DNA from: Saprospiraceae bacterium
Lineage (GTDB): Bacteria; Bacteroidota; Bacteroidia; Chitinophagales; Saprospiraceae
Assembly (NCBI GenBank): GCA_022841745.1
Contig: JALHQW010000041.1
Span: 1-42,090, forward strand
Direction: 5' to 3'
Length of the DNA: 42,090 bases
Positions 1 through 42,090 of this stretch are shown here, one piece after another. Positions within the stretch are counted from its first letter, which is position 1. Every line of letters starts with the position of its first letter. The notes under the pieces were generated by a model. It saw only the letters and a program-made list of their open reading frames with translations. It searched no databases and was not told where the DNA came from. The position numbers and the translations under genes are program-made.

Positions 1-27
1 GGCGGCGGCATCGAAGATGCCGCCGCC
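1..27. repeat. Perfect GC-rich hairpin with GAA loop
   Basis: Bases 1-12 are exactly complementary to 16-27 around a GAA loop at 13-15. The stem is made of GGC triplets plus ATC. It lies downstream of porV (minus strand), so it may end porV transcription, but no T-run follows on either strand. The window begins at the repeat, so the element may extend further left. Confidence 0.7.
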
Positions 28-40
28 GCTATTATTTATG

Positions 41-86
41 GGTTGGAAGCGGATGATTTTCCTCAGAAAATCATCCGCTTCCAACC
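41..86. terminator. Perfect 21-bp hairpin downstream of porV
   Basis: Bases 41-61 pair perfectly with 66-86 around the loop CTCA. A 21-bp uninterrupted stem is long for a simple terminator. It lies 62 bases beyond the porV stop codon, so a role in ending porV transcription or protecting its mRNA 3' end is likely. No clear U-tract is present on the minus strand. Confidence 0.55.
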
Positions 87-148
87 TTTCTGATTGCCGC
101 CCCTTGAAAATTCGGGATGACTCATGTTTATTCCATCAAAGGATATTT

Positions 149-1378
149 TTAGTTCTCAACACCAACACCTGCCGAACCAAAGTCGAACAGCAGCGAGAAG
201 CGCAGGGTATTGTCGAGCGGGCTGCGCTGGTTAGTGGTGGGCACGAGGTACGAGAAGTTGAGGCCGAAGATATTGTACTTCAAGCCGAGGCCCACCGTGA
301 AGAAGTGGCGGTCGCCCTTGGTGCGGCTTTCGGTGAAATAACCAGCACGAACGGCGAACTGCTTGTCGTACCAGTACTCGATGCCAGTGGAGAACATCAG
401 TTCTTTCAGTTCCTCGTCAAAGCCGTTGGGGGCATCGCCGAACGAGCTGAAGATGCCGGAAATGGGCGACTCTTGACGCCAGTCATAAATGCCATCGCCG
501 TCTTGGTCGCAGTCTTCTGGTTGACCTGGGCATGGGGAAGGCACCAGCAGTTTGTTCACATCGGCAGCGATGGTCAGGCTGTTGTACTCATCGAAGTTGA
601 AAGTCCAGGCACCGCCAAGGCCAAGGTTGGTCGGCAAGAAGTCCTTTTGGTTGCTGGAAGCATTTGTATAGGTGATTTTTGAGCCGATATTGCTGACAGC
701 AAGACCCAGGGTCAGGTCGCTCTTGCGGCCATTCACCTCCATGTCGGTGTCGTAGGTGAACGAAAAGTCGGCAGCACCTGCTTTGCCAGCTTCGATAACC
801 TGACCAGCCACCTCCTGCCCGGCGGCAAGGTTCGAGTAGATGAACTTGGCACCTACGGCGGCCGAGAGTTTTTCGGCAAGCCTGCGAGAATAGGCCACCG
901 TTAATTCAAACTCATTTGGGCGGCCATTACCGATGGATTCGCCCTGCTCGTTGGTGAAGGCGATGTCGCCAAGGGAGAAGTAGCGGAGGCCAGCGCCTAT
1001 TGCCTGGCGGTCGTCGAGCTTGTAGTACCCCGTCAGGTAGGCGAGGTAAACGTCGTTGAGGCCAAGCGAGCGCAGCCAAGGCGTATAAGTGGCGGAGATG
1101 CCAAGCGGGCTCTCGTTCAACACCAATTTGGATTGGTTGAAGTGCATGGCGTTGGCATCGGGGGAGAGGCCAATGCCCACATCGCCCATGGCGCCCGAAC
1201 GGGCGTCGGAAACGATGCGCAAGAACGGCACAGCGGTCAGGATGGTGTTGATGCAAGCAGAACCGTCTGGGTTGACAAGCTCCCCATTTTGGTTCCTAAA
1301 GCATTGAGCGTGTAGGTCGTTCGAGGTGAACAGACCGATTAGGGTGAAACAGGCTATCGTTAGTCGTAAACCTTTCAT
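149..1378 (-). CDS. porV: Type IX secretion system outer membrane protein PorV (LptO)
   Basis: This is a 409-residue outer membrane barrel protein. In the type IX secretion system PorV carries cargo from the SprA translocon to the PorU sortase. A signal peptide (about residues 1-25, ending near LHAQ) is followed by the family's hallmark N-terminal stretch with FLRIVSDARSGAMGDVGIG and then DANAMHFN. Alternating polar/aromatic strands fill the rest, and the last strand contains RFSLLFDFG. Length and ending fit the family. It lies downstream of porU on the same strand, with a 179-base spacer holding a large inverted repeat and a TATATTTG box, so it may have its own promoter. The porV-porU pairing near gldJ and murF is, to my knowledge, recurrent in Bacteroidota. 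The start codon gives a normal signal peptide. Confidence 0.93.
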   Translation of the reverse strand: MKGLRLTIACFTLIGLFTSNDLHAQCFRNQNGELVNPDGSACINTILTAVPFLRIVSDARSGAMGDVGIGLSPDANAMHFNQSKLVLNESPLGISATYTPWLRSLGLNDVYLAYLTGYYKLDDRQAIGAGLRYFSLGDIAFTNEQGESIGNGRPNEFELTVAYSRRLAEKLSAAVGAKFIYSNLAAGQEVAGQVIEAGKAGAADFSFTYDTDMEVNGRKSDLTLGLAVSNIGSKITYTNASSNQKDFLPTNLGLGGAWTFNFDEYNSLTIAADVNKLLVPSPCPGQPEDCDQDGDGIYDWRQESPISGIFSSFGDAPNGFDEELKELMFSTGIEYWYDKQFAVRAGYFTESRTKGDRHFFTVGLGLKYNIFGLNFSYLVPTTNQRSPLDNTLRFSLLFDFGSAGVGVEN

Positions 1379-1411
1379 GAGATGAATTCAGTTTTTTTAG
1401 AAAAAAGTTTG

Positions 1412-1419
1412 CAAATATA
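1412..1419 (-). promoter_or_regulatory. Candidate -7 box (TATATTTG) for porV
   Basis: On the minus strand the bases read TATATTTG, matching the Bacteroidota -7 consensus TAnnTTTG. The box is 33 bases upstream of the porV start. No TTG element was found at the expected distance upstream, so this is a one-element match. Confidence 0.4.
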
Positions 1420-1481
1420 GCGCAACTAAGATGAATGAGGTGGGTTAGGTGAACAGAACCTCAAAAATCAAGGGCTTAGGT

Positions 1482-1554
1482 ATTGCTTGATTGTTGCCAT
1501 TGTTTGATTGTTATCGGAGCCACAACAATCCAACAATTATAGCAATCAAGCAAT
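1482..1554. repeat. Imperfect inverted repeat of ATTG/TTGATTG phrases between porU and porV
   Basis: Left arm: 1482-1493 (ATTGCTTGATTG) and 1499-1512 (ATTGTTTGATTGTT). Right arm: 1524-1537 and 1543-1554. The outer 12 bp pair perfectly and the inner 14 bp pair with one mismatch, separated by a 5-base internal loop. The arms are built from repeated ATTG and TTGATTG phrases. The flank at 1555-1560 continues the phrase and contains the porU stop codon (1558-1560). One of four elements of the same design in the window. Confidence 0.8.
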
Positions 1555-1557
1555 CAA

Positions 1558-4500
1558 TCATTTCAAAATCACCAATTTTTCAAAGTCGCTCTCGCCTTCC
1601 AGCACTGTTTCGCCGGTGTTGACACTCCTGACTTTTACTTTGTAGAGGTAAACTCCTTTGGCGAGCGGGTCGCCGTAGTCGTCCCTGCCATCCCATTGGA
1701 TGCCATCACCTTTGCCTAAACGGTACCCTGTGGAAATTATTCTCTCCTCCAAAGTTTTTATCAATCTTCCCGAAACAGAATAAATCTGCACCATCACATC
1801 CATCTCCGTGCCCGATTGGTTATGTTCGAACAGGAAGTACGTGGAAGTCGTGAAAGGGTTCGGGTAATTTAGCACATGCTCCAGCGCCACCTTTTCCGAA
1901 TTCGCCACCACGAACTCCGTGTAGCCCTCGGCGGGGTTGTTGGCGATGTCCCATGCTTGTATCTTGATTTCGTGCCTTCCTTCGGCGAGGGCATAGAAGG
2001 GGTAGCGCACCTCACCTTTCGTGTAATCATCGAGCGCAGCTTCGTAGAAATCGTTGAGGCTGTACGTGTTCTGCGAGTTTTTATCCAAAATACCTGCCAA
2101 GTCGTGCCCAACACTGTTTCCGATGACGTTGATGCCGTTGTCATCTTCCAATTTTACCAATAGAACGGGGTTCGGACTGGTGATGCCACCAAAGACGAAG
2201 TTCTCGTTGTTCATGAAAACGTCCACTTTAGGCCCTTGGTCGTCGGCGAGGGCATTGGGGTCGGTGCCGCCCACGATGATGCCCTTGTAATTGCCAGCGG
2301 CGTCCTCCATTTTGGTCTCGTCAGCGGCGTAGTAGCTCAGTTTGCAATTGCCGAAATTGTAGTCAATATCCTTTGGCACTACAAATGTGAACTTGAACTT
2401 ACCGCCTGTCACGCTGGCCCTTCCTTTGAAGATGGTGTTTTTTTGGAGGTCGAAATCGAACAGGGGCGTAGCTTGCCCAAGCGTCCGATACTTGATGGAT
2501 TTGTCGTAAATCGTTGGGTACACCACACCGTTGAAGTTGGTCATCAAGTTGCCCGTACCATCGTGTACCTCTCCTTCGATGGTCACTTTCTGCAGGGCAC
2601 GGATGGTATCAATCGCGGCTGTATCAATGGGGCGGCCATTGACGCTGGTCGTCACCACTTGTTGGTTCGGGAGCGCCAGCTTCTGCATGGGGTCACCCAG
2701 CAGGGTGAATTTCTGGGTGTTGTCGGTATTGCCTTGTTTGTTCTTGCTGAGGCGCAGCACTTCGCCGATGGTGGGTCGCTCATCATTCAGCTTATAAAAC
2801 AACGTGTCCACCGCAGCCTCTGTCAAGTCGGCATTGGAGGAAGCAAAAACGGGGCGGGTTGTGGTATAGAGTGCAATCGCCCCACCTTTTTCGTTGAGGA
2901 TGCAAAGCTCGCCCGCCGTGGTGGAGGTCGGGTCGTCGTAGCCAGCGAACGAGCAGGTAGCCGTGATGATGATGGGCATTTTTTCGAGGTTGCGCCAACC
3001 GAGTATGTCTTCTATTTTCAGCACCCGCTCCTGTGTCCAACCCTTGGTACCACCGTGGCCCAGGTATATCATCGCCAGCACGCCTTTGAAAATATTGTTG
3101 TTGATGGCATCCGTTGCCAAAGGCACCCGCACCCCGCCGAAAGTAGAGAGTTGCGGATACACATCCAAATAGATTTTATCGAGGTTCAAATTGGGGTTTT
3201 TGCTGGATATTTTCCTTGCAATGGAATCGGCATCATCGGTGTGGAGGTTGCCATCCTCATCGTCGCCCACGAAGGCCACCCGATTGCGCCAGTCTCTCAG
3301 GTTGGTGGGGTCCACGTCGTAGCGGATGATTTTGTCCACCACGTTCTTGGCCTCGTCCTCGTCCTTCACGGGGAGGCGGCCCACGGAAATATCGAGCGAA
3401 CCAGTGCCGAGGTTTTGGCCCTCGCCATCGCTCAGCAGCGTGAAATAGTCGTCAGTGGGGTAGGAGAAAATCGGGCTGACGGACTGCGGGGTTTCGAGGG
3501 TTGGAACGTAGTCGCCACCGAATTTATAGATGTCACGGCTGTCGAAAGAGGCATCGCCAAAGAGCAGTACAGCCTTGAAGCGGTCTGGCTTGCGGTCGTA
3601 GAGCATACGGGCGAAGTCACGGATAGCGGTGGCATCTTTACGGCCGCTGGAAAACTCGTTGTACAGTTTTTCAACGTCAACCGTGGCGACGTTCAAGCCA
3701 CTGAACGAGCGGCGGTGCTCGGCTAAACGCTCGGCATGTGCGGCGAAGTCCTTGTGATAGATGATGGCCATGTCCACGTCGTCAAAGCCGTGGTAGTTCT
3801 GGTTTTCGACTTTGCCGACGGGCTCCGCTGTGAGGAAGCCATTGTTGCCGAAGGCAATAAACTCGACCAGCGTATCGGTGGCTGCGCCAAAGCTGAAGCC
3901 AGTACCGCTGAGGCTGCCTTGCTGGCGCTTGGGCTGGAGTGGGTCGGTAATGTCCCAAACGCTTAGGTTGGCATCGGCACCGCCAAGGTTGAAGGTGCTA
4001 ACGGGGTTGCCCATCGAGCGGAGGTCACGGAAGTGCATCTGGTCGCCGACCATTAAGAGCTGACGGCGCAGGTTCAGTTCGATGAAGTCGAGCCAGCCTT
4101 CGTTGAAGGTGTTTTCTGGCCGGTTGAACTTGAGTTGGATGCTGAGGTCGCCGCTCGTGGGCGTGAAATCGTTGTTGATGCCGACGATGCTGGCATAGGT
4201 GTCAGTGGTGCCGCCAGCGGTCTTGCCGAACGAGCCGCTGGTCATGGCTTTGCCATTGGCGGTGATAACGTAATTGGCATTGCCACCGCCCTGCTCGATG
4301 CGGGCCGCAAAAACGGCAGCTAATTTTATCGGTTCATTGGGCACGATGTTCGGCACTTGCAGTTCCTCGCTGAAATCGTCCTCGGTGGTCACTTTGTAGA
4401 AGTCGCTGAAGTACTGGCGGCCTGCGCCTTGGGTATAGGCCCAGTCGTGCAGCAGGTTGTATTTCTCGTTTTCGTAGCGGACGAAATCGCTGAAAGTATT

Positions 4501-5415
4501 GGTGGAGTAGGTAGCCCCGGTGAGCGAGGCTTGGTCTTGGATGCGGAGGCCGTTGGCGCCACCTGTTTTGATGAAATAAAAGTTTTGGAGGGAATAAAAA
4601 TTCTTGGGGTAGCTGAAGGTCTGCTTTGCGTTGTCGAAGTACCAAATGTCGGCGCCTTGGCCGTAGAACAGGATGTAGTCGTCGCTGTCGAACTTGCCGT
4701 CATCCTCGCCCACCACTTGGATGGCGTTCTCCACAAGGTCATCGGCACGGGGGGCGTCGGCGAGCTCTGGGAGTATACCGCCGCCGTTTCCATATAATTT
4801 AATGGTGCGTGGGTCAATGCTTTCGAGCGGCAGGCCCAGCTTGTTTTTCAGGAAGTCAAAATCGAGCTTGTGTACGCCCGTTCTCTCCACGCTTAGCTTG
4901 TAAATATCGCCCTCGCTCAATACGGAGGTAAAGGTGTTGCCGCCCCGTGGTTTACCGGGCAAGGGTTTTGGTGCAAAATCAAGCCGAAGTTCAAAAGCCA
5001 CTAATTTTTCAAGGCTGGCCCCTGTGCGGCGGATGGGCATGAACATCACCCGGCCATAGTATTGGCCCCGTTCGTTTTCCACGGAGGTGATAATGCTAAT
5101 TTGCTCCGCAATGGAGGCGTCGTCGGCACTTGGCGTTTTTACCAATGGCTCAAAACTCATGTTGCCGAAGGAAACTTGGAACTCGCCATGCGACGGCAGT
5201 TCGAACCGTTCGGTATAATAAGGTAGCGAGCTGACCTCGGCCTTGTAAATGGCACCATCAAACCTAAGAAAGGGAATGGTCGCTGTGCTTTCCTCGAAAG
5301 GCATCACCATTTTTTCATCGTGCCATTTTAGGCTGCGCTGCACGGTACTGGGAGGTGTAGCAAAGGAAATGGCTGCAAGGAGCAGTGCAAGAATGGATGT
5401 TGTTGTTCGCTTCAT
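1558..5415 (-). CDS. porU: Type IX secretion system sortase PorU (C25 gingipain-like peptidase)
   Basis: PorU removes the C-terminal sorting domain of type IX cargo and attaches the cargo to surface lipopolysaccharide. The frame is open to 5460. I prefer the ATG at 5415, which puts a short basic segment before the hydrophobic signal sequence (TSILALLLAAISFATP) and gives 1285 residues. The C25 catalytic pair is visible: His in YLGHGGTKGW (residue 802 of the longer form) and Cys in ITATCSFAGYDDP (residue 836), a spacing close to that of gingipains. The C-terminus has a CTD-like fold (VLNYPNPFTTSTYFLFEHN, ending YLYKVKV...FEKLVILK), as PorU proteins do. It lies upstream of porV on the same strand and is divergent from the PorP-like gene. 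Length (about 1200-1300) is normal. Confidence 0.93.
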   Translation of the reverse strand: MKRTTTSILALLLAAISFATPPSTVQRSLKWHDEKMVMPFEESTATIPFLRFDGAIYKAEVSSLPYYTERFELPSHGEFQVSFGNMSFEPLVKTPSADDASIAEQISIITSVENERGQYYGRVMFMPIRRTGASLEKLVAFELRLDFAPKPLPGKPRGGNTFTSVLSEGDIYKLSVERTGVHKLDFDFLKNKLGLPLESIDPRTIKLYGNGGGILPELADAPRADDLVENAIQVVGEDDGKFDSDDYILFYGQGADIWYFDNAKQTFSYPKNFYSLQNFYFIKTGGANGLRIQDQASLTGATYSTNTFSDFVRYENEKYNLLHDWAYTQGAGRQYFSDFYKVTTEDDFSEELQVPNIVPNEPIKLAAVFAARIEQGGGNANYVITANGKAMTSGSFGKTAGGTTDTYASIVGINNDFTPTSGDLSIQLKFNRPENTFNEGWLDFIELNLRRQLLMVGDQMHFRDLRSMGNPVSTFNLGGADANLSVWDITDPLQPKRQQGSLSGTGFSFGAATDTLVEFIAFGNNGFLTAEPVGKVENQNYHGFDDVDMAIIYHKDFAAHAERLAEHRRSFSGLNVATVDVEKLYNEFSSGRKDATAIRDFARMLYDRKPDRFKAVLLFGDASFDSRDIYKFGGDYVPTLETPQSVSPIFSYPTDDYFTLLSDGEGQNLGTGSLDISVGRLPVKDEDEAKNVVDKIIRYDVDPTNLRDWRNRVAFVGDDEDGNLHTDDADSIARKISSKNPNLNLDKIYLDVYPQLSTFGGVRVPLATDAINNNIFKGVLAMIYLGHGGTKGWTQERVLKIEDILGWRNLEKMPIIITATCSFAGYDDPTSTTAGELCILNEKGGAIALYTTTRPVFASSNADLTEAAVDTLFYKLNDERPTIGEVLRLSKNKQGNTDNTQKFTLLGDPMQKLALPNQQVVTTSVNGRPIDTAAIDTIRALQKVTIEGEVHDGTGNLMTNFNGVVYPTIYDKSIKYRTLGQATPLFDFDLQKNTIFKGRASVTGGKFKFTFVVPKDIDYNFGNCKLSYYAADETKMEDAAGNYKGIIVGGTDPNALADDQGPKVDVFMNNENFVFGGITSPNPVLLVKLEDDNGINVIGNSVGHDLAGILDKNSQNTYSLNDFYEAALDDYTKGEVRYPFYALAEGRHEIKIQAWDIANNPAEGYTEFVVANSEKVALEHVLNYPNPFTTSTYFLFEHNQSGTEMDVMVQIYSVSGRLIKTLEERIISTGYRLGKGDGIQWDGRDDYGDPLAKGVYLYKVKVRSVNTGETVLEGESDFEKLVILK

Positions 5416-5778
5416 TTTCTTGGAATTGACAGGAAATTTTTGGCTTCGGTACATCGCCATAATTTGAGACGGCTTAAAAACGTTAGGATGGGGTTACTAT
5501 GTTGCAGGAGGTTTTTTTAACAGAACCCGTTTTTTTTGAAAACTGGGCAGCTTTCATCCTGTTATGGTTGCGAAACCTGCTGAAAATCAATGGGTTGTAC
5601 GGTACGATATGGTTTTTGGAAATGCCAAGGGGCTTTTTCGGGAATTGACCAAGGCCGACAATTAAAAAAAAACTTGACCGACATCAGTTCCTTTTTCCCA
5701 TTTTTACATTTCCGCTTCGGGTGCGAAGTTCGCAATTAGCAGCTTTCTGCCAGCGGTAAAAACCGTAAACAAAGGTCA
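5416..5778. other. Divergent intergenic region between porU and the PorP-like gene
   Basis: This A/T-run-rich spacer contains no credible gene. It must carry the promoters of both divergent genes. The best -7 candidate towards the plus-strand gene is TACATTTC at 5705-5712, a 7/8 match to TAnnTTTG. A TTG lies at 5674-5676, but 28 bases away, which is too far for a standard pair. The leader after the box is about 66 bases. No strong minus-strand box was recognised. Confidence 0.4.
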
Positions 5779-6816
5779 ATGACAAGACAAATATCCAAAC
5801 TTACCGCCCTGTTTGTGTTCGCTTGTGCCATTGCCCAGGCCCAAGACCCCCTGTTTAGCCAGTTCTATTCGACGCCCCTTGTGTTGAATCCGGCCTTTGC
5901 CGGTACGACCTACTCCCCACGCATTTCGGCCACCTACCGCAACCAATGGCTTGGATTCGCCGAGCAAGGCACGCCTGTTTATGCCACCTATGCGGCTTCT
6001 TACGAACAATTCGTGCCAGCATTCAACAGTGGTTTCGGTGTCTTGGTTGTGGCGGACGACGCTGGCGGCGGCATTTTGAAGACGACCAGCTTTGCCGCCA
6101 ACTACGCCTATCGCATCTCTACGGAAGGTTTCAACGTGCGCCTTGGCGTTAATGCCGGCTTCAAGCAATCGAATATTGACTGGGACAAGCTCGTGTTTCT
6201 CGACCAGCTCGACCCCATCAATGGCCCGCTTGACCCCTCCGGAAACCCCAATATCAGCAACGAGGTTCGCCCAGCCGACGTGTCGAAGACGCTATTTGAC
6301 GTGGGCGCTGGCATTTTGGCCTATACCGATAAATATTATGGTGGTGTCTCCCTCCAACACCTGACCACCCCTAACGAGGGGTTCTTCACCACCAATACCA
6401 GCCTGCTCGACGGCTTGCCACTGCGCACCACCATTCATGCGGGGGCAGAGTTTATTGTTAAAAAAGGCAATAAGCGTAACCCATCGTCGTTTGTTTCTCC
6501 GAACATCCTTTTTGCGAAGCAGGGCGACCAAGGACAAGTAAACGTGGGGGCATACTATAACCTTGGCTTAGTGTTTTTCGGGGGGTGGTTCCGCCATGCC
6601 TTCGGCAATGCAGATGCGGTGATAGGCTTAGTGGGTGTTCAGTACGATATTTTGAAAATTGGGTACAGCTACGATTTTACGCTGGGCAGCGGCTTGGCTG
6701 GGCCTACGGGCGGTTCCCACGAGATTTCGTTGGTGATAAATTTTGACCAAAGCGAGAGAACCAAGGCAAAACGGAAGGCGGAACGCTACAATGACTGCTT
6801 CCAAATCTTCCGTTAA
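5779..6816 (+). CDS. PorP/SprF family type IX secretion outer membrane protein
   Basis: This 345-residue protein has a signal peptide (about 1-21, ending AIAQA) and the family signature QDPLFSQFYSTPLVLNPAFAG directly after it. A predicted barrel follows, including a strand-rich end with IGYSYDFTLGSG and the PorP-typical SGGSHEISL-like segment (here TGGSHEISLVINF). PorP/SprF proteins anchor or assist particular type IX substrates or the PorK/N ring. Several paralogues usually exist per genome, so I do not assign porP or sprF. It sits between divergent porU and gldJ, all type IX related. The 145-base gap to gldJ contains a possible gldJ promoter. Confidence 0.9.
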   Translation: MTRQISKLTALFVFACAIAQAQDPLFSQFYSTPLVLNPAFAGTTYSPRISATYRNQWLGFAEQGTPVYATYAASYEQFVPAFNSGFGVLVVADDAGGGILKTTSFAANYAYRISTEGFNVRLGVNAGFKQSNIDWDKLVFLDQLDPINGPLDPSGNPNISNEVRPADVSKTLFDVGAGILAYTDKYYGGVSLQHLTTPNEGFFTTNTSLLDGLPLRTTIHAGAEFIVKKGNKRNPSSFVSPNILFAKQGDQGQVNVGAYYNLGLVFFGGWFRHAFGNADAVIGLVGVQYDILKIGYSYDFTLGSGLAGPTGGSHEISLVINFDQSERTKAKRKAERYNDCFQIFR

Positions 6817-6915
6817 TTCATTTTTTTTGGCCAACCCCACCTATAAATCAGGTAGTGTGGAAAAACAATGATTGTTAAAAACCGAAGTAGGCCGAAAAAA
6901 TGAAAACTACTTTTC

Positions 6916-6923
6916 TATATTTG
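6916..6923 (+). promoter_or_regulatory. Candidate -7 box (TATATTTG) for gldJ
   Basis: TATATTTG matches TAnnTTTG exactly. It lies 40 bases before the gldJ ATG, leaving a leader of about 35 bases that is very A/T rich, as expected for translation initiation in Bacteroidota. No TTG element is found at the usual distance. Confidence 0.4.
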
Positions 6924-6963
6924 CACGTCTTTTTTTCAAAGTAAAAATTTTTATAAAAAAGTG

Positions 6964-8466
6964 ATGAAAAAATTGTTGAAGTTAAGTCCCGTATTTCTCC
7001 TTGCCGTAATGCTGTTGACGGCTTGCAGCAAGAAGGAGCGTTCCGCTACCACTGGCTGGCAGTACAATGACGCCAAGTGGGGTGGTTTCGAGAAAGTTGA
7101 CTACGAAGGCCAAGTCACTGGCCCAAACCTTGTCCTTGTTGAGGGAGGCACCTTCAATATGGGCGTTACTGACCAAGATGTTACCTTCGATTGGAACGCT
7201 ATCCCCCGCCGTGTAACGGTTTCTTCGTTCTATATGGACGAAACGGAAGTTTCAAATATTGACTACCGGGAATACCTGTTCTGGCTGCAGCGGGTATTTG
7301 GGGAATCCTACCCAGAGGTGTCATTGAATGCACTTCCAGATACCTTAGTTTGGAGGGAGGAACTGGCTTTCAACGAACCATTCGTTGAAACCTATTTCCG
7401 TCACCCATCCTACGACAACTATCCTGTGGTTGGAGTGAGCTGGCTTCAAGCCAACGACTACGCCCAATGGCGTACCGACCGTGTGAACGAGATGATTTTG
7501 ATTGAGAGGGGCATACTGAATCCCAATGCCGAGCAGAAGGACGAAGACAACTTCAACACCGAGTCATACTTGGCTGCCCAGTACCAAGGCAGTGTTCGCA
7601 AGAACATGAAAGATATTCGCACAGGCGGCGAGCGCCCTGTCCGCTTCGAGGACGGCATTATGCTCCCATCTTATCGTCTCCCAACCGAGGCCGAGTGGGA
7701 ATACGCAGCCCTTGGCCTTATCGGCAACATGGTGTCTGAGAAGGATGAGCGCATCGCCGATCGCCGCATCTATCCTTGGAACGGCAATACCGTCCGCTAC
7801 CAAAAGCGCAACAAGTACCAAGGTGAAATCCTTGCCAACTTCAAGCGTGGTGCGGGTGACTACATGGGTATGGCCGGCAACCTTAACGATGCTGCCCACA
7901 TTACTGCCGAAGTGCGCAAGTTCATGCCAAACGACTTTGGCCTTTACAACATGGCTGGTAACGTTAATGAGTGGACGATGGACCTCTACCGCCCATTGAC
8001 CAGCCTTACCATTGAAGATGTGGAGCAACAAGACCTCAACTCTTTCCGTGGTAACAAGTTCAAAACCCGTGTTTTGGATGAAAACGGCAAACCTGTTGAA
8101 AAAGATAGCCTTGGCCGCCTAAAGTATCGCTATGTAGAAGATGACGAGGTTGCTACCCGTGAAAACTACAAAGTGGGCCAGCCTTACAACTTCTTGGACG
8201 GCGACAAGACTTCTGAAGCCTTCTATGACTTCGGCAAGCACACCCTCGTCAGCGACAAGGCCCGTGTTATCAAAGGTGGTTCTTGGCAAGACAGGGCCTT
8301 CTGGCTCTCCCCAGGCGCCCGCCGCTTCCGTGACGAAGACAAATCGTACCGTGACCTTGGCTTCCGTTGTGCCATGACCCGCACAGGCGGCCCAACTGGC
8401 AACGACGACTCTGCTGGTACTACTTTCAAGACCAAGCAAAGCAAGACCAAGCGTCGGTACAAATAA
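6964..8466 (+). CDS. gldJ: Gliding motility / type IX secretion lipoprotein GldJ
   Basis: GldJ is a periplasm-facing outer membrane lipoprotein with a formylglycine-generating-enzyme-like (FGE-sulfatase) fold, needed for gliding and for stability of GldK. The ATG at 6964 follows an in-frame GTG and gives 500 residues. The lipobox is LLTAC with Cys at residue 21. The FGE-like region has VLVEGGTFNMG near the start, YMDETEVSNIDYREYL, PVVGVSWLQANDYAQW, YRLPTEAEWEYAA, NVNEWTMD, VIKGGSWQDR and a final FRDEDKSYRDLGFRCAM. The C-terminus is a basic Lys/Thr tail (KTKQSKTKRRYK). It is followed by a strong terminator and then murF. From memory, the gldJ-murF order is shared with Flavobacterium. Confidence over GldK is based on context and insert pattern. 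Confidence 0.9.
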   Translation: MKKLLKLSPVFLLAVMLLTACSKKERSATTGWQYNDAKWGGFEKVDYEGQVTGPNLVLVEGGTFNMGVTDQDVTFDWNAIPRRVTVSSFYMDETEVSNIDYREYLFWLQRVFGESYPEVSLNALPDTLVWREELAFNEPFVETYFRHPSYDNYPVVGVSWLQANDYAQWRTDRVNEMILIERGILNPNAEQKDEDNFNTESYLAAQYQGSVRKNMKDIRTGGERPVRFEDGIMLPSYRLPTEAEWEYAALGLIGNMVSEKDERIADRRIYPWNGNTVRYQKRNKYQGEILANFKRGAGDYMGMAGNLNDAAHITAEVRKFMPNDFGLYNMAGNVNEWTMDLYRPLTSLTIEDVEQQDLNSFRGNKFKTRVLDENGKPVEKDSLGRLKYRYVEDDEVATRENYKVGQPYNFLDGDKTSEAFYDFGKHTLVSDKARVIKGGSWQDRAFWLSPGARRFRDEDKSYRDLGFRCAMTRTGGPTGNDDSAGTTFKTKQSKTKRRYK

Positions 8467-8490
8467 ATAAGAGCGATTCTTCGCTTTCGC

Positions 8491-8531
8491 AAAAAAGTCC
8501 CCGTTTCACATCGAAGCGGGGACTTTTTTTT
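8491..8531 (+). terminator. Rho-independent terminator after gldJ
   Basis: GTCCCCG (8497-8503) pairs with CGGGGAC (8517-8523), extended by flanking A and T runs, and is followed by eight T residues (8524-8531). This is the most classical terminator in the window and it ends gldJ transcription 25 bases after the stop. Confidence 0.85.
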
Positions 8532-8550
8532 AAGGCCTATTTATACAATT

Positions 8551-8706
8551 GGTTCGTGAGGTTTCAGGTTTCAAGTTTCAGGGAAGCGTCTGCTGAAATC
8601 ATTTTTTAATCGGTTATAAGGCCAGACCAATCCTTATAGAAAAGCGATTCTTTTGCAATGGAGCAAGAAACCCCGTGAAACCTTAAACTTGAAACCTTCA
8701 CAAACC
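8551..8706. repeat. 156-bp nested inverted repeat of GGTTTCA phrases upstream of murF
   Basis: The outer left arm 8551-8583 (GGTTCGTGA, GGTTTCA, GGTTTCAA, GTTTCAGGG) is an imperfect complement of 8671-8706. Inside it, TATAAGG (8615-8621) pairs with CCTTATA (8632-8638), and AATCG (8608-8612) with CGATT (8645-8649). The whole could fold as one long interrupted hairpin. It fills the gap between the gldJ terminator and the murF promoter box. Confidence 0.75.
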
Positions 8707-8767
8707 ATTATTATGGGCATGTTTGGTATTTCGTCAACTCAGTGCTACTTTTTACTTACCGCCTAAC

Positions 8768-8775
8768 TACTTTTG
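8768..8775 (+). promoter_or_regulatory. Candidate -7 box (TACTTTTG) for murF
   Basis: TACTTTTG matches TAnnTTTG and ends 19 bases before the proposed GTG start at 8795. It lies downstream of the inverted repeat, so the repeat would not be in the murF transcript made from here. The box also lies inside the longer murF frame, which supports the later start. No -33 TTG was found. Confidence 0.4.
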
Positions 8776-8794
8776 TCCCTCTAAAATTGACACC

Positions 8795-10102
8795 GTGGAC
8801 AAGATTGACCTTATTTACCAGCACTACCTCCAACATCCGAACATTGTCACCGACAGCCGAAAGGTGGTACTGGGCTGCCTGTTCTTTGCGCTCAAAGGCG
8901 AGCGCTTCAATGGCAACCAATTCGCAGCCAAAGCCATTGAGGACGGCGCTGCACTCGCCATTGTGGATGAGGACTTGGATTTGCCACAAGGCAAGTTCGT
9001 GAAAGTGGACGATGTGCTGACGACCTTGCAACACCTCGCCACACACCGCCGCCGCCAGTTCAACATACCCGTGCTGGCCATCACGGGCAGCAATGGAAAG
9101 ACGACCACAAAAGAGTTGGTGAGCACGGTATTGGCCAGCCATTATCCCACCCATTTTACAAAAGGTAACCTCAACAACCATATTGGCGTGCCACTCACCT
9201 TACTGGCCATGCCGCCGAAAACAGAAATCGCCATCATAGAAATGGGAGCGAACCACCAAGGCGAAATAGACTTCCTATGCCGCATCGCCGAGCCGACACA
9301 CGGCCTCATTACCAATGTAGGGAAAGCACACCTTGAGGGCATGGGCGGCTTCGAGGGGGTGAAGAAAACGAAATCGGAGCTTTACCGTTACCTGGCCGAG
9401 CGCAATGGCCTCGTGTTCATCAACCAAGACGAGCCATACCTTTCGGGCCTCGCCGAAGGCAACCGCTTGAAACTGCCCTATTTGCAGAGCGACCAGCCCG
9501 ATCCCGTCAACTTGCCTTTCGAGGTAAAAATGGTGGCCGAAGAACCATTCGTTGAAGTAGCTTTCTTGTCGGAAAAAGGCGAATTGGTTCATGCAAAGAG
9601 CAATTTGATAGGTCGCTACAATTTCAACAATATCATGACCGCTGTGGTGGTGGGCAAGTATTTCAAAGTGCCAGCGGAGAAAATTGCTGGAGCCATTGAG
9701 GGCTATGTTCCAAGCAATAACCGCTCGCAATTGACGTCCATCGGCACCAACACCTTTATTCTGGATGCCTATAACGCCAACCCGACAAGCATGAAGTCGG
9801 CTATAACGGCTTTTTCCAAAATGAACGCTACCAACAAAGTGGCCATCCTCGGTGCCATGAAGGAATTAGGAATGTACAGCAACGAAGAGCACCTGTCCAT
9901 TGCGGAGCAAGCGGCAAGCAGTGGCTTTAATCAAGTGGTACTGGTAGGCGAGGAGTTCCGGGATGCCGCTGACAAGGTAGGGGCCGCTTTTTTTGAAAAC
10001 ACTGCCCAACTCAAGGCTTGGTTTGATGCCGGCAAAATGGAGGGCACCCATTTTCTGATAAAAGGCTCACGGAGCATTGGGCTGGAAGGGATGCTGGGAT
10101 GA
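8795..10102 (+). CDS. murF: UDP-N-acetylmuramoyl-tripeptide--D-alanyl-D-alanine ligase
   Basis: MurF adds D-Ala-D-Ala to UDP-MurNAc-tripeptide in the cytoplasm, the last soluble step of peptidoglycan precursor synthesis. The frame is open from 8723, but I choose the GTG at 8795. That start gives a product beginning with DKIDLIYQHYLQHPNIVTDS, which matches the usual start of Bacteroidota MurF, and it lies just after a -7 box. The result is 435 residues. The N-terminal domain contains TDSRKV...GCLFFALKG. The ATP-binding loop is ITGSNGKTTTKE, followed by EMGANHQGEI and TNVGKAHLEG. The C-terminal ligase domain has NNRSQ and LDAYNANPTSMKSA. The length is normal for this phylum and all hallmark motifs are intact. 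Confidence 0.94.
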   Translation: MDKIDLIYQHYLQHPNIVTDSRKVVLGCLFFALKGERFNGNQFAAKAIEDGAALAIVDEDLDLPQGKFVKVDDVLTTLQHLATHRRRQFNIPVLAITGSNGKTTTKELVSTVLASHYPTHFTKGNLNNHIGVPLTLLAMPPKTEIAIIEMGANHQGEIDFLCRIAEPTHGLITNVGKAHLEGMGGFEGVKKTKSELYRYLAERNGLVFINQDEPYLSGLAEGNRLKLPYLQSDQPDPVNLPFEVKMVAEEPFVEVAFLSEKGELVHAKSNLIGRYNFNNIMTAVVVGKYFKVPAEKIAGAIEGYVPSNNRSQLTSIGTNTFILDAYNANPTSMKSAITAFSKMNATNKVAILGAMKELGMYSNEEHLSIAEQAASSGFNQVVLVGEEFRDAADKVGAAFFENTAQLKAWFDAGKMEGTHFLIKGSRSIGLEGMLG

Positions 10103-10353
10103 AACCAGCAGCTTTGGCCATTGAAAGCAGCTATTTAGCGTGAATTATTTGTCGGGATAACAATCCTTGTTTTTGAAAATAATACATTAGCAGGGCCAAA
10201 TCGAAACTGCCTATTCACCATTTGGCAACATAAAAACCAAGTGAAAACATGCTGACCTGCCAATTTCCACCTTCACCGCATCTACGGAAAACCCCAGCAG
10301 GTGCCATTGCCAAGCTGCTGCCAGAAAACCGAGGCAATCCAAACCCCGTTGCG

Positions 10354-13300
10354 ATGGGGTGTTTTGAGCCTAATCTTATCTGCTCCATTTCCCTTGCCTT
10401 GTTTTTGCTTTTTTCGCCCTCGTTTTCCACCCCGCTGCTGGCACAGCCTGCCCTCCCGCCAGTTTCCCACCTCACCGGAAAAGACGGCCTCGGCTTCCGC
10501 CTCAATACCAGCATGGTTGAGGACAAAAGGCGGGGTTTCTTGTGGATTGGGGCGCAGAGCGGCATTTGGCGGTACGATGGCGAGGCGCTGGTGAAGGTGT
10601 ACCCAAAACCTGAAAAAAACGCCTTATCCACGGATACCTACCTTGCCTTCACGCTCTTTTTGGCCGATTCATGGGGCGACGTCTGGTTTTTTGACGACAA
10701 AAAGTGTATCCGGCGGCTGTCGCATACGACCGGGGAAGTCCAGACTTTTTACGTCAGGTCGGAAGGGCGGGATTCGAGCATCACTTTTCAGAATACTTTT
10801 TATATAGGCGGTATGCACGAAGACCGAATGGGGCATATTTGGGCGCACACCACCTCGCATGGCCTTGTCCTTTTCGATGAAAATAAAGGATGTTTCGCCC
10901 CTGTAAGAATGTCGCCAGCCTTCGACGAACCCGGGGGTGCAGGCAAAATTTATGAAGATGCTGAGGGATGGTTTTGGTTTGCATACGATGGGAGGCCGGT
11001 GCGCTACAACCCAGAGACGGGAGAAGCTTGGTCTAACAAAAACAACCCCAAAAAATGGCCCGTCTTTGACCTTCACGCTTCTGCTTTCTTCGTGGATTCC
11101 CAGCAAAGGATGTGGCTTGCCGAGTTCAAACACGGCTACCGATACGACCTGAAAACGCATAAAGTCGAGCAATTGTCAGCAGTTGTCTCAGCTTCCGGGT
11201 TTGCCGAAGATGGACTGGGCCGCATCTGGTTTGGCCGCTACTACAATAATTCTTTGACCTGCTACGACCCCCGCACCGACCATTTTGAACAGTATTATCC
11301 CAATGAAAACGACCCCAATGGCCTGCATATCACCAACTGGATTGCCTTCCTCCAAATAGACAACCGGGGCGTACTCTGGGCACTTGACGTGGCTAATATC
11401 AATGCCTTTGACCCGGTGGCACGGCAGCCATTCCAGCTATTTAAGGAGAACCCCGAAGACGGCGAAAAATCATTGCCGAAGGGCGAAGTGTCGGATGTTT
11501 TTCGAGGCTCGGATGGCCGTTACTACATCTGCTATTGGACAGAATACGGTGGCATAGTTGTGGTTGATTCCAACTTCAAAGTCCAAGAAAAATTGAGTTG
11601 GAAGTTGGATAAAAAAGATTCCCACCGAAATGGTTTTTGGAATTCCATTGAAGACAACGAAGGCAAAATCTGGATTGCCCAGCAGGATGGCCGATTTTGG
11701 ATTTACGATACGGCTACCCATCAAGTCAGGAAAATAGATTGCCCAGAGTTCAAGGGCTCTTCGCCCTACTTGGCCATGAAAGACCGCCACGGCGACCTGT
11801 GGTGGGGGCTTTGGCGCTCGAAGGGCCTCACGAAATGGGACAGCCGCACCAAGAAATTCACCAATTACCCCATCCTTCCAGCCAATCACGGCTTGGTTTA
11901 TAACATTATCGAAGGCGATTCGTCCATTTTTTGGCTCGCCACCGAAACGGGCATCATCAAATTTGACCGCAAAACTGGCCAGTCGCTGCGCAATTCCCTG
12001 CCGCCCAATGCCGACCCAACCAATCGCTTGAAGGAGGTAGTTGTCGGTCTGGTGAAAATCAATGACTCGACGCTCGTCGGTGGCTGCATAGATGGCCTTT
12101 TTGAGTTCAGCCTGAAAACGGAAAAATTCAAGCCCATCCAACCTGAAGGCGGCGAAAAAGCTCCGATGTGCATGTCTCCAATGCTGCTCGACGGCACGGG
12201 TGCCATTTATTATGGCTTTGTGGGCGGCATCGTCCGGTTTTGGCCAGCAACGAAGCGGCTGTCCATCATCCCCCTCACCGAGACGGTCGGCTTTCCTTTT
12301 CAAGGCCGTATTTTTCCAAATTCACTGCACGACGGGCGCTTTGCCATCGGTGCCAACGACCGATTCTTAACGCTCGACATAGCCGCATTACGGAACGAAA
12401 CGCCGCCGCCCGTGCCACGGGTCACGCTGCTATTAGTGGACGGCGACACGCTCGTACTCGGTCGGGACCTCGAAAAAAGCCTCCAATTGCAGCACGACGA
12501 AAACTACTTTTCGTTGAATTTCAGCAGCTTCCTACCGTCCGATGGCCCTGTTAATTATTCGTACCGGCTGCGTGGGCTGCGTGATGGTGACGAATGGAGC
12601 CAGCCGCTCGAAACGCCCTCCGCCCGCTTCACGAACGTGCCACCCGGTACCTATTTTTTTGAAGTTCGGGCGAGTTTTGCCAACGGCCCGCCAAGCGAGG
12701 TTTCTTCATTTTTATTAGAAATCATGCCGCCATTTTGGCAAACTTGGTGGTTTCGCACACTCGCCGCTGCGTTGTTTTTCGGCATCATCTGGCTCATTTT
12801 CCAAAACCGCTTGCGCCAACGTCTCGAAAAAGAGGCCATCCGCCTGCGCATCGCACGGGACCTGCACGACGAGGTCGGCTCCACGCTCACCACCATCTCC
12901 ATCCTCAGCGAGTCGGCGCTGCGCAACGTGGAGGCCGACCTCGAAAAGACCCGACTGACAGGCATCGGCGAAAAGGCCCGCTCGGCCCTGTCGAGCATGA
13001 GCGACATCGTCTGGGCCGTGAACCCGCAGAACGACCCGATGGAAAAAGTGGTGGAGCGCATGACCCGCTTTGCCAGCGAAACGCTTGAAAATGCAGGGAT
13101 TTCACCTGTTTTTAACATCGAAAAAGAAGTTTTCCACCTCGTTTTGCCGATGGAAAAGCGGAAGGATTTCTACCTGTTCTTCAAGGAAGCGACGACCAAC
13201 GTGGCCAAGCACAGCGGGGCTAGCAAGGCGGTTTTTACTCTAAAAAAAGAAGGTGGCCAACTCGTTTTTGAACTGAGGGATGACGGAATCGGCTTGCCCG

Positions 13301-13437
13301 AAACGCAGGAAAGCAGCCTCGGCGGCAACGGCCTGCGCAACATGGCGGCCAGAGCGGAGGCGCTCGGTGCCATTTTTTCAATCAAAAATGGTGCATCATC
13401 AGGAATTTTGGTGCGGCTGACGATGCCAATAGCATGA
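10354..13437 (+). CDS. Two-component sensor histidine kinase with beta-propeller (Reg_prop/Y_Y_Y) sensor
   Basis: This is a membrane sensor kinase with a very large periplasmic input region. The frame is open from 10249. I prefer the ATG at 10354, which starts a clear signal sequence (ICSISLALFLLFSP...LLAQ) and gives 1027 residues. Propeller repeats run to about residue 670 (for example GFLWIGAQSGIWRYDG, GLGRIWFGRYYN, GKIWIAQQDGRFWIYD). Next comes a Y_Y_Y-type domain (NYSYRLRGLRDGDEWSQ...FTNVPPGTYFFEVRA). A transmembrane helix follows (WWFRTLAAALFFGIIWLIF), then a HisKA_3 H-box IARDLHDEVGSTLTT with phosphoacceptor His 838. The ATPase domain has N-box EATTNVAKHSG and G-boxes DDGIGLP and GNGLRNMAARAEALG. 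The kinase is LytS/NarX-like. Its partner is the NarL-type regulator just downstream. The ligand is unknown. Many Reg_prop kinases in this phylum sense glycans, but no polysaccharide genes are seen here. Confidence 0.9.
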   Translation: MGCFEPNLICSISLALFLLFSPSFSTPLLAQPALPPVSHLTGKDGLGFRLNTSMVEDKRRGFLWIGAQSGIWRYDGEALVKVYPKPEKNALSTDTYLAFTLFLADSWGDVWFFDDKKCIRRLSHTTGEVQTFYVRSEGRDSSITFQNTFYIGGMHEDRMGHIWAHTTSHGLVLFDENKGCFAPVRMSPAFDEPGGAGKIYEDAEGWFWFAYDGRPVRYNPETGEAWSNKNNPKKWPVFDLHASAFFVDSQQRMWLAEFKHGYRYDLKTHKVEQLSAVVSASGFAEDGLGRIWFGRYYNNSLTCYDPRTDHFEQYYPNENDPNGLHITNWIAFLQIDNRGVLWALDVANINAFDPVARQPFQLFKENPEDGEKSLPKGEVSDVFRGSDGRYYICYWTEYGGIVVVDSNFKVQEKLSWKLDKKDSHRNGFWNSIEDNEGKIWIAQQDGRFWIYDTATHQVRKIDCPEFKGSSPYLAMKDRHGDLWWGLWRSKGLTKWDSRTKKFTNYPILPANHGLVYNIIEGDSSIFWLATETGIIKFDRKTGQSLRNSLPPNADPTNRLKEVVVGLVKINDSTLVGGCIDGLFEFSLKTEKFKPIQPEGGEKAPMCMSPMLLDGTGAIYYGFVGGIVRFWPATKRLSIIPLTETVGFPFQGRIFPNSLHDGRFAIGANDRFLTLDIAALRNETPPPVPRVTLLLVDGDTLVLGRDLEKSLQLQHDENYFSLNFSSFLPSDGPVNYSYRLRGLRDGDEWSQPLETPSARFTNVPPGTYFFEVRASFANGPPSEVSSFLLEIMPPFWQTWWFRTLAAALFFGIIWLIFQNRLRQRLEKEAIRLRIARDLHDEVGSTLTTISILSESALRNVEADLEKTRLTGIGEKARSALSSMSDIVWAVNPQNDPMEKVVERMTRFASETLENAGISPVFNIEKEVFHLVLPMEKRKDFYLFFKEATTNVAKHSGASKAVFTLKKEGGQLVFELRDDGIGLPETQESSLGGNGLRNMAARAEALGAIFSIKNGASSGILVRLTMPIA

Positions 13438-13445
13438 TGATGTGG

Positions 13446-13476
13446 TTGTCGGAATGTAATGCTGCCATTACCTTTG
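13446..13476 (+). promoter_or_regulatory. Promoter with both Bacteroidota elements, for the response regulator
   Basis: TTG at 13446-13448 and TACCTTTG at 13469-13476 are separated by 20 bases, fitting the TTTG-N19-21-TAnnTTTG Bacteroidota sigma-ABfr-type promoter. It starts 9 bases after the kinase stop codon. A transcript from here would carry a leader of about 145 bases containing the whole inverted repeat at 13524-13593. Confidence 0.5.
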
Positions 13477-13523
13477 AAAATCTTGGGTTTTCTTATACTG
13501 CAAGCCACCAAGTTTTGTGCATC

Positions 13524-13593
13524 GTTGATAAGGGTTGATGAGGTTGATGAGGTTGATTATCAACCCTTATCAACCTCATCAACCCTTATCAAC
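13524..13593. repeat. Near-perfect palindrome of GGTTGATGA/AAG phrases before the response regulator
   Basis: The left arm 13524-13557 consists of GTTGATAAG, GGTTGATGA, GGTTGATGA and GGTTGAT in series. The right arm 13559-13593 is its complement, with 25 consecutive bases pairing at the outer end and only a small slip near the centre. There is essentially no loop. The same phrase therefore occurs in four tandem copies per arm. It ends 35 bases before the proposed response regulator start. Confidence 0.9.
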
Positions 13594-13628
13594 CAAGCAT
13601 GGGACGGAGTGAGCTACAAATTCATACC

Positions 13629-14252
13629 ATGCTTCGAGTCGTACTATATGAAGACAATTCCGATTTGCGGGCAGCTTTGGCGGCTCTCATCGGCGGCACC
13701 TTGGGCTACGAGTTGGTCGGCTCGTTCGGGCAGTGCACGGAGGTGGTCGGGCAATGCCGGGTGCTGCGGCCCGACGTGGTGCTGATGGACATAGACATGC
13801 CGAAAATGAGCGGCATCGAAGGCGCCCGCCTGCTCAAAAAGGCCATGCCCGACGTGGAAATCGTGATGCTCACTGTATTTGACGACGACGAGCGGGTGTT
13901 CGAGGCCGTGGCAGCCGGGGCCAGCGGGTATTTGCTGAAACAGACGCCACCTGCGCAAATCCTGTCAGCACTGCTCGAAGTGAAGGCTGGCGGCGCACCG
14001 ATGACGCCCGTCATTGCCAGGAAAGTCCTTGGTTTTTCGCAGCAAAAAAAGACAAACGACAGCTTGTTGGATGACCTCTCGCTTCGGGAAATCGAGGTAC
14101 TGAAAGCGCTTGCAAGGGGCCTGAGCTACAAGATGGTTGCCGATGAACTCGAAATCAGTACGGACACGGTGCGCTCGCACGTCCGTAAGATTTATGACAA
14201 ACTGCATGTTCATTCACTGTCGGAGGCGGTGTCGAAGGCTTTTTTGAAGTGA
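13629..14252 (+). CDS. NarL/LuxR-type response regulator
   Basis: This is a cytoplasmic DNA-binding response regulator, 207 residues from the ATG at 13629. An in-frame ATG at 13599 would add ten residues without receiver homology. The later start gives LRVVLYEDNSDLRAAL, the usual beginning of a receiver domain. Phosphoacceptor Asp 54 is in VVLMDIDMPKMSG. The conserved Thr and Lys are in VMLTVFDDDE and GYLLKQTPP. The C-terminal helix-turn-helix is LSLREIEVLKALARGLSYK, followed by EISTDTVRSHVRKIYDKLHV. It lies directly after the propeller kinase, which lacks its own receiver, so the two very likely form a pair. A promoter and a 70-base palindrome separate them, suggesting the regulator can be expressed apart from the kinase. 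Confidence 0.92.
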   Translation: MLRVVLYEDNSDLRAALAALIGGTLGYELVGSFGQCTEVVGQCRVLRPDVVLMDIDMPKMSGIEGARLLKKAMPDVEIVMLTVFDDDERVFEAVAAGASGYLLKQTPPAQILSALLEVKAGGAPMTPVIARKVLGFSQQKKTNDSLLDDLSLREIEVLKALARGLSYKMVADELEISTDTVRSHVRKIYDKLHVHSLSEAVSKAFLK

Positions 14253-14403
14253 GTGACTGCATTATCATGCTATTGTGGGGGAACGAATCGGTTCGCAGTT
14301 TTGACCCAGATTTGGAAACAAATTCCATTATTGAAGCCAAATGAAAACAAAAGGTTTCGCTGAAGTTTCCAAATCACAAACTTGAATCAAAGCCCTTTTT
14401 CTA

Positions 14404-14907
14404 ATGAAAAAGCCACCCCTCATCGCATTGTTCTTGATTTTTGCGCTGCTTTCAAGCGCACAGCAAGCCTTCCTTGCACCTGTAGTAATTGCATCGGCGG
14501 GCAACACCAGCATATCTGCCAATGGCACGAAGCTCAGTTTTACTGTTGGTGAAACGGCGATTGCCACCCTCGCAACCGCCGACGTCGTATTGGGTGAGGG
14601 CTTCCATAGTGGCTCCTTGTTGGCCACCAGAGTGGACGAAAAGGAACTGGCCGTCTGGGGAATCCAGGTATTCCCAAATCCAAGTTCACAGACTGTTTTC
14701 GTGGAATTTGCCACGCCAAAAACGGGCGGAACGCTCAAAGCCTCGCTCTGGGACTTGCAGGGTCGGCAACTCATGGCCGCTACGCCCATGCTGGGTTTTT
14801 CACAAAATCCAATTAACGTACAGCACCTACCGTGCGGCGCTTACTTGCTCCGATTATCCGATGAAAATGGCAGCACAGCCACGGTTCGGATTGTAAAAAC
14901 GGAGTGA
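14404..14907 (+). CDS. Small secreted protein with type IX C-terminal sorting domain
   Basis: This 167-residue protein has a signal peptide (about 1-20, ...LLSSAQQ). A short domain follows with the pattern KLSFTVGETAIAT...VVLGEGFHSGSL, which I have often seen ahead of sorting domains in this phylum. A type A CTD comes next: VFPNPSSQTVFVEFATP, LWDLQGRQLMAA, and LPCGAYLLRLSDENGSTATV, ending RIVKTE. The protein should be exported by SprA/PorV and processed by PorU, both functions encoded or represented in this window. Almost nothing precedes the CTD, so the mature protein would be only about 80-90 residues. Its function is unknown. Confidence 0.85.
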   Translation: MKKPPLIALFLIFALLSSAQQAFLAPVVIASAGNTSISANGTKLSFTVGETAIATLATADVVLGEGFHSGSLLATRVDEKELAVWGIQVFPNPSSQTVFVEFATPKTGGTLKASLWDLQGRQLMAATPMLGFSQNPINVQHLPCGAYLLRLSDENGSTATVRIVKTE

Positions 14908-14995
14908 GCGTCAGTCGCTGCGCAAACTTTTCCTCAACCAGTTCTCAAAAATTAATCATCATTCGGGACACCGTTCCGACCAAAGTTTTACTGCC

Positions 14996-16276
14996 ATGAA
15001 AGCAACAACGCCAGTCTTTTTAATAATTCTATTTGCCTTGTTTTTAAACCATGCCGCTGCGCAAATAACCGGGTTCAACTACCAAGCTGTGCTGCGCAAC
15101 ACCAGCCATGCACCCATCGGCAACCAGAGCGGGACGGCCACCGTGAGCATCCTGAACGCAGTGGGCACGGTGCTGTACAGCGAGACGCACAGCATCAGCA
15201 CCGACCCGTTGGGGCTGTTCAACCTCGTCATAGGCAAGGGCACGAACCCCTCGGCCAGCTTTGCCACCGTGGACTGGAGCAACGGCGGGCGTTTCGTTAA
15301 AATCACCGTGGCCGTGAACGGCGATACCTACGATTTTTTTCCGACGGAACTTCAGTCCGTGCCTTATGCCAAGGTGGCCGAAAAAGCGCTCCAAGGCGAT
15401 GCGGATGCTGACCCACAGAACGAGATTCAGGCACTGTCGTTGAATGGGAAAATATTGACACTGTCGAATGGGGGCGGTATGGCGGATTTGACGCCTATTA
15501 CAAAGCAATGGTTAGACTATGGTAATCCTGATATATCTATTTATAGATTGGGACCAGTATACATAGGCTCAACTTCCCTTGCGTCATCCAAGTTTGCGGT
15601 TGGAAGTGATGATTCTGACCCAACGGATGATGGGCTTCTTGCTAGTTTCTATAGCAATCAAAATTCAATTTATACCAAAGATGCACTATCGGCTTCCCTT
15701 GGCCCCAATATAAATGCGACTTATCCACAATATGCAATACGCGCTTACGCTAACCTACCACACTATGCAGGTTACTTTACTGGCAGAGTAAACATAACTG
15801 GAGATTTAACCGTCGGCGGCACCAAAAACTTCCGCATAGACCACCCCGCCGACCCCCAGAACAAATACCTGCAACACTTTTGCTCGGAGAGCAACGTGCC
15901 GCTGAACATGTACACAGGCAATGCTACCACGGGCCCAGATGGGGTTGCGGATATTGAGTTACCTGAATATTTTACGCTTATCAACAAGGATTTTCGCTAC
16001 CAGCTCACCCCGGTCGGGCAGTTTGCGCAGGTGATTGTGCTAAGGGAAATCGAGGGCAACCATTTTAAAATCAAGTCCGACCTGCCGGGCGTGAAGGTCA
16101 GTTGGATGGTCATCGCCGAGCGCAACGACCCCTATATGCAGCAGCACCCGCCACAGGATGTGCTGGACAAACCGAACGGGGAAAAAGGGAAATATACCCT
16201 GCCGGAACTGTACAACCAGCCCAAGGAAATGGGGGTGAACTGGGAGCGGGAAAAGCGGGTGGTGGGGAAGGAGTGA
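14996..16276 (+). CDS. Secreted fibre-like protein with mosaic central segment
   Basis: This 426-residue protein has a signal peptide (about 1-22, ...NHAAAQ). The N-terminal domain (ITGFNYQAVLRN, then LYSETHSISTDPLGLFNLVIGKG and YDFFPTELQSVPYAKVAEKA) is common in Bacteroidota surface proteins. The C-terminal part (KNFRIDHPADPQNKYLQH, NMYTGNATTGPDGVADIELP, DFRYQLTPVGQFAQVIV, and VSWMVIAERNDPY) resembles domains that follow phage-tail-like or fibre repeats. Between them, about 15500-15805, the DNA is clearly more A/T rich and uses different codons, as if this segment had been exchanged. No CTD is visible at the C-terminus, so the export route is unclear. Confidence is good for a real secreted protein and low for any function. 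Confidence 0.75.
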   Translation: MKATTPVFLIILFALFLNHAAAQITGFNYQAVLRNTSHAPIGNQSGTATVSILNAVGTVLYSETHSISTDPLGLFNLVIGKGTNPSASFATVDWSNGGRFVKITVAVNGDTYDFFPTELQSVPYAKVAEKALQGDADADPQNEIQALSLNGKILTLSNGGGMADLTPITKQWLDYGNPDISIYRLGPVYIGSTSLASSKFAVGSDDSDPTDDGLLASFYSNQNSIYTKDALSASLGPNINATYPQYAIRAYANLPHYAGYFTGRVNITGDLTVGGTKNFRIDHPADPQNKYLQHFCSESNVPLNMYTGNATTGPDGVADIELPEYFTLINKDFRYQLTPVGQFAQVIVLREIEGNHFKIKSDLPGVKVSWMVIAERNDPYMQQHPPQDVLDKPNGEKGKYTLPELYNQPKEMGVNWEREKRVVGKE

Positions 16277-16446
16277 CTTTGAAATAACTACTATAGATGA
16301 CCTTAACCAATTTACCACACAACGAAAATAGTTGCGATGGATAATGGCATTTTCTCTTCGAATTAAAATACTCAAAAAATTAATCCAAGCTGCACCTTTT
16401 TATTCTACAATGATTAAAGGTTTAGCTTGACAAACCTGATTTAACA

Positions 16447-17868
16447 ATGAAAAACAAATCATTTTTTGCAAACCTTGTTTATTGTTTTTTCTTCGCTGTC
16501 ACGGTGTTTATTGTCTCCTGTCGCCCAGACGACGACCCAGACCCGATTAACCCAGGCCCCGTCACGGCAGCATTTGTAAGCAACCTGACAGCCAACTGCC
16601 CTACGCCCTGCCAGGTCTGCTTCACTAACAACTCGCTGAATGCGACAGCATATTCTTGGGATTTTGGCAATGGGCAAATCTCCACGGAGGCATCGCCTTG
16701 CGTGACCTACAACGAAAGGGGCTCGTTTACCGTCACCCTGACTGCCAGCAATAGCACGGCGTCCAATACTTCCACCCAAACATTGACTGTAGGGGACAAT
16801 GTGGAACGCTACAAACGGGCTTTTAGTGCAACTGCTACGGGTGAGGTAACGCACCTCTTGCGGCAAAATGGGTTCACCTATGTTTTGATGAAAGTGGATG
16901 GTATATATAAACTCGTGCGATTCAATGATAGTGGCGAGAGTACGGATGATTTACCAGCTAGCATGGAGGTCGTCACCGATATGGTGGGGACATCCGAGGG
17001 CGACATTCTCCTTACTGGCCAGGCAGGAAGCCCTTCTTTTGCTAAATTCATGAAACTCACCGAGGATGCGCAGGTGGTTTTTGAGAAAGAATACAGCACG
17101 GGTTTTGCGACTACCGCCTACTCTGTGGTCGTGAAAAACACAGGCGTGGAACCAGGCTATATTGTCGGTGGAAATTCAGACGATGGCACCTACAACGAAG
17201 GGCTGCTCTTCAATACTTTCAGTGATGGAAGCTCTTATTTTAATGACCCCGTGGAATATTTCAATACGGCAAACCGGATATTCAGAAACCCGGATGATGC
17301 TGAGCCATATATAGCCATTGGTAATTGGTTGGACCCTTTTCTTCAAAAATTGGATATCAAATTAATGACCATCAATGAAAATGGGGAAGATTTTTTGCCA
17401 AGCATCCAAACTCTTGGGCAGGACAACAGTAACGACGATTGGGTAAATGACGCTGTGCAATATGGGGATGGCAAGCAGTACGCCGCAGTTGGCAGCTTGG
17501 GTGGCAAGCCTGTATTTTTTATGGTTAATTGGGAGACGCAACAGCATTCTTTTTCACAGCCTGTTGTTACACAAGGCTTTTTGCCGGGTGTCACCATCCT
17601 GAGAGGGGTTTGTGCATTGGCAAATGGGCAAGGCTTTGGCGTTGTCGGCACGGAATACACGGCGACAAGCATCCGCATGTACGTTGCGAAATTGGATGCT
17701 GGCGGCAGTATCGTCTGGCAGAAAACTTATGATGATTATACCATCGGCAGCGACATCATCGCCACCCCGGATGGTGGCTTTTTAGTAGGCGGCCAAGAAG
17801 TCTGCGACAATTTGGTCTGCAATTATCCGGTATTGTATAAATTAGATGGGAATGGGGATTATGAATAA
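16447..17868 (+). CDS. PKD-domain lipoprotein
   Basis: This is a 473-residue lipoprotein. The lipobox IVSC has Cys at residue 25 and is followed by RPDDDPDP; the acidic residues soon after the Cys fit a surface lipoprotein export signal as described in Capnocytophaga. A PKD domain covers about residues 38-117 (CFTNNSLNATAYSWDFGNG, then GSFTVTLTASNS). The remaining 350 residues look like a beta-propeller made of repeated stretches such as GDILLTGQAGSPSFAKFMKL, PGYIVGGNSDDGTYNEGL and TPDGGFLVGGQEVCD. Such proteins usually bind glycans or other proteins at the surface, but the partner is unknown. A long perfect hairpin follows the gene. Confidence 0.8.
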   Translation: MKNKSFFANLVYCFFFAVTVFIVSCRPDDDPDPINPGPVTAAFVSNLTANCPTPCQVCFTNNSLNATAYSWDFGNGQISTEASPCVTYNERGSFTVTLTASNSTASNTSTQTLTVGDNVERYKRAFSATATGEVTHLLRQNGFTYVLMKVDGIYKLVRFNDSGESTDDLPASMEVVTDMVGTSEGDILLTGQAGSPSFAKFMKLTEDAQVVFEKEYSTGFATTAYSVVVKNTGVEPGYIVGGNSDDGTYNEGLLFNTFSDGSSYFNDPVEYFNTANRIFRNPDDAEPYIAIGNWLDPFLQKLDIKLMTINENGEDFLPSIQTLGQDNSNDDWVNDAVQYGDGKQYAAVGSLGGKPVFFMVNWETQQHSFSQPVVTQGFLPGVTILRGVCALANGQGFGVVGTEYTATSIRMYVAKLDAGGSIVWQKTYDDYTIGSDIIATPDGGFLVGGQEVCDNLVCNYPVLYKLDGNGDYE

Positions 17869-17907
17869 ATCAATTAATTGAATTTTGAAAAATATATCTG
17901 ACATTTA

Positions 17908-17938
17908 GGATTACTAAACTTTCAAAGTTTAGTAATCC
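17908..17938 (+). terminator. Perfect 15-bp inverted repeat after the PKD lipoprotein gene
   Basis: Bases 17908-17922 are exactly complementary to 17924-17938 around a single C, so the true loop must include some of the inner pairs. It lies 40 bases after the stop codon and is followed by TTTC. A terminator role is likely. Confidence 0.6.
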
Positions 17939-18002
17939 TTTCAGGCAAAATGTTGGGTTTATTTTTAAACGTCACCACCTGTTAAAAATCAATAAAATTG
18001 AT

Positions 18003-19040
18003 ATGAAAACCTTTAAATTTTTCTTTGCCTGCATTTTCGCAGGAATAGTCTTTTCTTGCAAAAAAGATGACGACACCAAAGTCATCACGCCGCCGCCTGT
18101 ACCAGATGTATATGTTGCGGGGGAGGAAATAAATGCTCAAGGCGTCTATATTCCTAAAATATGGAAAAACGGGAAAGTCTTTCAAATCCTCTCTGATGGC
18201 TCAGAAGAAGAATTCTTGGCAGATATACAAATATCTCCTAAAAAGGAAGTTTATGCCGTAGGCTGGCAAAGAAAATTCAATGGCCAAAACTATGATGAGA
18301 ATGCTATGATTTGGAAAGACGGCATTGGCACTAAACTTAATATGGGCGGAACCATATTGACGAGAATTGTAGCTCGGGATGTCCACGTTGACTCAAATGA
18401 TATTTATGTTGCTGGGTATATTAGGGGTAATGATTTTTTGTTAGGTGTTGATACGTCATTTGCTGTTTTGTGGAAAAATGGAGTTCCCATACCGCTTACG
18501 GATGGCAAAAAATCTGCTAGCGCAAATTCATTATTTGTGCAGAATGGCGATGTATATGTGGGTGGCTCGGAAGAAAATAGCCAAGGTTATGATATAGCAA
18601 AATTCTGGAAAAATGGTGTCCCAACCATATTGAGCACAAGCTCTGCTGGGGCTGGTTCCATCTATGTAGAGAGCGACGATATCTATGTCTTGTTATTCGA
18701 AGACAACATCCCTAAACTCTGGAAAAACGGGGTCAAAACTAACCTGACTGGTACTCCCGAGGATATCATGGTAGTGGGTACTGACGTTTACATCGCCGGA
18801 AATGAGGGATATATTGCAAAGGTCTGGAAAAACGGTGTCCCCACCAGTTTAAGTGACGGCTTATTTCCTGCGTATGGTCATTCTGTGTATGTATCAGGAA
18901 GCGATGTGTATGTCGCCGGGTCGGAGCAAGGCAGTAACGGGAATAGTACAGCAAAACTCTGGAAAAACGGCGTGGAGGTGCCCTTGGAGCTTGAAGGAGT
19001 AAATGAAGGTTCGTATGCTGTTTCCGTAATGGTAAAATAA
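18003..19040 (+). CDS. WKNG-repeat beta-propeller lipoprotein
   Basis: This 345-residue protein has the lipobox IVFSC (Cys 19) followed at once by KKDDD, a good match to a surface lipoprotein export signal. The mature part has seven repeats of about 40-50 residues. Each ends in an (A/P)K(L/V/F/I)WKNG-type strand (one reads WKDG) and is preceded by a DVYVAG or DIYVAG strand. Seven copies suggest a seven-bladed propeller. Codon use is A/T rich compared with recN, murF or the copper genes, hinting at separate ancestry. The ligand and role are unknown. The neighbours are other secreted proteins, but the spacings do not prove an operon. Confidence 0.78.
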   Translation: MKTFKFFFACIFAGIVFSCKKDDDTKVITPPPVPDVYVAGEEINAQGVYIPKIWKNGKVFQILSDGSEEEFLADIQISPKKEVYAVGWQRKFNGQNYDENAMIWKDGIGTKLNMGGTILTRIVARDVHVDSNDIYVAGYIRGNDFLLGVDTSFAVLWKNGVPIPLTDGKKSASANSLFVQNGDVYVGGSEENSQGYDIAKFWKNGVPTILSTSSAGAGSIYVESDDIYVLLFEDNIPKLWKNGVKTNLTGTPEDIMVVGTDVYIAGNEGYIAKVWKNGVPTSLSDGLFPAYGHSVYVSGSDVYVAGSEQGSNGNSTAKLWKNGVEVPLELEGVNEGSYAVSVMVK

Positions 19041-19174
19041 CTTTTGCTTTGGAGCTTAGGGTGTATCCAGCGGTTTATCCCGATCAATTTGTGTAACAAC
19101 CAAAATAAATTCAACCAAAAAGCCGGATGCCTTTTTTCAAAAAAACGGAAGCTGACTTTAAAAACCCGTCATTC

Positions 19175-19969
19175 ATGAAAAGTAATTCTTTTTCCGTTGC
19201 GATGCTCGCACTTATTTGTGTCTTGAATTCGTCAGTAGCGAAAGCACAAATTTTTGCCGTTCAAACCCCTGTTCTTTCAGTTACCGAACGGCCGTACCAA
19301 ACAGAGACCCACTTTGAGGTTTGCATCTCAGGCGCAAGCCCCAACTCCCTTGTTTTGCTGGAAGCTGTCAACGTGCCACTCACCTCAGAATTAAGGGCGC
19401 AGGTACAGGTCAACAACAACGGGCAGGCTTGCTATATTTTTGTCTTCATCCATTCCCAAAGTTGGTGCGCCCTGACGCCCGCCTATCGTAACGGCATGGG
19501 GTTGATCATAGCCAGAGACGGAAATTCCAACATCCTTGCACAGCAAAATTTTGCCATCAGCAACGTGTTCACTACGCCAGTTGGCGGAGCGACCAACTGC
19601 CCCAACAAATTCGTGGTCAATATCCAAACGGGCGGGGACGGCCTGCGGGGCGGCAGCCAAGCCTTCATCCGTTTTCATTTTCAGGATGGCAGCTACTCCG
19701 ACGAATTCCCGCTCAACAGCGGTGCAAATTGGGCCAACGGCTCTTGGCACACAGCGGCTTTTCCGGTGGGAAGCAACAATCCCGACGCCCTCACCGGCGT
19801 CACCATCCGGCACGACGGCGAGCCAAGAAGCTGGCCCGATGGCTATGACAATTGGAACCTTGACAAAATAACCGTTAATTACAATGATGGGGTGTACCTG
19901 TTTAACGTTGGTAGTGCGCCTTTAGCACGGTTCAAGGGGGAATTGCGCAGCCAATATTTTTCCCGATAG
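19175..19969 (+). CDS. Secreted protein with possible PLAT-like C-terminal domain
   Basis: The frame is open from 19127. The ATG at 19175 gives 264 residues beginning with a normal signal peptide (SFSVAMLALICVL...AKAQ). The first half has no motif I recognise and includes two Cys residues (FEVCIS, QACYIF). From about residue 155 the sequence VNIQTGGDGLRGGSQAFI, then LNSGANWANGSWHTA, and DGYDNWNLDKITV resembles lipase/lipoxygenase-type PLAT beta-sandwiches that bind lipids or proteins. That resemblance is by pattern only. A hairpin follows the stop. No CTD or lipobox is present. Confidence 0.65.
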   Translation: MKSNSFSVAMLALICVLNSSVAKAQIFAVQTPVLSVTERPYQTETHFEVCISGASPNSLVLLEAVNVPLTSELRAQVQVNNNGQACYIFVFIHSQSWCALTPAYRNGMGLIIARDGNSNILAQQNFAISNVFTTPVGGATNCPNKFVVNIQTGGDGLRGGSQAFIRFHFQDGSYSDEFPLNSGANWANGSWHTAAFPVGSNNPDALTGVTIRHDGEPRSWPDGYDNWNLDKITVNYNDGVYLFNVGSAPLARFKGELRSQYFSR

Positions 19970-19994
19970 CGCCTCCTCCGCCTGTAATCATCAA

Positions 19995-20024
19995 ATCGTG
20001 GTGATTTCCAAAAATCACCATGAT
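19995..20024 (+). terminator. 12-bp hairpin after the PLAT-like gene
   Basis: ATCGTGGTGATT (19995-20006) pairs with AATCACCATGAT (20013-20024), with one G-T pair and a six-base loop. It lies 26 bases after the stop codon. There is no T-run, so termination may be weak or the hairpin may only protect the mRNA end. Confidence 0.4.
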
Positions 20025-20052
20025 TGCCAATCTTCAACTAAAATTCTTTAAC

Positions 20053-20538
20053 ATGAAAAACAATTTCATTCTTCTGTTTGCCTGCGCTTGTTTCTTGATT
20101 GCCTGCGGGCAAGAAACGGCGCAAACACCCGAATCTCCCACGGCGACTGCCACCACCAACCCCACCCCCGACCTCCCCCGTGCAAAATCGGGCGAAGAAG
20201 TATGGGTCATCGTTTCCTATATCAAGGCCGATAAAAAAGCCGACTATGAAAAATGGATGAAAGAGGTGTTTTTTGCCGCCCTGCACAAGACGCAAAGCCA
20301 GGTATTAAAAGACCAAATGAAACAAACTCGCTGGCTCGCACCGACAGGACAGAACGAGGACAAGTCCTGGTCTTATGCGTTCCTGATGGACCCCGTGGTG
20401 CAGGGCGGCGATTATGATATCACTTCCCTTTTGAGCAAAGAATATGGGGAAGAAAAAGGCAAGGTTTATTGGGAGCAGTATATGTCGTATTGGGCAAAGC
20501 CCCTTGATGCCCATATCCTGAACCAAGCTGATTTCTAA
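20053..20538 (+). CDS. Small lipoprotein of unknown function
   Basis: The ATG at 20053 (the frame is open from 20020) gives a 161-residue lipoprotein with Cys 18 in LIAC. A Thr/Pro-rich linker (about 20-50) follows. The rest, from EEVWVIVSYIKADKKADYEKWM to LLSKEYGEEKGKVYWEQY, has the look of a small alpha/beta fold. The pattern of an N-terminal beta strand followed by a helix with YEKW resembles dimeric alpha-beta barrel (ABM/NIPSNAP-like) proteins. I cannot confirm this and name no function. It lies 46 bases upstream of the DsrE-like gene, so the two may be cotranscribed. Confidence 0.65.
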   Translation: MKNNFILLFACACFLIACGQETAQTPESPTATATTNPTPDLPRAKSGEEVWVIVSYIKADKKADYEKWMKEVFFAALHKTQSQVLKDQMKQTRWLAPTGQNEDKSWSYAFLMDPVVQGGDYDITSLLSKEYGEEKGKVYWEQYMSYWAKPLDAHILNQADF

Positions 20539-20584
20539 GGCTGTGTTCGATTTTTGAAAACATTATAACCTAAAATCCTTCACC

Positions 20585-21025
20585 ATGAAAACCTTTATCT
20601 TCTTACTTGCACTTCCCATATCTGGAATTTCCCAGTCCACACAAGAAACGGCACCAACAGTGCAGCGCAAAATCTTGGTACATATTACGCAAGGCCCCGA
20701 AAACCCCACACGGGCTGCATTGGGCTTTCTTGTCGCCAAAACTGCGCTCGAAGAAGGGCATACCGTAGATATTTTTTTAGCTGGGGATGCGGTGAAATTG
20801 CTGCAAGACGATGTCCTGAATACCTTGACCGGATTGGGCACCGGAAACCTTCGTGAACACTATGATGCCATCGTAAAAGGCAATGGCAGGTTTTATTTGT
20901 CTGGCAACTCTAGCAAAGCAAGGGGCATGACGGATGCAGATATAAAAGGCAAGCCCGCCGAATTTGCGTTGCCTACGATGTTGGTTCGGTTGTCATTGGA
21001 AAGCGATCGCATGTTCACTTATTAA
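20585..21025 (+). CDS. Periplasmic DsrE/DsrF-like protein
   Basis: This 146-residue protein has a short signal peptide (about 1-17, FIFLLALPISGISQS) and a DsrE/F-like domain: KILVHITQGPENPTRAALGF, LVAKTALEEGHTVDIFLAGDAV, and the C-terminal pattern RFYLSGNSSKARGMTDADI. DsrE-family proteins in sulfur relay use a Cys near this last motif. Here the matching segment is GNSSKARG without Cys, so a sulfur-transfer role is unlikely. Similar Cys-less secreted versions are common in Bacteroidota, with no established function. It follows the small lipoprotein gene closely. Confidence 0.75.
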   Translation: MKTFIFLLALPISGISQSTQETAPTVQRKILVHITQGPENPTRAALGFLVAKTALEEGHTVDIFLAGDAVKLLQDDVLNTLTGLGTGNLREHYDAIVKGNGRFYLSGNSSKARGMTDADIKGKPAEFALPTMLVRLSLESDRMFTY

Positions 21026-21192
21026 TGCGGTGCAATAAAAACATTTCGTGGCCTAAAACCTATGCTTGTACTGCCGATAACTGCTTTAATAGCATACTAT
21101 TAAATCCTAATTATTTATCGAGAAGCCAACCGAGCAATGTGTCAATATGATTCATGCAATGGTTGTTTTCTTATCAATTTATCTTCCCACTT

Positions 21193-22356
21193 ATGAAAGC
21201 ATTTAAGTTTATTTTTCTCATGGCCATGATTGCCGTTTTATCGAACGCTTGCAAAAAGGAATCGAATGACGAGCCAGTCAAAAGTTTTAATTCTGTGACC
21301 GAGGCTTATATGTCAGGTGTCGACCTTAAGAAACTGAAAAGCAGCACCAAAAAACTGACTGCTCCACCCTATTTAGCTAAGGCTAAAACCGCTAGTAACC
21401 AAGTCACCGAGCGCACCGTATTTCCAACCTATTATTCCAGTGCTGAAGCCTTTGCAGCTGCCTGCCCAAACCTCCCCACCGAAGATTTTGAGGAAGGCAA
21501 CGTGGCACCAGGAACAGGTGTTGGTATTCCTGAACCCTTGGATGGGAGCACTAACAACGATTATTTCTCAGCAGGTGACATCCTGCCAGGGGTATCCATT
21601 GGTACACTTGAAAGCCACCCAAATGATGGGATAGCATTGTTTAACAATTACCCAAATGGAATTCCATCAAAGGTTATTTATGCAAACTACTTTAGCGACT
21701 TCCTTATCATTGATTTTACGCAAGGCAATGTCACATCTGTCGGCATGAATATTTACAACATTTTTAGCACCGGCACTACTTATGTTTACGTGTTCTATGC
21801 ATCGGGCGACTTATTCCAATCAACAATCAACGTACCTTCAAATGGCTTGTATTGGGGGGCTGTAGCTGCGCCAGGTGAAACAATAACCCAAGTTATCGTA
21901 TCTTCCCCTGCTGGCCAAGCCGAAGGAATTGACAACCTCTCCTTTGGTACTTGTTCTGCTGACTCGGACAGTGATGGTATCCTTGATGAAGCAGACAACT
22001 GTCCCACAGTAGCCAACCCCAATCAGGAAAACTGCGACGGTGACAGCATGGGCGATGCATGTGACCCAGATGACGACAATGATGGATGTGCGGACGGATC
22101 AGACACTCATCCATGTTCAAACTTGAGTGGCACTGTAGTTATTGATGGTTGCAACTCAACGGTGCCCAATATGTTGGTCAGCTGTGGCAACACCATGTCC
22201 GACCTGATAGGCGATTGCGCCGCCAATGCCAGCAACCACGGCCAGTTCGTTAGTTGCGTTTCTGCATTGACCAATGCTTGGAAGGCGGCAGGGCTGATAA
22301 CTGGAGCGCAAAAATCGAAAATCGTTAATTGCGCTGCTGGTTCGAATATCCCATAG
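21193..22356 (+). CDS. Lipoprotein with thrombospondin type 3 repeats
   Basis: The frame is open from 21154. The ATG at 21193 gives 387 residues with the lipobox LSNAC (Cys 20) followed by KKESNDE, fitting surface export. The central region (PTEDFEEGNVAPG, LIIDFTQGNVTSVGMN) looks like a beta-sandwich of a kind found in adhesins. Then come calcium-binding thrombospondin type 3 repeats: DSDSDGILDEADNCPTVANP, then CDGDSMGDACDPDDDNDG. The C-terminal 70 residues are Cys-rich (CNSTVPNMLVSCGN, DLIGDCAANAS, FVSCVSAL, VNCAAGSN), probably disulfide bonded. Function is unknown; a surface adhesin is plausible. A strong terminator follows. Confidence 0.8.
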   Translation: MKAFKFIFLMAMIAVLSNACKKESNDEPVKSFNSVTEAYMSGVDLKKLKSSTKKLTAPPYLAKAKTASNQVTERTVFPTYYSSAEAFAAACPNLPTEDFEEGNVAPGTGVGIPEPLDGSTNNDYFSAGDILPGVSIGTLESHPNDGIALFNNYPNGIPSKVIYANYFSDFLIIDFTQGNVTSVGMNIYNIFSTGTTYVYVFYASGDLFQSTINVPSNGLYWGAVAAPGETITQVIVSSPAGQAEGIDNLSFGTCSADSDSDGILDEADNCPTVANPNQENCDGDSMGDACDPDDDNDGCADGSDTHPCSNLSGTVVIDGCNSTVPNMLVSCGNTMSDLIGDCAANASNHGQFVSCVSALTNAWKAAGLITGAQKSKIVNCAAGSNIP

Positions 22357-22378
22357 TTGAGCAGTTTTGGCCACAAAT

Positions 22379-22422
22379 ACAGGGTTACGAAGACAAACAG
22401 CTTCGTAACCCTGTTTTTGTTT
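22379..22422 (+). terminator. Rho-independent terminator after the TSP3 lipoprotein gene
   Basis: ACAGGGTTACGAAG (22379-22392) pairs perfectly with CTTCGTAACCCTGT (22401-22414) over an eight-base loop, followed by a T-rich run (TTTTGTTTTTG). It starts 23 bases after the stop codon. Confidence 0.85.
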
Positions 22423-22572
22423 TTGAAAATGGCAGATGCAAGATGATGGTAATCATTCTCTTATTCAAGACTCCCAACCCAGCCCTCATCCTTTGAAAAA
22501 GCTCCAACGATTTGATTTGGCTTGCCTTTTTGCGTTTCAGTCTGCGAAGCCCGTTTTTTTCAAAACAAGCCT

Positions 22573-22580
22573 TACCTTTG
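22573..22580 (+). promoter_or_regulatory. Candidate -7 box (TACCTTTG) for recN
   Basis: An exact TAnnTTTG match 99 bases before the recN start. Transcription from here would place the whole inverted repeat at 22605-22671 in the recN leader. The same TACCTTTG sequence is used before the response regulator gene, which also has a repeat hairpin in its leader. No -33 TTG is seen. Confidence 0.42.
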
Positions 22581-22604
22581 CCCACCAAAATGTTTTAAAA
22601 CTTG

Positions 22605-22671
22605 TTGGTGATTGGTGACTGGTGATTGGTGACTGGGGCAGCCCGACCAATCACCAATCACCAATCACCAA
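22605..22671. repeat. Inverted repeat of TTGGTGA heptamers in the recN leader
   Basis: The left arm holds four 7-base units (TTGGTGA at 22605 and 22612, CTGGTGA at 22619, TTGGTGA at 22626) and then CTGGGGC (22633-22639). The right arm starts with GCCCGACCAA (22641-22650) and continues with three TCACCAA units to 22671. The arms pair with only a few T/C differences. The right arm ends 8 bases before the recN ATG, so it would overlap the ribosome binding region. Confidence 0.9.
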
Positions 22672-22679
22672 TTACCGCC

Positions 22680-24335
22680 ATGATAAAACGCCTTTCCGTC
22701 CGCAACTACGCCATCATCGAGGAGCTGGAAATCAACTTCCCGGCTGGCCTGACCATCATCACCGGGGAGACCGGGGCTGGCAAGTCCATCCTGTTGGGGG
22801 CGCTGGGCCTCATCATGGGTGAGCGGGCAGACTCCAAATCGCTATACAACGAAGCCGAAAAATGCGTCATCGAAGGCATTTTTGATGTGTCGCCGTATGA
22901 TTTAAGGGAGTTTTTCGAAGAAAATGACATTGATTTCGAGGCGGAATGCACCGTTCGGCGGGAACTGACCCCAGCGGGCAAGTCCCGTGCCTTCGTGAAC
23001 GACACGCCCGTGACACTTGATGTGCTTCGCCAATTGACCGGGGCGCTCGTTGACCTGCACCTCCAGTTCGATACGCTGGATATCCACAACGTCTCCTTTC
23101 AACTGCGCATGGTGGATGCCCTGGCGGGCAACAAGCAACTGCTGGCCGATTACCAATCGGCTTACCGCATTTTTACCCAAAACAAAAAACGGCTTGTGCA
23201 AATGCGGGAGCAAAACGCCCGCTCTGCCCAAGACTTGGAATACCTTAATTTCCAAATTTCTGAATTTCAAAGCTCCTCCCTTATAGAAGGGGAGCAGGAG
23301 CAACTCGAAGCCGAGCAGGACAGCCTGACCCACGCCGAGGAAATCAAGCGCAACCTTTCCGCCGCCTTCCACCACCTCAGCGACGGCGAAATGCCACTGA
23401 CCGGGCAGCTCAACGACGTGTTGCGCAGCATCGGCGAAGTGCGAAAATACCACCCCGCCCTCCCCGACCTGCACCGCCGATTGGAGAGCCTAGCGCTGGA
23501 ACTCGATGACCTTGCCGGGGAGTTCGAGCGGGTGGCCGACAGCACCGAGGCCAACCCCGAACGGCTAATGGAGGTGCAGCAGCGCCTCGACGTGATTTTC
23601 CGCCTGCAAAACAAGCACCGGGTCGCCTCGGTGAAGGAACTGCTTGATATTCAGGAAAATATGCAGCGACAATTGGAAGAAATCGGGGACCTTTCTGGAG
23701 AAATTGAGAAATTGGAAATTGAATTAGAGGCCGAGGAAAAGTCACTTCGTGGGCTTGCTTCGCAACTCTCGGAACGCCGCAAGAACGCCGCTCCCAGCTT
23801 CGCCGCCAAGGTGCTGGAACTGCTGGCGCAACTCTCCATGCCGCATACCCGCTTCCATGTGGACTTCAAGGAAGCGAATGGCTTGACGGCTACAGGGACT
23901 GACGACGTGAACTTCCTCTTCGCCGCCAACCCCGGCAGCCGCCTCCAACTCATCAAGGACGTGGCCAGCGGTGGCGAACTCAGCCGATTGACGCTCGTCA
24001 CCAAATCGCTGGTGGCCAGTGCCATTCCACTGCCTACGCTGATTTTCGATGAAATAGACGCTGGGGTCTCCGGCGATGTGTCGTTGAAAATGGGCAATAT
24101 CCTCCGCCAGCTTTCCAACCACCACCAAGTGGTCGTCATCACCCACTCGGCGCAGGTGTCCGCCAAGGCCGATGCGCATTATTTCGTGTATAAAAAAGTG
24201 GATGCCAACGCCACGGCCACCAAGGTCAAGCTGCTCACTCCCGACGAGCGGGTGCGCTCCATCGCCGTCATGCTCAGCCAAAACCCACCGAGCGAAGCAG
24301 CACTGGCGAATGCAAGGGAGTTGATGGGGGTTTAA
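22680..24335 (+). CDS. recN: DNA repair protein RecN
   Basis: RecN is an SMC-like ATPase that acts early in double-strand break repair. The ATG at 22680 gives the normal start IKRLSVRNYAIIEELEINFP; the upstream open frame only reads through the repeat. The product has 551 residues, the usual length. Walker A is ITGETGAGKSILLGAL (about 30-45). A long coiled coil covers the middle (for example LEAEQDSLTHAEEIKRNLS and LLDIQENMQRQLEEI). The signature loop is DVASGGELSRL and Walker B is PTLIFDEIDAGVSGDV, followed by HHQVVVITHSAQVSAKAD. All ATPase motifs are intact. The leader carries an unusual heptamer hairpin. Confidence 0.96.
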   Translation: MIKRLSVRNYAIIEELEINFPAGLTIITGETGAGKSILLGALGLIMGERADSKSLYNEAEKCVIEGIFDVSPYDLREFFEENDIDFEAECTVRRELTPAGKSRAFVNDTPVTLDVLRQLTGALVDLHLQFDTLDIHNVSFQLRMVDALAGNKQLLADYQSAYRIFTQNKKRLVQMREQNARSAQDLEYLNFQISEFQSSSLIEGEQEQLEAEQDSLTHAEEIKRNLSAAFHHLSDGEMPLTGQLNDVLRSIGEVRKYHPALPDLHRRLESLALELDDLAGEFERVADSTEANPERLMEVQQRLDVIFRLQNKHRVASVKELLDIQENMQRQLEEIGDLSGEIEKLEIELEAEEKSLRGLASQLSERRKNAAPSFAAKVLELLAQLSMPHTRFHVDFKEANGLTATGTDDVNFLFAANPGSRLQLIKDVASGGELSRLTLVTKSLVASAIPLPTLIFDEIDAGVSGDVSLKMGNILRQLSNHHQVVVITHSAQVSAKADAHYFVYKKVDANATATKVKLLTPDERVRSIAVMLSQNPPSEAALANARELMGV

Positions 24336-24424
24336 CTAATTAGCGTTTTCTTAACTGAACATCCCCAACCCCCCGCCGTTTTATGATTGTCTATCTGGGC
24401 AAATCATCTTCAAAATCCATTGAC

Positions 24425-24847
24425 ATGAAAAAAATCATTTTTTCCATCGCCATTCTCGCCTCCTTTCTTGTTGCCTGCAATAAATCCGACAACTCGAATA
24501 CCAAGACCGTCCAACTCAATGAAATATTCTCCTTGAAGGTCAATCAAACTGCCGAACTTGATACGGATGGCATGAAAATCACCCTGCTCGAAATCACGGA
24601 GGACAGCCGCTGCCCCACCAATGTTCAGTGCATTTGGGCGGGCAGGGTAGTTGCCGAGTTCAAGGTGGAAATGAACGGCGAAACGCTTATCAAAACCCTG
24701 ACGGACAACCCTGAAAATGACCCGTCGCTTTCCACGACGTTTACTGCCTTCGGTCATTTGGTGAAACTGGAGGAAGTTACGCCCTACCCAGAAACCACCA
24801 CCTCGATTCCTCAAAAAGATTATGTCGTTAAAATCGAAATCGAGTAA
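24425..24847 (+). CDS. Small lipoprotein with EDSRCP/CIWAG motif
   Basis: The ATG at 24425 (the frame is open from 24383) gives 140 residues with the lipobox LVAC (Cys 18). The mature part includes the motif ITEDSRCPTNVQCIWAGRVV. This is a recurrent signature of small secreted Bacteroidota proteins, with the two Cys residues probably disulfide bonded. The rest is predicted beta-rich (ELDTDGMKITLLE, FGHLVKLEEVTPYP, KDYVVKIEIE). I know of no established function. The gene stands alone between recN and a terminator. Confidence 0.75.
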   Translation: MKKIIFSIAILASFLVACNKSDNSNTKTVQLNEIFSLKVNQTAELDTDGMKITLLEITEDSRCPTNVQCIWAGRVVAEFKVEMNGETLIKTLTDNPENDPSLSTTFTAFGHLVKLEEVTPYPETTTSIPQKDYVVKIEIE

Positions 24848-24871
24848 AACCTTATCATATTGATATATTTC

Positions 24872-24904
24872 AGCCCCGTCGTACCAACGTTGGGGCTTTT
24901 TATT
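24872..24904 (+). terminator. Rho-independent terminator after the small lipoprotein gene
   Basis: AGCCCC (24872-24877) pairs with GGGGCT (24892-24897), with an inner CGT/ACG match, and is followed by TTTTTATTT. It lies 25 bases after the stop. Confidence 0.75.
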
Positions 24905-25268
24905 TCATAGGATAGATTTACAACACTTAAACCGCTTTTTTTTCACATAAAGCATGGCTTGGTTCGATTTTGGCAAGAAAAATGACACTAGTGCCAAGAT
25001 TTTTATAAATGAAATATTCATTTAGGTTTCTGCTTGCGATAGTAGCACAACTTTTGCCATTATTTGAGTTTACTGTTCTTATTACTTTCCTAAACCGAGG
25101 TTCAGTTGTATTCCCAATAGCTTTCCCATTGCGTTGCATTGGGCACTTTGTTTATATCAAATCTGGTTGCTAAATTTTCTTGAAATTCCTTCTCGTTAAC
25201 CTTTCAAGGCTAATGGACTGGTTGGTATTTTCAATTGGTCTATTGGCTTTGAAGCATAAGTTTTTACC
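24905..25268. other. A/T-rich intergenic region with a possible promoter for the next gene
   Basis: No credible gene lies here; the short minus-strand frame at 24927-25139 lacks any domain or start signal. A possible promoter is TTTG at 25147-25150, 20 bases, then TAAATTTT at 25171-25178, a 7/8 match to TAnnTTTG at the correct spacing. It would give a leader of about 85 bases for the gene at 25269. Otherwise I see nothing in it. Confidence 0.35.
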
Positions 25269-26588
25269 ATGAAAAAAATTCTCCAAACCTTTTTAATTCC
25301 CATGACGCTCACCGTTGGCTTGAGCGTAAGTGCAAATGCTCAGTGGACAATTTTCACTGACATTTTCACCCAAATGGACAACGGTACAAATGATTTCTTC
25401 TCCGACAACCTCGACTCGCTGGCAAATGCTTGGAACAACGAGCAAGGGTTTGGCGATGAACTTGGCGACCTATTGAACGGAAACCTGCTGGATTCCGTGC
25501 CACCTTTGAACTTGGACTCCAACTATTTCAACGAAGTTGGCGCTGGCATAGACTCCTTCCTCCTCAACTTGCCGGGCTTTGACCTTTCTAATTCAGACAA
25601 TGACACCATTGAGGGCGAGCTGGATAGGTTGTTCGGCATTTTTAATATGAACTTCGACTCGTTGGGCGGCATCTTTGGCCAATACCAAGACAGCCTTAAC
25701 AACTTCCCCACCAACTACTTGGATCCAACCATCTTGGGCTACGACCCACTGCTCAACCAGCAATATAATTTCCTGTTGGATTCGTTGAACCTTATCGGCG
25801 ACCTTAGCAACCCAAGCGGCCCAGGTAATATCACGGGACTTATGGCTAAGCTGTTCGACAAGGTCTTGTTCCCAGACCTCGAAATTGCTTTCGGCACACA
25901 GTCTTCAGACCTCAAATACTTTCAAGATCGGTATTCGGCAGAGGCCAAGGTTATAAGGATTGGCTCTGTGCCCCGTTTTGACAAGCGGGTGAGCAGCTTC
26001 TCCGCTGCCCAAGGCCAATTCCCCATTGAGGCCCGCTGGCACGTGCAGGCGAGTTGGACTGGCAAGGCCCACTACAACGAAGCGGGTGCTCCTGTCAACG
26101 AAAACCTTACCATTGACCCCAACGATACAGATAAGGACTTTAACCCACTGATGATATATGGCGACTTCGCCATCATGACCACGCCCAGCTTGGGTACCTT
26201 GGGCAATACCAGCTTCAAGATGTTGGTAAGCCTCGGCACGGAACTCGGCACTTATGCTCCTGCTCACCGGGAGTATTACACGCCAGTCACTGTCAATAAC
26301 AAAGGGTATATGACTGGTTTGGGCGCCCAAGCAGGTGCGGGCGTTGCTTTCACAACAGGTGCAATCACCGCCTATTCGTTGGGTACGTTTGCTCAAGGTA
26401 TAGCGAGCCGTGGCCCAGAGCCATACCCATACACCAGCCGTCGTTTTGAGGTCGGGGTGCGGTACGGAAACATCGTCAACATGCGGTATTCAACGGGATT
26501 CACTTCATGGCAGTCGGAAGCCAACCGCCAAGCGGACGTGAAGAACCAATTTACAGTGGGCGTTATTTTGAGTGAAGTGAACCGTTAA
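25269..26588 (+). CDS. Predicted outer membrane protein, Asn/Asp-rich N-terminal half
   Basis: This 439-residue protein has a signal peptide (about 1-25, TVGLSVSANA). The first half is acidic and rich in Asn, Leu and Asp (for example LLNGNLLDSVPPLNLDSNYF). From about residue 205 the sequence becomes beta-barrel-like with alternating residues (RWHVQASWTGKAHYNEAGAP, NTSFKMLVSLGTELGTYAPA, RRFEVGVRYGNIVNMRYSTG), ending QFTVGVILSEVNR. I do not recognise the family. A barrel with a long N-terminal extension at the outer membrane is the most likely interpretation. A strong hairpin follows. Confidence 0.7.
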   Translation: MKKILQTFLIPMTLTVGLSVSANAQWTIFTDIFTQMDNGTNDFFSDNLDSLANAWNNEQGFGDELGDLLNGNLLDSVPPLNLDSNYFNEVGAGIDSFLLNLPGFDLSNSDNDTIEGELDRLFGIFNMNFDSLGGIFGQYQDSLNNFPTNYLDPTILGYDPLLNQQYNFLLDSLNLIGDLSNPSGPGNITGLMAKLFDKVLFPDLEIAFGTQSSDLKYFQDRYSAEAKVIRIGSVPRFDKRVSSFSAAQGQFPIEARWHVQASWTGKAHYNEAGAPVNENLTIDPNDTDKDFNPLMIYGDFAIMTTPSLGTLGNTSFKMLVSLGTELGTYAPAHREYYTPVTVNNKGYMTGLGAQAGAGVAFTTGAITAYSLGTFAQGIASRGPEPYPYTSRRFEVGVRYGNIVNMRYSTGFTSWQSEANRQADVKNQFTVGVILSEVNR

Positions 26589-26612
26589 ACCAACGGCTTT
26601 AAAAAAAGTCTG

Positions 26613-26645
26613 AATGGCCATGCAAGGGATACTTGCATGGCCATT
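26613..26645 (+). terminator. Perfect 14-bp hairpin after the barrel gene
   Basis: AATGGCCATGCAAG (26613-26626) pairs perfectly with CTTGCATGGCCATT (26632-26645) over a five-base loop. It is preceded by a run of A and followed by TACGTTTT, so it may act in both directions. It lies 24 bases after the stop. Confidence 0.65.
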
Positions 26646-26849
26646 TACGTTTTAAGGCAATGTGGTGATGCTATTTTATTGAACCCGTTTCACCGAGTAG
26701 TACCGAATCGGAATTAATTGATATTAGGAATTGAGAAGCATTTATTTGATTATTAGTATTGTTGCTATGATTTTCAAAATTCAACCAATTTCAAAATTTT
26801 ACTAATAGCTCTTAACGCCAAGTGCACTTACTATTTTTTTTTACCTTTT

Positions 26850-26857
26850 TATCTTTG
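26850..26857 (+). promoter_or_regulatory. Candidate -7 box (TATCTTTG) only 6 bases before the ATG
   Basis: An exact TAnnTTTG match that ends 6 bases before the ATG at 26864. If used, transcription would begin at or just before the start codon, giving a leaderless or nearly leaderless mRNA. No TTG element was found upstream. Confidence 0.35.
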
Positions 26858-26863
26858 AAAAAA

Positions 26864-27352
26864 ATGAGAATAATTAATGTTTTGATATTGCTGGTTTTTG
26901 CTGCAGCAACGACTGCTACAGCCCAACCCGGTGGCGGCAAGGGCGGAGACCCTGTTCAGCGTGCAGAAATGCAGACCCAGCTGATGATTGACAGCCTTTC
27001 GCTTTCCACCAAGCAGGGCGAGAAAGTGAAGGATATCAACCTGAAGTATGCCAACAAAATAAAGGAAGCCCGTGCTGCCAACACCGATGGTGATTGGGAG
27101 AAGATGCGGGCCACCATGGACGCCATTCGCACGGAGCAGAACGCCGAACTGAAGACTGTTCTGACCCAGGAACAGTACGATCGCTGGCAGAAAATAGCCG
27201 AGGCCCAGATGCAGCGCCGTGGCGGACCTGGTGGCTCCTCCGGTGGTTCACCCGAGGACGGCGACAAAGGCAAAGGGCGTAAAGGGAAAAAAGGCGAGCA
27301 AGTTCCGCCACCCCCACCGCCGCCCCCTGCTGAGGGTGGGCAAAAGCAGTGA
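26864..27352 (+). CDS. Spy/CpxP-like periplasmic protein with Gly- and Pro-rich tail
   Basis: The ATG at 26864 (the frame is open from 26822) gives 162 residues. A signal peptide (about 1-20, NVLILLVFAAATTATA) precedes a helical region, QTQLMIDSLSLSTKQGEKV, then DINLKYANKIKEA, MRATMDAIRTEQ and LKTVLTQEQYDRWQKIAEAQ. This is the spacing of Spy/LTXXQ-type helical chaperone-like proteins. The tail is low complexity: Gly/Ser (RRGGPGGSSGGS), Lys/Gly (KGKGRKGKKG), then eight Pro. It is 92 bases upstream of the TonB-receptor-like gene, which also has a Gly/Arg-rich loop. The two are probably functionally linked, perhaps in envelope stress or metal handling (inference). Confidence 0.75.
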   Translation: MRIINVLILLVFAAATTATAQPGGGKGGDPVQRAEMQTQLMIDSLSLSTKQGEKVKDINLKYANKIKEARAANTDGDWEKMRATMDAIRTEQNAELKTVLTQEQYDRWQKIAEAQMQRRGGPGGSSGGSPEDGDKGKGRKGKKGEQVPPPPPPPPAEGGQKQ

Positions 27353-27432
27353 GCAGCACAGGAATCGTCTATCCAATCCCCAAGCACATCTACCCATTCC
27401 TGCATACTATGTCCTGTAGGGATTAATTACGG

Positions 27433-27440
27433 TAATTTTG
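27433..27440 (+). promoter_or_regulatory. Candidate -7 box (TAATTTTG) only 4 bases before the ATG
   Basis: TAATTTTG matches TAnnTTTG and ends 4 bases before the ATG at 27445. With a start site a few bases downstream of the box, the mRNA would have no leader. The upstream gene ends only 92 bases away, so cotranscription is an alternative. Confidence 0.3.
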
Positions 27441-27444
27441 CCCC

Positions 27445-30306
27445 ATGAAAAATCTCCTGACCACACTCCTGCTGTTCGTTGCAACTTTTGCCTCCGCCCA
27501 AACCTTCACCATCAAAGGCAAAATCGTGGATGAAAAAAACGCCTCGCTGCCAGGTGCCAACGTGGTGCTCAGCTACCCTTGGGGCGAAATGGCCGTTGCC
27601 ACCTCCACGGAGCCCAACGGCAGCTTTGAATTGAAGAGCGTAGAAAAGGGTGGCTATCAGCTAATCGTTTCTTTTGTGGGCTACGAGGACATGAAACGGG
27701 AAGTGACCGTGACCAACAAGGATATTAACCTCGGTGCGCTGCAATTGGCAACGAGCGCAACAGAACTTGGCACCGTGACTGTAAAGGAGCAGGTGCTGCC
27801 CGGCCAGGTGAAGGGCGACACCGTTCAGTTCAACGCCGATGCCTTCAAGGTGATGAAGGACGCCAGTGCGCAGGATTTGATTGAGAAAATGCCGACCGTG
27901 ACCAACGAAGGCGGCACGGTGAAGGCGCAAGGCGAGAACATACAGCAGGTGCTCGTGGACGGCAAGCCTTTTTTCGGCAATGACCCGTCGGCGGCGCTGA
28001 AGAACCTCCCCGCCGAAATGATAGACAAAATCCAGATATTTGACCAACAGAGCGAGCAGTCGCAGTTCACCGGCGTACAGGACGGCAACACCACCAAGAC
28101 CATCAATATCGTGACCCGCAAGGGCATGAACGCCGGCCAGTTCGGTAAAGTCTATGCTGGCTATGGCTACGAGGACAAGTACCAAGCAGGCGGCAACACC
28201 AATATCTTCAAGGGCAAGCGCCGCATCTCCATCATCGGCATGTCGAACAATATCAACGTGCAGAACTTCAGCATGGACGACATCCTCGGCGTGACCGGCC
28301 AGACAGGTGGCGGCGGTGGAGGTCGGCCTAGTGGCATGGGCGGCGGCGGCGGCCGGGGTGGTGGCCGGGGTGGCCCCGGTGGTGGTGGCGCTTCCGATTT
28401 CCTCGTGCAGGCAGCTGGTGGCATAACGACGACCCATGCCATTGGCCTCAATTATTCTGATAAATGGGGCAAGAAATGGGACGTGTCGGGCAGCTATTTT
28501 TTCAACAAAACTAAAAGCGAATCGCTCAAGGAACTCAATCGCCAATTCTTCACCTCGGAGGGCATTGGTGAAGTGTACGACGAGGATTCGGATGCAAATA
28601 CGGACAATATCAACCACCGCTTGAACTTCCGGGCAACGGTGGAGTTGGACAGCTTCAACTCCCTCGTCATCCGGCCAAGGGCTACCTGGCAGACGAACGA
28701 GGGCGTTTCTTTTACGGATGGAAAAACCTTCCTCGGTACCGAATTGCGGAACGCAACTATTACTGATTTCGACTCAAAATACGATGGCCTCAGCTTCAAC
28801 AACAGCCTGCTTTGGCGCCACAAGTTCAAGAAGCAGAGCCGCACGTTTTCCATTGACCTGACCAACGGCTTCAACCCCAAAACTGGGGATAGCCACCTAC
28901 AGTCCATCAATAGCTACCTGTTCCCTGAAACCTCCTCTGACAGTCTCGACCAAAAATCCAAACTTGACGTGCAAAGCTGGAACGCCGCCGCCAACCTCGA
29001 ATACACCGAGCCGCTGACCAAGTTCAGCCAGTTGTTGCTCAGCTACCGCTACAGCTACCAACAGGAGGAATCCGACAAGCTGACCTACAACTTTAGGCCC
29101 ATCACAGGCGGCTATGACCTGCTGGACTCTACTTTGAGCAACGTTTTTTCCAACGATTACATCACCCATTCGGGCGGGGTAGGCTACAATTTCAGCAAAA
29201 GCAACGACTTCAGTTGGAACGTGCGGGCCAACTACCAATGGGCCGAACTGGCCAACCAGCCGGAGTTCCCCGCCGGACCGAACACCACTGTGCAGTTCAA
29301 GAACGTGCTGCCTTCGGCTAGCCTTCGTTACAATATTGACAAGCAGCGCAGCTTCCGCTTTTTTTATAGAACAAATACCCAGTTGCCCAGCATCAGCCAA
29401 CTGCAAAAAGTGGTGGACAACTCCAACCCGCTGCAACTCAGCACGGGCAACCCCGCCCTCGTGCAGAGCTTCCAGCACAACCTGTTCACCCGCTACCAAG
29501 CCACGAACACAGAGAAGGGCACTACGCTGTTCGCCATGCTCGGTGGCGGCCTTACCGACGACTATATAGGCACGGCCACTTGGCTGCCCGGCAGCAATAC
29601 CCCGCTCTTCGACAGCCTTGATGTCACACCCGGAGCGCAAATCCGGCAGCCCGTGAATCTCGCTGGCTACCGCAACATGCGCTCTTTCGTAAGCTATGGC
29701 TTCCCGTTGAAAAAAATCAAATCGAACCTCAGCTTCAACCTTTCCTGGAACTACAGCCGCACCCCCGGCCTCGTCAATGGCGTGGAGAACTTGGCGGACA
29801 ACCACAGCTACGTGGCGGGCATCACGCTGGCCAGCAATATCAGCACCAAATTAGACTTCAACCTTAGCTTGCGCCCAAGCTGGAACACGGCCACCAACTC
29901 CATACAGACGGCCAGCAACACCGAGTATTTCAACCAAAACAGCAGTGTGCGGCTGAACTGGATAATCTTCGAAGGATTCGTGCTGCGCACCGACCTGACC
30001 CACCAGTATTACAACGGCCTCTCAGAGGGCTTCGATCAGAATTATTGGCTATGGAATGTTGCCATCGGCAAAAAGCTGTTCAAGAACGAGCGTGGCGAAC
30101 TGGCCCTTGCCGTGAACGATGTGCTCAAGCAGAACCGCAGCATCGCCCGTACAGTGACGGAGACTTATATCGAGGACATTTGGACAAATGCCCTGCAACG
30201 CTTCTTAATGCTCAGTTTTACCTATAATATCCGGCATTTTGGAAAAGCGCCAGAGCAGAAGCCAGAAGGAGAAAGGAGATGGGAGGGTAGGCCGCCGGGG
30301 TTTTAG
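27445..30306 (+). CDS. TonB-dependent-receptor-like outer membrane barrel protein
   Basis: This 953-residue protein has a signal peptide (about 1-19, TLLLFVATFASAQ). A carboxypeptidase-regulatory-like domain (about 20-105: FTIKGKIVDEKNASLPGANV, then GSFELKSVEKGGYQLIVSFV) is next. A plug-like region follows (about 110-235: GDTVQFNADAFKVMKDASAQ, LIEKMPTVTNEGGTV, VLVDGKPFFGNDPSAALKN, IDKIQIFDQQSEQSQFTG). A long barrel comes last. An extracellular-loop candidate at about 290-315 is almost only Gly and Arg. No TonB box was recognised. The family is the outer-membrane-beta-barrel type (OMP_b-brl_3-like) rather than a SusC transporter. The substrate is unknown. The end is unusual: after the final strand-like FTYNIRHFGKAP the tail is charged (KPEGERRWEGRPPGF), beyond a normal barrel terminus. 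Confidence 0.85.
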   Translation: MKNLLTTLLLFVATFASAQTFTIKGKIVDEKNASLPGANVVLSYPWGEMAVATSTEPNGSFELKSVEKGGYQLIVSFVGYEDMKREVTVTNKDINLGALQLATSATELGTVTVKEQVLPGQVKGDTVQFNADAFKVMKDASAQDLIEKMPTVTNEGGTVKAQGENIQQVLVDGKPFFGNDPSAALKNLPAEMIDKIQIFDQQSEQSQFTGVQDGNTTKTINIVTRKGMNAGQFGKVYAGYGYEDKYQAGGNTNIFKGKRRISIIGMSNNINVQNFSMDDILGVTGQTGGGGGGRPSGMGGGGGRGGGRGGPGGGGASDFLVQAAGGITTTHAIGLNYSDKWGKKWDVSGSYFFNKTKSESLKELNRQFFTSEGIGEVYDEDSDANTDNINHRLNFRATVELDSFNSLVIRPRATWQTNEGVSFTDGKTFLGTELRNATITDFDSKYDGLSFNNSLLWRHKFKKQSRTFSIDLTNGFNPKTGDSHLQSINSYLFPETSSDSLDQKSKLDVQSWNAAANLEYTEPLTKFSQLLLSYRYSYQQEESDKLTYNFRPITGGYDLLDSTLSNVFSNDYITHSGGVGYNFSKSNDFSWNVRANYQWAELANQPEFPAGPNTTVQFKNVLPSASLRYNIDKQRSFRFFYRTNTQLPSISQLQKVVDNSNPLQLSTGNPALVQSFQHNLFTRYQATNTEKGTTLFAMLGGGLTDDYIGTATWLPGSNTPLFDSLDVTPGAQIRQPVNLAGYRNMRSFVSYGFPLKKIKSNLSFNLSWNYSRTPGLVNGVENLADNHSYVAGITLASNISTKLDFNLSLRPSWNTATNSIQTASNTEYFNQNSSVRLNWIIFEGFVLRTDLTHQYYNGLSEGFDQNYWLWNVAIGKKLFKNERGELALAVNDVLKQNRSIARTVTETYIEDIWTNALQRFLMLSFTYNIRHFGKAPEQKPEGERRWEGRPPGF

Positions 30307-30307
30307 C

Positions 30308-30345
30308 GATTTCGGATTGGGGAGATTGCGGATTTCGGATTGGGG
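30308..30345. repeat. Direct repeat of GATTTCGGATTGGGG after the barrel gene
   Basis: GATTTCGGATTGGGG occurs at 30308-30322 and again at 30331-30345, 23 bases apart, directly after the stop codon. It has the tandem-phrase composition of the G/T-rich arms of the large inverted repeats, but no complementary arm was found nearby. Confidence 0.7.
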
Positions 30346-30493
30346 GCATAGGCTGATCAAGCAATTGCTTGTAAAATTGGTAGGAGCCTCAGGAATTAAT
30401 AGTTATACAGCTTACTCTTCTATTTGAAGTCAAGGTCCAAACCAGATTTTAGTAAACCTACAGCTGTTACCGAACCAGCAAAATTGGATAAAC

Positions 30494-30922
30494 GTGAAAA
30501 TACATGCTTCCATATTAGGTTCAGCCTTAGCCTTCGTGCTGGCCACGAGCTGTTGCTGGCTGCCCTTCTTGGCTGCGGTGCTTGGGGGGGCTGCGGGGTG
30601 GTCGGCGTTCTCAGTAGGCTTGGAGAAATGGAGCGGAGCCCTGATGGCATTGGGTTTTGGCCTGGCTGGTTGGGCAGCCTGGAAGTTTTGGCAAAAAAAG
30701 AACGAGAAAACGGGCGCAATACTGGTGCTTAAAAGCCAGCTTACCTGCCCCCATTGTGGTTTTCAAAAAACGGAAACCATGCCGACCGATGCCTGCCAGT
30801 TCTTTTATGAATGTGAAAGCTGTCACCAGCTGCTTCGCCCAAAACCCGGCGATTGTTGCGTCTATTGCAGCTATGGGTCTGTGAAATGCCCGCCGATTCA
30901 AGCTGGTGCAAGTTGTTGTTGA
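30494..30922 (+). CDS. MerT-like membrane protein fused to a GDCCVxC metal-binding domain
   Basis: This 142-residue protein starts at a GTG (30494); no ATG start fits. Residues 8-30 and about 48-66 are hydrophobic helices. The first carries the Cys-Cys pair (TSCCWLP, Cys 20 and 21) typical of MerT-type mercuric transporters. The soluble C-terminal half has CPHC (85-88), Cys 101, CESC (107-110), the GDCCVYCSYG signature (119-128), KCPPI, and a terminal CC. The GDCCVxC family is annotated as heavy-metal related and is usually a separate small protein, so this is a fusion of two metal-thiol modules. It may move mercury or another soft metal. It is not in an obvious operon with mercuric reductase or MerR. 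Confidence 0.8.
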   Translation: MKIHASILGSALAFVLATSCCWLPFLAAVLGGAAGWSAFSVGLEKWSGALMALGFGLAGWAAWKFWQKKNEKTGAILVLKSQLTCPHCGFQKTETMPTDACQFFYECESCHQLLRPKPGDCCVYCSYGSVKCPPIQAGASCC

Positions 30923-30978
30923 TAATGCCGCTGTTTTTATGGTGACCTAAATCAACCCTGAATTCCCCGCCGACTTCT

Positions 30979-30986
30979 TACCTTTG
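30979..30986 (+). promoter_or_regulatory. Candidate -7 box (TACCTTTG) upstream of the desaturase
   Basis: An exact TAnnTTTG match, 173 bases upstream of the desaturase ATG, in the 237-base gap after the MerT-like gene. No -33 element is visible, and the leader would be long, so this is weak. Confidence 0.25.
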
Positions 30987-31159
30987 AACTCATTTTCAAA
31001 TTGGCTGTTTCCCAGCATCGAAACCGTCAGTTTTTACTGAATAGCATAACATAACCGCAAGCGAAAAGGAGGGACAAGGCTATCCGGAGTATTTAGCTTG
31101 TCGAATTACGGCCACACGTCTTTGTACTTTCTCCTTTTTACTTTTTTTACTTAAAGAAA

Positions 31160-32113
31160 ATGGGGTCACAAGCCGAATCAAGAGAAGATTTTTATTGGGT
31201 CGAAGACCGGGAGCCGCACTTCCAGCGCCGCAAGGACATCCTCAAAGCGCACCCAGAGGTCACCCAGTTGTTCGGGGTCAACCCCCGCTTGAAGTACGTC
31301 ACCGTTGGCATGGTCGTCGTGCAACTGACCATCGCACTTTATGCCCACCTGATGCCTTGGTGGCTGTTCCTGCTGGTCACGTTTGCCGTTGGCGCCACCC
31401 TTGCGCAGGCACTCTTCCTCGCCATACATGAAATCACGCACGACCTCGCCTTCAAAAGCAAGCTGCACAACAACCTGCTGGCCCTGTTCGCCAACCTACC
31501 TATTGTGCTGCCCTTTGCCATGTCGTTTAAGTATTACCACGGCATCCACCACTGGGACCAAGGCAAGGACGGCGAAGACCTCGACATCCCTACCGTCCTG
31601 GAGGCCAAGGTGTTCAGGGGCTTTGTGGGCAAGGTGCTATGGTTCTTCAACCAGATTGTTTTCTATGCCCTTCGCCCGACCTTGGTCAAGCCCGTGAAGC
31701 CGGATAAATGGATGATTTACAATATCATCTTCCAGGTGGCGGCGATGGCCATTTTCCTGCCCATTTTGTTCCAAAACGGTTGGTCAGGCCTGCTTTACCT
31801 GCTGCTTTCCTTGGTCTTTGCAGGTGGGCTGCACCCAACGGCAGGGCATTTCATCTCCGAGCACTACGTGTTCAAGGAAGGCCAGGAGACCTATTCCTAC
31901 TACGGCCCGCTGAATGCGCTCACGTTCAACGTCGGCTACCACAACGAGCACCACGACTTCCCACAAATACCCGGCAGCCGCTTGCCACAATTGAAGAAAT
32001 TGGCCCCAGAGTTTTACGACAACCTGGCCTCCTACAATTCATGGTCGAGGGTGATTCTGGACTTTTTGTTCCGAAAGGATATTACGCTGTATTCCCGCAC
32101 GAAACGGAAATGA
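31160..32113 (+). CDS. Sphingolipid delta-4 desaturase-like membrane enzyme
   Basis: This is a 317-residue membrane di-iron desaturase. The N-terminus, REDFYWVEDREPHFQRRKDI followed by LKAHPEV and FGVNP, matches the Lipid_DES domain of dihydroceramide delta-4 desaturases (DEGS/DES1). The three His boxes are HEITHD (residues 90-95), HGIHH (127-131) and HNEHHDFP (261-268), the last followed by IPGSRLPQLKKLAPEFYDNL as in eukaryotic homologues. Hydrophobic stretches at about 45-90, 110-125 and 185-215 give the membrane core. In eukaryotes the enzyme turns dihydroceramide into ceramide. Many Bacteroidota make dihydrosphingolipids, so a substrate is plausible. No serine palmitoyltransferase gene is in the window, so the exact substrate is inferred. 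Confidence 0.85.
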   Translation: MGSQAESREDFYWVEDREPHFQRRKDILKAHPEVTQLFGVNPRLKYVTVGMVVVQLTIALYAHLMPWWLFLLVTFAVGATLAQALFLAIHEITHDLAFKSKLHNNLLALFANLPIVLPFAMSFKYYHGIHHWDQGKDGEDLDIPTVLEAKVFRGFVGKVLWFFNQIVFYALRPTLVKPVKPDKWMIYNIIFQVAAMAIFLPILFQNGWSGLLYLLLSLVFAGGLHPTAGHFISEHYVFKEGQETYSYYGPLNALTFNVGYHNEHHDFPQIPGSRLPQLKKLAPEFYDNLASYNSWSRVILDFLFRKDITLYSRTKRK

Positions 32114-32203
32114 CAGGCTTGCCTGGCAGGGCATATCACTGCTGTGTTGATTTTTTATTTGCCATCCATCAACATGTGGGCTATCTTAGCGTTCATAAAT
32201 TGT

Positions 32204-32653
32204 ATGGCCAAGCGAATCATAGCATATCATTTTGCCTTTTTGGTATTGTTGACCAATACGTGGGTGCCTATTTTCACGCACGTATGTCATGGGCAAAAAA
32301 AGACTTGGTCTTCCGTACTGATACCTGCCAAATCCTGTTGCAACAAGCAGAAAGACAATAAAATAAAGGCTTGCCACCTCGAACAGCAGGAGGTAGAAAG
32401 CAAGGGCATTCGTCAAACTCCTTGCTGTGAAAACCGGGCTGCCTTCCTGCACGAGCACTTCGATTTTTCCAATGCATTTGCACCGTTAATGGTCAAAGAG
32501 CTTCAAAAAGCACTTCCCACACTGGGTTCCTATTCCTGGGCTTCACTAAATTCTTTTTCGGAAAACATTAAAGTTTCATTCTGGCCACATGCCCCGCCCA
32601 TACAACTACATGGGCGTAGCTTGCTCATTTTTGAGCAAATTTTCCTTTGTTAG
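32204..32653 (+). CDS. HYC_CC_PP family-like Cys-rich secreted protein
   Basis: The frame is open from 32144, but the ATG at 32204 gives 149 residues beginning AKRIIAYHFAFLVLLTNTWV, a better signal/anchor. Conserved-looking features in order are THVCHGQ (in place of HYC), SCCNKQ, a second CC in TPCCENRAAFLHEHFDF, and a late PP (HAPPIQLHG) near the C-terminus. This order of HYC-like, CC and PP motifs fits the HYC_CC_PP family of unknown function, usually found near copper or other metal genes in Bacteroidota. The family name is assigned from memory of motif order. It begins the copper island here. Confidence 0.6.
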   Translation: MAKRIIAYHFAFLVLLTNTWVPIFTHVCHGQKKTWSSVLIPAKSCCNKQKDNKIKACHLEQQEVESKGIRQTPCCENRAAFLHEHFDFSNAFAPLMVKELQKALPTLGSYSWASLNSFSENIKVSFWPHAPPIQLHGRSLLIFEQIFLC

Positions 32654-32746
32654 ACAGACTTTCTTGCCAGCAATACAGAATGGTTATTGGCTAATTTCCA
32701 TTGGTTCTTAGCTGTAATTGATGAATTTGTATTCGCATCTATATTG

Positions 32747-32780
32747 CGCAGGCTCCTGCGAGTTCGGTCAATATTGGCCG
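32747..32780 (+). promoter_or_regulatory. Two adjacent dyad-symmetric sites upstream of the HMBD lipoprotein
   Basis: CGCAGG-CT-CCTGCG (32747-32760) is a perfect 6+2+6 palindrome. CGGTCAATATTGGCCG (32765-32780) is a 16-base palindrome with one mismatched pair. They lie 38-70 bases before the gene at 32818 and could be operator sites for a metal-responsive regulator or mRNA hairpins. No further copies were seen upstream of the other copper genes. Confidence 0.4.
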
Positions 32781-32817
32781 AGTTGCTTTGTTCATTTTTC
32801 AAACTAAAAATTAAATC

Positions 32818-33027
32818 ATGAAAAATTTATTTTTGATTGGCGCTATCGCCATGACTTCCATTTTTACTGCATGCCGTGAAAACAATGCCCAACATCAGCA
32901 CGACACGCACGACGGCCACCAACATGCCGCCGCCTACCAATGCCCCATGAAATGCGAGGGCGACAAAACCTACGACAAGTCTGGCACCTGCCCGGTCTGC
33001 AAAATGGACTTGAAAGAAGTCAAGTAA
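32818..33027 (+). CDS. Small heavy-metal-binding (HMBD) lipoprotein
   Basis: This 69-residue lipoprotein has Cys 19 in the lipobox SIFTAC. A His-rich linker (about 25-38, QHQHDTHDGHQHAAA) leads into an HMBD/YHS-like module, YQCPMKCEGDKTYDKSGTCP, then VCKMDL. This module also occurs at the N-termini of CopB-type ATPases and CusB adaptors. It probably binds copper or silver in the periplasm. It is followed by a repeat-filled gap of 274 bases and then the multicopper oxidase. Confidence 0.85.
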   Translation: MKNLFLIGAIAMTSIFTACRENNAQHQHDTHDGHQHAAAYQCPMKCEGDKTYDKSGTCPVCKMDLKEVK

Positions 33028-33030
33028 CCG

Positions 33031-33126
33031 ATGAGGCTGTCTCAAAAGCCTGTCTCACATTGTAGTCGCCAAATTTATTTGGCTGACTCACTCACAAGTG
33101 GGATTTTTCTTTTGAGACGGCCTCAT
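33031..33126. mobile_element. Possible 96-bp MITE-like element with 18-bp terminal inverted repeats
   Basis: ATGAGGCTGTCTCAAAAG (33031-33048) and CTTTTGAGACGGCCTCAT (33109-33126) are complementary at 17 of 18 positions. Ends of the type GAGGCTGTCTCAAAA recall insertion-sequence termini, but there is no transposase and I see no clear target duplication. The interior contains the palindrome GCCAAATTTATTTGGC. The element may instead serve as a bidirectional terminator after the HMBD lipoprotein gene. Confidence 0.5.
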
Positions 33127-33152
33127 TCCCTACCAATCCATTTCAATGGGTG

Positions 33153-33277
33153 TAACTGGTTAGCATGGGATGTTTTGGGGTAAAAATTTTCAATTTTTAC
33201 CCCAAAAACACCCCAAAAAGTGGGAGGAGAGAAAAATGAAATTTTTCTCTCTCCTCCCACACCCACCTAAGTAGTTA
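33153..33277. repeat. Nested hairpin block upstream of the multicopper oxidase
   Basis: Hairpin 1: 33173-33188 pairs perfectly (16 bp) with 33192-33207 over a TTC loop. Hairpin 2: 33220-33237 pairs with 33241-33260 over a GAA loop, with a two-base CT bulge on the right. They are enclosed by an outer pair, TAACTGGTTAG (33153-33163) with CTAAGTAGTTA (33267-33277), with two mismatches. The block ends 24 bases before the multicopper oxidase ATG. Confidence 0.85.
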
Positions 33278-33301
33278 ACAATGGGCATTAAAATCTAACA
33301 A

Positions 33302-34810
33302 ATGGAAAGAAGAAAATTCATAGGATTGGCAAGTGCTGGCGCAGGCGTTGCACTGCTCGGCGGCACGCCCGTGTTGTTGACCGCCCTTGGCGGCTGTAAA
33401 AAGCACGGTACGATGGACATGGGCGGCGTAGCCCCCAAGGTCGTCGAGGGGGCATTCGACATGGCACTCCCAGTACCCCCCACCATGTCCGCCTCCGCCG
33501 CCAAACTGACGGCACAGCGGACGACGGCGTCCGTTTTTAAAGGCAAAACCTCCAGTGTGTCGGGTTACCAGAGCGGCGGCATACTCGGCGCTACGCTCAC
33601 CGCTACGAAGGGCGACACCGTGAACGCCGTTTTCCAGAACAGCCTCAATGAGGTGTCCAACGTGCACTGGCATGGGCTGCTCACCCCGGCCAACATGGAT
33701 GGCCACCCAAAAGATGTAGCGCAGCCCGGCGGCTCGCTCACGTACTCGTTCCCAGTGGTGAACCGTGCAGGAACCTACTGGTACCACCCGCACCCCGACT
33801 TGAAGACCGCCAAACAGGCCTACGAAGGGCTGGCTGGCTTCTTCCTTGTTACTGATTCCGAAGAGCAGGCGCTCAATTTACCTTCAGGGGATTATGACAT
33901 GCCACTCGTCATTCAGGACAAGCGGGCGGACTCCAGCGGTAATTTCAGTTACGCACCAGACATGACCGACCTGATGAACGGTCTGCTGGGCGAGAGCGTG
34001 TTGGTCAATGGCGTCCATTCACCTTTCGTGGAAGTTGCCTCCAAAACCTATCGCCTTCGCCTGCTGAACGGCTCAAATGGTCGCATCTATAACCTCGCCT
34101 TGAGCAATGGTGAAACCTTCATGCTCATTGGCTCAGATGGCGGGTTGTTCGCTGCGCCTATAGCTGCGACATCAATATTGCTTGCTCCTGGCGAGCGGGC
34201 CGATGTGCTGGTCAGCTTTGGCGGGCAGGCTGTCGGTACGGAGGTTTTTCTCGAAAGTAAAACCTTCGACGGTGGCGAATACCAAGGCAAACAGGCTTTT
34301 AATATCATGAAATTCAAGGTAACGGAAAGCAGCACAGATAATTTTGATGTTCCAACTGTGCTTTCCGACTATGCCACATTGCCGGAAGCTGCGGCGACCA
34401 AGAACCGCTCGTTCGATGTATCCAACGGAGGTGGTCACGGTGGTCATGGAGGGCATGGGGGCAACATGATGACAATGCACAACATCAACGGCGATAGTTA
34501 TGACGAGAGCCGCATTGACGAGACCATCACTGCTGGGGCCACCGAGATTTGGACTTTCGACAATACCGAAGGCATTGACCCGCACCCGATGCACCTGCAC
34601 GGGGCGCTGTTCCAGGTACTTGACCGGACGGGTGGGCGTGGGCAGGTATTTCCACACGAAAAAGGCTGGAAGGACACTGTGCTGGCGCTGCCCGGCGAGA
34701 AGGTAAGGGTCATTGTGGCATTCGGGCAGGAAAAGGGCGTGTTCGTTTTTCATTGCCACAACCTTGAGCATGAGGATACTGGTATGATGCTGCAAATGGA
34801 AATAGTGTGA
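33302..34810 (+). CDS. Multicopper oxidase (CueO/CopA-like)
   Basis: This 502-residue enzyme probably oxidises Cu(I) in the periplasm. The N-terminus ERRKFIGLASAGAGVALLGG looks like a Tat signal (two Arg, then hydrophobic), and LGGC could add a lipid anchor. The copper ligand motifs of a three-domain laccase-like oxidase are all present: NVHWHGLL, YWYHPHPDLKTAKQAYEGLA, DPHPMHLHGALFQVL, and HCHNLEHEDTGMM, with Met as the probable axial type-1 ligand. Before the third motif lies a His/Gly/Met-rich insertion (GGGHGGHGGHGGNMMTMH), comparable in place to the Met-rich insert of CueO. It lies between the HMBD lipoprotein and the AraC-HMA regulator, with two terminator-like hairpins after it. Confidence 0.92.
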   Translation: MERRKFIGLASAGAGVALLGGTPVLLTALGGCKKHGTMDMGGVAPKVVEGAFDMALPVPPTMSASAAKLTAQRTTASVFKGKTSSVSGYQSGGILGATLTATKGDTVNAVFQNSLNEVSNVHWHGLLTPANMDGHPKDVAQPGGSLTYSFPVVNRAGTYWYHPHPDLKTAKQAYEGLAGFFLVTDSEEQALNLPSGDYDMPLVIQDKRADSSGNFSYAPDMTDLMNGLLGESVLVNGVHSPFVEVASKTYRLRLLNGSNGRIYNLALSNGETFMLIGSDGGLFAAPIAATSILLAPGERADVLVSFGGQAVGTEVFLESKTFDGGEYQGKQAFNIMKFKVTESSTDNFDVPTVLSDYATLPEAAATKNRSFDVSNGGGHGGHGGHGGNMMTMHNINGDSYDESRIDETITAGATEIWTFDNTEGIDPHPMHLHGALFQVLDRTGGRGQVFPHEKGWKDTVLALPGEKVRVIVAFGQEKGVFVFHCHNLEHEDTGMMLQMEIV

Positions 34811-34851
34811 ATTGGCTAAAAGCTATTGTATTTGGGGTTGAATAAGAAGGT

Positions 34852-34892
34852 TGGCAGTGGGCTTCACTTATAAGAGGGAAGCTGCCGCTGCC
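34852..34892 (+). terminator. Imperfect hairpin after the multicopper oxidase
   Basis: TGGCAG (34852-34857) pairs with CTGCCA (34887-34892), and GCTTC with GAAGC, over a long loop; it is followed by GTTTTC. It lies 42 bases after the stop. It is weaker than the next hairpin. Confidence 0.4.
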
Positions 34893-34935
34893 AGTTTTCA
34901 ATTTTCTACTGTTACTCTGAATGTTTTATAAAGCA

Positions 34936-34970
34936 GTGGGCGGCTGTCCACGACAGTGCCCACTCTTTTT
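34936..34970 (+). terminator. Rho-independent terminator before the AraC-HMA gene
   Basis: GTGGGC (34936-34941) pairs with GCCCAC (34958-34963) and CTGTC (34944-34948) with GACAG (34952-34956), followed by TCTTTTT. This separates the multicopper oxidase transcript from the regulator gene. Confidence 0.7.
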
Positions 34971-35070
34971 AGTCTTTTAGCTATTTAGTTAATATGGTTT
35001 GTTGATAGTAAGCCTCGCACACAAGCTGAGCTTGCTGATAAATAAGACTGAACTGAAAACATTTTAATCC

Positions 35071-35634
35071 ATGACCCTTTTCATCAAGAACATGGTCTGT
35101 GCCCGTTGCGAACGCACCATAGAACGGCTGCTGTCAGAAGCCGGGCTAAAGGTTATAAACCTGCGACTCGGTCAGGTTGAGATAGCGGGAGAACTGCCTT
35201 CGGAATTATTGGAAAAGGTTCGCCATTTACTCCGTGCTGAGGGCTTCGAATTGCTCGACGACCGCACGAGCCGCCTCATCGGGCAAGTGAAAAACCTCAT
35301 CGTACAGGAAATCCACCACGAGGCGCAGAAGCCGGAAACGATGAACTTCTCTGATTTTTTAGCTAAAAAAACCGGGCACGACTACTCGCACCTCAGCAAG
35401 CTCTTCTCGTCAGTGGAGGGGGTCACAATTGAGAAGTACCTCATCGCCCAGAAGATTGAGCGGGTGAAGGAGCTGTTGGTGTACGATGAACTGACCCTTA
35501 GCGAGATTGCCTTTCGCCTGGGTTACAGCAGTTCGCAGCACTTGTCGAACCAGTTCCGGCAGGTGACGGGGATGACGCCAACGGAGTTCAAGGGAAGCCA
35601 CGGGCAGGGGCGGAGAAGGTTGGATGAACTGTAG
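35071..35634 (+). CDS. AraC-family regulator with N-terminal HMA-like metal domain
   Basis: This is a 187-residue cytoplasmic regulator. The first 65 residues look like a ferredoxin-like heavy-metal-associated fold: LFIKNMVCARCERTIERLL with a CxxC-type pair at Cys 10 and Cys 13, then VINLRLGQVEIAGELPSELL. A linker leads to an AraC-type double helix-turn-helix (about 115-175), with the second motif LTLSEIAFRLGYSSSQHLSN followed by QFRQVTGMTPTEFK. The expected model is direct Cu/Ag sensing by the HMA part. It lacks the usual cupin or larger sensor domain. It stands just before the HMA-MauE and CopB genes, so it is the likely local regulator (inference). Confidence 0.88.
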   Translation: MTLFIKNMVCARCERTIERLLSEAGLKVINLRLGQVEIAGELPSELLEKVRHLLRAEGFELLDDRTSRLIGQVKNLIVQEIHHEAQKPETMNFSDFLAKKTGHDYSHLSKLFSSVEGVTIEKYLIAQKIERVKELLVYDELTLSEIAFRLGYSSSQHLSNQFRQVTGMTPTEFKGSHGQGRRRLDEL

Positions 35635-35692
35635 CCGCCAAACTTGTTTGGTTGGCTCTGTTTGAACCTGCCAAATAAATTTGGCGGCTACA
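35630..35692. repeat. Inverted repeat with TGTAGCCGCCAAA arms at the end of the regulator gene
   Basis: TGTAGCCGCCAAA (35630-35642) pairs perfectly with TTTGGCGGCTACA (35680-35692). The inner CTTGTTTGG/CCAAATAAA adds seven of nine pairs. The repeat begins inside the last codons of the AraC gene and includes its TAG stop. A related sequence occurs inside the MITE-like element at about 33061. Confidence 0.85.
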
Positions 35693-35775
35693 AAATCCTA
35701 CACTCCATTTCCAGAAATATGTACTGCTTTAGGTCATAGTCACCCACAACTTTGCCCCAATAAAAATCACCATTT

Positions 35776-36516
35776 ATGACACATGAATTTTCAATCACCG
35801 GTATGACTTGCGGCAGTTGCGTCGCCAATGTCAAAAAAACACTGGAACGAGTGCCCGGCATCACTGCTGCACGTGTTTCCCTCGACCCGCCTATTGCCTC
35901 GCTCGATATGGACCGCCATGTCGGCTTGGACGAGCTAAAGGCGGCACTGAAAGACTACCCCAAGTACCAGATTGGCGAAGTCCCGGCGAAGGCAGCTAAA
36001 CCTGCTCCGCCACCAGTCGCATTGGAGGAAAAGGAGTCGTTTTTCAAAACCTACAAGCCAATCTTGCTGGTCTTCGGCTACATCCTTGGCGTGACGCTGT
36101 TGGTGGAACTCGTTGCCGACAACTTCGATGGGATGCGCTGGATGCGGCATTTCATGGCGGGCTTCTTTCTCGTCTTTTCCTTTTTCAAGCTGCTGGACTT
36201 GCCCGCCTTTGCCATGTCGTACAGTTCCTACGACATCGTGGCGAGGCGTTGGCTGGGCTGGGGCTATGTTTATCCGTTTGTTGAACTGGCGTTCGGGCTG
36301 CTGTTTTTGACCAATTTCCTGCCGTTTTTCACCAATGCCGCCACGCTCCTCGTCATGGGCATCAGCACGGTAGGCGTCGTCCAGAGCCTGTTGGCAAAAC
36401 GCAAGTTCCAATGCGCCTGCCTCGGTGCGGTGTTCAGCCTGCCCATGTCCACAATCACGTTGGTGGAGGACTTGCTGATGGTGGGTATGGCGGGGGCAAT
36501 GCTGTTTTTATTGTAA
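35776..36516 (+). CDS. HMA-domain plus MauE-like membrane protein
   Basis: This is a 246-residue inner membrane protein. The N-terminal HMA domain starts FSITGMTCGSCVANVKKTLE (metal-binding Cys 12 and Cys 15). A Pro/Ala linker (about 72-85) follows, then about four to five hydrophobic helices from residue 94, including ILLVFGYILGVTLLVELV and MAGFFLVFSFFKLLDLPAFA. The end, FQCACLGAVFSLPMSTITLV followed by EDLLM, is the MauE/DoxX-like signature. Such HMA-MauE fusions sit next to copper-exporting ATPases in many Bacteroidota. Their exact role is not established; metal capture or thiol handling at the membrane is a guess. It is 99 bases upstream of the CopB-like gene. Confidence 0.85.
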   Translation: MTHEFSITGMTCGSCVANVKKTLERVPGITAARVSLDPPIASLDMDRHVGLDELKAALKDYPKYQIGEVPAKAAKPAPPPVALEEKESFFKTYKPILLVFGYILGVTLLVELVADNFDGMRWMRHFMAGFFLVFSFFKLLDLPAFAMSYSSYDIVARRWLGWGYVYPFVELAFGLLFLTNFLPFFTNAATLLVMGISTVGVVQSLLAKRKFQCACLGAVFSLPMSTITLVEDLLMVGMAGAMLFLL

Positions 36517-36615
36517 AACCTTCATGAATGTTGAATTTTCTCAAAAACTGCTTTAGGGCAATTTTTATCAAAAAATGCTGCTGATAGTGTCGGCACCAGC
36601 CTAAAATTTCTTGTC

Positions 36616-38679
36616 ATGGAAAATCATTCGCACCACCATCACGGCCACGCCGCCGAAATGCCCGCCCCTCCGAAGGGAGGGCACAAAGGGCATGTGCAGC
36701 ACGATAGCGCCGACCATGTCGAAGGACACACCTCCCATGACCACTCCGCCATGATTGGCGACTTCCTCCGCCGCTTTTGGGTGAGCCTGGCGCTGACAAT
36801 CCCCGTTGTGTTCATCTCACCGATGTTCCAGCACGCCGTCGGGTATAGTTTTGATTTTCCCGGCCGGGACTGGGTCTCGTTTGCGCTCGCTACCGTCATA
36901 TTCATTTATGGCGGAAAACCCTTCCTAACTGGTCTTTGGGACGAACTGCGCCGCCGCTTGCCAGGCATGATGACGCTTATTGGCGTCGCCATTTCCGTCG
37001 CTTACCTGTATAGCACGGCGGTCGTGTTCGGGCTGGTGGCGGGCATGGACTTCTATTGGGAGCTTGCCACGCTCATCGTCATCATGTTGATTGGGCATTG
37101 GTTGGAGATGAAAAGCGTGGCGGGGGCGTCGAAGGCGCTGGAAATGATAGTGAAAATGTTGCCCGCCGAGGCGCATATGTACCACGGCGAAATGCTGCAC
37201 GATATGCGGGTGGACGAGCTCAAAATCGGCGACCTCGTGCTGGTGAAGCCCGGCGAAAAAGTACCCGTGGACAGCATTGTGACGGAAGGCGAGAGCCTCG
37301 TGGACGAAAGCATGTTGACGGGCGAGAGCGTCCCTGTGAGGAAATCACCCGGCTCGAAAATCATCGCCGGGGCAATCAATGGCGAGGGCAGCCTAAAGGC
37401 GAGGGTGGAAAAAACGGGCAAGGAGAGCTACCTGAATAAAGTCATCGCCCTGGTGCAGGAGGCACAAGCCGCCAAGTCGCAGACCCAACTGCTTGCCGAC
37501 CGGGCAGCCCGTTGGCTTACCTTCATATCGCTTGGTGTCGGCTTCGCAACGCTGGCGGTCTGGTTGGCACAGGGCATGGGCTTGGCATTTGCCCTGGAGC
37601 GGATGGTGACGGTCATGGTCACGTCCTGTCCCCATGCACTCGGCGTGGCGATACCACTGGTCGTGGCGATTTCAACCGCCATGAGCGCCCGGCGGGGATT
37701 GCTCATCCGCAACCGCACGGCATTCGAGAGTGCCCGCAACATCACGGCGATGGTCTTCGACAAAACCGGGACGCTGACTGAGGGCAAGTTCGGCGTTTCA
37801 AGGGTGGTGGCACTCGACCCGACCTTCCCTGCGGACGACCTGCTAGCCATTGCCGCCGCCCTCGAACAGCACAGCGAACACCCCATCGCCAAGGGCATCG
37901 TGCGGGCAGCGGATGAAAAATACCTGGCGCTGCCTACTGTCTCCAATTTTTCCTCGATGACCGGTAAAGGGGTGCGTGGCAAGGTTTCTGGCAATGATTA
38001 CAGCATCGTCAGCCCCGGCTACCTGATGGAGAACAACCTCGCCCTACCAGAAAATGCCGTGGGCAACGCCGCCGAAACGGTCGTCTTCGTTTTGGAAAAT
38101 GAGAAGATGGTAGGATTTATCGGCCTTGCCGACAAAGTCCGACCGGATGCCAAAATCGCCGTAAGCGAGTTGAAAAAACAGGGCATTAAAGTCTTCATGG
38201 CGACAGGTGACAACGAGCGGGTAGGCAAGGCAGTCGCCGATGCCCTCGGCCTGGACGGCTACTTCGCTGAAGTGCTGCCCCACGAAAAAGTGGATATCGT
38301 GAAAAACCTGCAAAAAAAGGGCGAATTTGTCGCCATGACTGGCGACGGCGTGAACGACGCCCCGGCGCTGGCGCAGGCAGACGTGGGCATCGCTGTCGGC
38401 AGTGGCACGGACATCGCCGCCGAGACCGCTGACATCATTCTGACGGAAAGCCGACCTTCTGACGTGCTGGGCCTGGTCAATTTCGGAAAAGCTACCTACC
38501 GTAAAATGGTGCAAAACCTGTTCTGGGCAACGGGATACAACGTCGTCGCCATCCCGCTGGCGGCGGGGGTGTTGTACCCCGACTTCATGCTCAGCCCAGC
38601 ACTGGGGGCGGTGCTGATGTCCGTCAGCACAGTGGTGGTGGCGGTAAATGCGCAGTTATTGAAAGCTAATTTGAAGTAA
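36616..38679 (+). CDS. copB: Copper/silver-exporting P-type ATPase, CopB-type
   Basis: This is a 687-residue P1B-ATPase. The N-terminal 50 residues are His-rich (NHSHHHHGHAAE, HTSHDHSAM) in place of HMA domains, as in CopB-type (P1B-3) enzymes. The translocation motif is CPH (Cys 338, His 340, in VTSCPHALGVAIPL), which distinguishes it from CPC-type CopA. The actuator loop is MLTGESVPV, phosphorylation Asp 382 is in DKTGTLTEG, the HP motif is EQHSEHPIAKG, and the hinge is TGDGVNDAPALAQADVG. All are intact. It exports copper or silver from the cytoplasm. It lies six bases upstream of the CusA gene, clearly the same operon. Confidence 0.92.
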   Translation: MENHSHHHHGHAAEMPAPPKGGHKGHVQHDSADHVEGHTSHDHSAMIGDFLRRFWVSLALTIPVVFISPMFQHAVGYSFDFPGRDWVSFALATVIFIYGGKPFLTGLWDELRRRLPGMMTLIGVAISVAYLYSTAVVFGLVAGMDFYWELATLIVIMLIGHWLEMKSVAGASKALEMIVKMLPAEAHMYHGEMLHDMRVDELKIGDLVLVKPGEKVPVDSIVTEGESLVDESMLTGESVPVRKSPGSKIIAGAINGEGSLKARVEKTGKESYLNKVIALVQEAQAAKSQTQLLADRAARWLTFISLGVGFATLAVWLAQGMGLAFALERMVTVMVTSCPHALGVAIPLVVAISTAMSARRGLLIRNRTAFESARNITAMVFDKTGTLTEGKFGVSRVVALDPTFPADDLLAIAAALEQHSEHPIAKGIVRAADEKYLALPTVSNFSSMTGKGVRGKVSGNDYSIVSPGYLMENNLALPENAVGNAAETVVFVLENEKMVGFIGLADKVRPDAKIAVSELKKQGIKVFMATGDNERVGKAVADALGLDGYFAEVLPHEKVDIVKNLQKKGEFVAMTGDGVNDAPALAQADVGIAVGSGTDIAAETADIILTESRPSDVLGLVNFGKATYRKMVQNLFWATGYNVVAIPLAAGVLYPDFMLSPALGAVLMSVSTVVVAVNAQLLKANLK

Positions 38680-38685
38680 AAAGTC

Positions 38686-41600
38686 ATGGTAGAAAAACTC
38701 GTCCAAATCTCCCTACGCAACCGCTTCTTCGTGCTCATGGCGGCGGCGGGCTTGTTCGCCTGGGGCATCTTCTCCGTGCGCAACAACCCGATTGATGCCA
38801 TCCCGGACTTGTCGGAAAACCAGGTCATCGTCTTCACCGAATGGATGGGACGCAGCCCACAGCTCATCGAAGACCAGGTGACCTATCCGTTGGTGTCAAA
38901 CCTTCAGGGGATTCCGAAGGTGAAAAATATCCGGGGCAGTTCCATGTTCGGGATGAGTTTCGTCTATGTCATTTTCGAAGACAAAACCGACATCTATTGG
39001 GCACGGACGAGGGTGCTGGAGCGCCTCAATTTCGCCCAGCGCCTGCTGCCAGAGGGCGTGACGCCCACGCTCGGCCCGGACGGAACGGGGGTTGGGCATA
39101 TCTTCTGGTACCACCTCGACGCCCCCGGCATGGACCTCGGCGAGCAGCGGGCCTTGCAGGATTGGTACGTCAAGTTTGCCCTGCAAACCGTGCCGGGCGT
39201 GAGCGAAGTGGCATCGTTCGGCGGCTTCGGCAAGCAGTACCAGGTGAACATAGACCCGTACAAACTGAACTACTACAACGTGCCGCTGATGGACGTGCTG
39301 AACGCCATCCGCAGCAACAACAACGATGTGGGCGGGCGCAAGTTCGAGATGAGCGACATGGCGTACATCGTGAGGGGCCTGGGTTATTTGAAAAAAGCGG
39401 AGGACATCGAAAACATCCCCATCGGCAACTACGGGTCGGTGCCCATACGGGTGCGGGACGTGGCTACCGTGCAGATGGGCGGCGACCTGCGCCTTGGCAT
39501 TTTCGATATGGACGGCAAGGGCGAGGTGGTCGGCGGCATCGTGGTGATGCGCTACGGCGAGAACGCCGACAACGTCATCAAAGCCGTTAAAAAGAAGATG
39601 GCGGAGGTGGAAAAAGGCTTGCCCGCCGGGGCGAAGTTCAAGGTCAGCTACGACCGAAGCGAACTTATCGAAGCTGCCATCGAGTCGGTGAAAGGAACAC
39701 TGACGGAGGAGATGATTGCCGTGTCTATCGTCGTGCTGCTGTTTCTGTTCCATTGGCGCAGCGCTTTTATCATCTTGATACAATTGCCCATTTCTGTAGC
39801 CGTCGGTTTTATCCTGCTCGAAGCCTTCGGGCTGAGTTCCAACATCATGTCGCTCACGGGCATCGCCCTTGCCATCGGGGTGGTGGTGGACGACGGCATT
39901 GTGATGGTCGAAAATGCGTACCGGCACTTGTCGGAGGCGACTTGGGCAAAAACCTTTGCGGAGCGGCTCACGGTCATCGAAAAAGCCTGTAAGCAGGTCG
40001 GTCCCGGCGTGTTCTTTTCCACCATTGTGACCATCGCCTCGTTCTTGCCCGTCTTCCTGCTTACGGGCATGGAGGGCAAGCTGTTCTCGCCGCTGGCATG
40101 GACGAAAACCTTTATCCTGCTGGTGGACGCCTTCCTCGCCATCACGCTGACGCCCGTGCTGATTGCCCTGATTCTGAAAGGAAAACTCAAGCCGGAAAGT
40201 GCCAACCCCATCACACGCTTTTTAGAAAAACTCTACACGCCCGTGCTGAAACTATGTTTGCGCTGGCGCAAAACAACGCTTGCCATCATGCTCGTGGCGC
40301 TGTTCGTTAGCGTCCCAATGATGATGCGGCTCGGCACGGAGTTCATGCCACCGCTCGACGAAGGCTCGTTGCTCTTCATGCCCGTTACATTGCCCGACGT
40401 GTCCAACTCGGAGGTGAAACGCATTTTACAGGTACAGGACAAAATCATCGCCTCTTTGCCGGAAGTGAGCCATGTGCTGGGCAAGGCGGGCAGGGCGAAC
40501 ACCGCGACCGACAACTCGCCCATCAGCATGATTGAGACCATCATTTTGCTGAAACCAAAAAGCGAGTGGCGGGCGGGCTTGACCAAAAACGACATCATCA
40601 ACGAGCTAAATGCCAAAATGCAAATCCCCGGTGTGGTCAACGGCTGGACACAGCCCATCATCAACCGCATCAACATGCTTTCGACGGGCATCCGCACCGA
40701 CGTGGGCCTGAAGGTTTATGGTCAAAACCTCGACACGATTTACTCCGTTGCCCAACTTTTGAAAAAAGAACTTGAAGGCATCGAGGGCGTGAAAGACCTC
40801 TACGTCGAACCCATCACCGGCGGCAAGTACATTGACATCGTGGTGAAACGGGAGGAAATCGGGCGCTACGGCTTGAGCGTTGACGATGTGAACATGCTCA
40901 TCGAGAGCGCCCTCGGCGGCATGGTGCTGACCACCACCATTGAAGGGCGGCAGCGCTTCACCGTCAATGCCCGCTTCGCCCAGGACTTCCGCAACAACCT
41001 CGATGCGCTGCGCCGCCTGCAAGTGCAGACCGCCCGCTACGGCCCCATCCCGCTCGAAGCGGTGGCGGATGTCCGCATCTCCGAAGGGCCACCGATGATA
41101 AATTCCGAGAACGCCATGCTACGGGGCACAGTGTTGTTCAATGTGCGGGAGCGTGACCTCGGCGGCACGGTGCAGGAGGCGCAGCGCAAACTCGACACTG
41201 CCGTGAAGCAATTGCCGAAGGGCTACTATATCGAGTGGAGCGGGCAATGGGAAAACCAAATCCGGGCCAGCCAGACGTTAAGGCTCATCCTCCCCATCGT
41301 GTTGCTCATAATTTTCTTCGTGCTGTATGCCACCTATCATTCCGTGAAGGAGGCGCTCATCACGATGATAACCGTGCCTTTTGCGCTTATCGGCGGGGTT
41401 TACATGGTCTATTTTTATGGGGTAAACCTGTCGGTAGCGGTGGCAGTGGGTTTTATCGCCCTGTTCGGCATGGCCATCGAAACGGCGATGCTGATGACGA
41501 TTTACCTCAACGAAGCCATGCAGCGACTCGTCGCCGAAAAGGGCAACTCCAGCGAAACCATCACCGATGCCGACATCCGGGACTGGGTCATCTGGGGTGC

Positions 41601-41841
41601 TGCCAAGCGCCTCCGACCCAAGCTGATGACGGTCTCCGTGTCGTTGTTCGGTCTCGTTCCCATCCTCTGGGCAACGGGCGTCGGCAGCGACGTGATGCTG
41701 CCCATTACCTTGCCGCTCATCGGCGGCACGATTTCATCTACCCTGTATGTATTGCTCGTTACGCCCGTTGTTTTTGAGATTACGAAGGAGCGGGAATTGC
41801 GCAAGCAGGGTAAAATAGAAGTGTATGATGTCCAAGAGTAG
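38686..41841 (+). CDS. cusA: Cu/Ag efflux RND transporter CusA
   Basis: This is a 1051-residue HME-RND inner membrane pump, the normal size. The start EKLVQISLRNRFFVLMAAAG and NPIDAIPDLSENQVIVFTEW are typical. The TM4 proton relay has GVVVDDGIVMVENA (Asp 402, Asp 403, Glu 409). The substrate Met triad of E. coli CusA (573, 623, 672) appears as Met 565, Met 615 and Met 664, in LLFMPVTLPDVS, SPISMIETI and INMLSTGIR, with identical spacings. This supports Cu(I)/Ag(I) rather than Zn/Co/Ni. It should work with CusB and CusC, which are not in the window. Downstream is a tandem repeat array, so partner genes may lie further right. Confidence 0.93.
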   Translation: MVEKLVQISLRNRFFVLMAAAGLFAWGIFSVRNNPIDAIPDLSENQVIVFTEWMGRSPQLIEDQVTYPLVSNLQGIPKVKNIRGSSMFGMSFVYVIFEDKTDIYWARTRVLERLNFAQRLLPEGVTPTLGPDGTGVGHIFWYHLDAPGMDLGEQRALQDWYVKFALQTVPGVSEVASFGGFGKQYQVNIDPYKLNYYNVPLMDVLNAIRSNNNDVGGRKFEMSDMAYIVRGLGYLKKAEDIENIPIGNYGSVPIRVRDVATVQMGGDLRLGIFDMDGKGEVVGGIVVMRYGENADNVIKAVKKKMAEVEKGLPAGAKFKVSYDRSELIEAAIESVKGTLTEEMIAVSIVVLLFLFHWRSAFIILIQLPISVAVGFILLEAFGLSSNIMSLTGIALAIGVVVDDGIVMVENAYRHLSEATWAKTFAERLTVIEKACKQVGPGVFFSTIVTIASFLPVFLLTGMEGKLFSPLAWTKTFILLVDAFLAITLTPVLIALILKGKLKPESANPITRFLEKLYTPVLKLCLRWRKTTLAIMLVALFVSVPMMMRLGTEFMPPLDEGSLLFMPVTLPDVSNSEVKRILQVQDKIIASLPEVSHVLGKAGRANTATDNSPISMIETIILLKPKSEWRAGLTKNDIINELNAKMQIPGVVNGWTQPIINRINMLSTGIRTDVGLKVYGQNLDTIYSVAQLLKKELEGIEGVKDLYVEPITGGKYIDIVVKREEIGRYGLSVDDVNMLIESALGGMVLTTTIEGRQRFTVNARFAQDFRNNLDALRRLQVQTARYGPIPLEAVADVRISEGPPMINSENAMLRGTVLFNVRERDLGGTVQEAQRKLDTAVKQLPKGYYIEWSGQWENQIRASQTLRLILPIVLLIIFFVLYATYHSVKEALITMITVPFALIGGVYMVYFYGVNLSVAVAVGFIALFGMAIETAMLMTIYLNEAMQRLVAEKGNSSETITDADIRDWVIWGAAKRLRPKLMTVSVSLFGLVPILWATGVGSDVMLPITLPLIGGTISSTLYVLLVTPVVFEITKERELRKQGKIEVYDVQE

Positions 41842-41846
41842 CCGAC

Positions 41847-42090
41847 GTCCCGTAGGGACGCAACGTAGGTAGTAGTAGCAAACGTGCCAAAACCCAGTAA
41901 CCCCGTCCCGTAGGGACGCAACGTAGGTAGTAGCAAACGTGCCAAAACCCAGTAACCCCGTCCCGTAGGGACGCAACGTAGGTAGTAGTAGCAAACGTGC
42001 CAAAACCCAGTAACCCCGTCCCGTAGGGACGCAACGTAGGTAGTAGCAAACGTGCCAAAACCCAGTAACCCCGTCCCGTAGGGACGCAAC
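41847..42090. repeat. Tandem repeat array of GTCCCGTAGGGAC units with 58/55-bp periods
   Basis: GTCCCGTAGGGACGCAAC starts at 41847, 41905, 41960, 42018 and 42073, giving spacings of 58, 55, 58 and 55 bases. The difference is one extra TAG in alternate units (GTAGTAGTAG against GTAGTAG). Each unit contains the hairpin GTCCC-GTA-GGGAC. The intervening sequence is almost identical, so these are not CRISPR spacers. The array runs off the right edge. Confidence 0.95.

Follow-up and report, generated by a model that had tools for sequence, protein, structure and literature searches.

The window analysed here is a whole stretch of 42,090 nucleotides from the 8.43-Mb genome of an uncultured Saprospiraceae bacterium (G000). 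A preliminary description had placed four hairpins, their arms built from tandem phrases, in its spacers. All four were found where it put them, but the second has a loop of about 98 nt, so the small or absent loop it had given as part of a shared design fails there, and the first is only loosely periodic. The features discussed below are as follows.

1482..1554, no strand: site 1, a TTGATTG-type hairpin with arms at 1482-1512 and 1524-1554
8491..8529, plus strand: an ordinary terminator-like hairpin, outside the array class, directly before site 2
8546..8710, no strand: site 2, a MITE whose terminal repeat, CAAT(T)GGTTCGTGA, is accompanied by GGTTTCA units and whose interior is conserved
13524..13593, no strand: site 3, a GTTGATAAG/GGTTGATGA hairpin
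22573..22580, plus strand: a putative promoter-like -7 element, TACCTTTG, upstream of the recN leader hairpin
22605..22671, no strand: site 4, a TTGGTGA hairpin in the recN leader

Site 1 starts 3 nt beyond the stop codon of a minus-strand C25 peptidase gene (1558-5460). Its 31-nt arms are 84% complementary, with irregular spacing and a weak array score. Site 3, with 29-bp arms, a score of 26 and a period of 9, lies between a histidine kinase gene (10249-13437) and a response regulator gene (13599-14252, start uncertain). Site 4 has 26-nt arms that are 96% complementary with period 7, and ends 8 nt upstream of the recN ATG (22680). The eight letters of TACCTTTG, a putative instance of the Bacteroidota -7 consensus TAnnTTTG, also occur in the recN leaders of G001, G006, G007, G008, G009, G011 and G012. 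Sites 1, 3 and 4 were detected as inverted repeats, and a stricter threshold was passed by sites 3 and 4 but not by sites 1 and 2. At that threshold the window holds nine hairpins, whereas three dinucleotide shuffles of it gave 0, 0 and 1; only two of the nine, sites 3 and 4, had been described before. Rfam gave no match at gathering score in the window. By reading, none of sites 1, 3 and 4 has the short GC-rich stem and following T run of an intrinsic terminator. On the minus strand of site 4, a run of four T stands four bases past the hairpin.

These sites belong to a much larger population. A 1.2-Mb sample of G000 contained 165 short tandem arrays, 147 of them with period 7 (100 arrays) or 8 (47), in 32 phrase families dispersed through the genome. 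In 800 kb there were 125 arrays and 128 hairpins, each against none in a single shuffle (one shuffle was made per sample, apart from the three for the window hairpins). A filter for periodic arms passed 41 of the 128 hairpins, with periods of 7 (23), 8 (16), 9 (1) and 14 (1). Outside called ORFs lay 78 of the 125 arrays, though only about 11% of the sample is non-coding by simple ORF calls; genes were taken as long ORFs without a gene finder, and the thresholds were our own. The arrays thus have units of about 7 bp repeated head to tail, in many dispersed copies that lie chiefly in spacers, as STRRs do. The scan for periodic hairpins that the preliminary description had proposed showed very strong enrichment over shuffled sequence. 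Of the two findings it had named as refuting it, a lack of such enrichment was not seen; the other, dispersed copies of known repeat families, applies in part, as dispersed copies do exist but belong to families for which we know no name.

Three phrase patterns gave 265, 266 and 369 overlapping matches in the whole of G000, against 0, 0 and 3 for reversed controls; the site 4 phrase accounts for 160+105 such matches. Across the genus the number of matches to each phrase varies by species. For one pattern the reversed control exceeded the pattern in G010 (32 against 21), for another it did so in G003, G009 and G010, and in a further pattern search reversed controls gave matches in five genomes. 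Sampled array density per Mb was 138 in G000, 150 in G008 (from 60 kb) and 8 in G004, the last from one array in 120 kb. The densities of G004, G007, G008, G018 and G025 each come from 40-120 kb, and the G004 stretch may be unrepresentative, as its whole genome gave 41, 41 and 63 phrase matches.

Site 1 has a homologous copy elsewhere in G000 (L035:9622). The site 3 family occupies ten other places in G000 among the matches listed, as well as places in other members of the genus, and its copies have a common phrase but differ in unit order, unit number and loop. The site 2 family, among the matches listed, occupies seven other places in G000, most with the interior, and was also placed in G011, G004 and G006. 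The earlier view that sites with different phrases are not copies of one element holds in that no single transposon is shared, but sites 1-3 do have dispersed homologous copies.

Site 2 differs in kind. Its 17-nt stem, which contains three GGTTTCA-like units, encloses the long loop, and its terminal 13-mer, with at most one mismatch, gave 71+76 matches against 9+7 for a control. Site 2 and a sister family both show terminal inverted repeats, a conserved interior and many copies. Target-site duplications were seen by eye in all eight two-ended sister copies and in two of five site 2 copies; the flanks of site 2 itself, TTATA and TTATG, agree at four of five bases. None of the 11 orthologous spacers compared carries an array at site 2, and the terminator-like hairpin directly before it has a counterpart in all 11 shown. 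Site 2 is thus a MITE, with units like those of the periodic arrays in its arms. In L049 the arms of one MITE copy have expanded to octamer arrays.

All the arrays might then be non-autonomous transposable elements, MITE- or REP-like, moved by transposases acting in trans. This is true of site 2 and its sister family, many phrase families have dispersed copies, and G000 has nine Y1 transposase matches. The variable unit order, number and loop of the site 3 copies fit it poorly. Among periodic hairpins, flanking matches of at least 5 occurred in 6 of 49 against 4.4 expected, and of at least 6 in none, by a test that is insensitive because two MITE copies with visible duplications scored only 3 and 4; non-periodic hairpins gave 25 of 134 against 13.1. 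At eight of the nine Y1 loci, the hairpins within about 150 bp of the gene are non-periodic. Phrase-like hairpins lie farther from the gene in L072, L073 and L074, and period-5 arrays adjoin the gene in L074. A RAYT/REP origin was rejected after inspection of all nine loci, where the hairpins that adjoin the transposase gene differ in sequence type. We consider a transposable origin for all the arrays decidedly unlikely.

The most regular property of the arrays is their polarity. The G-rich arm came first in 49 of 50 periodic hairpins in G000, with one equal and none reversed, whatever the orientation of the genes; for non-periodic hairpins the ratio was 84:39, with 11 equal. Neighbouring arrays of the same family were convergent in 22 cases, divergent in none and on the same strand in three, and paired arrays of one family again ran G-rich first and C-rich second. 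Periodic hairpins in relatives gave 31:1. The G/T-rich 5' arm proposed from the window thus holds, as a G-rich 5' arm, genome-wide. Polarity was the same in every gene context, including convergent spacers and ORF interiors, and on this ground we rejected selection near start codons as its cause. A stop-codon fence, with units of 7 or 8 bp rotating the frame, was also rejected: 13 of 32 families have a stop in the G-rich orientation, against 16.6 for shuffled units.

Comparison between species showed that array positions recur, often with another phrase. In 81 orthologous site-by-genome comparisons within the genus, an array was present in 31, against 4.6 expected from each genome's own average array rate, a figure that understates chance in spacers because arrays are dense there. 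Of these arrays 28 had a different phrase and three the same, as had been predicted, with the count of different phrases somewhat inflated because 'same' meant a Hamming distance of at most 1 and 7- and 8-bp units were scored as different. There was no array at the other 50 positions. Four sites within ORFs had an array in 15 of 27 comparisons, against 1.3 expected. Array positions thus recur across species, in spacers and in loops within genes, and at one position relatives have another phrase or no array at all, and a few of them two adjacent phrases. No replacement was observed under way, and the two-phrase junctions inspected showed no clear microhomology by eye.

The automatic comparison produced no scores for the recN site and L069 sites 14175 and 17062, and had one relative for site 3; L059:989 and L069:3988 (the sister MITE) were excluded beforehand. 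At L069:2995, G008 and G009 were scored as having no array, yet degenerate GGCAGTT can be made out there by eye. The G002 row, which had a wrong recN start, was dropped. Four of nine inner branches of the tree remain open, and any direction given to an individual replacement is therefore an interpretation only.

The window sites and a MobA-like gene illustrate the pattern. Among the 11 relatives compared at the site 1 spacer, a GTTTGATGA array is present in G011, a TGATGAA hairpin in G007 and a weak array in G010, and there is no array in G001, G003, G004, G005, G008, G009, G012 or G013. Site 3 is absent from the one orthologous spacer assessed (G001). By eye, the recN leader of G001 (L112) has the site 4 phrase too, those of G008 and G012 have one-armed TCGTAAA, that of G011 has a one-armed CGTCTGC type, and several others have no clear array. 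The MobA-like gene carries GGCAGTT in G001, G004, G011 and G013, CAATCCG in G000 and both in G012, all in frame, with degenerate GGCAGTT visible in G008 and G009. G007 and G010 have no array there, so the history is not one of simple loss or gain.

The hairpins could instead be selected RNA structures of free sequence at transcript ends and leaders, acting as terminators, mRNA stabilisers or translation gates. Transcript stabilisation or translation coupling has been proposed for cyanobacterial repeat hairpins (PMC2670836). Sites 1, 3 and 4 give very stable predicted RNA folds (z-scores -8.3, -12.5 and -9.0), and site 4 lies in the recN leader. Of 40 stop-side distances, 23 are at most 20 nt, against 18.8 under uniform placement (simulated P 0.02), and in roomy spacers six of 20 are as close to a stop, against 1.8. 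However, the preliminary description's suggestion of selection for structure is not supported by the orthologue comparison, with no array at 50 of 81 positions and a recN leader that is one-armed, by eye, in three relatives (G008, G011 and G012). Arrays also lie within ORFs, polarity is equal in convergent spacers and ORF interiors, and sampled density runs from 8 per Mb in G004, where the stretch may mislead, to 150 in G008. Selected structure therefore seems an unlikely general explanation. The results point to no conserved sequence-specific function, and in our main reading, given below, the stable hairpins formed in RNA at the edges of genes would be by-products that the cell tolerates.

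The same description had also suggested a local origin for the palindromes, in which fold-back template switching and slippage would create each phrase in place. Some hairpins do contain perfectly mirrored variant units (L067:15912, L062:10766), the G-first polarity is compatible with priming by G/T-rich strands, and in 12 of 43 cases an arm resembled its own partner more than any other. Compared with same-family partners from other sites, however, the own partner stood at chance (mean percentile 0.52 +/- 0.06, n=43), and the phrases form a lexicon common genome-wide and across the genus, which local origin does not predict. This test supersedes an earlier one with unequal search spaces, in which the own partner exceeded every other copy in eight of 52 cases and the mean in 25. 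Local building is very unlikely. We regard an assembly or binning artefact as extremely improbable: the compared genomes are drafts, the closest records are metagenome assemblies and repeats are hard to assemble, but each array lies within one contig, between flanks that are unique and conserved, and the arrays appear in records from separate projects and keep reading frames, which misassembly would not be expected to do.

Array units measure 7-10 bp, and many arrays are paired into palindromes. Our main reading, to which we give a probability of just under one half, is that sites 1, 3 and 4 belong to a genome-wide system of STRR-like arrays that changes by slippage and ectopic templated replacement. 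Replication slippage would change the number of units. An array, being fragile, might at times be repaired with an array at another genomic location as the template, through microhomology-driven template switching or ectopic conversion, and such copying would overwrite the phrase and spread abundant phrases. The two arms could keep a common phrase through joint overwriting or joint expansion. Polarity may be set during copying, for instance if folding back and priming are confined to G/T-rich single strands, or else result from seeding by MITE ends able to expand into arrays, as in L049. The chance-level similarity of own partners neither proves nor rules out joint overwriting. Independent repeated insertion into a few tolerated positions, instead of overwriting, would yield much the same orthologue table, above all in array-dense spacers.

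The preliminary description knew of no named element of this design, but the literature already describes hairpin-capable heptanucleotide STRRs from cyanobacteria and, from Xanthomonas, heptamers arranged as convergent pairs. STRRs are presented as usually 7-bp intergenic repeats, able to form hairpins and without known function (PMC2670836). Our arrays resemble them in their 7-bp units, their concentration in spacers and their capacity for hairpins; set beside the published description, they differ in having 32 families in 1.2 Mb, with 8-bp units at roughly half the frequency of 7-bp ones, and here polarity and turnover were measured. In the P6b stem of the Nostoc trnL intron, 7-nt motifs of Class I (TDNGATT) and Class II (NNTGAGT) are reported to have repeatedly replaced each other (PMC4476775). 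That too is a stem of a 7-nt motif swapped at one site during evolution, but it involves two motifs in one stem, whereas here there are tens of motifs at many sites, protein genes included, and arrays often have no partner arm.

GGGAATC of Xanthomonas and GGGGA(T/C)T of Nostoc are dispersed, mostly intergenic G-rich heptamers. In Xanthomonas the convergent pairs number 70 and 75, and long repeats lie at different genes in two close species; for Nostoc the same source gives only a few pairs, and describes one phrase family per genome, studied as G-quadruplex formers (PMC4692102). Our phrases are likewise G-rich heptamers, dispersed and chiefly intergenic, but most have no run of three G. TAACTGA repeats occur in Beggiatoaceae, some Cyanobacteria and Bacteroidetes, with arrays near start codons, and some Bacteroidetes have other heptamer repeats alongside (PMC4679880); as described there, they have one phrase, and those of the Beggiatoa genome are direct, apart from one indirect case. 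BrickBuilt of Porphyromonas gingivalis is, like site 2 and its sister family, a Bacteroidota MITE with tandem repeats, but its units are given as 23 nt, unlike those of the site 2 family (PMC4596501). Borg tandem repeats are described as recent and fast-evolving, in spacers and in genes, where they alter protein sequence; all their in-ORF units are reported as multiples of three, in contrast to the 7- and 8-bp units in ORFs here (PMC9879509).

The kind of repeat is thus already known; what is unusual is the large lexicon, the strict polarity and the turnover within genes. Heptamer repeats are on record from several bacterial phyla, and to our knowledge their origin has no accepted explanation. 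This genus offers many orthologous sites with differing phrases, near-absolute polarity and readable frames in protein genes, which together make the origin and movement of such repeats testable. We tentatively suggest, as a possibility short of our main reading, a repeat-writing process that acts in spacers and, in frame, in the loops of proteins. It would repeatedly overwrite short arrays, at fixed positions where they are tolerated, with a 7-8-letter phrase abundant in the genome concerned, placing inverted pairs G-rich first. If this is true, phrase identity would act as an allele of the array that spreads, and new leader and loop sequences would be supplied steadily.

The four hairpins of the preliminary description are present in the window, each with arms built of a phrase, a short unit repeated in tandem:

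1482..1554: site 1, TTGATTG type; the hairpin starts 3 nt past the point where a C25 peptidase gene stops, ahead of porV
8546..8710: site 2, a MITE with GGTTTCA units, directly after an ordinary terminator-like hairpin
13524..13593: site 3, between histidine kinase and response regulator genes
22605..22671: site 4, TTGGTGA, in the recN leader; the hairpin ends 8 nt ahead of the recN start codon

An inverted-repeat scan found sites 1, 3, and 4, with sites 3 and 4 also passing a stricter threshold, while site 2 was detected at a lower threshold only. The RNA of sites 1, 3, and 4 folds far more strongly than shuffled sequence. The genome holding the window has 8.43 Mb in 178 contigs, and the closest named relatives of its RecN (91-85% identity) come from metagenome-assembled genomes of Saprospiraceae, Saprospirales, or Bacteroidetes. 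The window also has non-periodic hairpins at 22373-22420, 33031-33207, and 35630-35692. Its positions 1-129 form a repeat, with a perfect 21-bp hairpin (inverted repeat 41-86), that has matches at C12:117767 and C109:131 of the same genome and in the relative G011. A Y1 (IS200/RAYT-type) transposase match lies just past the window end (C41:42425-42769); there are eight other such matches in the genome, and non-periodic hairpins occur near the gene at 8/9 loci.

Periodic repeats are abundant in this genome. In 800 kb drawn from 40 contigs, hairpins number 128 and tandem arrays with periods of 5-12 number 125, and one dinucleotide shuffle of that 800 kb had neither, bearing out an enrichment over shuffled sequence. 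In a 1.2-Mb sample the period was 7 or 8 in 147 of 165 arrays; allowing up to one mismatch, these 147 fall into 32 phrase families, 11 of them single-member. Counting overlaps, the phrase of site 4 matches its own genome 160 times forward and 105 times in reverse (reversed control 0). The four sites had been read as not being copies of one transposon. Sites 1-3 have dispersed relatives, either in the same genome (L035:9622 for site 1) or elsewhere in the genus. Among 20 further stretches matching site 3, 16 carry a hairpin of that phrase under our filter and four do not; the 16 have the phrase in common, while unit order, unit number, and loop vary.

Site 2 differs from the other sites in being a member of a MITE group. 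A sister family of about 164 bp occurs, among the matches listed and besides the query copy, at 20 places with 95-98% identity and one with 86%, and has therefore been recently mobile. Its copies lie at:

L069:3974-4137
Contigs C3, C4, C7, C11, C12, C30, C34, C37, C40, C42, C48, C52, C75, C93, C96, C98, C101, and C114 of the same genome

The ends of eight two-ended copies are CAATGGTTCGTGA or near it, with short flanking duplications visible by eye, and the terminal 13-mer, allowing one mismatch, has 71+76 matches (control 9+7). None of 11 spacers orthologous to site 2 contains an array, which fits a MITE that inserted recently. At L049:152-515 (contig C19) the octamer units (CGGGTTTT type) in both arms of a MITE-like copy have expanded to 91- and 180-bp arrays, which illustrates one route from a mobile element to an array. 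Taken together, periodic hairpins give no signal of duplicated targets (6/49; 4.4 expected), by a test that is insensitive, as it missed two MITE copies in this set that fell below the cut; non-periodic hairpins do give one (25/134; 13.1 expected).

Since a palindrome reads alike on both strands, the order of its arms belongs to the element itself. Of the 50 periodic hairpins in this genome, 49 have a 5' arm richer in G than in C, and one has equal numbers; for non-periodic hairpins the 5' arm is G-rich in 84, C-rich in 39, and equal in 11. Among neighbouring arrays of the same family, 22 pairs are convergent, none is divergent, and three lie on the same strand; for different families the counts are four, none, and three. 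G comes first in tandem spacers (20/21, one equal), convergent spacers (9/9), divergent spacers (8/8), long ORFs (7/7), and relatives (31/32). Because the polarity holds in all these contexts, gene orientation does not account for it. In G011 the orthologue of L059:12248 keeps the polarity with arms of unlike phrases: its G-rich array, of AGGGATG, precedes a C-rich one of AACTCAA.

The phrases themselves differ between species. Matches range from 0 (G002, G003, G009, G010) to 269 (G006) for GGATTGC, from 0 to 265 for GGTGATT, and from 0 to 369 for AAGGATTG; the reversed control exceeds the pattern in G010 for GGTGATT and in G003, G009, and G010 for AAGGATTG. With up to two mismatches GGATTGC occurs in 23 genomes, mostly with few matches, of a sample of 149 from the order that includes the present one. 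Array density in 40-120-kb samples is 150/Mb in G008, 75 in G007, 8 in G004, and 0 in G018; G025 has two arrays, neither of period 7 or 8. Reversed control patterns have many matches in G029 (25+12) and G010 (18+14), which suggests that other phrases are present there.

Repeats of this kind are already known. Published work describes STRR hairpins in cyanobacteria (PMC2670836), G-rich heptamers including convergent pairs in Xanthomonas (PMC4692102), TAACTGA arrays close to start codons (PMC4679880), heptanucleotide elements inside and between genes in Geobacter (PMC2700814), and, for the Nostoc trnL intron, recurrent swaps between 7-nt motifs (PMC4476775). A literature search covering few subscription papers found no genome with tens of phrases, a cross-phrase polarity rule, or phrases replaced at numerous orthologous positions, some of them within protein genes, a weak indication that phrase number, polarity rule, and turnover are new.

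Sites of this genome in the window and in two further stretches, L059 and L069, were compared with genus genomes, making 81 site-by-genome comparisons. An array is present in 31, against 4.6 expected from each genome's own rate; the phrase is the same in three and different in 28, as predicted for a position that keeps an array while its phrase varies. The other 50 have no array.

Phrases at orthologous positions
Site 1: TTGATTG in this genome, GTTTGATGA in G011, TGATGAA in G007
L059:8219: CTGGATA in this genome, ATTGGGTT in G001 and G013, GATTGAC/GATTTAC in G012
recN leader (by eye, outside the 81): TTGGTGA in this genome and G001, one-armed TCGTAAA in G008 and G012, one-armed CGTCTGC type in G011
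MobA-like gene: CAATCCG in this genome; GGCAGTT in G001, G004, G011, and G013; degenerate GGCAGTT in G008 and in G009, a more distant relative (both by eye); GGCAGTT then AATCCGA in G012; no array in G007 and G010

The chief rival reading of the same table is that arrays inserted independently at a small number of tolerated positions. A function of the hairpins at transcript level is possible: they lie nearer stop codons than under uniform placement (23/40 versus 18.8), although most orthologous positions lack an array.

Turnover extends into genes. Four of the compared sites lie in ORFs (two within a single acyl-CoA synthetase-like gene, and one each in methyltransferase and MobA-like genes). 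Arrays are present in 15/27 of their orthologues, against 1.3 expected, and the phrase differs in 12. The MobA-like translations continue in frame and yield different peptides. The replacement phrase of this genome comes from the largest family of the sample (22/147 arrays), and G012 likewise has many matches to it (96+80). This suggests, from two cases only, an abundant phrase replacing another.

One proposal had been that the hairpins are built locally, for example by template switching plus slippage. A few are perfectly mirrored, but an arm is on average no closer to its own partner than to arms of other sites (mean percentile 0.52 +/- 0.06, n=43; in 12 cases the own partner ranks first), so copying of arm from arm is not supported in general. 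A shared lexicon would most simply be accounted for by two steps: slippage, which would change how many units there are, and copying of phrases from arrays elsewhere. The orthologue comparison supports arrays that stay at, or return to, fixed positions as their phrase is replaced.
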